From Capitulum mitella (lineage: Eukaryota; Arthropoda; Thecostraca; Pollicipedomorpha; Pollicipedidae), in NCBI GenBank assembly GCA_030062745.1, contig CP099848.1, forward strand, positions 17,905,081-17,969,080: 64,000 nt of DNA, in the 5' to 3' direction. Each line of letters opens with the position of its first letter. Position 1 is the first letter of the stretch. Positions 1-64,000 of the stretch are shown piece after piece. Both the position numbers and the translations under genes were made by a program. Under the pieces are notes generated by a model that did not search any database, had not been told where the DNA came from, and worked only from the letters and a program-made list of their open reading frames with translations.

Positions 1-279
1 GGGCCTTTACTTATGCGTTATTAGTCACAGCCCTTGAGATTCCGGCCGTTTCTCGGTCTCATGCAGTCGGCTTTGAAAAAAAAAATATATATAAGACGCA
101 AATTGCTTACATATTATCTTAAACAAAATGAGACCGTTTTCGGGGTCGACTCGTCACAAGCTTTCCACCGGTGTGCGTATTTTTATCGTGCGACCAACGG
201 TTCGTGAGTTAGGGGGGACGGTCAACCGTCCCCCCAGTCGGGCGTAATCGTCGCCGACCCACGGTTGTGCGCGGGTTAA
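1..279 (+). mobile_element. Right end of TTAA-flanked MITE, family Q (cut by window start)
   Basis: The sequence matches the right part of the full family Q copy at 57,267-58,507. Shared landmarks are the block ending GTGAGTTAGGGGGG, the G-run/C-run subterminal palindrome, and the terminus GCGCGGGTTAA at 269-279. No protein is encoded. The left part lies outside the window. Confidence 0.75.
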
Positions 280-284
280 GTGAT

Positions 285-356
285 CTCAGATTAACAAAAT
301 TGTATTTGTATGTTGCCCAACTATTTACCTATATATCTATATAAAGTTTTAAGTTC
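285..356 (+). mobile_element. Short remnant of family P MITE
   Basis: About 70 bp match an internal stretch of family P (compare 40,050-40,125): AACAAAATT, then TTGCCCAACTATTTA, then AAGTTCTATC. It sits between two family Q ends, so the start of the window is a nested mosaic. Confidence 0.6.
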
Positions 357-419
357 TATCTCAAGATCTATGAGATCTATATCTATAACTATATCCATAT
401 CTATAATATCTATGAGAAA

Positions 420-612
420 AAATATGTAGGGCGTAGATGGCTTACATATGACCCAAAACTAAAAATGAGACCAGTTTCGAGTTCTCTTTGTCACGAGATT
501 TCCAACGGTGTGCTTATTTTCATCGTGCCACCAGCCATTCTCGAGTTAGAGGGGGCGGTCAACCTCCCCCCAGTGCATGATCGCCGCCGACCCACGGTTG
601 GGCGCGGGTTAA
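420..612 (+). mobile_element. Second right end of family Q MITE
   Basis: This is the same right end as at 1-279, from GGGCGTAGATGGCTTACATA to GGCGCGGGTTAA. It is truncated on the left by remnant sequence and simple TA/GA-rich repeats (357-420). Confidence 0.7.
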
Positions 613-3150
613 TGCCATAAACGTGATACGTAAAAGAGGAATATATATGGACATATGTATATAGATATATTATACATGTCATATAATTTATATGTATACG
701 AACAAACAAAATATGCCCCTTAAGAAAAAAATGGAATACTGCTGTCAGTCAAAACGAAGTGCCCTAAATTCACTGGGAAATCCACATTTACGGGAAAGTT
801 AGGTTGTGGAACCTCCTCGGCTCTGTCCACCCTCCCCCCCCCCAATGGTGTGCACAATACGACACCCATGTCAATATGGCGCCGGTTTCGTTGGCTTCCA
901 TTGGTAAACGAAGAAACTCCAGGGTACCTTAATTTCAAGATTTCGTTAACCTCTAGAAACCAATCGGAGTGACACAGAGGAAAAAAACATTGCAAATTTG
1001 TGAATAACTCGATAAGACTGGCCCACGGGTCAGTCGCTGGATTTCCACCAAATTTTGTTCATTCATGGAAGAAACTTGGAGGAAATCGGAACTCGAAGTT
1101 GGATTCGAATACGAATGCGATGCTAACGTGACGGACATTTCCCTATTTCCCTGGTTAAAGACGGCAGAAAATGTTATAGGGGCCGAAATCAGCTTTGGGG
1201 GGACCAAGATCCACGCTGGGAGGTAATGGCCCCCCCCTAAAGAATTTAAACTGACACCACTGGTGGCAAAAGATTTTGCAGAGGCCAAAAGCAGAATTAG
1301 TCAGGCTTGAATCCATTGTTGTTGCAGTGGCATTGACACATTTCAACCTAACTGAGTTATTTTTGCAGGTTAGAGCAATGCATGGTTTATATTTTGGATT
1401 TACTAAAGTATGCCAGCTGGCGTCACCAAACGCTGCACTTAGATCTAAGAAGAACCTCATACTAGTACAATATGCTATATTTGTACGAGTAAGTATTAGT
1501 ACTAATGTCCTATATAAGTACCCAATACTATAGTAACCCTGCTAATTTCCAGTATTGTGGGATGGTTGTAAAAGCCGCGTATGCGTATGCTGTTTGTGTA
1601 AACTGGCCCCATCCTCCGTCTCTTGCCCAGCTGGGATGTAATTCCGTGAGTGAACACAGCCTGCCCTCCCCCAGGGCTTCAAACAGTTCCGCCTGCATTG
1701 AAGCCGAATCCACTTGAGATATTGCGTTGGTGAACGCATACCGCTCCATGTGATGATCGTAAGTAACGTGTGTCACGTTCTGCTTTCCTTGTTTTCGAGT
1801 AATACTTCTCTCTTTCTTTTTAGGCTCCATCTGTACCGCGGATTTAGCTGAGTAAAGCCCTTATTTCAAGAATCCTCTGCTTGTCTGATGAAGACCTGGC
1901 TCCACACCTCCACGGAGAAAGGCCAGTACGAATATGAAAATCATGAAACAGTATGAACGTCAAATCAATAAGAGTCACCTGTTGGTGCCAGGATATATTT
2001 TAACGTGTTAATTGCGGGGGGAGAGAATCCATCAGTGGCCGACAAATCCATCCCTCCAGTAAACAACCAAATCCCTCCAGTGAAAATGTTGTTTTGCCAG
2101 CAGCTCACGCCCGACCAGGCCATTGACACACTTCAGGCAGACTGCGAGTAGCATATATGTATTTTGAAGCAGCTATTCGTGAATAAAAAGATGAGAACGG
2201 AAAATGAGCGCACAGCTGGTTTCCTTTTTTGGAGAAAAACGTTAGACAGGTTTCGAATTCCTTCAGCTGGAATTTGATTGGCGTCGATAAATGAAAAAAT
2301 TAGGGGAGGATAATAGAGAGGATATGATATATTAGATAACCAGGAAGGGCTCTTTGTGCCTGTAACGATTTTGCTGGATTCCGTTCTGACGGGTTCAGTT
2401 TGATGAACTGCTGCGATCGCAAGCGAGCTAAAACAAACCGCACAAAAATACGACAAATCCGGCAGGCGGGCCCATCAGATGAGGAAGCGGCAGCCGACGG
2501 CCTTTAGCTGGCTTTCCCCACCCATGCGTACCCCAACACACGACCCCTCTAGGTCCCCATGTACGCCACAAGTAGCACAAACTTTTCGCGGGCGCACCGG
2601 CCGCTTTTTTGGTCGTTTACCACGCCGTGCATCTAAAGTTTTTTGCGTGTACAAATTTTCATTCCAATCAAGTTTCGGACGAAAAGCTGATCGCACACTT
2701 CAATGCCAACAAACGGGTTCTGCTTGTTGAACCAACTGTCAGCAGTCCGGTCTCCGCAAAATTCCCACGCCAGCACCCAAGCATCGTTGGACAGTGTTGC
2801 TGCGCGCTTCAGCCTGGTTTCTGTTCCATGGTTGATCAAGCTGCTCATAGTGCTGTTTTACAATCGCGCTACGAGTTTTCATGGAAACAGGCTGCCTTCG
2901 GCCATTTGGTCTGCTCGTATGTCCTAGCACTTCGCGCTCGGATGCACGTTCGCTTTGAACACGATGCATCATTCTGTCTATTCCAATGTCACGTGAAAGA
3001 TCACGGTGTGCTTCGATCAACATCTTTTTCTACAGATATCACAAGTTAGTTCCCCGTCATGCGACGCGCTGTGGTATAAAGCGGCCACTTCCACACCTCT
3101 GCTCTGTTTTGGCTTTCCCGGGTTGAACAAGTGTAAAATGTTTTTTTTAT
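613..3150. other. Intergenic, no supported gene
   Basis: No open frame here is supported by homology or splice structure. About 1,190-1,265 resembles 12,340-12,440 (both read CATGG/AATGGCCCCCCC followed by AAAGAATTYAAA), so at least one dispersed repeat is present. The rest is unremarkable. Confidence 0.5.
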
Positions 3151-3179
3151 TATTCCATCTTCGTCGGTTTTCACAACCC

Positions 3180-3560
3180 AGTCTACGTCAAGATTGCTCG
3201 CACTCCGTCCTCATCGGTGTCAGCAAGTCTTCCTCGGTGCCCCTTGACCTCCATCCGTTTCAGTTGGTATCCTTCGATCTAACTCGATCTCCATTAGTCT
3301 CTGTTGGTGTCCTATGGTCTCCATCAGCCTACCAGTCTTTCGCTCTCTCTAAATCTCGTTTGATGTCCATCGGTCTTTGTCGGTCTCAGTCGGCCTCTGT
3401 CGATTTCTTTTGGTCTTTACCGGTCTCCGCCACTCTCCACCGGTCTCTGTCGATCCCCGTCGGTCGCCGGTCCCCGTCATTCTCTACCCGTCTCCTCGGT
3501 GTCCCTCAGTCTCCCCCACATTTACTCAGTCTTCCTTTGTTCCCCAGAGTCACTCGTTTC
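3180..3560 (+). repeat. Degenerate CT-rich minisatellite
   Basis: Short units of the type CGGTCTCYGTCGGTCT are repeated with variation. The long open frames across this stretch encode only Ser/Leu/Val/Pro repeats and are a by-product of the missing stop codons. No gene is inferred. Confidence 0.6.
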
Positions 3561-3734
3561 TATCTGTCTCTGTCTCTGCTTTCTCTCTTCGTATTATTCC
3601 CTGTATCTATCTCTGCCGTCCAATACCTGTCCTCTGTGTAACGCTGTTTGCGTGTCTATTTGCATCTGTATGTAACCCAACCTGTGCGCATATTATGGCG
3701 ACATTTTTTAGTCCTGTAGCTTACCTGAAATCTT

Positions 3735-5125
3735 GAAACTGGAGGTAGCGTAAAGGTCAAACCGAAACGTTCGTGAAGTAAACAACAGCAACGACTCCAG
3801 CACCGAGCACCGATTTCAATGGGAGCTATGCCATAGGATAACCTGACTGAGTTGTTCACGAATCTGAAGTCTGTTTTGGAAGAGCTTTGAATGTCTGGCC
3901 TTCAATGACATGTATGCCACTGGATAATCTGGCCAGGTTATTTTCGAATCTGGAGTTCATTTCGGAATAGCCCTGACCGTTCGATCTTCGTAGACCGCTC
4001 AAAAAACGTTAAGTTGGCAGCAGCTACAGCAACAGTTCCAGCAACGAGCACCGATTTCAATGATGTGCCATAGAGTCTTAGAATACAGAGTATGCCATAA
4101 AGCTATAGAGCACCATGGGCTAATTATTCACGAATCTGAATAATATTTTACGATAGATTTAAACATTTGATTCCCAGAGGTCACGCGAAAAACGTAATGT
4201 TGCAACAGCCACAGCAGATGGTTCCAGCAATGAGCACCGATTGTAAGGATATGCATACCATAGATAATGCAAAAACTTTGACCGTATGACCTACAGTGCC
4301 GTTCAAAAAGTGACCGTTCAGTCTGGGGGCAATGTAGGCCATTAGCAACAAAAACAAAGTATTTACATACTATTATATTATATGTATTTATTTACATGTA
4401 AAGTATATACAAGCCATTAGCAAAAATAACGTGCAACGTCAGCTCAGACAACAGGGCACAGTATGATCATTGTGGTGCGTACGAATAGACTCTTATACTG
4501 CGCAAAAATTCGCTTAGCGCGCTAAACGCGACAGCGTGCCGTGCAGCGAGTCCCACTCGTTGTTGTGTGCTGGTTAAATACACGGTATGGTAACTACATT
4601 GGGCCGTATGGGTCTATTTACGGTCTGTTGGCCTACTGCATATTTAGTGTTACCGATGAACACTTCGTATGTTCCCATATTTGTATTCCACGTGCCAGAC
4701 GAGTTTCACACCTCCGTGGCACTCCGAACTGATTGGCGTGCACTTGTGTAGGAAATGACTTTTGATCACATAAAAGCACTTGGGCCAATTAGTATCGACA
4801 TCAAGAGAGATGCTATCGATATTGTGACACGTGATGGTGTCTTGGTATGTTACCATACTTGAATGTGCCGGATGAGTTTCGAACCTCTCTGATACTCCGA
4901 TTTGGTTTGAGTGCGCTTGTATTGTGCTCGTTGCTGGAGCCGTCAGCTGTGGCTGTTGCTGGTTTCAGTTTTTAGTGTTACCTCGAGAGTTCAGACGGCT
5001 AGAGCTTTTCCAAAACAGACTTCAGATTCGTGAATAACTCGGTCAGTTTACCCATGACACAGCTTTCATTGAAATAGCTACTCGTTGCTGGAGCTGTTGC
5101 TGTGGCTGTTGCTGACTTCACGGAC
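3735..5125. repeat. Tandem units with inverted copies (fold-back cluster)
   Basis: A module reading CAGCAAC..TTCCAGCA..CGAGCACCGATTTCAAT occurs at about 3,786, 4,028 and 4,212 (+) and again inverted at about 4,925 and 5,080. The segment at 3,840-3,885 is matched inverted at 5,005-5,050. Between these lies another diverged pair (4,680-4,745 and 4,850-4,925, both with GAGTTTC..ACCTC). No coding sequence is seen. Confidence 0.6.
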
Positions 5126-5199
5126 GTCAAACTGGAAACAAGAAAACAGATTTTTATATTACATACATTATAATGTATGTAATGTAAGGTAAACAAAAT

Positions 5200-6700
5200 A
5201 ATCAAGTGAAAGAGGAGGTGGTTTTCGATCGGGATGGGCGGCAAAAACAACGTGCAAAACGCGACATACAAACCTTTTCTGAACCGACCACAACACACAC
5301 CACATGGGTTATAGTGGCGTGTTCACAATGGATTGTGGGACATAGTGGTAGTATCCTTAACGGTATGATCCGAATAGCACCGCCACAATCTCCAATCGAA
5401 CACAGATATCTCGAAAGCTGTCGATCTTGTGCAAAATCACGACTTGCACCAGTTTACCTGATGTGTCATGGCAGTAACGTTAGGCGAATTACGATTATTT
5501 TATGGCAGCGTCAAAACGACGAACATTCTTGTCTTCCATGGGTGTTAATTTTGCCGGCAGTCTCATCCTCCATACCATCTCAATCACGGTGTAAGCACAA
5601 AGGACCCGAAAATCGAAAATACCCCCACATTGGGCGCGTGCCCACGGCTACCCCGTTTGACGGACGAGGTCAGCCTAATGAAATGCTATGCAGTAGGTAC
5701 CTTGTGACGCGGGACTATATAGTAGAAGAGCTGTTGTAACTGAAGACTGAATTTAGCTGCATCAAATTTTGTAAAGCTTGCAAACGGCCTTTTACATGTT
5801 CCGGTGGCTAGCACGCGTCAAGCACTGGTCCCTGCGCGCGGTGTTGTGCATGATGCTGTTCTCCAACCGATTCTCTGTCGAAAGGACTAGGTTTGGTCTC
5901 GGTGCCAAAGACGGTAGGCGATTAGGATCGGGGAAAGACCTCGTGTCGGCAATGGCCTCGAGCTCGATTGAAAATGGGCGGACTCGCCTTCTGCATTTGT
6001 TCGCATGGCGTCGCTTAGCCGGAGCGGCAGCGGCACAACTGATTAATATTTGGTATGATGAGAACGAGAAAAAACGGGCTTTCCGTTGGTTCCAGTTTCG
6101 TGTTATTCATTCGTGTCTTTGCATTCGAAATCACAGTAAAAACCACTTTGAGCGCGCGCCGCAGCTACCCCATCCGACGGATGAGGTCGATTCCGTTAAA
6201 TGATTCCCAGCCGGTACCATGTTGTTGGCCATCGTGTCCTCGGGTCCGTATCTTTAACGGTTTCCGAGATTATGACTCATTTTGAAGCCTTGAAAACCGG
6301 GCACATTTTGTGTTCCCGAGGCCAGAACATATCACGGGCCGGTCCCCGCTCCGCCTCTTCCATGCGATACAATTTTCCAAACGATTCTTTGTCGAACGCA
6401 CACGGTGTTGTGTCGGCGTGACCCGTTGTTTCGGAGAACGGGCACCCGGAAGCGGCGTGTCCAAGTCTTCCGAAAATGATAGTCACAATGACAATGAAAA
6501 ATCAAGTGACAGGTCTTCCGAAAATGTGCTGGATTTCCCCAACCTGGCGTTCCGAAATCCGAAAACTTAACATAATGCATCGTGCCACCATATCTCTGAG
6601 ACGGTCAAGTTTCAGCCACCTGCGACCACTGGTCTCGCCACACCAGCCCGACCAAAGCGACCAACGACGGGGTCAGACAAAATAAGGTCGGCAAAATACC
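5200..6700 (+). repeat. Diverged ~0.5-kb tandem duplication, no gene
   Basis: Several blocks recur about 0.5 kb apart. CCGTTTGACGGACGAGGTC near 5,650 resembles ATCCGACGGATGAGGTC near 6,172. CTCCAACCGATTCTCTGTCG near 5,862 resembles TTCCAAACGATTCTTTGTCG near 6,374. The overlapping open frames have no recognisable protein similarity. Confidence 0.4.
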
Positions 6701-7086
6701 AGGATTTTGTGTTTATGTTACCCATAATTCGACAGGCCGAAATCCCCCCCCCCCCCAGTGATTTGCCCTTCAAATAAGCCTTGGTAAATACCCTGACCTA
6801 ACCACACCTTGTTAGAAGTATGGTGGTATAAAACTATGATAGTGGCGAATGGCATAATCAGCGATAACAGCAGCAGAAAACATTTCAGCAAGATATTTCT
6901 CATAATAGCGATATTTCGCCCATTGATCGAAAAGCATACTTGCAATAAAAAACATACCTGAGAGTCGCTCAGCTGTTGCGCGAGACGTGCATGAAGTATT
7001 GCGCTGTGGATGGGACTGGGTGAACGTGCTGGTTATTTTTGGTTTAGTTTGGTTCGTCTCTCTGTTGCCCATTTTCCATCCTAGTC

Positions 7087-7146
7087 ATGTGTGGAGGATT
7101 TACATGTACGAAGAATTGCCTCATAGGGCTCAATGCCCTATATATG
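7087..7146 (+). CDS. Tetraspanin coding exon 1
   Basis: Twenty codons (MCGGFTC..LNALYM) are followed by the donor GTATGT. They match the family's short N-terminal exon and join in phase to the rest of TM1 16 kb downstream. The ATG is preceded two bases upstream by a pyrimidine-rich stretch ending TCCATCCTAG, a good acceptor, so a 5' UTR intron is likely. About half the codons end in A or T, unlike the later exons. It is too short for routine ORF calling. Confidence 0.85.
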
Positions 7147-10100
7147 GTATGTATGGGGTGGTGGTTAATGGCCGTCTGAACGCGCCGGACTCGCCGGAGA
7201 ATGGAAAGCCGGTTTAAAACTGAGAGTTTCACAGCATAAACTTCGTTTTATGTACAATCTGAGGGTCTCATTTTTCAAGATTCAGGACTTTGCAGTAGAC
7301 ATGTGTGGATTGTGCATCACGGATTTATTGACCTATGGCCCTTATTTGAGGTACACTGTTGAACGATGCCAGCTGGTGGTTCATTTGCATGTTATTCACA
7401 CTAATGTGCATTGTTCAGGGTATCATTTTATGTAAATGACGTGGGGACTTAGTTGAGGGATGGGAATGAACCCCCCCCCCTCCAAATGCATGTGTTTCAG
7501 CAGACTGAGTTCACTTTGTTTTGATTGATGGCAGTAGTGCAGCCAGGGGTCTTAGGGATTCTAGGACCCCTTCATAACATTTGAATGGGGCCCTCCAAGG
7601 GTAGCAAATTATTCTTATGTAAATCAAAGCTATCAGCAAAATGCTTTAAGAATAATAGGGGCAAGAGAAGGCAAAATGCAAAATAGGTAATTGTCAGGCA
7701 GGAATTTTGCATGCCAGTGGGAGAGCACAATGGAAAGCATTGTGGCTAAATTCAGTCAGTTAGGTGTCAGGAATGTAGATTGGAATTCATGCTGTCAGAC
7801 TTGTTCTTGCTATGGTTTTGATTTGTCCTGCCAGTTATTGGCCACCTCTCTACTAACTTTTGCACCCTTTGCACAGCCAGACTTGCCCCTGATTTGTATT
7901 GCCTGGGACAATTAAACACCAACTCAGCAACATCCTCTGCTCAGTGCTCGTTGGTTGGTCTTGGACAAGGGGAGGAGCAATATGGCAGCCAGAAAGCCTA
8001 ACAACAGAGCAGTCCAGTAGCATGAATTAATATCTACATCCTTGACACCCAACTGGCTGAATTTAGCCACACTGATGGCAAGACAATGCTGATGGATCAC
8101 AGTCAGCATTCCATCACATCATGGTATGAACTGACTGGGAAAACCTAATGCAGTCCAGTTTACAGCTGATTTTTTTACAGCTGATTTTTTACAGCTGGTT
8201 TTTAGCTAAAGTCTATCCAGATGACCTTATCTGGGGGATCAAAAAAGCCAGAGGGGGTATCTTTTGCTCACTATCACTCTAACATTATTAACTGATTTTG
8301 AGGCAGTGAGCAAGAATGGAGAACTAATCAGTTGAAGTTTTCTCTTTGGCCCATGTGTTGAGAATTTTCAGGATGTTCACAGGTGTTGAGAGGGCTTTGA
8401 AAATGGGAGGAATATTTTTTGGAAAAGCAAATGTACATAATGGCTTAAAATAACCATTTAGCTTTCATTGGATATTCTTTGCTTCAGATGTGTGAACTGC
8501 ACTACATTGTTTGCATATATGGAGCATATAGGGCCCTGAAAAGGGGAACTATCATGGTTGCATGTTCATCAAGTCAGCATATGACCTTTGACCTTACTTG
8601 GCTTCAGATGACCTCAGTCACATGGGCTGACAGAAGGCTCATTTTGTAGTGTTGGGAAAGATTTCCAGTAATGTGAATGGAATATTTTCCATAAAATCAA
8701 TGTGCATGATTGTTGTGATATCAGGCACATGTGCAGACATTTTACATCATAGCTCCTTGACCTTATCTGATATTAGCCTAAAGCCTGAAACTTAAATAGA
8801 GAGCATCAAGCTGAAATGCTTGGATGTTCTGTTAAGAAATTAGCTACCTCCAAAAATATTTACTTCAAACAAAATTTGGACATGATCTTGATCTGAGGTT
8901 CCAAAGTGGCTTAAGGTGAACAAAAGTGTTTTTGTATGTTTATCCAATTATTTACCTATACACTCATATACAGTGTTAAGTTCTCTCTTAAAACCTTCCT
9001 TGCTCCACCTCAGGGTTAGAAAAGGTGTTGTTTTTCTGGTGTTGAAGAACACCAAAAAATCTGTGCTTCTAAAAACATTTTTACCCCAAAAGTTTGATTC
9101 TGTGCCTTCATCCAAAAGCTGCATTTGAACTGTGCTGACAAATTTCTAACTCTGCAAGGAAATGTCTCTGTCTTTATTGAGTAAGAAGCTGGTATGATGT
9201 CATGACAGTTATGCCAAGATTGTTGACTTAAACCAGTGGCACTCTTCAAAAAAACTTATACTCCAAAACAAAGATTCAAAAACAAAAACCAAATTTCCAA
9301 TCCTGCCCCATCCTTACCCTTCCATCACCAGGAGGGGACATGGGGTATGTGAGGACCCTGTGAAGTTTCCCAGACATTGTGCATAAGTGTAAAGAGATGG
9401 TGTGAATTTTGTGCTGCAATTCTTGCATCGTTTTGGCACCTGATAGCAGCAGTTAATACCCGGATCATGCTATGGAAAGAGCGAGATTTTGGCAGAGCGT
9501 TATGTAATGCTGCCCATCAAAAAGAAAAGGTTATAGATGCCCCCAGAAAGATGAAAAAGAGTTGTCTATATCAAATGTAACTCCAACTTCCACGTTTTCA
9601 GTGGTAGTAAAGTAAGGTAAGTGATGGCTATTCAAAATGCCAGCACAAACAAGGAGGACATACAGGGGAGCCTGGGTGCTGTGCAGTTTCAAGGTTGGGA
9701 GCATGACTGACCTTTACAATGTTTTAGGAATGTGAGGGTTAGAAAATACGAAAAAATGCACCACGACATTTATGGACGACCCTACGGGACCAGCCACAGG
9801 AGTTTTGAATTGGTGATGTTGAATAAGATTAAAAGCATATAAAAGCATATATTTAATACCATGACTAACTGGACTAAAGTTTTAAATTGTGAGTCCTGGT
9901 AGCCATATCAGGCACGGAGCCGGAATGGAATAATCCGCAGTGGAGTTCTTGCCGTAACACTGTTTTTGCCTTTTAGCAGATGTTCAGCGCCATCTTCCCA
10001 GAAGCGGTGGCCGGCTGGACATCCGTCATCAGTCCCCATTCTGTATCTCGATACCACTTCCATCGTTTCCGAAAGCTCATCTTTCCTTGCTGGTGTTTTT

Positions 10101-13100
10101 TGTGCATTATTCACTGGCGGAATCCAGGGGAGGACCATCGGGGTCATGGTCCCCTTTCGTTGGGAATTCCGGAGCTGACATGCCTGTTTCCCCTCTCCTC
10201 TTCGGATTAAAATTTTGGATATTTTGTTTTCTAAACGAAAGTTGGATTATATAAGTGATCGTTTGCGAAAATGGCGAGGTGGCCGAAATACAAGGCTAAA
10301 TCAGCATTTCAGGATAGGTTGAATCACGTGCTTGTACATTTCCACCCCCCCCCCCAGCCTTAACGCATCACCTGGATCCATCCTTGGCAGTATTTGCCAA
10401 TATTTGTCGGTCTTACAGGATCCAGACGTGACCATGATAGTTACCCTTTTTCATGCCTGTGGCGTTGCCTATATTGACATTATACGAACAAAACAATTTG
10501 TGATGGTGAGGTATAAAATGTTAGGTAAGAACTAAGGAATTATTTTGAAATGAAATGTCCATTCATTTTTCCAAACAGTATTCCACACATTTTCCAAGCC
10601 CTGGAAGTGCCTGCGAATTTCCTCAAAAGTCTAAACGCATGGGCCGAAGGGAAATGAGCAATCGATTAGCCCTCGATTCATCTCGATTCATGCTCATGAC
10701 ATCAAAACGGGCGAATAAACGTAGGAGTTATAAGGTAGAAATACCCCCTTCTGACCTTGCCACAGCCCCCCCCCCCCCAGTCAGGCCATTGGGATGGACT
10801 TTGGCTGAAAACTAGTCGTGAATTGGACCTCATTAGCATTTCCCTATTCAGTTCTTATGATGGCGTCATGAAATACCAACCGTGATCCATCGGCGTAGTG
10901 TCTTAACCTTGTGCGTTCCGATCGTCATATGAAACGCCTGCCCGACCGGTACCGATGAAATATAGATTCAGGCCTATAGAAGGTCCCCTGCCGGCCCGTA
11001 GGGGCCGCCTGCCAGCCTGTGGGAGATCCCCTGCCAGCTTGTAGGGGTACCAGCCGGCCTGTATGGCCCTATGCCAGCCTAGAGGGCCCCTGCTGGCCCG
11101 GAGGGGACCGCTGTCGGCCTACAGGGATCCCCTGCCGACCTTTTGGGCCCCCTACCGGGCCCACTACTGACCCCCTCCCGGCCTGTGGAATCACTGCCAG
11201 CCTTCAGAGGGCCCCTCCTGGTCTGTGGAGGTACCTTCTGCTTTCTTCTGCGGCCCTGGCGGCCCGCAGGGGCCTGCTGCCGATTGGAAGTGGCCTCCTG
11301 CCTGCCTATAGCTGGCCTCTTGTTCGCATGAACGGGCTCCTGCTGAAATGCAGAGGCCCTTGCCGCCGGCCGCAGGGGCCTCTTTACGGCCCGCGGGATA
11401 CCCCCTGACGGCCTGCAGAAGAGCCCCTGGCGGTCTGCAGAGAGGCCTGTTACAGCTGTGGAGCACACAGGTGTGGTTTTCTAAAAAGAACTGTTACTGT
11501 CTAAATTCCATATAATATTTAAACATTTTTCAAATCGGACCAATTTGCCCCGGCTCCGTAAACCGATTGTTTTTGATGCTGTTCAGATAATTTTCTTTGC
11601 TTGGTCTGATGCACTTTCTGCCCATTAGAGTTCCAGCCTCTGCATGAATTCTATACTGGGTAGTGACGAGCGGGACAGGCCGACGTTGTGCACCTTTGGT
11701 AATGTATTTGTCTTCGCTTACCCGAAACCCTCTCAGAAAAATCTTTGATGGGCCTCTGCGGGGCATGTAGGAAATCCTGGATAACATTTTAGGTTGTGGG
11801 TGCTCCGGTTGTACTGTGGGTGACCATCCCAACTTTGTGGGTGGAATCCTATTTCCTATTACAGAAAGAAACCGGAAGCCACACCCCTGGCCACCCCAGT
11901 AAAAAAAACTGTTCTTGGTGCGACCATCGATTATCAGAGAAGTGCTAACTGGTTGCAACTAATAACGTTTAGGAACGACAAGCGCCCATGCCGTAAAATT
12001 TTCACTGGCTGCTTGTATTCGAGAGGCCCACCCATAGAATTGGGGTCTACCATTGATCAGACACCGTCCTGCCCCTGAAATTATGGGATGGCTGCGCCCC
12101 TCATGCGAGCCCCATTGTAAATGAAAGGATAAAATGGATGGGTAAAATGGATGTAAAGGATAGAACGTTATGTTAATGTTTTTGTCCAGGGAGCTAACAT
12201 GAAGTGATGGGGCCCATTGCTGGGCGAGGACCACCGAAATTTTTGGCTGGCTGTGGCGGTGATTGGTAGCAGTTTTATTTTGCATTTTGGTTATCATTTA
12301 CCAAAAACAAACGTGTTTCTTTTCTGGGGGGGGGGGGCAAAATCACCTTTCAAGGGGTCCAGGTCCACATTAGTTCCAGGCCATGCGACGGGGAGGGCAT
12401 GGCCCCCTTTAAAAGAATTCAAATTGACGTGCCTGATGTTGTCTGGATTTCTGTCACTCCAATGGCAAGCTCCTGTCACCATTTCCTAACATCGGCCCTG
12501 AGTGGTAGAATACTCTTGAACAAGTGTATTGTTCATCTGGCACTGTTGCCTATTCCTGGCTCATACCACAATGTTGCCATTATGGTCGAGCCAACCGTAT
12601 GTTGTGACAAAATGGAACGGTGTCGATGGCTGCGCAAACCAGGTTGAAGTGCAGTGATGTTTCCAATGAAATCACAACAGTATGATGCCTGTATATTCTA
12701 ACTGGCGTAACTTGATGTACTTTGAATGCAATTATGACTATGCACATGTGCTTAGAAGGTTTTCAGGCAGAAGTTCGTCGGACTGTCGGGTCATAGTTCG
12801 TAAGGACAAAAGTTCTTCTCGCGAAAGTTCGTATGGACAGAGCTCGTCCAGGACAAAAGTTTGTCCTGGATAAAAGTTCACCTCGCTAAAGGTCTTATAG
12901 GACGAAAATTCGTGTAGGACAAAAGTTCGTCCAGCAAACGTTCGTGTAGGACACACGTTCGACTAGGACAAGGGTTCGTCCAGAACAAAAATTCGTTGAG
13001 AAGCTCAACATACATACTGACTTTCTTCAGAATTCCATCACTTCGTTTTTGGACATGTAGGCAATAAGGATTCATGGTATCATGACATCGTTTTTCACTG

Positions 13101-16100
13101 GATGGTCATTCATGTGATCTTCGGGAACATTGTGTTAGAATTTACTAAAGTGAAAGGAATAATTCCAGTTTTGATACTAAGGTTCTGAAAAGGACTGAAT
13201 CCATTTCCGATTCATTGTGTTCCCAAAAAGAGTGACCTATCCCAGTTAGGAATGATTCCAATTCTTACCCGTTTGGTTCTAAAAAGGGATGAATCTGATT
13301 CGGATCCATTTCTTTTCAGAACCAAAATCCGATTTTGGTTCTGGAGAGGAATGCATGAATCCATGCATGGATCCGATTCCGCTTCATTGCTTTTCAGAAC
13401 CAAAAGGATAAGAATTGGAACCATCCGTAATTGGAATAAGAGTCATTCCTTTCGGGAAAGAAGTGATTCCAGTTTTAATTCATTTGATAAAAAGAGTTGA
13501 AATTCAGTTCTTAACACCACTGAAATGACCTTTTAACATTTGTTAAATGCGGACTTGGATACGCAGGAAGGCATACAATTACATTGTATGTGTGTAACCT
13601 CTGGAAATTCCTTGCTCTCCGCATTTGGTACTGGTCTGTTCGGAAAAATCATCTCTAATTGGCCGGTACATCGCGCCTGGGTAGTGGGCATAGCCGAGCT
13701 GGACTGCTCAAGTTCACCAGCAAACCCTGCAGCGAGACCGCATCGGCATCGCTGCAGAAACCCCGAGAATTGGTCGCTGGCCAAAAAGGGGCGGAGCCTC
13801 TGTCACCGTCACAGCCGGTGTAACGATACGCCGACAAAGTCCGCGCCCACGGTGCACAGACAGACTGCGAAAATAAATAGAAACAGAAAATAGGAAGCGT
13901 GAGCAACACCACGCTTACATATACTTACAACGGGTATGTAGTGGGTCAACAGGGCCATGCATTTCGTCCGCGGACCGATTGTTGGTCTTCTTTGCCAAGG
14001 GCGCCGGAAGCGGGGATCATCTTTCCATTGCCGATTCATTGTGTCCCAAAAGGAATGGTCGCAATTCCAATGCATTTGTTCAAAAAAAGGCGAAACTCAG
14101 TTCCAAATTTCAGTCAAATGACTTTTAACAAATGTTCATTTGGGTTTAACAAATGCGGGTCCCCTCCCAGCTTCTTTTAATTTAGCATGGACCCATGTGG
14201 GTGTTGGCTAGAAAGCATTGCTTCTCCCCCCCCGCCAACTGTGGAGGAGTTCACATGCCCCTATCTTTTGCTTTTATCCCTCCCAGCCTTCACACGCAGC
14301 ATCCGTTTTAAAAATGTATTTGTAACAAAGCGATTGACGCCACCGACGCCACCACGTTGAGTTCCATTCCATTACCCCAGTCATTAGACTGCGGAGTAGT
14401 TACTGCTTATAACCATGACCCAAAACTAAGTCGGCGCTACCGCAGGAACGCTTCCTCGTGGCGTGGATATCAGATTCAGTACCTGCAGTCGTTGGAGCAT
14501 TGGGCGTTATGTTAATGGGAATCGCACGGAGAGTATGAACCCAAAAGCCCTTTATACGTCCCAAAGTCTTGCCATGCCTTATCATTTGTTTTTGCCGCCG
14601 CCCTTATTTCACGGACGACAGTAGATATCGACAATCAACTGTGACACTGGTCTTATCATTATAGAGTCCTGCACTGGCCCTTCGCCACCGTTGGCGCCGA
14701 CTACATGAAGAAATGTATCCAAAGGGCCGCCGCGCTTTGTTATCGTTGTTTTGTCAGCCAAAGCCATCGCAGAGCTTTGTACCAGATAATGCTCCCCCCA
14801 TCTTCACCTCAAGCATCTTCGCATCCGTAGTTCACATCCCGCTCTGACTCGGCGCTCTGCCCGTGACCGTCCCTATCAAAATACGTTATTGGGGTGTCGC
14901 CGGTGGCGTCACGATCCTCGACCAATGGGAGGCCGGCGTGGGTCGGCTGTCAGCTGGTTAGCCGGTTATGCCGGCTATGTTTGCTTATGGTTTTGACGGG
15001 GTCGGACATCATCTGCTTGCATTTCGAATTTGAGTATATCAGTACATACAGTTTTATCTTTTCGTGAATCCTTTTAAGCTGGCTATGGCGTGGGGTTAAA
15101 AATAAGAAGAGGCTTTGGGGATTGGGACAGTTGCAGGTGATCGAACCTTTTCAGGATGGGTTAGGGGGCAGAGTCTAAGCTATTAGTTGTGGAATAGGCG
15201 AATTTTTCGTGACTGGCTTTTCGTGCATTGTCATGGTTAATGTCGAAATGCATAAAAATGCTGTGATTTAAACGTAGAAGTGCCTTCATGTTTGGTGAAC
15301 GGTGTGCGTGAACAAAGTGTGACGCCTGCGACGTCAGACTGTTTTGGCCGGACGATTGTACCTGGATTTCTGGTGCCTAGGTCAACGCTGGCCGTTGCCA
15401 AAAATGGCACCCGTCCTCCTCACCAGTGTCGCCGTTGCCTAGCAACGGTGGTAGGGCTGCGCACCGCCAGAGAGGAGAGAGTGAGATAACAATGGAATCA
15501 CACTTAAATGCGAGCAGAGAATCATTTCGAACAAGTTGGGATACCTGTATCTGTCAATGATGTGGCCACTGTGTAGATGCAAAACAGTAAGGACTTCTTG
15601 GAAAATGAATTTAAAAAAAAACTTTTAAAAGCGCTGTAATTCCAGTTCCATCGAAAAATAAAAGGAATCATTCCAAGTCTTTTCCGGCCGGCGAGGAATG
15701 ATTCCCAGTTCATTTCATTTTACCAAAATGGTGGAACCATTCTGGAATGATACATTTCTTCCAATTCCAATTCCAATGCACTGCTGGGGAACATATTTTT
15801 GTTCCGTCATGGCGTACAGTTGGGGAAATCACAAGGGCAATATCACGGGAAATACCCAGAAAAGCTGCTGGCGTCGGACGAACATGTACACCAGGATAGC
15901 GAATTTTTGAAAATTTTTGGAAATTTTAGCTGACGTAAACTTGTTCCATAATTTGGTTCACTGGAAGCCCACACACCGATTTTTAACTAAATTGGCGAAT
16001 GTTTAGGGGTCGCGCATCGTCCTTGGAAATGTTGGTTTTTGACCACATTAGCTCATTAGCAACTTCTTACTGAATTAAAATAATTGGCCATGTAGCCGTA

Positions 16101-19100
16101 TTTTCTGAACCTTGCCAGCGAAAGAAGTTGTCTCGTGTACTTTCCAAGTTCGTAAGACACGTGGTTTAGCAGTAACAACCACCGAGAAGCTGGCCTGTAT
16201 TCGATTAGCGTGCAGCATGGAGGTGGCATGATGTTGCTATTACAGCAGGAGCGTTGAGGACCTATTGGAATTATTTGTAAGGTGTGTCGCTCTCGTACCC
16301 CCAAGCTGCACGCGCGCCTATGCGCCGCGAGCGGCTTTTGTTACAGTTGCCGGCGGCGTAGATGAACGGGGAAGTCTGATCCCGAATGTGTTGGAGTGGC
16401 GTTGGGATCAGAGTCCAATGCTGAGCCGAGCTTGTTGCGGCACCCTGACCCTGCCATCCAAATGTTCTCAAATATGGAGTAATTTTGCCCTCTGCGTCGA
16501 GCCAGATAGTACTGGAGGATCTTTATCGTGTCGTGCAACTCCATTACACGACCGCTCCGTGCCTGTCTGAGCCTTTCGGCCTCTGGCCAAATACATATGC
16601 CGGCTAACAGTAAGTTTCTGCCCGACGAAATCGCAAACAACCCTTTGTATAATTGCCACCAATGTAAAGAATGTATCATCCTGTTTCTAACCGTACTTTG
16701 CACTACTTGATTTTCTAAACAATAACAACAAAATCGTAACGATAACGTACCACACAGTAATACCGTGCTGCAGTCGACTGGCGGAGAACAACATTATTCC
16801 GCGGCGGAAAATGTAGTGCCACCAAGGTTAAGGTTATTGACATCAAGGACGTGTAAACCCTGCATGCATCTTCAAGCGATTAATGACGTCATATATAGGA
16901 AAGTTCTATTCTGTTGCCACAAACTGAACTTGGAGGAACTGCTAAATTATTACGCCGTTATATTATTGTATTAGATAATTGTTGGGATGTCTGATATCAG
17001 TATTATTACATTATAACATTTAATACTCGTTAGATTAGGTTGCTAGGTTGGGTTGTGCTGGGCTAGGTTAGATCAGGTTAGGTTAGGTTAGGCTAGGCTA
17101 GGCTAGGTTAGGTTAGGTTAGGTTAGGTTAGGTTACTATGTTAGGCTAGGGTAAATTTTTATTTATTGTTTTATTTCACTTTCTAATATTTTCCAGTTTT
17201 GTTCCGTGATTTTTTGTGCTGGGCTACGTTAGGTTAGGTTAGGTTAGGTTAGGCCAGGCTAGGCTAGGCTAGGTTAGGTTAGGTTAGGTTAGGTTAGGTT
17301 TGGTTACTATGTTAGGCTAGGGTAAATTTTTATTTATTGTTTTATTTCACTTCCTAATATTTTCCAGTTTTGTTCCGTGATTTTTTCAGATATTTTATTT
17401 CACTGCTTTTTGTTTTTTTTGTATTTTTCAAATTGCAACTACGCTTTGTCATCTTTGTAATATTTTTACTTTTTTATTATTATTGTTTATTATTATTATT
17501 ACTACTATTATTATTACTATTATTATTACTATTATTATTTTTACAACGGTTAACTTTTTTATTTTAAAGATAATTTATATCGCATTAGTTATTCCCCCAA
17601 AACTTTTTTATTACTCTTGATTGGACCTTGAGTCCGACCGACGACCAATCAGCGTCGAGATCTCACGTAAACAAACTATTTAACGCAGAAACGTCAAAAA
17701 TCCCTACGCGAGCGTCTGGCGGTTAGCATACCAGTGACGACGCAGTCTGTTTCGGGGGAAATAATGTGTGTTTCAGGTTTTTCCGGCTGAAATCGTAAGT
17801 AATACTTATCAATATTGCATTTGAAACGCCATGCAACCACTACTACGATTATTTTCCCTGGAAGTAAGCGCTCGGGCTGAATCTTACTGTTGACCCATAT
17901 GCCCGTTCTGGGACTCCAGCCCAGTACCTGCCACTTACCAGATCTGTTGTCTGGCTCTTTATTCATTAGGCCACGGCGTAGAGACAGAATTGTGATAAAA
18001 AGCTGTAATTACTGTGGGAAGAGTGGTACTCGCTGCAGAACAGGAAGACGCATGTGAAGGCATGGAGAAATTCTCAGAAAGTCTGGGCAGGATATGGGAC
18101 TTGCGAGCTCCCTATGCTATTGAGTAGATTAAAAGAAACCGACCGCTCTCTAAAAGAAACCGACCGCTCTCAGACGATGCCAAGAAAGAAGACACAGTTT
18201 TACGAGGATCACCGGAGCCCACGTCAGACAACGATGAGTGTGAACGACAAAGTGTTTCTTGCCAAGAGAAAAAGCATCTTTTGGACAACAACCTAGTGCG
18301 TCATTGACTCTCGTCTAGCTCTTCTGCAGCGAGCGCCACTCTTCGCACAGTAATTCCAGCTTTCAACGGCTTTTCTGTCTCTTGACCGTCTTCATGTGCG
18401 CCGTGTTTCAAAATCGTCCACATTGGCCTTGAACGCGGCCTTCTTGTCAGAAGCTCCCTGATTGGCATGGAGGAAGTAGTGGAGACCGTGGCACGTGTTT
18501 GGCAATCTGGCGCCAACGATCAAGGGAGACGGCTGACCAATAAAGGAGGCGTCTGTGGCTGGTCTTAGAGAAGATGGTGCTGTTGTTGGTGCTTCCACAC
18601 GTTGCTCTTTCGCCGAATCAGTAACCTTTAGAGTCGTCCCACTCCTGGCTGTTGTCGGTTTATCTATTGTAAACTCTACGCTCATCAGACAAGGACCAGT
18701 CGCCTCAGTTGTTCCACAGACCCATACTTACCCCACTTTATTCGAACAGATGGCATGACTAGACCTACGCAATCAGAAAACTGATGCCGCGGGCCGCCGC
18801 CGGACGCACGTTAAGCTCCGGCGGTAGACAGGGACGGCACACCTCGCACTAATGCCGCCACCCCTATACCTGTGGTGCTGTGAGGTCCTACCTACATATT
18901 ACTCCACTAATCCTACCCACTACCTTGAGATTCACCGGTCTCCCCGATTCCCACCCAGACCTCCCGGCCGATCAACGCCACCGGCAACTGACAGAAGCCA
19001 CTCGCGGCGCACAGGCGCCCGTGCAGCCCCGGGGTACGAGAGCGGCACACCTCACAAATAATTCCAATAAATAGGTGCTCAACGCTTCTGTTGTATTAGC

Positions 19101-22100
19101 AACACCATGCCACCTCCTGGTCGTTTCTAGAGACGACGTTGTTTTTCATTACCAGGTCAGGTACACGTTGTGCGTGGATCAAATATAGGTCAGCGTCTAG
19201 GTAGCTGTAACATCTAAACTACGTGTCTTTCGAACCTGGAAAATACATGAGACGACTTCTTTCCCTGAAATTATTAAGAAAATATGGCTACATGGTCAGT
19301 TATCTCAGTTCATTAAGAAGTTTGACCGAAAAGTAACATTTTCAAGATCGATGCGCGACCCCTAAATATTGTTCAGCTTTCTTAAAAATCGCTGTGTGCG
19401 CTTCCGGTGAACGAAGCCATTGGACAAACTTAACCCTATTCCCGGTAGGGGGGTGAATCCGCCCCCCCCCCTCGGGTTTTTTGCTTGCTAATTCCAGGCT
19501 TTTTAACGCAACTTCACGAAACTTGGTGACTTTTCCTAGCTATTTTTTCTACGCGCCGTGACAAAACTTCATAATTCTGTTTTGCTCGGAGGCGGAGCCA
19601 GGCAACGTTTTTGGGAGGCACCTCAGGCCATTTTTGGTCATGTTGGGGGTAAAAGGAAAATGTCTGCCCAAAACAGACTTTTTAAAATAGAACTTAAAAC
19701 TTTATATGGATGCATAGCTAAATAGTTGGGCAATATGCAGTTGTAAATTTTGTTCGTCTGAGGTCACTTTAGAAGGTCAGGTCAAGGTCAAAAGTCAAGA
19801 TTTGTTTTTTTTTGCAGTAATTTCGGCGGCGTTTTTTTAAATGCCAAACCCGGAATATATGCGACGTAGCACGATGTCCTCTACTTGTGTACCAAGTTTC
19901 AGCTTGATATCAGGTCGGGTCACGGAGCTGTTACCTAAAATGTCACTGCGCGTACCCTATATCGCAATAGCCATAAAATGAAATTTCTGAAATAGAGTGA
20001 TTTCAAATGATTGAAAACGTTTACAGATAATATTAAATGCACACGACATCATTCCAAGTGACCCCAAGGTCACTGGAGGTCATTTAAGGTCAAAGGTCAC
20101 AAGTCCGTCTGAAGAGCATGTGACCATGACAGTTTCCCCTTTTTCATGTCCCTGGCGCCGCCTATGCTAACATTATACAAACATTGTGATGTGATTTGTA
20201 CTTCTTTAGCATAACATGACTGGCAGAAGCCAAAAAAGTGTTTTTGCTTCTTTTGCCGTTCATTTGTTAGCAAACTAATCCTCCTATTTTTGAAAACCTT
20301 TGAACTCCCATAAATTTTCTCAAAATTTCAGATTTGTATACTCATGGTAAAAGCTCTATCCATAATCTCTCGATTCATGCCAGTTTCATTGAAATCGGTC
20401 GATAAACAACGGAGTTATAAGAAGTCCAAAAGTACCCCTGATTTTGACATTTTTGCCCCCCTGTGTCCACACATTTTAAAATTTTGAAAATTTCTTTTTA
20501 TAAAAATGTAGTTCACGTCATGGCAAATCGCTTGCCGTTTGTTGCGATTAGATCGGATGTGTAGTTCTCGAGATCTTAGGGGGGGGGCGAATCCACCCCC
20601 ATGCCGGGAATCGACCATACCGTCTAGCCCTCCGGGAATAGGGTGAAGCCAACTACAGCTTTCGAAAGAAAATGCAGAAATGCCGCAACCTAACGAACAC
20701 TTGCTCCAGACAAGCCAAATTGTTTGTTAGTGTTGAACTTTGTTTGAAGTTGTCATTTTTTGTCTGTGTAGACAAATGTCATATCCATGATCCCTAGTGC
20801 ACATAATGTGGTGTATAGATTACAGGGTTGTCGGGGTTGGTTGTTAACATTCACTAAGGAGGCTGCTTTCATGAGAAGCAGTACTTATTTTTTTATGAAG
20901 AATACATTTGAAACATGAGGCTTCTTGAGTGTGATGGGTATGGGTCTAGTTACTATTTATCTAGTTATGGGTTTAGTTAAGGTACGTTAGGGTCTAGTGG
21001 TAATTTCTGTCATTGCCACTAATGCTCATCCTGCATCGTGTAGCAGCGGGGTTGACAGAATAAACCAGACCTTGCAAACATGCCCCTGAGGATAATGATG
21101 TCTGTCATTCAAAGGCAGAAGATAGTGCTCTGAGTTCTCGTGGCAGAAATAAACTTAAATGGGAGCAGGGTTTAATTTTATTTTTGCTACTGAATGTTGA
21201 TGAAAACAAAATTAAAGAAATAAGAAGAAAATGAAGTTATGCGGATGGCCATTGTGTTATGTACAGGCCAGTCTGGAAAAGTGTTTACAGATGCGTATTC
21301 AGATTTATTTGTACAGTTACACCGTGAGCCAGGGTTTCAGAGACATCACATTGTTATTCCGGAATGGGAAGTGCATTATTAATTTTGATGTGTGATAAAC
21401 CATGAACACCATTTTTTCCATTGTATCTTCATTTTTCATCACTACATCAGCAGCAGTATTGCCACATGAACAAAAAAAAAAAAAATCAAACTGATTCGTA
21501 AGCACCCAAAACCTAATGTTCAGATGTTGCAATCTTCCACTGTATCCACTGAAGCGAGTTAACCTGGGCTATCTCCATTGTCATTGTGAACCATTACCAG
21601 TTTCTAATTTAATTTCCATCCTAGTGATCAAGGGATCGTAATTACTTTTTAACTTGCCCATTTTATGATTGCATATCTCTTTATGCAGGGATACCTGTAC
21701 ATGGGAATTCGAAGGGGGAAAATCATTGGCGTAGGAAGTCTGCTGAAGTTTAGGGTGCATGATGTGCCTCCCTCTCCCTAGGACCAAAACTACTCGGATT
21801 TTGGGTACTTCATGTTTGTCTTCTGATTGTTCCTCTTTTCGAAAGGTAAGCCATGTTTGTTAAACTTTTTGTTCATGCCGGGAGGGCTCTGCCCCAGCTG
21901 AAATGTTAGCCGGGGCATCGGCCCCCTATAGCAACGACCCCCAGAAAGACGGATTGGGCATGTCTGATCAATGAAGTGTGGGCTGCAAACGCAGGGGTTG
22001 TGATCCCACCGCCTGTTGTACACGCCTACACTTCATGCTTCAGCGAAGCACAAAAAAGTGGGAAGAGGGAGGAGAACGTATGAAGGAGTATGTGCACCGG

Positions 22101-25100
22101 CGGGAAGCCTGAAGGAATCAAGCCTAATACAGCCAGTGACCAGGTTTTTAGAAACGACTTTGATCATGGTGCAAAATTTCACACATTACCCTACCTACAT
22201 GTTATTCAACTGCGCACTATGGAGTAAAGGAAAAAAAAACACTCAGATGTTCTGCGACAAAGATAACTGTTTATTTTTGCATTAACAAACTTTTTTAACA
22301 CTGGGCGGTTTTGGGCCTTGTCCTGACAGAACTTCGTATCGCATTTCTTCGTATCGCGTTTCTTCGTACGCAAAACGTCGTGCGCAAATCTTCGTACCGC
22401 AGATCCTCGTACGCAGATCTTCGTAGGCAAAAGATCCGGAGGCGCAAAACTTCGTAAACGCAAAGTTCATATACGCGTTTCTTCGTGCCCGCAAATCTTA
22501 GCATACGCATTTCTTCGTATACGTATTTCTTCGTACCGCATTTCTGTGTATGTGCAAATCTTATCGCATTTCTTCGTCTCCGTAAAACTTCGCATCCCGT
22601 TTTTTGGGCACTCATAATTTGCCCTCGTGTTTCTGGTCAACGAAGGGCTTCGTGTTGAATTTTTCTCGCATCCCGGCTTTAAACATGAAGTGACTGATGA
22701 CGCAATGACGCGTGATGGCCGCCAGAGGACCCAGCGGCCGAAACATTATTTGAACATCATTATGTTCTGACATCTTAGTCTGAATAATTTTGGCATTTGC
22801 AGGTAAGATATCTTAGATGCCGAGGCTCTCTCCACCCTCCTCGTGGCCGAGGGAGGTCGTGGACTCTGGTCCCGATGGCGCCGGGTTCGAATCCCGGAAA
22901 GAACGAACTGTTTGGCTCGACCATACACAGTGCAGTCTAACCAGAGAGGGTCAATTACACGGGGGCCGAACGCTCCTCAACGCGCCGCTTTGCCCTCTTG
23001 CTCCCTCCCCCCCTCCCCAAGTGCCAGTTCTTGACCACGTCTCCGGGCTGGAGACCCTTTAATGCCGTGGGCGAAGTTTTTTGACCTTATTTTGGCCACG
23101 CGTTCGAGGAGCCTTCAGAGTGCGTAAAAGGATAATAATTAATATGTCCCAGGCATTGTGAATGGTAAGATACGGCTGATTTTCTTTGTTCCAGATCGTG
23201 GCCTTCCTCTTGATCGGCGTGGCGACTTACGGCAAGACGTCCAGCGTCATTACCAGCATCAGCGTGGTAGGCGGCATCGTGGCCTGCGGCGTGTTCCTGC
23301 TGTTCATCGCCGTGATGGGCCTGGTGGGCGCCGTAAAGCACCACCAGGTGCTGCTCTTCTTCTACATGGTGGTGCTGTTCATGCTGTTCCTGATCCAGTT
23401 CAGCGTTGCCTGCGCCTGTTTGGCCGTCAATAGCGAACAGCAGCAGCAGTTGGCCTCCGCAGGCTGGCGGATCGCCGACAACGCCACTAAGACGGACGCC
23501 CAGAACCACTTCCAGTGCTGCGGCTTCAACACCACCGACAACGCCGGCCTCCCTCACGACTTGCAGCACCCGCCCTGCCCGATGGTAAGCGCTGGCCGCC
23601 ACCGCCGCCGCCGCCGGGCGCGGCGGGATGCGACCCTGACCTGAGTGGTGTCCGCAGGGTGCTCGAACCGGCCGCACCGCCCTGTGACCAGGTCACTGAC
23701 CGTTGAGCGCATTGGGTGCCATAGAGCCGTAGCGCGTGCTGAGTGTGTGGGCGGGCTCAGAAGGCGCCGGGAGCTGTTAATGTGGTGAGCGCAATTAAGA
23801 AGTCGGTGCTGAGAAGGAACATTGCGTCAGAGTTTTCTCGTGTTTATATGTTGCATTGGCGTGCGGAAGTGATTCTGACAGATGAACGGTCGTTGCTACT
23901 ACGGCATTGTTGAACAATTCTGGTGAAATTTCTGGAAAACTGACAATGCTTGTTTTGCAGTTGTCAGAGGAATCGTATGGGGGCTGATCGTCACGTCATT
24001 CCATATTTTTTTGCATTTCTGTCCGTGCGATAGCATGATAAGATGTGCTAGAAATTTAGGAAACAGGCACGATAGCTCCCTGCTGAAGTGGGTCGCGGTC
24101 CGGACCCTTTTCAGACACCAGTCGTGTTAGTTCGCGCCCCCTGCCTTGAATTATGTCCGTTTCCTCAGGCACTGATGGCGTTATCCATGTGCGCTCAGTA
24201 TTGTGTACTGGCAGGAGCATGTCCTCCGGTGTCAGTGTGGTCCCAGCCCTCCCTGCCGTCTTTTCTGTGTTGTCGATGCGTGCGCTGCCTGCCTGTGCGT
24301 TAGGACTATGTCCTTGTCTCTGTTCAGGCGGTACCTGGTGTCATTGAGAGATGTGTCTGTTCATGCTGCACCTGCTGTCAGTGGGAGGTGTCATTTCTGC
24401 TCAGGTTGTACCTGGTGTCAGTGAGAAATGTTGTCTGCTCAGGCTGTACCTGGTGTCAGTGGGAGATGTCTCTTCTCGGGCTGTGCCTGGTGTCAGTGGG
24501 AGATGTTGTCTCTGCTCTGGCTGTACCCAGTGCCAGTGGGAGATCTTGTCTGCACAGGCCGTGCCTGGTGTCAGGGATGGTGTCTGCTTAGGCTTTACTG
24601 GGTGTCAGTGGACGATGTTGTTTCTGCTCCGGCTGTACATGGTGTCAGTGAGAGAGGTCATGCGCTGACAGTAACGGTGGTGCGCTGAGCAAGACCGCGC
24701 AGGTGCGTCGTCTGACGGTGCTCCCTTTTTCGCCAGCCTTGCTGCCCGTCCAGCACGAACCCGAAACAGTGCTGCATGGGCACCGCCTGTCCGGGCTGCG
24801 GTCCCTGCGTCACCCAGCTGAACGAAGCCATCAACTCGGGCCTGCGCGCCAGCGGCGGCATCGGCCTCTTCTTCAGTCTTACCGAGGTTAGTGGCGCCCA
24901 CGCGACGTGTCTACCCCCCCCCCTCCTGTCAACCGGCCAGCGTACTAACTCTGTGGTGCTGAGCTCCCGTTGAGCCGGCCGCCGGCCGTCGTGCGTCAGG
25001 GGTCGGCACGCCGCGGGCCGCTCTGTGCTAACGGCGGCGGGCGGTGCTGGTTCGCAGTTGGTCGGCGTGTGGGCGACTCACCGCTACCGCCAGCACAAAG

Positions 25101-26681
25101 ATCCGCGCTACGCGCCTAACTCGTTCCTATAGACGTCCGGCGAGGGGGCCGGCGCCGCCGACTAGCCAGGTCAGTGGGCGTCCAGCTGGCCTGCGCGCCG
25201 GGGCGCTGCTGCTGCTGCTGCAGCTGCTGCCGCTGCCGCTACCGTGGACCACGTCTGTTTCTTCGGACGCGATCTGGTCGGAGTTGGCCACTTGTTTTTG
25301 GTCTGCATGTTTGTAGGTGCGTTTTGTTTCGTTTCGTTCGTTGCCTGCAGCCGCTGCGTGGGGATGGCAGCTAGTGCGTTTCAAATGCAATTCGTCCCAT
25401 AAAAGTACACAGAAACATTGTAAGTAATTCGCCGTTGTCGTGAAAAACGTTCAAACACTTAGTTGGCCCTAAATTGTTTTATGTATTAACGTTCGTGATC
25501 GAATTCCAGGCCAAGTAAAGTATTGGGTCTGAGCCCCCAGATGACCTTCGTCGTTTGAGCACCGAGGGACCGTGGGAAACTAGTCGTAGTATGGAACTTG
25601 ATATTCAGCCAGTGGAGGTAGTGGTTTCCTCTTTTAAGAGAGCTGATTACTATCTTTATGCATTAAGAAGCGTTTGTAAATGGTTCTTGGACTTTCAGCA
25701 TCATTGTAAAGGAAAGTAGCCGTTTTTGCCCTGAAGGAATGCTTTATGTAATAGCATGTTAATATTCACTTTTCAGCACCGGCATGATCTGGTATGAAGA
25801 AACTAGGCTCATTTTCCAATCCTGCTGATTGCCATCGCCGGGCTCCACATTCATAGGACATCGGCTTTGTGTGGCACGCACATCTATTGGTCTTACTCTT
25901 GAGTGTTGGACCTCATTACTGGATAGATTAACCCTTTAATTATTGGAGTATACTATTGAAACTGTGAATTCTTTGTGATGAAACTTATGATTCAGCGCTG
26001 GCGTTCGTTACCGGATCTGGATCTGGTCAGCCATCTTTTAAGTTAATTTTTCGAAATGCTGTCGCCCAAGATACGTCATGACCCTTGCCATTCGACGGCT
26101 ACGTACTGCATAGCTCCATCTCAGCTTGCTTGTTTGTGCAGTGTTTTTGCTGTTTTTGTGTTTTTTTTTCGTAATTCTGGTGGGAGATCGACTGTTCCTT
26201 TTGGTACGTGACGCATGCCATTCCTCGCGCGTGTTAAGCGCTTCCGTTACCTGTTTTCGTCTTCATTGGCACTTGAAGATTTCCGGTTTATTCTAAACGC
26301 CCTGTTTTAAACGCCCTAAACGCCCGCTGGGGCCTTCAGTACTGTTCTGCATTTTCTGTCGGTCTCGTACATTAGTACTGGTGATTGGAATGCAAATGTT
26401 GGTAGTGAAGTCAAATGGCGGCCTTATTAGTGACAACTTTGATGTGCATGCGATACGTTTGTGCCCCGGGCCACCCGTTCTGTGATGTGCCTCTCTGGTT
26501 TGCCGTGTGCCGGCCGTGTTCTGGGCAGCTCCTCTGTCGTTTGACGTCGGTCTCTGAGGGCGGCCGGCCGGACCTGTCGGTCCAACTGACCGGGCCTGCT
26601 CCGTTGCAGGTTCTGGGCTTCGTGCTGGCGTTCCAGTATCGGCGCCAGTCGGACCCGGAGCGGGTCCAGGTGATCGAGTAG
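7087..26681 (+). CDS. Tetraspanin of the TSPAN13/TSPAN31 type, two C-terminal isoforms
   Basis: Model: 7,087-7,146 + 23,195-23,584 + 24,737-24,886, then either 25,058-25,132 (224 aa) or 26,610-26,681 (223 aa). All junctions are phase 0 with GT/AG ends. Tetraspanins are four-pass proteins that organise membrane microdomains. Residues 2, 7 and 11 are cysteines near the N-terminus, as in family members with a CGGF start. TM1 spans the exon 1/2 junction, TM2 is about 44-66 and TM3 about 72-98. The large extracellular loop (about 99-187) has CCG at 128-130, ten cysteines and N-glycosylation motifs at 116 and 132. TM4 starts at about 190. The segment GAVKHHQVLLFFYM and a tail with KDPR and final FL are typical of vertebrate TSPAN13/31 (204-210 aa). 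Intron 1 is 16 kb and holds most of the transposons between 7 and 23 kb. The family assignment is firm; function here is inferred. Confidence 0.9.
7442..9428. other. CpG-depleted block in tetraspanin intron 1
   Basis: By eye only one CpG (7,949) occurs in 1,987 bp, while CpGs are frequent just outside (7,176-7,441 and from 9,429). TG and CA are abundant. This fits long-term germline methylation and deamination. No coding exon is seen. Confidence 0.7.
8350..9010 (+). mobile_element. Old, CpG-stripped relic of family P MITE
   Basis: Landmarks of family P appear in order: the TTCACAGG..AAAATGGGAGGA block near 8,375-8,412, AAAAGGGGAACTATCATGG (8,539), the double half-site TGACCTTTGACCT (8,582-8,594), CATAGCTCC near 8,750, and the ..ATTATTTACCTATACA..AAGTTCT block near 8,945-8,990. 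Both ends have decayed. Where other copies have CG, this one mostly has TG or CA. Confidence 0.7.
9430..10420. other. Intronic, nothing recognised
   Basis: This part of tetraspanin intron 1 shows no supported exon, repeat array or RNA gene. Confidence 0.4.
10425..10810 (-). mobile_element. Diverged family P MITE fragment
   Basis: GTGACCATGATAGTTACCC, then TGCCTATATTGACATTATACG, then a TTATAAGGTAGAAATACCCC block, match family P read in reverse (compare copy A near 20,120-20,430). Clear termini are missing. This piece keeps its CpGs. Confidence 0.6.
10985..11460 (+). repeat. GC-rich minisatellite
   Basis: Degenerate units of roughly 30 bp of the type CTGCCGGCCTGTAGGGGCCCC are repeated about 15 times. 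The open frames on both strands here are produced by the repeat and are not genes. Confidence 0.75.
11461..12300. other. Intronic, nothing recognised
   Basis: There are overlapping minus-strand open frames but no homology or splice support. Confidence 0.35.
12755..13020 (+). repeat. Short-period degenerate array with TTCGT core
   Basis: About 14 units of roughly 16-18 bp share a core AAAGTTCGT followed by CCAGGACA or GTAGGACA. The architecture recalls the arrays at 22,315-22,610 and 46,080-46,395, but the unit is different. Confidence 0.7.
13130..13550. repeat. GGAATC/GATTCC fold-back element
   Basis: Two arms of about 58 bp (13,247-13,305 and 13,366-13,424) are inverted copies. Both carry CCAATTCTTA and TTGGTTCT, and both point to GGATCC at the inner side. 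The flanks carry more GGAAT/ATTCC words. The right flank (13,495-13,550) resembles 14,090-14,160. Confidence 0.65.
14025..14160. repeat. Truncated copy of the GGAATC element
   Basis: GCCGATTCATTGTGTCCCAAAAGGAATG parallels the flank near 13,205-13,235, and AAATGACTTTTAACAAATGTT parallels 13,523-13,550. The central fold-back is missing. Confidence 0.5.
14170..15630. other. Intronic, nothing recognised
   Basis: No supported exon or RNA gene is seen. A local palindrome CCGTTGCCTAGCAACGG occurs at 15,432-15,448. Confidence 0.35.
15635..15785. repeat. ATTCC/GGAAT-rich palindromic patch
   Basis: Words such as GGAATCATTCC, GGAATGATTCCC, TGGAATGAT and CCAATTCCAATTCCAA are clustered. The composition resembles the element at 13,130-13,550. 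Confidence 0.5.
15930..16365 (-). repeat. Left arm of a long inverted repeat pair
   Basis: This arm matches 18,965-19,429 in reverse complement over about 0.45 kb with moderate divergence. Shared features include CTATTGGAATTATTTGTAAGG / ACAAATAATTCCAATA, GGTGTGTCGCTCTCGTACCCC, and GGGGTCGCGCATCG / CGATGCGCGACCCC. It is either a large terminal inverted repeat or two opposed copies of one dispersed element. Confidence 0.7.
16370..17030. other. Intronic, nothing recognised
   Basis: No exon or RNA gene is supported. The sequence may be interior to the inverted-repeat structure. Confidence 0.35.
17034..17390 (+). repeat. Duplicated interstitial TTAGG telomere-like blocks
   Basis: Two copies of a ~161-bp unit (17,055-17,215 and 17,216-17,389) each contain six or more GGTTAGGTTAGG-type repeats. 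Each is followed by the same unique tail, with ACTATGTTAGGCTAGGGTAAA and CCAGTTTTGTTCCGTGATTTT. TTAGG is the common arthropod telomere motif, and CTAGG variants are interspersed. Confidence 0.85.
17470..17545 (+). repeat. ATT trinucleotide microsatellite
   Basis: An imperfect run of TTATTATTATTAC-type units. The neighbouring open frame is a low-complexity by-product. Confidence 0.85.
17901..17977 (-). repeat. Degenerate tRNA-Arg-like sequence (pseudogene or SINE head)
   Basis: On the minus strand TGGCCTAATGAATAA is close to the A-box region of metazoan tRNA-Arg. CCAGA/TCTGG forms an anticodon stem with a seven-base loop, and CTGGG/CCCAG forms a T-stem with a seven-base loop. The loop CTGGAGT replaces TTCRANY, position 33 is not T, and the acceptor stem pairs poorly. 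It is not a functional tRNA. Confidence 0.55.
18000..18960. other. Intronic, nothing recognised
   Basis: A 21-bp direct duplication (TAAAAGAAACCGACCGCTCTC-like) lies near 18,130-18,170. The open frames on both strands have no support. Confidence 0.35.
18965..19429 (+). repeat. Right arm of the long inverted repeat pair
   Basis: Inverted partner of 15,930-16,365. Its outer end coincides with the TTAA where family P copy A is inserted (19,430). Confidence 0.7.
19430..20647 (-). mobile_element. Family P MITE, copy A (piggyBac-like, TTAA)
   Basis: The element begins TTAACCCTATTCCCGG and ends CCGGGAATAGGGTGAA; one TTAA has decayed to TGAA. It is reversed relative to copies B-D. There is no transposase. 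TTAA targets with a CCCT terminus are characteristic of piggyBac-type elements, so this is probably a non-autonomous derivative. Four AGGTCA half-sites at 20,067-20,099 are spaced 4, 4 and 1 bp. A second half-site cluster lies near 19,760-19,795. It lies in tetraspanin intron 1. Confidence 0.85.
20648..22310. other. Intronic, nothing recognised
   Basis: Mostly AT-rich sequence with a short CCTTG-free A-run (about 21,472) and no supported exon, RNA gene or repeat boundary. Confidence 0.35.
22315..22836 (+). repeat. TTCGT-unit array plus spacer of a composite element (copy 1)
   Basis: About 18 degenerate ~15-bp units of the type CTTCGTATCGCATTT run to about 22,610, followed by a ~220-bp spacer leading into the SINE at 22,837. 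The same order appears in reverse complement at 45,636-46,395. Spacer matches include AGGACCCAGCGGCCGAAACAT versus ATGTTTCGG..CTGAGTCCT. Confidence 0.75.
22837..23062 (+). mobile_element. tRNA-derived SINE (copy 1)
   Basis: A Pol III A-box-like GTGGCCGAGGG (22,843) and a perfect B box GGTTCGAATCC (22,884-22,894) form a Ser/Leu-tRNA-like head at 22,841-22,900. A body follows that includes GAACTGTTTGGCTCGACCAT and CTCCGGGCTGGAGACCCTTT. The body recurs inverted at 45,636-45,830. Confidence 0.75.
23195..23584 (+). CDS. Tetraspanin coding exon 2
   Basis: The acceptor TTTGTTCCAG and donor ATG|GTAAGC bound 130 codons covering the rest of TM1, the small loop, TM2, TM3 and the first half of the large loop, including the CCG signature. 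Third codon positions are almost all G or C. Upstream in-frame TTG or other codons are intronic, so the annotated start lies in exon 1. Confidence 0.95.
24305..24660 (+). repeat. ~38-bp minisatellite in tetraspanin intron 2
   Basis: Nine variable units of about 35-43 bp each contain TCTGCTCAGGCTGTACC and TGGTGTCAGTGGGAGATG, or close variants. Several units carry an acceptor-like TCTGCTCAG|G. The array ends about 75 bp before exon 3. Confidence 0.8.
24737..24886 (+). CDS. Tetraspanin coding exon 3
   Basis: The acceptor CCTTTTTCGCCAG has a CTGAC branch-point-like motif about 25 bp upstream; the donor is GAG|GTTAGT. Fifty codons hold the second half of the cysteine-rich loop (CC, CC, C, C, C) and the first part of TM4, ending GIGLFFSLTE. 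Both last exons join here in phase 0. Confidence 0.95.
25058..25132 (+). CDS. Tetraspanin last exon, isoform A
   Basis: The acceptor GGTTCGCAG is followed by 24 codons and TAG. The product LVGVWATHRYR, then KDPRYAP and final FL, aligns residue by residue with the TSPAN13/31 C-terminus (LGVW, YR.QKDPR, FL). This is the ancestral-type end. Confidence 0.9.
   Translation: MVGVWATHRYRQHKDPRYAPNSFL
25133..26609 (+). other. 3' UTR of isoform A and intron leading to isoform B
   Basis: A short GCTGCT/GCTGCC-rich patch lies at 25,208-25,240. No further exon is seen. No AATAAA was found close after 25,132, so the end of the isoform A transcript is unknown. Confidence 0.5.
26610..26681 (+). CDS. Tetraspanin last exon, isoform B
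   Basis: The acceptor CTCCGTTGCAG, with an upstream ACTGAC branch-point-like motif, is followed by 23 codons and TAG. The encoded VLGFVLAFQYRR, SDPER and VQVIE completes TM4 and gives a different acidic tail. It has the same phase and length as isoform A. The high GC3 and the clean acceptor argue that it is real. Confidence 0.75.
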   Translation, partial: VLGFVLAFQYRRQSDPERVQVIE

Positions 26682-28800
26682 TGCGCCGCCGGCCGGAGAC
26701 GGCCGGGACGGCGAAATGGGCCGGCCGGTGGGGCCAGGCGGCCTGCCGGGGATGATTGAGCTCGCCTGCACGGTTCGCTTCGCTTCTTGGTTTTCGAGTG
26801 TCTACCGGTCACACGTGTGGCGCACTTCTGTTTGTCTAACGTTGTGGAGTGATTTAACGGCCTTATCGCGGAACGCGGGTGATTTCAATTTGCTGGGGTT
26901 TGCGTGAAGATCCCCTTCTTCGTTGGCTAGTGAACATATTTCATTACCGCTGGGGTCTTAAACGCAAAACAAAAACTGTATTAACAAGCGTGAGAAGAGG
27001 GAGAGGCGCTCGAGTTCAACGCCTTGCTTTGCTCTACTTAATTCCTCGTCGTACTTGACGGCTCAGTTATTCTGTTTGTCTGCGTTGGCTGAGTGCCACC
27101 ATCAGGTCTTGCAGTGTTGGCCTTGCTCTCTGACCGTCGGTCTGTCTTTTGTGTGTGTCGGCTGGGTCTGTCCGGTGTGTCGGCTGACTGTCGGTCTGTC
27201 CGATATGTCGGTTGGTTTTCAGTCTGTTCGGTGTGCCGGCTGACTGTCATTCTGTCCGAAGTGTCGGCGGACTCTCGGTCTGTCCGGTGTGTCGGCTGAC
27301 TGTCAGTCTGTCCAGTGTGTCGGCTGACTGTCGGTCCGTCCGGAGTGTCGGCTGACTGTCGGTCTGCCCGTTGTGTCGGCTGGCTGTCGGTCTTTCCGGT
27401 GCCGGCAATTTTCAGTCGGCCGCCAGCAGGTGGCCGACGAATGCGTTGTTCTCGGTGGGGGGTCGGTGGTTAGGTGGTGTGCAGTGATGGGACATGATGG
27501 CTCGGTGTCGCGTGCGTGGCGATTTGTGAGTTGCCCGCTGGTCTGTCCCTGGCCTGGTGGTCGCAGTGGTCTGGCCGGCCCGTGGCGGTCTCGGCCGGTT
27601 TCATGGCTGTCCTCTCCAGAGACGTCATCCCATTCATTGGATGGTAAGAGGTCGGTGGGAGCGCGGAACGAGCCTGCACGGCACGAGGGGGTCTGCGTCC
27701 TGAAAACTGACTAGGCTGAGACCCCGGAGCTTGCGTTCGTGGCCATGTGACCAATGACGTGGCGTCAGGGTCGCCGCGGCTTGTGTCGTAACTTAACTTT
27801 GCGAGACTTACTGATATTTATGGGACTACGGGATACGCTGTTCTAGATGGAATGGCAACTTATGGGTGCACAGAAATGATGACCCGCCAGTGCGTGGCGA
27901 TAATTGAATGGGTTGTTGAAAATGTAAATCAGTTGTTTACCTTAATGTAGTAAAAACAAGTATCAGTTCGTGATTATACCCATTCCGCGCTTATTGGATG
28001 TTTATAGTTATTTATTTGGAACAGCTTTTGTGTTTAGCTGCTTTGCTTATCCTGGACCAATCGAGTGACATGACTTGTCGGAATTGTTTCTCGATTCTCT
28101 TATGCACTCGCCTGTATGGGGTCTGCCTCGCAATAAATGTGATGGATGTTATTCGGATTTCTTGCCGCGTTTTCAAGATGTGCCACGTAGTCTAGGCAAT
28201 GGAGCCTCACGTGGAGCACGGAAAATGCAGAAATGAGAGAATATATTTGATCAAGGCCGCTAATAAAGCATTTTATGTCCGATGACTATTGTTACGGACT
28301 CCGCGTGCCGTGTTACGAATCGTCGAACCATACCAGGCTCCAATTGGATGTGACAGTCGGACTGCTGTGGCGTCATGTGTGTGTTTGCTCTGGTTATTCT
28401 CAAAAGTGCGTCGGAGCCATACTCTCCTCCCTGTCCTCGTGGGACAGGGCCAATGGTGTCAACATGTCTGCCGCTCTCTACGTGCCGGGTCTTCGAATTT
28501 CGGGCTGTATGACGTCATTTGAAGATTTTCGGCAAGGGCCTTGAAAATCCGCGTATCAGCATATTGCGCATACTGCGCCACGTTCGCATACTCGGCATTT
28601 CGACCGTGTGCATGATAACCAAGGCCCTAGACGATTGACGGACGCCCGACGAGAAACAAAACCTGGCGATAGATACGGATGGTTGAGCCCAAGAGGCTGT
28701 GCATTCTTACCCACAACAAACAAACAAGGTCCTAGGAGATATTCATAACGGATAAAATAGCGACTTTGAAAGTCTATTGCACAGTCCTGGGCAATCTCGG
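26682..28800 (+). other. Tetraspanin 3' flank
   Basis: No further coding exon is supported. AATAAA occurs at 28,134 and 28,262 and could end isoform B transcripts. The open frames across 27,055-27,720 arise from the minisatellite. Confidence 0.4.
27110..27410 (+). repeat. ~28-bp minisatellite
   Basis: Roughly ten units of the type TCGGCTGACTGTCGGTCTGT followed by CCGGTGTG run with small variations. Confidence 0.8.
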
Positions 28801-28876
28801 GTTCATTTTTCGGTGACTGACGCCTTGGCGGCATTGGAGGAACGAAGGTAAAGAACTGCAGTGGATTTTTGTTAAG

Positions 28877-28882
28877 GTAAGT
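28877..28882 (+). promoter_or_regulatory. Consensus 5' splice site, candidate end of Sex-lethal-like 5' UTR exon
   Basis: AAG|GTAAGT at 28,874-28,882 is a perfect donor just before the CpG-poor block, about 2.9 kb ahead of the acceptor at 31,772. The pairing is inference; the non-coding exon start was not located. Confidence 0.3.
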
Positions 28883-29700
28883 TTCAAATGATTCGATTTA
28901 AATGCCAACGTAGCCAATGCTGGAATTTTTCTCGATAATACTGCTACAGTATGGCATAGAATTTTTATCAGTCAGTTAAGACGAACCATCGCAGGGTTAG
29001 ACCTATGTGCAGCTGAATATCAGCGTAATTCATGTTCACTACTGAATGTAATGGTCTAGTGTTTTGACAGTTAATCTACACAACATGCTTTGTCAATTCT
29101 TGCCTAACTAGTAGTATGGCAGAATTTCATGGATATCTCTGGGGCATTTTGCCATTGCATCATTGAAAAATTGATGAACAGAGGGTAAGCTCATTCAGAA
29201 TAGGATTGTATTCATAATATCTGATATTAATCATTGATATTGAGGATGAGGTCAGATGCATTTGTAGTTCCATTTTGCTCCATTATGGAAAAAATGGCTG
29301 GTATTCCAGTAACTACATGTAAAGAAATATGTGTAGATTTTGGGACAAATGTAATCCAGTAGAGCTGGAGGAATTCAGTACCTTCTGCTATTACTTTCCT
29401 TACTTAATGTTATATTACCAATCAGATGACTACACCTGATGAGACACAGGATTTGATACAAGACCTGGGACACCTGAAGCTGAAGGGGCTGTGGGTCCTA
29501 ACCCACAGACAAAAAGACATTAAGTTATTTTATTTTGGCAGGATTGCCAAATGCTAGGGATGTGTCTAGCTCAGTCTTATCAAACTCCTGGCATTCCTAA
29601 TTATATCACAGCCTTACATAGGGTAGCCATACTCAAAAGGTCCCCAGCAGGGATGTCAGTTTGTATTGAGGGCCCTAGCCCACCCAATTAGAACAAAAAG

Positions 29701-29820
29701 AATGACTGCAGTAGATAAGAGATATGCAGAAAGTAGAAAGATGTAACAGAAAGATATGTAAATGCACCTCTTACACATTATTCTTTACATTCTGCATATC
29801 TCTTATCAACTGCAGCCATT
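29701..29820. repeat. Imperfect hairpin with ~40-bp arms
   Basis: The left arm 29,701-29,745 (GACTGCAG..GATAAGAGATATGCAGAA) and right arm 29,781-29,820 (TTCTGCATATCTCTTATC..CTGCAGCC) are inverted copies around a ~35-bp loop. Confidence 0.75.
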
Positions 29821-29823
29821 CTA

Positions 29824-29824
29824 T

Positions 29825-29903
<79 letters not shown>

Positions 29904-29940
29904 TATATAGTGTGTGTGTGTGTTTGTGTGTGTTTGTATA
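29824..29940. repeat. (CA)n(TA)n(TG)n palindromic microsatellite
   Basis: An AC run passes into a long AT run and then a GT run, making a near-perfect dinucleotide palindrome directly after the hairpin. The open frames through it are artefacts. Confidence 0.95.
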
Positions 29941-30099
29941 TATACCTCTATACATAGGAATAAATGTGATTTGTTATTTGATAAATTATAACAAAAAGCT
30001 ATTCATTTGTTATGGTCAAAATAAAGTGGACTAAATCCATTGAGAAACCCACATTTAGTTCCAGGTTAGGTTGTTGGGCCCCTAGCTTGTCCCCTCCCC

Positions 30100-30250
30100 A
30101 CAATCATTTACAGAAATTGACTCCCCTGGTTCCCAGAGCTTATCAAGCTCATTCTTAAACTGGTGCAGGGGTTTGGCCCTCATCATTGCATCCAGGAGAC
30201 CATTCCAGTGGTTTATGACACAAACTCCTAGATGGTTCCTCTTCACTTTT
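30100..30250 (-). pseudogene. Remnant of a LINE reverse-transcriptase C-terminus
   Basis: One minus-strand frame encodes VKRNHLGVCVINHWNGLL, then AKPLHQFKNELDKLW. This fits the conserved end of CR1/Jockey-type pol proteins, where a VVN.WN.LP motif is followed by a FK..LDK.W motif. Only about 45 codons remain, with no catalytic motif. Confidence 0.6.
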
Positions 30251-31696
30251 TGACTTCTTTATGCTTTGCTTCTGATATGTTACAACTTTGATGCTGCATT
30301 ATGGATCAAGATTGCACCTGACAGTGGTGACATGTACACTTGCAATATATGCTTTACCAGCTTAACAATACTGGGATCTCCCTGAACTTTTTACTGCAGC
30401 CAGAATAGATCTTCCATGTGTCTTCATACCTTTCAAATACATACCATTTTCAAAACATAAAGGCATGCGCATTGCATAGGAGACCATTGCATGCACATGC
30501 AGAACATGCCTAGGAGTAATCCTCTGATAACCAGTAAGCTGTTGGGCAGGTAGAAGGTTTTTGACTGATGTGATTCATAAAAGGAACATTATCCTTGTGA
30601 CATGTTTAATGAAATTTATTATATGTTGGTATTTGAATTGCATTTGTTTCTCAGCACACATGATAAAGATATTTGAAATGAATATCATGGAGTAAATGAA
30701 TATCATGGAGTACCTCCATCAAAAGTTCCTTGGATGGAGCTATTCCATACTAAGGAACTTTTGACAAATGCCCTTACATTGCCACATATTTCAACACCAA
30801 TACCAGGAGTAATTTTCCCAGAGACATGATGAATGGCAACATGGGATTTTTTACATGCTGAAATAGCCACCCTGGCCTAGGTAGGTGCCTTGTTCAGTCA
30901 AACAGTGCTGGCTTCAGGCAGTTACTGAACCTGGTTGCCTGCTGCATATTGGATCTGCACCAAGCATAGTCTGATAGAGCCATGATGGTGGCAGGCAGGG
31001 GCATTATCACATACCATCTAGCCTGTAAAAGCTGCTTCCTGCATCCTCCAGGAGGAGGATGCTGTGGTGGGGCACTGGAGAACTGGCCATCATTTGTGTG
31101 AAGTCGGCTACATGCTGTGCTTTGGACTGTGGAGTGGGGGGTGATGTTTTGAACACTGCTTGTGCAATTCTCTGCACATTCTGTGCAGTTACCTAACCAG
31201 AGTTTAGGAATCAGGTTTTCACAGTCACCACATAAGCTTGGGTACAATATGCCAAATACATAGAAGCTAGTGCTTTGGCTGACTTTTTTGTTTACCTTCA
31301 CGCCTGGAGAAAAATTAATGTATATTTGGGAGCACTTGGGATTCATCATCCTTGCAACAAACCTGGCTTCTGCGAACTGCTTATTGCCCACAAAATGCAA
31401 AAGAATGGAATGCCAAAGAATGGTAAGAAATCACAGGACTTGATGTTGTGGATGGATGAGCTGCGGAAATGTTCCCCTTTGCATTGTATTGCATTTTCTA
31501 CTCCCAGTGAAGAAAACCAGTATTTGATTACTACCTTGGGGTTGTTCATGGGTGTGGATTATTTTTGTGATTGTATATCTTCTTTTTGACATTCAGTTGT
31601 ATCATGTGAACACTGGGCTTAGTGATAGACATCAGCTGTATATAAATAGGCTAAGCAGTGTTGTAATCATTAGCATGTGTTGCATATTGTGAGTTC

Positions 31697-31772
31697 TTTT
31701 TTTACTGGGAATTGTTATTTATTGTACCATTTTTTTGTTTTGTGCTTCCATTGGTGATTTTCTTATTTTTAA
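31697..31772 (+). promoter_or_regulatory. Uridine-rich 3' splice-site region before Sex-lethal-like exon 1
   Basis: A T7 run (31,697-31,703), a T7-G-T4 run (31,730-31,741) and a final TTTTCTTATTTTTAAG acceptor precede the ATG exon. Such poly-U tracts are the known ligands of Sex-lethal and ELAV proteins. Autoregulation here is inference. Confidence 0.45.
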
Positions 31773-31783
31773 GTACTGTCAAG

Positions 31784-37287
<5,504 letters not shown>

Positions 37288-37783
37288 GCTTACGATTCGT
37301 ACGTGGCAGTGCTAGGTAGCAATATACTACATGCATGTGTTACGTTTACCGATCATCGCCAGGTAAAACGAAGAGGATCTGCCGCGAACGGAAGTTAGTT
37401 GATTTCTTCTCATTTGTCATTCTGTGCCGGGCGTTCGTGTGGCATTCGACAGACTCTCATTCATTTTGGTGGTGTCATGTCGTGCAATGTACTGATCTTA
37501 GTTGTGATAAAATACACTGACCGTTCGGCAGCCGATGGCCTTGGAGTGCTGTGGAAAGTCGGTATCAAGTCGAAACAGGGATGTAGCGGATCTTCTCTTG
37601 CATTAGAAGAAGGAAAGTTCTGTGGGAGTCCGTTGATGCTGTGATGATAAGATGATGTGGGTGTTGCCGTCATTGGTTTGTTAAACCCTCATGGCATTGT
37701 TTACGCGATCTGCAAAACCCTTTATGATTTTCTTTAATTTTTTATTTAATTTTATTGAAGTATAAATTTCAGTCTAAAATAAA
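37288..37783 (+). other. Sex-lethal-like 3' UTR with AATAAA
   Basis: It runs from the stop codon to AATAAA at 37,778-37,783. The distal part is AT-rich, with several TTTATTT and ATTTAATTTT words. Confidence 0.6.
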
Positions 37784-39050
37784 CTGACAAACTGCTTTCC
37801 GTCGCACGCATGTACAGCTCTTGTGGTGGCGGAAGTGGGCAGAGTTTTCCATCCAGCACTTGCTCATCCATGAGACACCGGGCAGCGATGAGGCGGTGTA
37901 ACGTTCAACTCTCATACGGGACAAATATGAGCCAGTTTTTCTTAGGAAATGTGCTTGCCTGTCGATCCCAACGTAACGCTGATTACCCTGACCTTCGGGC
38001 GATGATTAAATCAGTGAAATCCGGGGGCAAAAATGATGCACCGGAAACCCATAGGAAATCACTATGAACCTCCGTAAATGTAGTCTTGAGACGCAATGCA
38101 TGGAACGTATTGGTTTCTAAGATTGCAGGTAATATGGCTGCAGTTCAAAATACGTGTTATATACTGTGACGCCGCCGAATAGGAGGCCGTCGAGGCTTTA
38201 AGGATCACTCCACGCAGTTGCCATAGGAGTAATGCTCAAGCCCAGGAAAAGTGGGTGTTCCCCAAGTTCCGCCCCGTGGCGCAGCCCGCGGCTGTCGTAA
38301 GGGTCTCCGTCACCCTGAAAACCACGGCGTCAGGCTTCACGCCAAAGCCTCCGTCTGTCCAGGCAGGCGGCTGAACAGTGAACAACCGATGCAGTCTCAT
38401 GAGCCGTTCGCACGTGACCTGGTAACACGTGCAGGGCAATGTAAACACGGCAGTGCACTCGTTGCGCATGCCGTCCCGGGTCGGGTTACTCCGACGGACC
38501 GTTTACTCAGCTTCCCGGGCATCAGAGGCGCGCGGAGTCGGAAATATCCGGATACAGCCGGCTCGCCAGCCGCGCAGCCTCGTCAGGGGCTCGCCAGGGG
38601 CGGAGTCAGCAGGAGGGGCCTGCGGCGGCCCCTGCGACATGATCGGAGCTGCGGTGCCCGGCGTCCTGACGGCTCAACCGCGACGCGATTGGTATGCATT
38701 CACACCCGTTGCAGTCGGATATGACTTGTACGTCAACGCGCATTTTATGATTGCCGCAAATATGGGAAGAAATCGATCATCGCGGGGAGACAACAATTTT
38801 GCAATTTTGCTACATTTAACGCCGCAGCCTCTAAAACCCCAAGCTACTTTGCTGTGCGTCTACTTGCTCGCCGGAGCGTGAAACTGCTTGGCAAACGCCG
38901 CTCGGCCTGCGTACTTTTCCGCATTTGCTCGCCCTTGCGTCCACGGTCCGCACGTCACAACCAATGGCGGCCACGTGCCGTGTCACACGTGATCAATAAA
39001 AGAGGCGACACGCGGCAGGCAGCGCAGACGGGGTCGGCTCGCAAGTGCTG
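37784..39050. other. Intergenic, probable promoter side of myo-inositol oxygenase
   Basis: Several overlapping open frames lack support. An arthropod initiator-like TCAGT lies at 39,052-39,056, 27-31 bp before the proposed ATG. No TATA box is placed about 30 bp upstream of it. Confidence 0.35.
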
Positions 39051-39082
39051 GTCAGTCGAAACTTCCCATTGTCTGCGGCGTC

Positions 39083-39091
39083 ATGGAGACG
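39083..39091 (+). CDS. MIOX: MIOX first coding exon (three codons)
   Basis: ATG GAG ACG|GTGAGA is a start codon followed in phase 0 by a good donor, just downstream of a TCAGT initiator-like site. Joining it to exon 2 gives [19 protein letters not shown] and the expected total length. No other upstream Met/donor pair fitted as well. Confidence 0.45.
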
Positions 39092-42000
39092 GTGAGAAGG
39101 GTGGGCTGGCCCGAGGGCACGGGCACCAAGACTTGTAGAAAGTCCCGTCCGGCTTAACCCTATTCCCGGAGGGCTAGACGGTATGGCCGATTCCCGGCAG
39201 GGGGGGCGGATTCGGCCCCCCCCCCCTGAGATCTCGAGAACTACTCGTCCGATTTTATCGCAACAAACGGCAATCGATTTGCCGTGACGTGAACTACATT
39301 TTTACAAAAAGAAATTTTCAAAATTTTGAAATTTGTGGATATAGGGGGGCAAAAATGTCAAAATGGGGGGTACTTTTTGACTTCTTATAACTCCCTTGTT
39401 TATGGACCGATTTCGATGAAACTGGCATGAATCGAGAGATTATGGATAGGGCTTTTACCATGGATATGCAAATTTAGAATTTTGAGAAAATTCATGGGCG
39501 TTCACAGGGTTTCAAAAATAGGGGGATTAGTTTTCTAATAACGGAATAAACAAAAGAGGCCAAAACACTTTTTTAGCTTCTGCTAGTCATGTTATGCTAA
39601 AGAAGTACAAATCGCATTACAATGTTTGTATAATGTTAGCATAGGCGGTGCCAGGGACATAAAAAAGGGGGAACTGTCATGGTCATACGTTCTTCAGATC
39701 AACTTGTGACCTTTGACCTTAAATGACCTCCAGTGACCTTGGGGTCACCTGGAATGATGTCGTGTGCATTCAATATTATCTGTAAACGTTTTTATTCGAT
39801 TAAATTCACTCTATTCCAAAAAATTCATTTTTTGGCTTTTGCGATATAGGGTACGTGCACTGACATTTTAGGTCATAGCTCCGTGACCCGACCTGATATC
39901 AAGCTGAAACTTGGTACACAAGTAGAGGGCATCTTTCTACGTCATATATATTCCGGGTTTGGCATTTGAAAAAATGGCGCCGAAATTATTGCAAAAAAAA
40001 CAAATTTTGACTTTTGACCTTGACCTGACCTTGTAAAGTGACCTCAGATAAACAAAATTACATCTGCACATTGCCCAACTATTTAGCTATACATTCATAT
40101 AAAGTTCTAAGTTCTATCTTAAAACCTCTGTTTTTGGCAGATATTTTCCTTTTACCCTCAACATGGCCAAAAATGACCTGAGGTGCCTCCCAAAAACGTT
40201 GCTTGGCTCCGCCCCTGAGCAAAACAGAATTTCGAAATTTTGTCACGGCGCGTAGAAGGAATAGCTAGGAAAAGTCACCAAGGTTCGTGAAGCTGCGTTA
40301 AAAAGCCTGGAATTGGCAAGCAAAAAACCCGAGGGGGGCGGATTCCGCCCCCCCCCCCCTGCCGGGAATAGGGTTAATCACCCACGTGACAATTGTGCGA
40401 GCTCAGACCTGCCCGGCGCCACAATGTCCGCGCTGCCGGAAACTCGATTCGCCGTATTTCCGGTGTCCGTCCCCGGCCGGCCTAGGAATCTCGCACCACA
40501 GTCAGGCCGATCTCTGTACTCTCCGTCACGGGCAATCGCGCGGTGTCACCTGACCCGCGGGCGAATAATGCAGCGTGGACGACCAGCTGTCGGCCGCTCC
40601 CTGTGATAGCTGCCCTGGTCCATGGTGTGTTTCTCAGGGCTGCTTCGTGCGACCTGGCCCATCCTGTGCTCTTCATGGCGACCCCGTGTGGCCTGATCCG
40701 CTGTATGCTCCTCGGGATGGCCCTGCGTGACCTGGTTCGTCGTATGCTGTTCAGGGCGGCCCCATATGTATCGTGGACCCGTCGGAGTTGTACCGACCCG
40801 ACATCCAGTCCAGCAAGCCCAAGGGCCTGTTCCGCGAGTTCAGTCTAGACAAGACCGACTACATCCAGAACCGAGTGCGCGAGACCTACCTGAAAATGCA
40901 TACCTACCAGACTGTCGACTACGTCAGGAAAAAGGTATGTGCCGGGTTCACTTTAAAATCCCTGTTCCCTTTGCCGTGCCGCGAATCTACTAAAACAGTA
41001 AGCTTACAAAGATAATCAATGGTCTTGTAGAAAACCATCAGGTAGCCAACTGATTACTTTGCTGGGGCTTCTCCGACTTCCCCTTTTGTCTTCTGCCGTT
41101 TGAGCCGTACATTATGCAGGCATTTTCATTTGCAACCATCGTTATCGTTTCAGCATCATCCTGTTGTGCGCGTTGGATTATTATTAGAAACGGCGACACA
41201 CAGCTTGTGTTGTAGGGAACGGGAGATGGATCGGGCATGGCCAACCCCCTGCCCAAATAGGAAAAAAAACAGATTTCGACCACTTCGTTTTTAGTTGGAA
41301 ATCGTTTTTGTTTCATTTGCAGGGGAAAGCAGATGGTTCATTAGTTCATTAATTTTGTGAACTATTACCATTATTTTTTTATATCGGCATGACCAGCGGT
41401 GGCGCCATTTTCTCTTTTCGTCTAAAGAGTCTGGTGTAATGTCAAAAGATGTCGTCCGTCTTTTGGCGCGTCTCGTACTAACGCGTTCCATATGTACCCC
41501 CACGGTGTCGTCACCCCTGGTTATTACATCAGCACGGAGGTCTCTTCCAGGCGGAAGGGTTGCTTACACAATATCCTTGATGTCGCCGCCGAAATACTTC
41601 GTTCTGTGACATAACACCAGTCGTCGGCCTAAACATAGCGTCATTTCCAGAGTACTGCCGTTCACCGACACAGCTAAAAGATGCCCCCACGACAGATGGA
41701 GTACTGGACGCGGTTCGACAAGTTCGAGGCGACCATCATGGAGGCGCTGGAGAAGCTTAACGATCTGGTGGACGAGGCCGACCCAGACGTGGACGTCCCG
41801 AACATCGTGCACGCCTTTCAGACGGCCGAGCGTATCCGAGAGGACTTTCCCAAAGACGACTGGTTCCATCTGACCGGCCTCATCCACGACCTCGGCAAAG
41901 TGCGCTTCCGCTGCCGATCTCTGATGAGTTTAACACGCACAATTTTTCCTCTCCATGCGCACATGCCAGGCGTCCATCTAATTACCGCCGAAACTATTGT

Positions 42001-44071
42001 AATCACATCAGTCAGTGATATTGAAATTAACCTCATGTAGGGCCAAAGTTTCGACCTTTTGCATTGTCCCAGTCCCTTGAGAGTTTCCAGCGTATGATTT
42101 AAAGCGATTCTTGGATGTCAGCCAAAACCGCCAGATGAAAGGACCGCCGGGTTTACGCGAGACGTGCTCAGTAAACACTGCTGTGCGCCAGCTGTGAAAC
42201 TATCCGGCTCCGGTGTCGGCACAGTGAGATCGGCTCTTCTTCGGAAACATTGTGTGGTCTGCTCTGATAGTTTCAAATTACTCAGACGTGTGGGCCCCGC
42301 GGATTGAGCTGGTCCTGCCCTTAACCGCTCGCTCTCACCTAAAGCCTCTCCCCTGGGGCGAGGTTCTGGTGGCGCTCCCGTTTGATGTCCGATGTTTGAT
42401 GTCCGATGTCACGTTGTCACGACCATTGGAGACGGAGTGCCCGGATTTAAGGGAGGGGGAGGGCGTAGGTGGTTTTAAAGCCACTTCTTTGTGTTCAACG
42501 TCATAGAATTAATAGTGCATTTCTGTGGCGGGGGGGGAGGGGGCAGCTTCCCAGCGTCTCAGTGGTTCCACCGCCCCTGGTAACGACCGCAAAACATTAC
42601 TCAGTTGTTGTCGCTGAATGGTGGCTTAATTATAAATCACGTCGTCCTTGTCATTGTGCATGTGTACGGTTTCGTCGTTTGAGTCGTACCGCGCACAACA
42701 AAGCAGTTTCTCAAAGCACGCATTCGCAGGTATCACCCGAGTTTTCGTCATCTCATTGGAAACGCCTGGCGCTGTGATTACGTACGTGATATATTTAGTT
42801 CCTTTGTGTGGATGTCGGATAAGAAGCATGGCATACAGCAGACTGGAGGCGTCCCATGAACGGGACGTCGTCTTGCACCGCTGCTGAATTGAAGTGTCGC
42901 CAGCGGCACCGTACACCGCCTGTTTCCCGGCCCCGTTTCGGGAAACACAAACAAACGCCTGTTCCCCGCTGCCCCTGTGACCGGCCGGCCCGCTGTGTCG
43001 CAGGTCATGGCCTTCTACGGCGAGCCGCAGTTTTCCACGGTGGGTGATACGTTCGTGGTCGGCTGCCGAGTCGGGGACTCGGTTGTCTACAAGGACACCA
43101 CGTTCCACAACAACCCGGACGCGTCCGATCCGAGATACAAGTGAGCCTTTGCTGTCCACACAGCGAATCGCACCTCACTCCGCGTTAACAAAACTAAACG
43201 TCGTATCTTTCAGTTGAGAGCTCTTCTCTTCCCGCTACCCAAAAAACGAAGTTGAAACGAGGAGAAAGACAAATAGTTGCCTTTTGTGTATACAATGGTG
43301 CTGTTTACCATGACGTGCAGTTTGTCACTGTATACAATACGCCATCAGTGAACGGTCTGTTGCAGTACGGAGGACGGCATTTACCAGCGCGGCTGCGGCC
43401 TGGACAGCGTGCTGGTCTCCTGGGGTCACGATGAGTACCTGTACAGGGTGCTGAAGCACAACAAGTGCACCCTTCCTGAGCAGGGGTTGGCCATGATCAG
43501 GTGCGTTAGGTTGAAAAGTTTCCAAAAGGCGACTGTCTTATCAAGCATCACGGAGTTCCAGGATCTAAAAGAATACTCATTACCAGCATTATTTGCCCTG
43601 AGCCGTCTTGACTATGTCTGCGACCATGTCACTCAACATTCTGCTTGGTATAATGCAATCGAATTTCTTGACGAGCCCTTCAGTCACCATAGCAAATGTG
43701 CTGAGTGTGCATACCAAGTGTAAGGAAGTTTAATCTGCATGACTTGCAGCTCTGATAATGGCTTATTCCGATCTCCAAGGATCAAATAAAATTTGAAACT
43801 TCCTGTCCGATCGTGTCGTACTTCGCGCACTTTTCACCTCTATGATTTATGTCTCCGGGTCGGCAGGTTCCACAGCTTCTACCCCTGGCACACGGGTGGC
43901 GACTACATGCACCTGTGCAACGAGCAGGACATGAAGATGCTGCCCTGGATCAGGCAGTTCAACAAGTACGACCTGTACACCAAGTCGGACAGCATGCCGG
44001 ACATAAAGGCCCTGATGCCGTATTACCAGAGCCTCGTCGACAAATACTGTCCTGGCAAGCTGCAGTGGTAG
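39083..44071 (+). CDS. MIOX: Myo-inositol oxygenase
   Basis: Model: 39,083-39,091 + 40,755-40,934 + 41,696-41,899 + 43,004-43,140 + 43,366-43,500 + 43,867-44,071, 289 aa. The enzyme uses a di-iron centre and O2 to cleave myo-inositol to D-glucuronate, the first step of inositol catabolism, in the cytosol. Iron ligands are visible: His102 (VHAFQTAE), His127 and Asp128 (IHDLGK), His198 (WGHDEY), His224 (FHSFYPWH) and Asp257 (KYDLYTK). They are offset by exactly 4 from the mammalian positions, supporting exon borders and length (mammalian 285 aa). Lys131 and the C-terminal [10 protein letters not shown] are also conserved. The three-codon first exon is the least certain part. Intron 1 contains family P copy C. 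Confidence 0.92.
39154..40377 (+). mobile_element. Family P MITE, copy C
   Basis: Intact TTAA at both ends (39,154-39,157; 40,374-40,377), with CCCTATTCCCGG and CCGGGAATAGGG termini. G-run/C-run palindromes lie just inside each end. Four TGACCT half-sites at 39,707-39,739 are spaced 1, 4 and 4 bp; a second cluster lies near 40,013-40,060. It lies in MIOX intron 1. Confidence 0.9.
40610..40765 (+). repeat. 39-bp array ending in the MIOX exon 2 acceptor
   Basis: Four consecutive 39-bp units start at 40,610, 40,649, 40,688 and 40,727. The last contains the real acceptor GCTGTTCAG|GGCGGCC (exon 2 starts 40,755). The first keeps an acceptor-like TTTCTCAG|GGC; units 2 and 3 have lost the AG. Confidence 0.8.
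40755..40934 (+). CDS. MIOX: MIOX exon 2
   Basis: Sixty codons from [16 protein letters not shown] to [11 protein letters not shown]; the donor is AAG|GTATGT. MHT.QTVD.V is conserved in the family. The first four codons lie inside the 39-bp repeat. Confidence 0.85.
41696..41899 (+). CDS. MIOX: MIOX exon 3
   Basis: The acceptor CCCCCACGACAG was chosen over the AAAAG 15 bp upstream because it gives exactly the family spacing. It encodes [10 protein letters not shown].. with DESDPDVD-like EADPDVD, HAFQTAE and IHDLGK; the donor is AAA|GTGCGC. It carries three of the six iron ligands. Confidence 0.9.
43004..43140 (+). CDS. MIOX: MIOX exon 4
   Basis: The acceptor GTGTCGCAG is followed by [21 protein letters not shown].. 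to SDPRYN, split after AA; the donor is AA|GTGAGC. GDTFPVGC-type substrate loop motifs are recognisable. Confidence 0.92.
43366..43500 (+). CDS. MIOX: MIOX exon 5
   Basis: The acceptor CTGTTGCAG is followed by T completing Asn, then [13 protein letters not shown].. [11 protein letters not shown].. AMI plus AG of Arg; the donor is AG|GTGCGT. It contains the iron ligand His198. Confidence 0.92.
43867..44071 (+). CDS. MIOX: MIOX exon 6 and stop
   Basis: The acceptor GGGTCGGCAG is followed by [13 protein letters not shown].. FNKYDLYTK.. [10 protein letters not shown] and TAG at 44,069. The poly(A) signal AATAAA lies at 44,209-44,214. Confidence 0.95.
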
Positions 44072-44208
44072 TCACGCTGCTCGGAATGCATTTTTCTGTG
44101 TAATGGCATTCATGGTACACGCTGCCATACTTGAATGCGGTCATATGTGCGGCGTTCATGGATGCATGACCGATGTGACCTATGTTAGGTCGTTCTTGGA
44201 TGATGCCG

Positions 44209-44214
44209 AATAAA
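44209..44214 (+). terminator. MIOX poly(A) signal
   Basis: AATAAA 138 bp after the stop codon is the first such hexamer downstream. Confidence 0.7.
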
Positions 44215-44749
44215 CGGATACCTTTTACCTATATTAGTAAGAATTTTACCGGGACCAACTGTTGTGTGGAAGACCCACCAGGTGTACGCTGGTGATATTT
44301 TCAGCGGACTGTAGCATGCTAACGATAGTGTTCGATTTAGAAGTTGTGCTGAGGAGTGTCACTTTATTCTGGTCAATAAAAGTGCAGACAGGCCGTGGCA
44401 TCGCGGTGCAGTACGTGATGTTGCATTTTGGGGTGTTTGGCTGTAACAGTGTACGAATTCGGCCTGCATATCTTCGCATCGCTGAGACAGGTGGCACGTG
44501 AGATGCAAGAGATTTGCACCCGCGTTAAAACACCGCCAAACAGTCACTGATAAATATCGTTCGCCAGGCCGGCTGTCGCATCCACATTTGCCGGTCCGAG
44601 GGAATTCATGAGACCCCTCAAGACCTTGAGAACTACAAGTGCCATGGAAAAAGTAAAAACACCGACCAGGGTCAGACTCCGGTCATCTATAACTCAATAA
44701 CTATATTTTTCTGGTAAGGTCAATACATATACAGGCACCTCTCGAGTCT

Positions 44750-45250
44750 GAGGTCACTGATCAATCCCTGTTCAGAGGGCCTCTCTGGCTGCCCAGGGTC
44801 TCCTTATGCCGTGCTAGGCATCTTCTTAAGTTCTTGCCGTCTCAGAGGGCCTCTCTGGCACTTTAAGCGGTCTCATGGATCCTTTTTCGTGTTGGGGTTC
44901 CCCTTGCGTACCCAGGGACCCTTGGAGAGTTTCATGGGCTATCGTGCTGTCTCAGGGTCTCATTAACCCTCCCGGAAACTCTCTGACTGCATCAAGAATC
45001 CTCAGCTTTTTACACAGGTCCGTGAAAACCATTCGGGGCCCCTATGACATTCCAGGGGCCCCCATGCCGTTCTAGGGACTCAGTCCTCATCTTGGCCGTC
45101 TCAGGGGTCTTGTGACTCTTCTGGCGGTCTCTGTTGGGGTCCTGTTGTGGTTTTAGGGGCACTTTGAAAGTTTCAGGGGCCTTCTATGCGCCTCAGAGGT
45201 TATCTAACCCTTCCGTAGGCCTCCCTGACTGCTCAAGAGCCCTTCACTTT
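44750..45250 (+). repeat. Degenerate minisatellite downstream of MIOX
   Basis: Loose repeats of GTCTCAGAGGGCCTCTCTGGC, TTCATGGGCTAT and CAGGGGTC-type words lack a fixed period. The open frames here are not supported as genes. Confidence 0.55.
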
Positions 45251-45264
45251 TTTTTGCAAAAACC

Positions 45265-45383
45265 ACGTGAAGTTCATATGAACTTCACGTTCATATGAAC
45301 TTATAGAAGTGGCCCTATTATAACTTATAAGAAGTGGCCCCTTCGGGGCCACTTCTGAGGCTGAGAGGAGCCCCTTCGGGGCT
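45265..45383. repeat. Cluster of strong palindromes/hairpins
   Basis: A perfect 26-bp palindrome sits at 45,265-45,290 (arm ACGTGAAGTTCAT). It is followed by a 12-bp-stem hairpin at 45,330-45,356 (arm AGAAGTGGCCCC, loop TTC) and a 6-bp-stem hairpin at 45,369-45,383 (AGCCCC, loop TTC). Confidence 0.85.
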
Positions 45384-45635
45384 GGCCCTAGAGGGCCCCT
45401 TCTCAGGCCTCAGGGGCAGGGTCATCGCCCCATCGCCCGGCTCCCTTTAGATCCACAACTGACTTAGATTGGGTCCCGAGTGATGGGCCAGACTATGGCG
45501 GGACCACAAAGTCAGGTAGTCAAAAGGCGTTCCGTGCGGAACCCCGAGGGGCCCTCTCTAGCTAGAATCTGGGACCCCACCGCGCTACGGGCGGATGGGG
45601 CACCGACTGGGTCAAGAAAGTTCTCCTCCAGCACT

Positions 45636-45830
45636 GAAGGGTTTCCAGCCCGGAGACGCAGCCAAGAACCGACACTGTGGAGAGGGGGGGGGGAGATGGG
45701 TGCGGTGGGGAGCGCACGGTCGCCCCATGCCGGGTTGACCCTCCCTGGTCAGTTGCCGGTTGACTACATTATGAATGGTCGAGCCAAACAGTTCGTGGTT
45801 CCCGCGACTCAATCATCTCCGCCCCGGTGA
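45636..45830 (-). mobile_element. tRNA-derived SINE (copy 2)
   Basis: Reverse complement of the SINE body at 22,890-23,062. Shared blocks are CTCCGGGCTGGAAACCCTT, GAACTGTTTGGCTCGACCAT and the run of C before the 3' block. The tRNA head is diverged and its B box is lost. Confidence 0.7.
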
Positions 45831-45835
45831 CGAAG

Positions 45836-46395
45836 AATAAAGTCTTCATATCTAAGGTATCTTATCATGATGAATGCAGTAGTTATTCGGACTAATATAT
45901 TGGAAAATTATGACGTCCAAATAAAGTTTCGGCTGCTGAGTCCTCTAGTGGATATTAGGTGTAATTACGTCATCAGTCATCTCGTGTTTGAATCTGTGAT
46001 GCGAGAAGAAATTCGACAAGAGCCTTTCGTATGACCAGAAACGCGACGGCAAATTTCTAAGTGCCGCAAAAAGCGAGATACAAAGTTCTGCGTATACGAA
46101 GAAATGCGATACGAAGATTTGCGTATACGAAGAAATGCAATACGGAGAAGTGTGTTTACGAAGAAATGCGCATATAAAATTTTGCGGATACGAAGAAATG
46201 TGTTTCGCGATCACCAGGTTTTGCGTACGAAGATTTGCGTACGAGGGTTTGTGATACGAAGATTTGCGTGCAATGATTTGCTTACGAAGAAATGCGATAC
46301 GAAGGTTTGCATATTACGTTCTGCTTACGAAGAAATGCGATACAAAGAAGTTATGAAGTTATACGAAGTTATATGAAGTAATATGAAGTTCTGTC
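45836..46395 (-). repeat. Spacer and TTCGT-unit array of the composite element (copy 2)
   Basis: Reverse-complement counterpart of 22,315-22,836. About 20 units of the type TACGAAGAAATGCGA run from 46,080 to 46,395, and the spacer includes TTTCGG..CTGAGTCCTCTAG. Confidence 0.75.
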
Positions 46396-46399
46396 CAGA

Positions 46400-48440
46400 C
46401 GCGCCCACTGGCATATTTGTTTAGACGAGCTCCTATGCGTCGTAGGATCGGTGGCAGGGACATATCCGGAATTTGAGAAGCGGGCAGTTATGGCAGCCAA
46501 GCTTCAATCCCAAACAGTCAGTTTAGTTCATGGCATCGTAAAAAGGGAAGAAGAAGAAAGTTACCGAGGATCTGACCCTGGGTGGCCTGATAATCTGGCG
46601 AGAAACAGACTTTCTCTGAGAAAAGATTTCTCAAAAGTTTACTGCCACTTTGACGTCACTGGTTGATTTGTGCATTGGCTGGCTAGACTGGTTTATGTCT
46701 AAAATGAAACGACACAGCATTGGGAGCAGGGCTTGCCTGGTTAGGGATGACACAGCACACGCTTCCGTTATGCACTTCGTTTTCAGCGCATCTGAAGCAC
46801 ACATTTCGGTCACATAACAGAGTAAAGTCTGCAAAAACCTGACCCGACAATTGGGTTGCGTTCTGCGACATACCAGTCGAAATCCCAGGACCGTTTGATT
46901 ATGTGGCGCCGTGCATATGTGCTGAACGATGCTCGTATCCAAATGAGCACGTCGTCGCGGCAAACGGCGCGGCGCGAGGCGGTCGTTTTTTCGCCCCGGG
47001 CCGGCCGCGGCGGGGATGTCCGTTACAAAAACCTGACAGACCCTGTCCGTCTGACCAGCCGCCTGGCATTTGTCACGAACTCCAGACGGCGCAGCGTAGT
47101 CAGACACTGAGAATAAGCCGCTGGCGCTATCCGGCCTGCAGCGTCACAGCACGCGGTTCAAGGACGGCAGCCGACACCCAGACAGCAAACGCTTGTGGCC
47201 CCCCAAGAGGCTGGTGTCTGTTAACGGAATGAATTGTTCTGGGCTGTCTTTTGTCGTTTGTCTCACACTTCCGTCATCATGAATTGCAAAAAATGCGTGC
47301 ACATCAGAAATGGTTGTCAATCAGCACTGCGTATGACTGAGCAATGTAATCCGGGTTTTCGCTAATCCAGCAGTGGATTAAAGATGTTAAGTTTAATTAG
47401 AACTTAATGATGTAAAGTTTAATGCGAGGACCCCGGAAACCCGCGTTCATGGAGTTCTGGTATGGAGACTGCCGTGCATGAGCAGCGAGAAACACTGAAT
47501 CGGAAAGTAAAGGTGACTCGGGCAGCGCTTAACGAAATCGGCAAGGATCTTATTTTATCAAGCTGTATCGTAGGTCAGTCATGTAGGAACATCCAGAAAA
47601 GTGGGGGGGGGGAGGGCGGAGCCGTTTTTCCACACAGGGTTAACGTGAAATTTCCCAAAAAGTGGAGGATGCAAAGCCTGCCCTTCCCCGTTCCTACGTC
47701 CATGTCGCAAGTTCTCCCTGGGTTGGCATGCACATGTCATGCGGTTTCTCAACAACTGTTTTCAGCACATAAGCATCTGGAGTTCTGCTGGAATCAAAGG
47801 GCTCGTAGAAGATGTTTCAGCCGTCTGTGGTCTCCCACGCCTGACCCTGGAGCTTACACAGCCGCGAGCTTGGGTACTGTATTACTGATTCTTGGCGTCC
47901 AGGCGCAGTCGGTGGGTGGGTCCGCTTTAACATCGGTCGCGTAGCCCCGACATCGCCGTCATTACGACGGCCAGTTACAACACGACTGGCCGGCCCATGT
48001 TTACCCTTCGGATCAGCCAATGAGCGCCAGCACGCACAAGACAACGCCCACTTTCGGCCGCCGGGCTCCATGACGTCATCCCGTTTACCCAGTAGAGCGC
48101 TGACGCGACCATGGCGTGACCCCAAATGGCGGTCGTCGGAAGACGTCGCTGGGAATTTCTCAGAGAATGTGCTCAGTGCATGGCACCGCTCGCCCTGCGG
48201 CGTAAAATGCAGAACTAGAAAATAAACAAGTCGAACATTAACATTACCTTTCCAACTGATGATGTTCCTCAACTTGCGACGTAGTCGCATGTGTATTCAG
48301 ATTCACGCTCCAGTTTCGACCGATCCACACCTTAAAATCAAACGCATCGGACTGTTCAAGAGTATGAACTTTGGCCTTCATTCCGTCACACCATTTGTCT
48401 TCTGGAGGTCAAGCAAAACTTCCAGCAATTTCCTTTACAT
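46400..48440. other. Intergenic, no supported gene
   Basis: Medium-length open frames on both strands (for example 46,631-47,107 minus and 47,462-47,944 plus) lack homology or splice evidence. No RNA gene was seen. Confidence 0.35.
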
Positions 48441-48445
48441 GTAGG

Positions 48446-49265
48446 GGAGACTGGGGTCAAATGTAACACGGGGCAATTGTAACAGAAGCGTTTACTTCGA
48501 AACTTACAGATGGATGACGCTGGAGGCACTACTGGACATGCACAGTAAGCTGTTCCTTTTCCTCACGGGGTTTCAGGCCGGTGCGGCGGGTGAATCGATT
48601 GTGCTGTTCACAATTGTGTTTTTTAGAGTGTATTGTAACTTTGTTTATTTTTTAATATGATCAGCTCATTCACGTATCTTACTAGACACGGGTTTAAGAG
48701 TTTGTGTGGGGTGGGTGGGGGTATCTGGTCAAAAAATGAGTGCATCAGTTGCCGCCCACGCCGCCTTGTTTTGCGTCATTTTGTCTCAAAGACGGCGTGG
48801 CGTGACGGGGACAATTGTAACATTTTTGCTGGGATCAAATGTAACAGTGTTACAATTGATTCCTATGGCCAGACCATTAAACCTACATTTACGTAAAATA
48901 TCCATGCATTTGGCATAAATGTAACCACTGGAGTCGGAGGCTTTGGAAACATGCCCCGTCCATTTAATCAACATGCAATCTTGTTCCCAAATTCAGTATC
49001 ATTATCATTCAAAAATCATACTTACGGTATTATTGTCACCAGTCCCTGATTTATCTTTTAGGTACTGTTTTGTCAATTTTAATTTTAATACATGGTTACA
49101 TACTTGGCGGCTAGTCACCGTGGTCTTACCGTAGATGTTTCACCTTCACAGCGGATTTATTAAGATATTTTATTATTTTATTTATTTATTATTTTACTGA
49201 TTAAATGATTCTAGTTTGACTTCATTTGGATATTTCCGGGGGAAGTATGGGACAATTGTATATAG
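48446..49265. mobile_element. Putative MITE with GGGGTCAAATGTAACA terminus
   Basis: The left part reads GACTGGGGTCAAATGTAACA, then GGGGCAATTGTAAC. GGGACAATTGTAAC and ATCAAATGTAACAGTGTTACA recur near 48,808-48,858, and GGGACAATTGTA at 49,248. Boundaries and target duplication are not resolved. Confidence 0.35.
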
Positions 49266-50190
49266 TTTAATTTGTCTTTCTCTGAATGTTACATTCATAC
49301 ATACATGACAGCAGCCAAATCGTCGCATATAAAAGCATCATCGATATCCTGAGTCAGCCCCAGTGACCTGACCCGCGACCTCACACTTCAGCGACCAAAG
49401 TCGCGGTCGAAATAGGGTGGCGTTATGGCCGCCAAATTTACCGTTTGTTGTCCGCCACGCCCGCCACCCCATCGTACGCCTGACAGGGGTCATGTGGTCC
49501 TGCCGGAGGACCCAGCGCTCCAGACGTTGCGTAACTCCTCAGCTGGCCGGTGCAGCCGCACTCGGCGGTGACCGGCACGGCCCGGGCGGCGTCCGATTGG
49601 TCGATTACTGGCACTTGGCCAGGCACTAAATCGTAATTGGCTGTGTGCATCATGTGCGTGTAATCGTGCAACTCGTGGTGGTTGTACGCCTGCTTTGGTG
49701 CATAGTGCATATGACAGGCATGCGGGGAAGAGCTTTGAATAAGCACTCCTGAGGCATGCTTATTGGTGCCTATTATAGGCGGGCATGCATCAGACACGCC
49801 CGCCATGTCTGAACGACTGGAAAACCAAAACCCACGAGGGTAAGCAACTTTGCTTAACCTTCTTTTTATTCACTCGACAGAGGAACGCACCGCTCTTTCG
49901 TTGACCGCGCGGCTCCTGCATTGTCTGTGTCACCGGCGACCTCTCAGAGCAGAGCTGCTGACCTCAGCTCCGGCGGAGCGGGCGCCGCCACTGCCGGTAT
50001 CAGGAGGCTCCTAGCCAGCTGAAACTGGTGGTCCGTCCCAGGCCGGGACCACGGTCAGAGCAAAGTTCATCACCTCCAGCAGCAGAGACCGGCCATCGGA
50101 CCCAGGCCAGGACCTCGGTCATAGGTGAGTTCACCACCTCCAGCGGAGAACGATCTTCCTTACTTTGCGGAAAACACGGGCCCAGAACAT
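49266..50190. other. Intergenic, with one short tandem duplication
   Basis: At 50,030-50,150 a ~68-bp unit (CCCAGGCCGGGACCACGGTC.. TTCATCACCTCCAGC..) is present twice. Nothing else is recognised. Confidence 0.4.
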
Positions 50191-50199
50191 TTTTCTTTG

Positions 50200-50209
50200 T
50201 TTATTTATT
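50200..50209 (-). terminator. Possible poly(A) signals of the minus-strand gene
   Basis: Two overlapping AATAAA hexamers (minus strand) lie about 530 bp beyond the TGA at 50,734. Confidence 0.4.
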
Positions 50210-50733
50210 TTGTCAGTATCTCTCCGTGACACCAAACAATTTAAAGAGCGTTCATTAATAGTCACACTTCATTTGCAATGACGTTCGAAGTAATACGACT
50301 TTCCATAATACATAACAACCCTAGACACCTTTCCACTTAGAGGTTACGGAGATTGGGGGGCTTCAGCTTCCCAGCGACATCGGACGGAGGTCACAACTTT
50401 CACAATGTTGCTAATACGGCGGCAGATCCTAAGACCTCATGAGACCGGCAATCATATCGGGGGAAACACATACACATTGTGCATTGTTACGCGACGCACG
50501 CATCCTAATTTATTGTCGGCGGCGGTGAGCCTGACGTGCGAGCGCGTACCGCACCCGCTCTCGAATCGCCGCAGACGCCACAGGCCCAAAGGCCGTCTTC
50601 ACGCGTGCCATGGCTGACGCCTGACATATCTGCCCATCAAGACTTGACGACGGCGCTGTAGAGCTGATTGGGAGCTGCTCAAACCGCTGGAACGCCAACC
50701 GGAAGCCGATCAAGCTTTCACAGGCCCGTTGGC

Positions 50734-53063
50734 TCACTGCAGCGCGCACGAGGTCTCCGTGTCGTCGGCGCCGGCTTCCCGCGCGGTGCGGCCGGCCGCC
50801 TCCTGGCGGCCTGCGGCGGCGGCGGCGAAACTGGCCGGCCAGAGTAACGGCGGCCCCGGCAGCCGGGCGGCGTGGGCCAGCACCTCGCGGCACGCCTGCG
50901 GCCCCAGCGGGCCCAGGTGGAGCAGGCCGGCCGGCAGCGCGCCACCGCCGCAGCCGACAGCCGCCGGCCGCGCCGGTTCTGCCGCGAACGTCGGCGGCGG
51001 CAGACGCAGCGCGCCGCCGGACGCCTGCGAGAAGCCTGTCGGGAATTCGGGCTGCGCTGACGCGTACGATCCGCGGAAACGGGCCGCCTTAGCCGGATCC
51101 AGCGCAGGCAGCGATGGGTAGCCGGCTCCAGCGGTACTGCCTGCCTGTTGCTGGGGTTGCTGTTGCGACAGCGGCGGTTGCGGCGGCGGCGGCTCCGGCA
51201 ACACCAGGCAGGGTGAATGGCCCGGCCACGCCCGCTGAGCCGACTTGTCGTCGGTGGGCGGCCAGCCGGCGGCTCCGGGCCCCGCTCCACCGGCACCGCC
51301 GCCAGCACCGCTCGACCCAGAGGCCACTGCCCTCCACGAAGTACTGGACGATATGCACGTGTCCACCACCAGCTCGCGGGCCTTTTTCCTGCCGCGTCGC
51401 TTGCGCGGCTTGCCTCCGGCGCCGGAGCGGCTGGAGGTGCCGCCGCGCTGGCCGCCACAGGCCGGCGGCTGCGACGGCGCGGCGGCAGCGGCCGTGGCGG
51501 CGGCAGCGGCCGGCCTGGGGACGCCGGCCGGCGCCAGCATCTCCCGGCTTGCCTGCTGCGAGAGGAGCGCGTACTGTTCGAGCGCCTGGCGCTCCAGGTC
51601 GGAGAAGCGCCGGCTCAGGCTGTCGGATGACTCGTACTGCTCGATGGCGAGGAACTCGAGCTCGTCGAAGCGGCGCGTCACGCTGTCGCGCGACGAGCTG
51701 GAGCTGACCGACTGCTGGTGGCCGGGCGTCGACGGCAGGCTGCCCAGGCTCTTGGTGCGCCTTAGCTGCGGCGCGGCCGCCGCCGCCGACTTGCGCGGCG
51801 TGGACGCCGCGGCCGTCGGCGTCGGCGCGTCGGAGCGCGGGCTCAGTTCGGTCGATGGCGGCCCGCTCGAGCCGCCCACCTGGCCGATCCGCCACAGCTC
51901 GAACAAGTCGGTCGTGTTGCCGTCCGACACTCCCAGTAGGTGGAGGAAGTCCTCGAAGGTGCTGCGGCCGCAGCAGGGCGGCGGCGCCGAGCGCGGGCTG
52001 CCCGTCGGCGTGCGGTTACGATCCGCCGCTGCCGCCGGCCGTTCGGACCGCAACAGAGTGTCCGAGCTGGAGTGTCGAATTGCGCCGCGACTGGCGGCGG
52101 TGGCGCCGGCCGCCCGGTGCCACAGGGCCTTGTGCAACATGCTGCAGGCCGCCTGGTCGCAAGCGCGCGCAGACTGACCCGAGCCGACGGTGGCCGTCGC
52201 TGTGCACTGAGCGGCGGCCGGCTGCTGATGGCTGAACTTCGAGAACGGCGTGCCCTGCTGCGGCTGCTGAGGCGGGCCGACGCTCTTGCCGGTCGTGTAC
52301 TGAGCCGAGGCGCCGTTCGGGAGAAGGGCGCACTGCGAGCCCCCGCCGCTCTTCTGCGGCAGAAACGGCAACGACGCGCCGCTCTTCTGCGCGGCGAACT
52401 GCGCCCCGGCCCGGGTCGAGCACGGGCCAGGCAGGACGCCCTGCTGCGCAGGAAACGGCGCCGGCGCGCCGGCCGGCTGCGGCGCGAACTGCCAGCCGCC
52501 ATGGTACCAGGCCGGCGAGCTCTCACTGACGGCCGGCCACGGCCCGCCGGGCGCCGCCGGGTGGGACGAGACCCTGGCAGCGGTGTCGGCCGGCCGCCGA
52601 CCGCCGCCGGCCGCCGACAGCGGCGTGCCCTGCGACAGACCTGCCGGCGGCGTCGGCGCACCGCTGGCCGGCCTGGCTCCGGGCTCGGCGGCGGCGAACC
52701 GCTGGCCGCCGGCCAGCGCCGGCTCGCAGAGAGCGTCAGCCGCGCGGCCGGCGCCGGCGCCGGCCATGGCCCTGCCGGCGGCCGCGGCACCGTCCTGCGC
52801 CCAGTCAGACCTCTCCCGACTGGCCGAGGCGGCCACGGCCGCGTACGTCGCCTCTGGCGACCCCGTCTGGCCGCCGCCGCCGCCGCTGCCGCCAGGGGAT
52901 TCAGGACCGAGGGTGGGACTTGCTGACGGCGCGTCCCACAGTAGACGCACCTCCGGCGCCCGCAGCGCCTCCAACAGCTTCACCTCAGCTTCCGTGGAGC
53001 GCTTCAGGACCAGTTCAGAGATTCCCTGCAGCTCCCTCTCTGTTATTGGCCTTAGTAGCGCAC
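50734..53063 (-). CDS. Unknown protein, long last exon
   Basis: An open frame of 776 codons to TGA at 50,734-50,736. Third positions are overwhelmingly G or C, as in other exons nearby. The open frame extends back to 53,151, where a Met could start a shorter form, but the phase-compatible acceptors at 53,063 (or ACAG near 53,042) argue that the upstream part is intronic. The stop lies inside CA|GTGAGC, so an alternative donor at 50,738 could splice on to another exon. Confidence 0.65.
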
Positions 53064-56000
53064 CTGCGGGATGCGTCTGAATTTTTTTGCGGAACCATGA
53101 GGTTGTCGAATTCAGTGTTGTCGGACGTAGTATGCAGTTGATCGCAGCCAAGAAAATGATCGGTCACACTAAAGTGGTGTGAATGTTTGACTCCGATTAC
53201 TGTAAGAAAGTTTCCCTTCCATGTGGACAAGTTAGGCATGCATGACATGAAGCAGACATAGAACAAGGTTGTTGTTGATTGTCCCATAATCTATCACGAG
53301 TCACTTAACTCATTACTGAAATGAACTGACCGCTCGGCGTGGTGCACACAGTGAAAGTAAACGGATTAGTCTTCAGCGAAATTTAGGTAATTAGCGGGAT
53401 CAGATCCTTTCTCAAACTACCCGAAAGATGAGAGGCCGAAGCACCAGCTCAGTACGATCAACACCAGGTCACACTAACAGAACAGGCTTAAACAATGCCT
53501 GCCACGTTTATTTCCCCTTGTCGCAACTCGCAGGACAAATGGATATTAATCGATCGATTTAAGGATTTTGCACCCGAGGAATTAAAAGTATGTATGTCCC
53601 GTACAGCTATGGCATTGTTCATGGTCATCACTAGGTGACTTAAAAACACCATAAAGAAGTTCCAAGGGCAAAACAGCGCCGTTGAATAGGTTAAAGGGAA
53701 ACGCACAGAACACAAAGCAATATATACGGAAAAAGGAAATGTGAAATATTTGAATCATACTGAAGCTACATATGCCTCATTTGATATCAGCTTATTGTGT
53801 ATTCACCAGGGGGACCGAAATCCGAATGAGCACCACTTCAGTTAGGAGAGAAATCAAACTGAACGTTCTGGGCATAAGGCTTTCTCGAGGCTAATCACTT
53901 CGCAGCCATTCGGCAAAGAACCATGAAATGTTTGCTAGAAGATAGCTTAGTTCTTTACATATGAAACATCTACTGCAATTGCAAGATTTTTCTTCCACGT
54001 AGCTATTCCGGGGGTAATATTTGCGCTCTTGGACCTATTTTTCACGGGTGTTTTTGAACCGTTAAGCAATGGCAAGGAACAATATCATGGGTGAGCATAA
54101 CGTTTAAACTTGTAATTTTTCTGATGCAAACTCTGAATAAGACCGATGAATATTGGGCTGCACTGCAAGGTACACAGAGGAAAAATAATGTGCCCCACAC
54201 CAATGAATAACATACGTCCAAATTTGAAAAGAAATGAAGTAAGCCTTGCTCAGCATGCGCCTCACAAGAAGACTTGTACTCGATTCCAACGGAATCAGAG
54301 CCGAATCCGGATTCGCTTCCATTTGGACTGGAATTGGATTCGGAATCGATTCAGTTGGAAATTGTGTTGAGTCAGATTCAGAATTGATTCAGCTGGTCCG
54401 CGGAAACACTGGAATTGAAAGCGAATCCAAAGGCCAAATGTCTGATTCCGCTCCTTGTCACAGCTGAACCTACCACTACTTTGGTATTAAAGAAATATGT
54501 CTACAACCACTTAGTTATGCATGTATATGCACTAAAGACTTCACTTTGAAAGCAGTTTTAACCCTATTGCCGGAGGGCTAGGCGGCATGGTCAATTCCCG
54601 GCAGGGGGGAGCGAATTCGGCCCCCCTGAGATTTCGAGAACTACTCGTCCGATTTCATTGCAACAAACGGCAATCGATTTGCCGTCACGTGAACTGCATT
54701 TTTACAAAAAGAAATTTTTAAAATTTTGAAATTTGTAGATACAGGGGGCAAAAATGTCAAAATGGGGGGCATTTTTGGACTTCTTATAACTCCGTTGTTT
54801 ATTGTATATTTGGACCTATTTCGATGAAACTGGCATGAATCGAAAGATTATGAATAGGGCTTTTACCATGGGTACAGCAAATCTCAAATTTTGAGAAAAT
54901 TCATGGGCGTTCACAGGGTTTCAAAAATGGGAGGATTAGTTTTCTAACAACTGAATTAACAAAAGAGGCAAACACTCTTTTTTGACTTCTGCTAGTCATG
55001 TCATACTAAAGAAGAGCAAATCGCATTACAATGTTTGTATAATGTTAGCATAGGCGGTGCCAGGGACATGAAAAAGGGGAACTGTCATGGTCACACGTTT
55101 CTCAGATCAACTTGTGACCTTTGACCTTAAATGACCTCCAGCGACCTTGGGGTCACTTGGAATAATCTCGTGTGCATTTAGTATTATCTGTAAACGTTTT
55201 CAATCACTTGAATTCACTGTATTTCAAAAATTTTATTTTATGGCCATTGCGATATAGGGTACGCGCACTGACATTTTAGGTCATAGCTCCGTGACCCGAC
55301 CTGATATCAAGCTGAAACTTGGTACACAAGTAGAAAGCACCCTTCTACATCATATATATTCCGGGTTTGGCATTTGAAAAAGCAGCGCCGAAATTATAGC
55401 AAAAAAACAAATTTTGACTTTTGGCCTTGACCTAACCTTGTAAAATGACCTCAGATAAACAAAATTACATATGCACATTGCCCAACTATTTAGCTATACA
55501 TTCATTTAAAGTTTTAAGTTCTATCTTTAAAACTCTGTTTTTGACAGACATTTTTCTTTTACCCTCAACATGGCCAAAAATGGCATGAGGTGCCTCCCAA
55601 AAACGTTGCCTGGCTCCGCCCCTGAGCAAAATAGAATTGTGGAATTTTGTCACAGCACGTAGAAAGAATAGCTAAGAAAAGCCACCAAGTTTCGTGAAAC
55701 TGCGTTAAAAAGCCTGGAATTGGCAAGCAAAAAACCCGAGGGGGGCGGATTTCGCCCCCCCTTCCGGGAATAGGGTTAAGCAGTTTCATGTCTTATGGTC
55801 CTATTTGTTTATGGTTGCGTGAGCCGGGAATTGCCTGTTAGGTAGGTCGGTAAGCCATTGAGGTTGTGTTCCAAGATTTAGAACAGTTAACGTCAGGTCA
55901 AATGCAACATCTCAGTCAACATCTCCAACTCCTTGCCTTGCCTTGCCTTGAAGCAAGCGCTCAATGAATGGCAGTGGTCAGTGGTGATGAATATGTACGT

Positions 56001-56709
56001 TTTGTGTGATTGAGTGGATATCACTTGACCTTGTGATGACCGTGTAATGACAATGCAATATAACCATGTAGTCAGTTACTCATTTAACTGTTTTCTAGTG
56101 TTCTGAGGTGCGTCTTGTGTACGGAGATGAATAAGTACATCAATAATTAAACATGATGAAATAGAAAAGAATAAGCAGACTCATCGGCGATCTGTCGTGG
56201 ATGTTTGGCATAAGCCGCGTTTTTTTTTGAAGGGCCTTTTGCCTTGGCAAGACCCAAGAGCAAATTGGGCGCAAGTTATCATGGCGCAGCAGTTGCGATA
56301 TTCGGTGCACACATGTTCCAGATCCTGTTTTTGATTTGGCCTCGCTGTCACTGAATATATTTTCTTCGTGCTTGATCTTCTAGTGCCGCTAACCGGCACG
56401 CTCAACAGTCTCTGTCGGCAGATCACCGTCGTTCGTTCGAAGCCAGCGTTTTTCCGAATCCACGTGAGCAGAGCTAGAGCAGAGAACCTGATGTATACAA
56501 ACCGTTGACGTCGGCCTTGACGGTCTTCTGTTTGCGAACGGACTGGTGATCGCAGTAGGCAGGCGGCGGCGGCGGCGGCGGCTGCTGGCCCAGCATCCAG
56601 CTGGCCCACGCCGCTGGGTCATTCTTGCACGGCTCCGTCCGACACTGGCTAGTCTCGGAGAGCAGCCAGCCGCCCGGCGTCCTGCTAATGCCACCGGCGT
56701 CAAACGCTG
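50734..56709 (-). CDS. Unrecognised large low-complexity protein (at least two exons)
   Basis: Proposed join: 56,709-56,503 then 53,063-50,734, minus strand, open at the 5' side. The donor AACG|GTTTGT ends in phase 1, and the acceptor CCCGCAG|GT needs exactly one base. The join reads ..KTVKADVNGALLRPITERELQGISELVLKR... About 840 residues are visible. They are rich in Ala, Pro, Gly, Ser and Gln with islands of order: FEDFLHLLGVSDGNTTDLFE (about 51,960-51,900), a duplicated motif RRFDELEFLAIEQY / RRFSDLERQALEQY (about 51,680-51,570), an RRTKSLGSLPSTP phospho-site-like segment, and a basic KPRKRRGRKKAR patch (about 51,410-51,375) suggesting a nuclear protein. Intron copy D of family P separates the exons. 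I do not recognise the family; function is unknown. Further 5' exons are expected. Confidence 0.6.
53152..54270. other. Intronic, nothing recognised
   Basis: AT-rich, with no supported exon, RNA gene or repeat. Confidence 0.35.
54278..54460. repeat. GGAATC/GATTCC-rich patch
   Basis: Dense ATTCC, GAATCC, GGAATC and GATTC words in both orientations, similar in style to 13,130-13,550. No clear arms could be defined. Confidence 0.5.
54558..55779 (+). mobile_element. Family P MITE, copy D
   Basis: TTAA at 54,558-54,561 and 55,776-55,779, with termini CCCTATTGCCGGAGGGCTAG and CCGGGAATAGGG. The half-site run at 55,115-55,147 has DR1 and the first DR4 intact; the last half-site is CGACCT. It is located in the intron of the minus-strand gene. 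Confidence 0.9.
55780..56500. other. Flank of minus-strand exon, nothing recognised
   Basis: A short CCTTG repeat (55,933-55,951) is the only repeat noted. Confidence 0.35.
56503..56709 (-). CDS. Unknown protein, upstream internal exon
   Basis: The minus-strand acceptor GTGTGGGCAG and donor AACG|GTTTGT enclose 68 full codons. Features are SRTPGGWLLSETSQCRTEPCK, WASWMLGQQ, a seven-proline run, and HQSVRKQKTVKADVN. GC3 is high. Four cysteines lie in the first half. Assignment to the gene at 50.7-53.1 kb rests on strand, phase and composition. Confidence 0.55.
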
Positions 56710-56935
56710 CTGCCCACACGTCACGTGCGTCACCGCAAAATCTTAAAAAAATATTCGGTCCTAGGCAGGATACGGGGACTCGTCTTCAGTGGGGGGGAAG
56801 AGCATTCTGGGTCAATTCTTTGCAGTCGACGTCCATAGGGTCGGTGTAAAGTTTCGAAAAAATTGGGAGGCGAAGCCCCCTGCCCCATGGCTCCCACGCC
56901 TATGGTCCTAAGTCTTAAAAGCACTCTTAAATCAT

Positions 56936-57108
56936 TGTAGGGACGCAGCCAGGATTTTCTTAAGGTGGCCCGGAACTCAGTGTGAACTGAAATCATACGA
57001 AAACCACCTACCGAGAAGAGAATGTGCAATGGTTTTCACAAAAAAATGCGGGCCTAAGGGAGGCCGGGCCCTCGCCCCCTCTCCCTGGCTGCGCCTGAGG
57101 ATCACCAC
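56936..57108. mobile_element. Small MITE with GCAGCCAGG terminal inverted repeats
   Basis: GGGACGCAGCCAGG at the left and CCTGGCTGCGCCTGA at the right are inverted copies about 165 bp apart. GGGCC/GGCCC tracts lie inside. The terminus is of the type seen in hAT-like MITEs; target duplication not determined. Confidence 0.55.
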
Positions 57109-57266
57109 CATCCACCTGAACGCATCGCCAACGCCTCGCCGGCCGAGAAGTTCGTGATGTTCACGCCCCTCCACGGAGCATAGCTGGTTCTTTTGACATT
57201 TGATTGGGTTCGTGGTTCAAAGCGTTTGTGAGTTCGGAATTCTTTTGTGCTCGTTGGCTCAGATGA

Positions 57267-58507
57267 TTAAACCGTCCCCGACTGGGGGGGGCATTTGACT
57301 GCCCCCCTGAGGTTTTTCTGGGATTGCGAGAGAACCAACAAACAAAGAGTCACGAAACTTTGTGTACCTTTTGCTCCATCAATTTTACATCTCGTGTCAA
57401 AATTTTGACCTCAGGTTGCGTCAGGTGCCTGACCTAGGTCAGGTCAAACAGACCTATGTAAAAAAAGTTTAGCGCCCTGTAACTTTTTCGCAAAACAAGA
57501 TATCTCAACAATACTTTCAGGGATTAGTGATCGTGATAGACGTAACAAATCTGCAATCTCAGATTTTTCGGAATTTTCCGGGTCATTGACCTAACGTCAA
57601 GCCCATTGTTAAGACATTTCGCCGTTTTTTCGGAAATTGACGAAATATTCCATAACATTTTTAGTGTGGAGTCAAGCAGACATCTCGTTACCGTCATTGG
57701 GCAAAGTATCAATGACTTTCAGCCATTGACCTGAGGTCAGGTCACCAATAACTGTAGTGGGCCAAAATGTACCACCGTCAAAATCGACCATGAATTACTC
57801 AGAATGGGTAGAAAATGGCAGAACTAGCTTGCACAGACGTAATTAATACCAGGAACCTCAAAAAGTTTGAAAAAGTAGCATATTTTGCAAATAAACAGAC
57901 TCTCGCGAATAAAGCTCCGCCAACTTTGTAGATTGGTAACTAATCAATCTTTCCGAAATTTAAGCATGAAAAACCATCACAAGAACCACAAAGATCAATA
58001 AAATTTACATAGATCGTCTTTTTCGCGAAAATAAAGGAACGCTAAAATAAGTTCCCGTCAATTTGATACCGCATACGGCAGCGGCGCACATTGACAGTTG
58101 GCGGGAGAATTACAGTGTCTTTAACTTAACGTTTGGGCGTATATATTGAACAAATCTGGGGAAATTAGACGTGTATCGGCATCCGCGGACATTTACTTGT
58201 GCGCTGGTGCCTTTACCTATGCGTTATTAGATACCTATGCGTTATCACAGCCCTTGAGATTCAGGCCATTTCTCGGTCTTATGCATTCGGCTATGAGAAA
58301 ACATATATAGGGCGTAAATTGGCTTACATATTATCTAAAACTAAAAATGAGACCAGTTTCGAGCTCTACTCGTCACAGGCTTTCCAACGGTATGCTTATT
58401 TTTATCGTGCGACCAACCGTTCGTGAGTTAGAGGGGGGGGCAATCAACTGCCCCCCCCACCCCAGTCACCCATGTTCGAGACGGACCGACGGTCGTGCGC
58501 GGGTTAA
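57267..58507 (+). mobile_element. Family Q MITE, full copy (TTAA-flanked)
   Basis: TTAA at 57,267-57,270 and 58,504-58,507. Both ends carry a G-run/C-run palindrome around TTGA (GGGGGGGCATTTGACTGCCCC and its right counterpart). The right end is GTGCGCGGGTTAA. It is non-coding, with half-site palindromes TGACCTAGGTCA (57,430) and TGACCTGAGGTCA (57,727). It resembles family P in size and target but not in sequence. Confidence 0.75.
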
Positions 58508-59030
58508 CAGTAATCTCCTTGTGCTGGAAAGGCCGGTTCACGTCTCTTCGGCCATCGATGTTTAGTCCGAGAGTTGGCCGGCGAGGCGCGCGGAGAAAGT
58601 CTGACAAATACCAAACTGCGGCGCTCATAACGGCACTTTAACCAAACAGTTGTGTTCAGCCCCATACATTTAATGGCGAGACAGCGTTTGTCCCACCCCG
58701 ACAGCCTCGAGAGGAAATGGTCAGACTGCAGTGATTAAAACGGCAGTCGGTCAACTCTTCACCATGATGCCCTAGATGAGACACATTTGTTGACCCCAAG
58801 CTAATGATTGTGTCAAAGGTGGGGTCAAAGCCCTGACATTGGCGTTATTTGCCTGCTGCTTTAAAGACGTATTTACAGAGCAATTCAGACAGGAAATGGG
58901 AACATGAACCATGACATAAAAACTTCCATTGTCGTGATAAATGCTCTGTTTGTGAAAAAATACACGTTGTTAACCTAGGCCACGAAAGCAACTAGATCAT
59001 GACGTAAATTGTTACATTTCGCACAGATCT
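58508..59030. other. Nothing recognised
   Basis: No supported feature. Confidence 0.35.
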
Positions 59031-59270
59031 GGTGTAGAACTGCATAAAAACTTAAGCCTGTTGCGTGCTTGGTGCAGGGGGATGGAGGCAGATTCTGCCC
59101 CCTCCGGTTTTTTGCTTGCAATTCCCATGCTTTTAGGAGCTGTTTCGTGAAATTTAGTGACTTTTCCTAAATATGTTTTTGACATAATATGGCGAAATTC
59201 CAAAAATACGTCATCCAGAAGCAGTTTCTGGACACGTTTTTTGGGAGACACGTTTGGTAAATATCCCGTT
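59030..59270 (-). mobile_element. Diverged end of a family P-like element
   Basis: GGTTTTTTGCTTGCAATTCCCATGC, GTGAAATTTAGTGACTTTTCC and a GGCAGATTCTGCCCCC palindrome mirror the terminal region of family P (compare 19,440-19,545). Confidence 0.55.
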
Positions 59271-61876
59271 TTCTGGAGGTCGCGCACTACGACTAGATTA
59301 GTGGCCATGTATTATTTTGATGAACTTTATAATGTCACAGACGATTCAAATGATCGAAACATTTGTAGCCTCCACGCGTACAAATATGTCAAAGGAAAAT
59401 GTTGTCAGTGACTGATCCAGGGGCATGTGAAAGGAGGTGTTCATATTTTCTGGTTTCCAAGAAATTGTGGCTTATTATATGAATAAAACAAGCTGACGAG
59501 ACATAAATGAAAAATAAACTATTTGTGTCCTAATTTGCTCAAATAATTTACCTCTGTATACTGCCAGGGGTGTCTCTAGGCATCGGTTTTCGGGTGAATA
59601 TTTCGTTCAGTTACATGTTCAGTGGACAAGTTTGGATTTGTGTGATAGGTTTTGCTAGCTCTACATATACTACGATGTCTATATTTCAGTAAAATGAAAA
59701 TCAGAGGCGGCTCCAGGGTACTGTAAAAAGGGACATTTTATGTCTTATTTTTTCCTGAGAAATAACGATTCGATTTACGGAATAAAACGCACTATGTAGT
59801 TTTTGACCCCTCTTCTTCGGGCACCTGGATCCGCTTACGGGCATCAGACATATGCAAATAATATGGTATGTGACACATATGGAAGTGTTTTCCAAAACAT
59901 AAATATGTTTGCCAGACTCAAAATATGTTATAGAATGGATTAACATTTCCCGAAAACGCGTATCTCTTTTATGTGCCCTGGACACGCTTATGAATTTTGA
60001 AAATCGATTTCTTTCTAACATAAATGATACACGTATTAGTTGTCGGTAGAATGATATGAAGTAGAACAAAATCGGCCTTGAAATGTGGTTAGGGAACTCG
60101 TATAAGTTAATTCCTACTTATACGCTCATTTTGAACCCCTCTTTCGAAAGTTTTTGTAATTCCTTTTCAGATATGTAAATCTCCCTACAGGCTATCAGAC
60201 GCCGTTTTCCGCTAGGAAATCAGACCAATAGTTTTCGAAATCGCAGTACGGATCTATCTTATCTAGTATCTTACTCTCATCCCAGTACGGAATCTTACGT
60301 ACGGGGCAGGAGCACGGAGTAGGGATAAAATTGCATATATTTTCTACATTTCTAATGATATGGTTGGTAGTGCGACATTTGTACCAGAAAAACTTAATGA
60401 GCAATGTGCAAAGCTAACAAATGACTCTGGCAGACCCCACTGAACTCAAAGGTAGCTTCTTCAGCCTCTTGGGTTGATATTTACGCCATCCTCATCGGTT
60501 CTTTAAATGCGTTTTTCTCCGAAGGACAACATACAGAAGTACAAACGGTATTTTAAAACCCGCATCAGTTACGTTAGTTATGACGCCATGTCCCCGGAAC
60601 TACGATGACTTTGTCAGTTATATTAAGTCAGAAAGTGGCTGCGTTGGTCAAATAAAAGTCATGAAAATCCTAGGCCAATTTATAGGGAGACATTTCGGGC
60701 AAAAAACCAATTATCAAGTGATGTATGTGGCTTCGAATGGGTTAGTAACAAAGAAAAAACTTTCGGTGCAGCACAAGATAATTTGAGGCCAACTGTTAAT
60801 TTCACCCGAAGCTGAAAATGAAGGAAAAAAATGTTTCTTTCCCTATTTGTACCGACAAGAGTCATGTTTCCCAAGGATGTGTAAAAAAAATGCGCTTTGG
60901 ATGGTACATGTTCCAACTATGTCTGACGCGTAGGTCTGCATCCATTAAACAAGGCCAACCTGACTAAACCTAGGTCCAACAAGTAAAGTTAGGTCAAGCT
61001 GGTGATGCCTACAAGTCGTGCATTTATGACGGCTGTTGTACCATCTGTCGTGTTACCACTGGTCAGGCACAAATCGGTAAGAAATCCTTTAAAAAACAGG
61101 CAGGTAATTCTCCTTCCATCTCAAGACACTCATGTCCGCATTTGCAAGTGATTCGAGTGGTCACCGGGCCGCGAGCGCGGTGGCAGCGTGATATCTTGAT
61201 ATTTGGTTTGAAGTTATGTCTGGGAATACGGTGTTTTATTTAGAAGCCAAAAAAGAGAGCAATAAGCGTACAAAATTCATAGGAGGAAGATATGATCACT
61301 GTTCTTTTTCTTTTTCCCATTTTTCTCGCACAAGGCGTGGAAACGAGTGGCATATTTCTAAAGGCCAAAACGAATCAGCTTTCGTTCAATGACAATAGCT
61401 CATCTTTGGCAAGTAAGGTTCTTGCCAAATGTTCATACTTCTAAAGAACATATTATATGACTTCAATTGTGTCTTGAAAATTCGGCGTAGAATGTGGCCT
61501 GACCCGAGGTCACAGATCATCATAGAAAATGACCTAAGCCTAAAACATAAGAAGCATCATCGTGTTTATCCGGGCTTCCAAACCCCACCACAAGGGCCAC
61601 AATTTCAGTGATGAACGTAAAATGATTGCAGTTCACCTGACCTAATGCCAATGGCCGAGATTTCCGAGAAATTCCAGATAAAAGACTCGATGCATCTATC
61701 ATGGATTGTCATTTTCGCAATTTTTATGGTAATCAATTCATTGAATGAAATGTTATGTCACTTTATGGTTTTTGGAACATGGTCCTCGTTACCTGTCCCA
61801 GGTCAGTGACCTGAGGCGACTCCAGTTAAAAAAATAGACAAATGTAAGAAAAATGCATGAAAAGTTACCCCACGTT
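59271..61876. other. Probable nested transposon sequence, no supported gene
   Basis: Phrases typical of MITE ends occur (AGGGGTGTCTCTAGGCAT at 59,568; AGAGGCGGCTCCAGGGTA at 59,703), as do TGACCT/AGGTCA half-sites near 61,500-61,810. A perfect AGGTCAGTGACCT lies at 61,800-61,812. Open frames at 60,195-60,404 (minus) and 60,580-60,786 (plus) have protein-like composition but no recognisable family. Confidence 0.4.
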
Positions 61877-62494
61877 TAACCCACGCTCCATTCCAACCTA
61901 GTCGGCGCCGATCACGTTCTACTGGGGGGGACGGTTGACCGATCCCCTCCAGTGCGGCCAAACGGCTGGTCGCACGATAAACATAAACACACCATTGGAA
62001 AGTTCGTGACAAGCAGAGCTCGACACTGGTCGCACTTTTAGTTTTGCATAATGTGGAAGCCATTTACGTCCTATATTTTTTTCACAGCCAACTGCATGAA
62101 ACCGAGAAGCGGCCTGGATCTGGAGGGCTGTGATGAACAAAGTCTATGTAAAGGTACCAATGAATGGGTAGAAGTCCGCAGATGCCGATGCACGCCTAAT
62201 TTCCCCGATCTGTTCAACAAATACGCTGAAACGTTGTGTCAAAGACACGGCGATTTTCGTGCCGACCGCTGGCGGGCACCGCCGCCGAACACGGTACGAA
62301 ATTAACCGGAATTGATTTTAGCCTATCTTTATTTTCCCCATATAGGCAATTCCAATTAACATTTTTCAATCCCAGTGGTTTTTATGGTTTCCATGCTAAT
62401 GTTTTGGGAAAATTCAATAGTTATCATATGCAAAATAGGCGGAACTTTATTCACGACAGTCTGTTTATTTCCAAAGTATGTAAGTTCTTTAAAC
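61877..62494 (-). mobile_element. Family Q MITE, reversed copy running into the gap
   Basis: Starts TTAACCCACGC and follows the reverse complement of 57,880-58,507 throughout. Examples are GTCCGCAGATGCCGATGCACG versus GTCCGCGGATGCCGATACACG, and GGCGGAACTTTATTCACGA versus GGCGGAGCTTTATTCGCGA. The left end is lost in the N gap. Confidence 0.8.
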
Positions 62495-62994
62495 NNNNNN
62501 NNNNNNNNNNNNNNNNNNNNNNNNNNNNNNNNNNNNNNNNNNNNNNNNNNNNNNNNNNNNNNNNNNNNNNNNNNNNNNNNNNNNNNNNNNNNNNNNNNNN
62601 NNNNNNNNNNNNNNNNNNNNNNNNNNNNNNNNNNNNNNNNNNNNNNNNNNNNNNNNNNNNNNNNNNNNNNNNNNNNNNNNNNNNNNNNNNNNNNNNNNNN
62701 NNNNNNNNNNNNNNNNNNNNNNNNNNNNNNNNNNNNNNNNNNNNNNNNNNNNNNNNNNNNNNNNNNNNNNNNNNNNNNNNNNNNNNNNNNNNNNNNNNNN
62801 NNNNNNNNNNNNNNNNNNNNNNNNNNNNNNNNNNNNNNNNNNNNNNNNNNNNNNNNNNNNNNNNNNNNNNNNNNNNNNNNNNNNNNNNNNNNNNNNNNNN
62901 NNNNNNNNNNNNNNNNNNNNNNNNNNNNNNNNNNNNNNNNNNNNNNNNNNNNNNNNNNNNNNNNNNNNNNNNNNNNNNNNNNNNNNNNNNNNNN
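62495..62994. other. Assembly gap (500 N)
   Basis: Exactly 500 N, a usual placeholder for a gap of unknown length. Any frame crossing it is meaningless. Confidence 0.99.
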
Positions 62995-64000
62995 TCCAAA
63001 AGCAATAATTACTCGCTAAAATTCTTATCATTGTATCATATCATACAATCATTGTTTTGGCATCAGCCTATCACGTGACCTGACATGACCTCACGTTGCA
63101 TTTGGTGGCCCTTGCTAAGAGGCGCATAATATTTGCTTGTCTGACGTGAACGATGGGGAAGGTCAGCGACAACCACGTTTATCACCCACAGTGCAAATCA
63201 GTCCAATTGTCATTATGCATGTGACCTAGCATGACCTCTAATGTTGACGTGTCACGGTTGTATATCCTTTCGGGGACCGTGTCCCATGTGAGTCGAAACA
63301 GTGCATACAATATATTCGCGAATATTATCCGAAAAAGAAACATGTTCGCGCCACCATCCGAAGAGGCGAGAGCATGCATGAAAGGGTTCACTTATGACAT
63401 TATATCTCTATGACCTGACCTAGGATGGGAAGGGTTTTGACGTCAAAATATGTAGAATTGGCTGATGAACTGCTACTGAAAGCTTGGTAGGGCTGGCTTT
63501 ACTGGTTCAAAAGTTATTCACGGAAAACGGTACTCTCTTTGACACCACCTCAGGCGGTACTGGGTTAATGATGTATTTTGAACGTTTTAAAAGAGTTCAG
63601 TGCTAAGAAGAAGATATAGTTGGAAACAGGACACCCGTGGCCAATACACCGATTTTGCGCAAGCCATTGAATACAAATACCGTTAGCCAGCCCAGGGGAG
63701 ATTAGAATGAAAGTGGGAGGTTTTATAAGGGCTGTACTTTTATCGTCGCAAAAAACATCGTTTATGACAAACCTCTGTTGACACCGTCGTGGGTTCCGAA
63801 CAATACAAAAGAAGATATCCTACCAGTGTGAAGCGTCGGGGTTCGGGGACGACGCTTGGAGTGGAGAAGTTTGACTGGCGTGCCAGACATTCGACCCACA
63901 GAGTTTCTCATCAGCTGAGTTGTCCGTATTATCTGGCGAAAGTATAGCTGATTCCTTATGCTCTTCACTCCAATCCTCGAAAGAGACCTCATGCGCACTA
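62995..64000. other. Repeat-like sequence, no supported gene
   Basis: Several TGACCT half-sites (63,077; 63,086; a DR4 pair at 63,222-63,237; 63,413) and CCACCTCAGG..GGGTTAA near 63,545-63,568 suggest another TTAA-type element end. No exon is supported. Confidence 0.4.

Follow-up and report, generated by a model that had tools for sequence, protein, structure and literature searches.

The 64-kb stretch of the Capitulum mitella genome analysed here (the window) contains four copies, A to D, of an element family, family P, that is probably a high-copy, non-coding, non-autonomous DNA transposon of the piggyBac type, with TTAA ends and inverted ends starting CCCTAT, whose body carries an ancestral array of AGGTCA half-sites that appears to have been under constraint among the source copies. 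The array itself is not a chance feature of the sequence. The copies, their older relatives and their half-site clusters lie in the window as follows:

19430 to 20647, minus strand: copy A of the TTAA element, 89.4% identical to copy C by blastn, its 5' TTAA reading TTCA
33740 to 34928, plus strand: copy B, of a diverged subfamily, 76.8% identical to copy C and located between matches to RRM exons
39154 to 40377, plus strand: copy C, a young-subfamily member with TTAA at both ends and near-identical matches outside the array
54558 to 55779, plus strand: copy D, 90.0% identical to copy C
8363 to 8996, plus strand: old relative, 64.9% identical to the consensus, with the DR1 of the array kept at 8582 to 8594
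10428 to 10734, minus strand: old relative with 63% identity over its main alignment and no recognisable array
275 to 372 and 59084 to 59205: fragments of older family P relatives
20067 to 20099, minus strand: array of copy A, with four AGGTCA half-sites on the plus strand as DR4-DR4-DR1, by direct reading
39707 to 39739, plus strand: half-site array of copy C, four TGACCT as DR1-DR4-DR4 on the plus strand, by direct reading
55115 to 55137, plus strand: array of copy D, three half-sites left (55115, 55122 and 55132), by direct reading
34313 to 34328, plus strand: array of copy B, a DR4 pair left (34313 and 34323) and the first two half-sites with one change each, by direct reading
19761 to 19790, minus strand: second cluster of half-sites in copy A, conserved no better than the family background
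40015 to 40044, plus strand: second half-site cluster of copy C

We aligned 36 copies of the family: copy A, from which a 201-bp stretch containing the array served as the query; 28 matches to that query; and seven copies that are independent of it (B, C, D, L016, L022, L027 and L030). From the best-hit list, which held 39 other matches to the query, 29 were retrieved, and one of these (L050), which has an internal deletion and falls under the 900-base limit, was excluded. A consensus was built from 35 copies, with copy B left out. It is 1,215 bp long, copies A to D each being about 1.2 kb, and its inverted ends, TTAACCCTATTCCCGG and CCGGGAATAGGGTTAA, start with CCCTAT. The initial annotation had described a TTAA element with four copies of this size in the window, and both the blastn comparison with copy C and the consensus ends bear this out. 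TTAA stands at both ends in 30 of the 36 aligned copies, and we infer a TTAA target duplication at the ends of the family. A scan of copies A to D found no stop-to-stop open reading frame of at least 110 amino acids wholly inside any of the four. Copy C is a member of a young subfamily, as the 40 matches listed for a stretch of it outside the array, C included, are 99-100% identical. Family P has the high copy number of a MITE and, at 1.2 kb, exceeds the length range usual for such elements, which are generally short, under about 0.8 kb. Viral contigs, a set that may omit records of this genome, contained 0 exact matches to the array pattern and 0 to that of the element end, and all eight Rfam matches scored under the gathering score and lay on or adjoining an AT repeat. 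The CCC start of the inverted ends is usual for piggyBac elements, according to an excerpt of PMC10813416.

The density of the family was estimated from 20 random 10-kb stretches (20 of 60 drawn, on 12 of 16 contigs; 200 kb in total), which contained four complete copies, one copy clipped at a stretch end and one old relative, with family P and its old relatives making up 3.3% of bases. Five copies per 200 kb correspond to about 25 per Mb and thus to about 12,000 in the 477-Mb genome, and the 95% interval on that count (1.6-11.7) to between 4,000 and 28,000 copies per genome; a genome-wide first look gave 3,795 candidates. Family P or its relatives hold 41 of the 212 half-sites in this random sample, together with seven of the nine perfect DR4 and three of the four perfect DR1 adjacent pairs.

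This abundance bears on how the copies lie relative to genes. It had been proposed that they occupy introns of four different genes, with one TTAA MITE per gene. Tetraspanin, RRM and MIOX exons in the window are supported by Pfam, and MIOX also by solved structures. The proposal holds for copy B, which lies between two RRM exons on the assumption that both belong to one gene, and could not be confirmed for the other three: copy C ends about 0.4 kb upstream of the first MIOX coding exon that could be recognised (about 40770-40930), copy A is 5' of a tetraspanin exon that has a splice acceptor, with no upstream tetraspanin exon found in a motif scan, and the 809-aa minus-strand open reading frame adjoining copy D has no Pfam family match. 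The four copies are present as described, but with 1.6 expected in 64 kb (P of four or more = 0.08) they are weak evidence of a pattern. Because four copies per window is close to the density expectation, the one-per-gene pattern provides little evidence of regulation, and we rejected it as a signal; the abundance of the element would account for the proximity of its copies to genes.

Direct reading confirms every half-site attributed earlier to the copies in the window. Those of copy A begin at 20067, 20077, 20087 and 20094 (AGGTCA; spacings 4, 4 and 1) and those of copy C at 39707, 39714, 39724 and 39734 (TGACCT; spacings 1, 4 and 4), which is the array of copy A on the opposite strand; copy D retains three, copy B one DR4 pair, and the relic a DR1 formed by half-sites at 8582 and 8589. 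That the DR4-DR4-DR1 array is common to the copies and travels with the element is likewise upheld, by the consensus and by the 36-copy alignment. The 35-copy consensus contains the full array, at positions 551-583, and all four half-sites are kept in 25 of the 36 aligned copies (20 of the 28 query matches, copy A, which is the query, and four of the seven independent copies), three in a further eight and two in the remaining three. We therefore regard the array as ancestral to the family and integral to the element body; any complete insertion thus brings in one DR1 and two DR4 sequences. The consensus contains nine perfect AGGTCA or TGACCT half-sites in all, against a mean of 0.48 in 5,000 dinucleotide shuffles, none of which reached nine and none of which had a run of three. 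An AGGTCA stands at consensus position 714, and a second cluster, not mentioned in the initial annotation, lies at 858-887. This second cluster was rejected as a conserved feature: its observed-to-expected substitution ratio (O/E) in the 35 copies is 1.13, and its 14 changes in 210 cells of the seven independent copies, against 16.9 expected, are not a significant deficit.

Because 28 of the 35 copies, as well as copy A, derive from a query that contains the array, changes in the array are undercounted in the full alignment, and only comparisons within the query stretch and the seven other copies remain usable. All conservation counts omit 80 consensus positions at the start and 70 at the end. 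Across the 35 mostly query-picked copies the array has 18 substitutions where base context predicts 67; in the remainder of the 201-bp query stretch the O/E is 0.62, falling to 0.29 at consensus 471-500 and 0.46 at 501-530, both of which lie within the query stretch. Separating changes private to one copy from those shared among copies divides this deficit. In the 35 copies, singletons occur at 0.48 per position in the array, 0.54 in the whole element and 0.40 in the rest of the query, whereas shared variants occur at 0.06, 1.45 and 0.88 per position, respectively. When CpG positions are set aside, singletons number 0.485 per position in the array, 0.392 in the rest of the query and 0.569 outside it, and a shared variant is found at only one of 33 array positions, whereas the rest of the query has one at 26 of 158 (Fisher P = 0.03) and the element beyond the query at 301 of 810. 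The longest stretch in the element that is free of shared variants is consensus 554-585, at 32 bp; the next longest is 17.

The seven independent copies point the same way. Substitutions affect eight of their 231 array cells compared to 586 of 7,172 cells elsewhere, with 18.9 expected (Fisher P = 0.0035, in tests that treat copies and positions as independent, the cells being not fully so), and six of 168 half-site cells compared to 588 of 7,235 (P = 0.015). Three of these copies, B, C and D, belong to the original observation in the window and by themselves give 3 of 99 array cells against 310 of 3,057 elsewhere (P = 0.008). The other four, from random stretches, give 5 of 132 against 276 of 4,115 with 8.9 expected (P = 0.12), or three half-site substitutions against 6.4 expected (P = 0.11). 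Six independent copies without B have six array substitutions against 12.2 expected (P = 0.04).

Of 377 windows across consensus 331-740, the array comes 49th in conservation among the deep relatives (B, the relic at 8363 and L015), behind blocks at 481-531 and 693-739, the latter of which holds the AGGTCA at 714. Half-site identity to the consensus is 92% in copy B (81% overall), 92% in the relic at 8363 (64% overall) and 79% in L015 (69% overall); in the relative at 10428-10734 this is reversed, with 38% at the half-sites against 61% and 36% identity across the array. On a tree of the copies, all 18 array changes fall on terminal branches and none on internal branches, and 4.6% of windows have no internal change. 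We rejected this branch comparison as a decisive test, the tree being star-like and its copies query-picked.

Judged from these alignments, the row of half-sites looks somewhat better preserved than the remaining element. The earlier proposal had turned on whether the half-sites decay more slowly than the element around them, and the answer is divided: private changes arise in the array at an ordinary rate, but shared variants are nearly absent from it. This combination suggests constraint among source elements followed by ordinary decay after insertion, and it argues against selection on host enhancers in their thousands. The array could nonetheless be a working enhancer for nuclear receptors (RXR/USP, HNF4 or related) that the element dispersed to host genes, with some copies under host selection. 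Individual nuclear receptors have preferences among direct-repeat layouts, and both the fit of the array spacings to the DR1 and DR4 layouts and the concentration of perfect DR4 and DR1 pairs in so small a fraction of the sampled bases would agree with such a role. We consider it unlikely, given that copies lie near genes about as often as their density would lead one to expect and that private array changes accumulate at an ordinary rate, for which reason most inserted copies do not look selected.

A more serious contender, which we regard as quite plausible if short of probable, is that the array is inherited baggage of the founder and that its apparent conservation results from chance, few mutations and sampling. 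The star-like family with its young subfamily accords with this account, as do the dependence of the strongest statistics on query-picked copies, the non-significant result for the four random copies alone, the equal or better conservation of other blocks and the existence of an old relative, at 10428-10734, without the array. Set against it are the eight substitutions observed where 18.9 were expected in the seven independent copies and the excess of half-site identity over overall identity in copy B, the relic at 8363 and L015, of which the relative at 10428-10734 shows the reverse. Alternatively, the array region may be a structural or transposase-contacting element unrelated to nuclear receptors. 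Around the array, GGTCAC and GTGACC can pair within a single strand, consensus 501-640 is predicted to fold with such arms at -36.3 kcal/mol (RNA parameters, for the consensus sequence alone), and low divergence reaches past the half-sites into 471-500 and 501-530, both inside the query stretch. Contacts with a transposase are, however, expected at or just inside the ends of an element, and the array sits in the middle, away from them, which leaves this possibility improbable in our view.

Under the reading that we favor, namely a piggyBac-type element with an ancestral array constrained among its source copies, a transposase acting in trans would, judging from the ends, move family P into TTAA sites, and the array would ride along in the element body, each insertion supplying ready-made DR1 and two DR4 sequences. 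The array would have been held nearly invariant among the founding source copies, and the simplest cause would be a benefit to the element itself from the array or the block that surrounds it; constraint among source copies that is not seen after insertion is the pattern expected of a motif useful to the element. One conceivable benefit is that binding by a host nuclear receptor opens chromatin in germ cells, and regulatory effects on the host would be incidental, arising copy by copy. The specific proposition that receptor binding in germ cells raises the mobility of the element, with selection on source copies only and the thousands of DR1 and DR4 sites as a by-product, strikes us as distinctly doubtful. 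For single copies, the spread of host enhancers by family P is possible.

Should the array have a function, a single transposon family supplies most of the perfect DR4 and DR1 pairs in the sampled sequence, a counterpart of the DR2 motifs of Alu, which is a SINE, and comparing shared with private variants would be an easy way to tell whether a motif benefits the element or its host. Should it have none, scans for receptor motifs in genomes of this kind would be counting mainly a single repeat.

Repeats that spread nuclear-receptor motifs are already known, and family P appears to be a new example; among the titles and abstract openings listed by a literature search, none named a TTAA element with such an array. 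Its closest likeness in structure is to piggyBac-type non-autonomous elements, such as the mPok MITEs of Pokey in Daphnia, which share its TTAA ends, inverted ends with a CCC start (PMC10813416), many copies and absence of a long open reading frame. Family P differs from them in its length, 1.2 kb being long for a MITE, and in the motif array in the middle of the element. With respect to the motifs themselves, PMC1785376 gives the DR1-DR5 layouts of nuclear-receptor response elements and reports DR2 and DR4 response elements in primate Alu repeats; there, as in family P, most perfect DR motifs of one kind in the sequence examined come from a high-copy repeat. In Alu, according to the same paper, CpG deamination in AluS was the main source of the DR2 motifs, whereas the array of family P, putative as a receptor-binding element, has the form DR4-DR4-DR1 and is already in the consensus. 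Family P also resembles the ISX element of Drosophila, which spreads binding sites for dosage compensation (PMC4384637), in that a transposable element carries a ready-made binding site, a putative one in family P. The ISX sites bind and evolve under host selection (PMC4384637), whereas those of family P are candidates.

Two segments of one of the random 10-kb stretches sampled from the same genome (L016:1191-1466 and L016:6435-6706) are 69-75% identical to family P, the high-copy, non-coding TTAA element, in its 3' part only, and these segments may represent related families that have an end in common with it. Within the 1215-bp family P consensus (copy C of the family spans window positions 39154-40377), comparison by eye finds two similar phrases, ATAACTCCGT and ATAGCTCCGT, at positions 229-280 and 720-772, approximately 490 bp apart, and their resemblance suggests an old internal duplication in the element. 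By eye, TGAAACT follows both phrases.

Half-sites (AGGTCA/TGACCT) are abundant at window positions 57406-57744, where they are overlapping and everted (TGACCT-AGGTCAGGTCA type), and among the 20 random stretches at least three contain sequence of this type too (L013:144-472, L018:1156-1489 and L021:8668-8986); it is apparently a repeat distinct from family P. Perfect DR4 pairs (direct repeats of half-sites with a spacing of 4) lie 146 bp apart at 63076-63091 and 63222-63237, not within family P. Several TGACCT copies are also contained in a tandem repeat with a 38-bp unit (35663-35956), which extends into the ORF that carries the second of the two RRM exons flanking family P copy B.

ORF reading gave the following feature:

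50734-53163, minus strand: open frame of 809 aa

No Pfam family was matched when this frame was compared with Pfam. Interstitial TTAGG-type arrays occupy 17064-17386, in two 171-bp units; arrays of this type suggest an arthropod.
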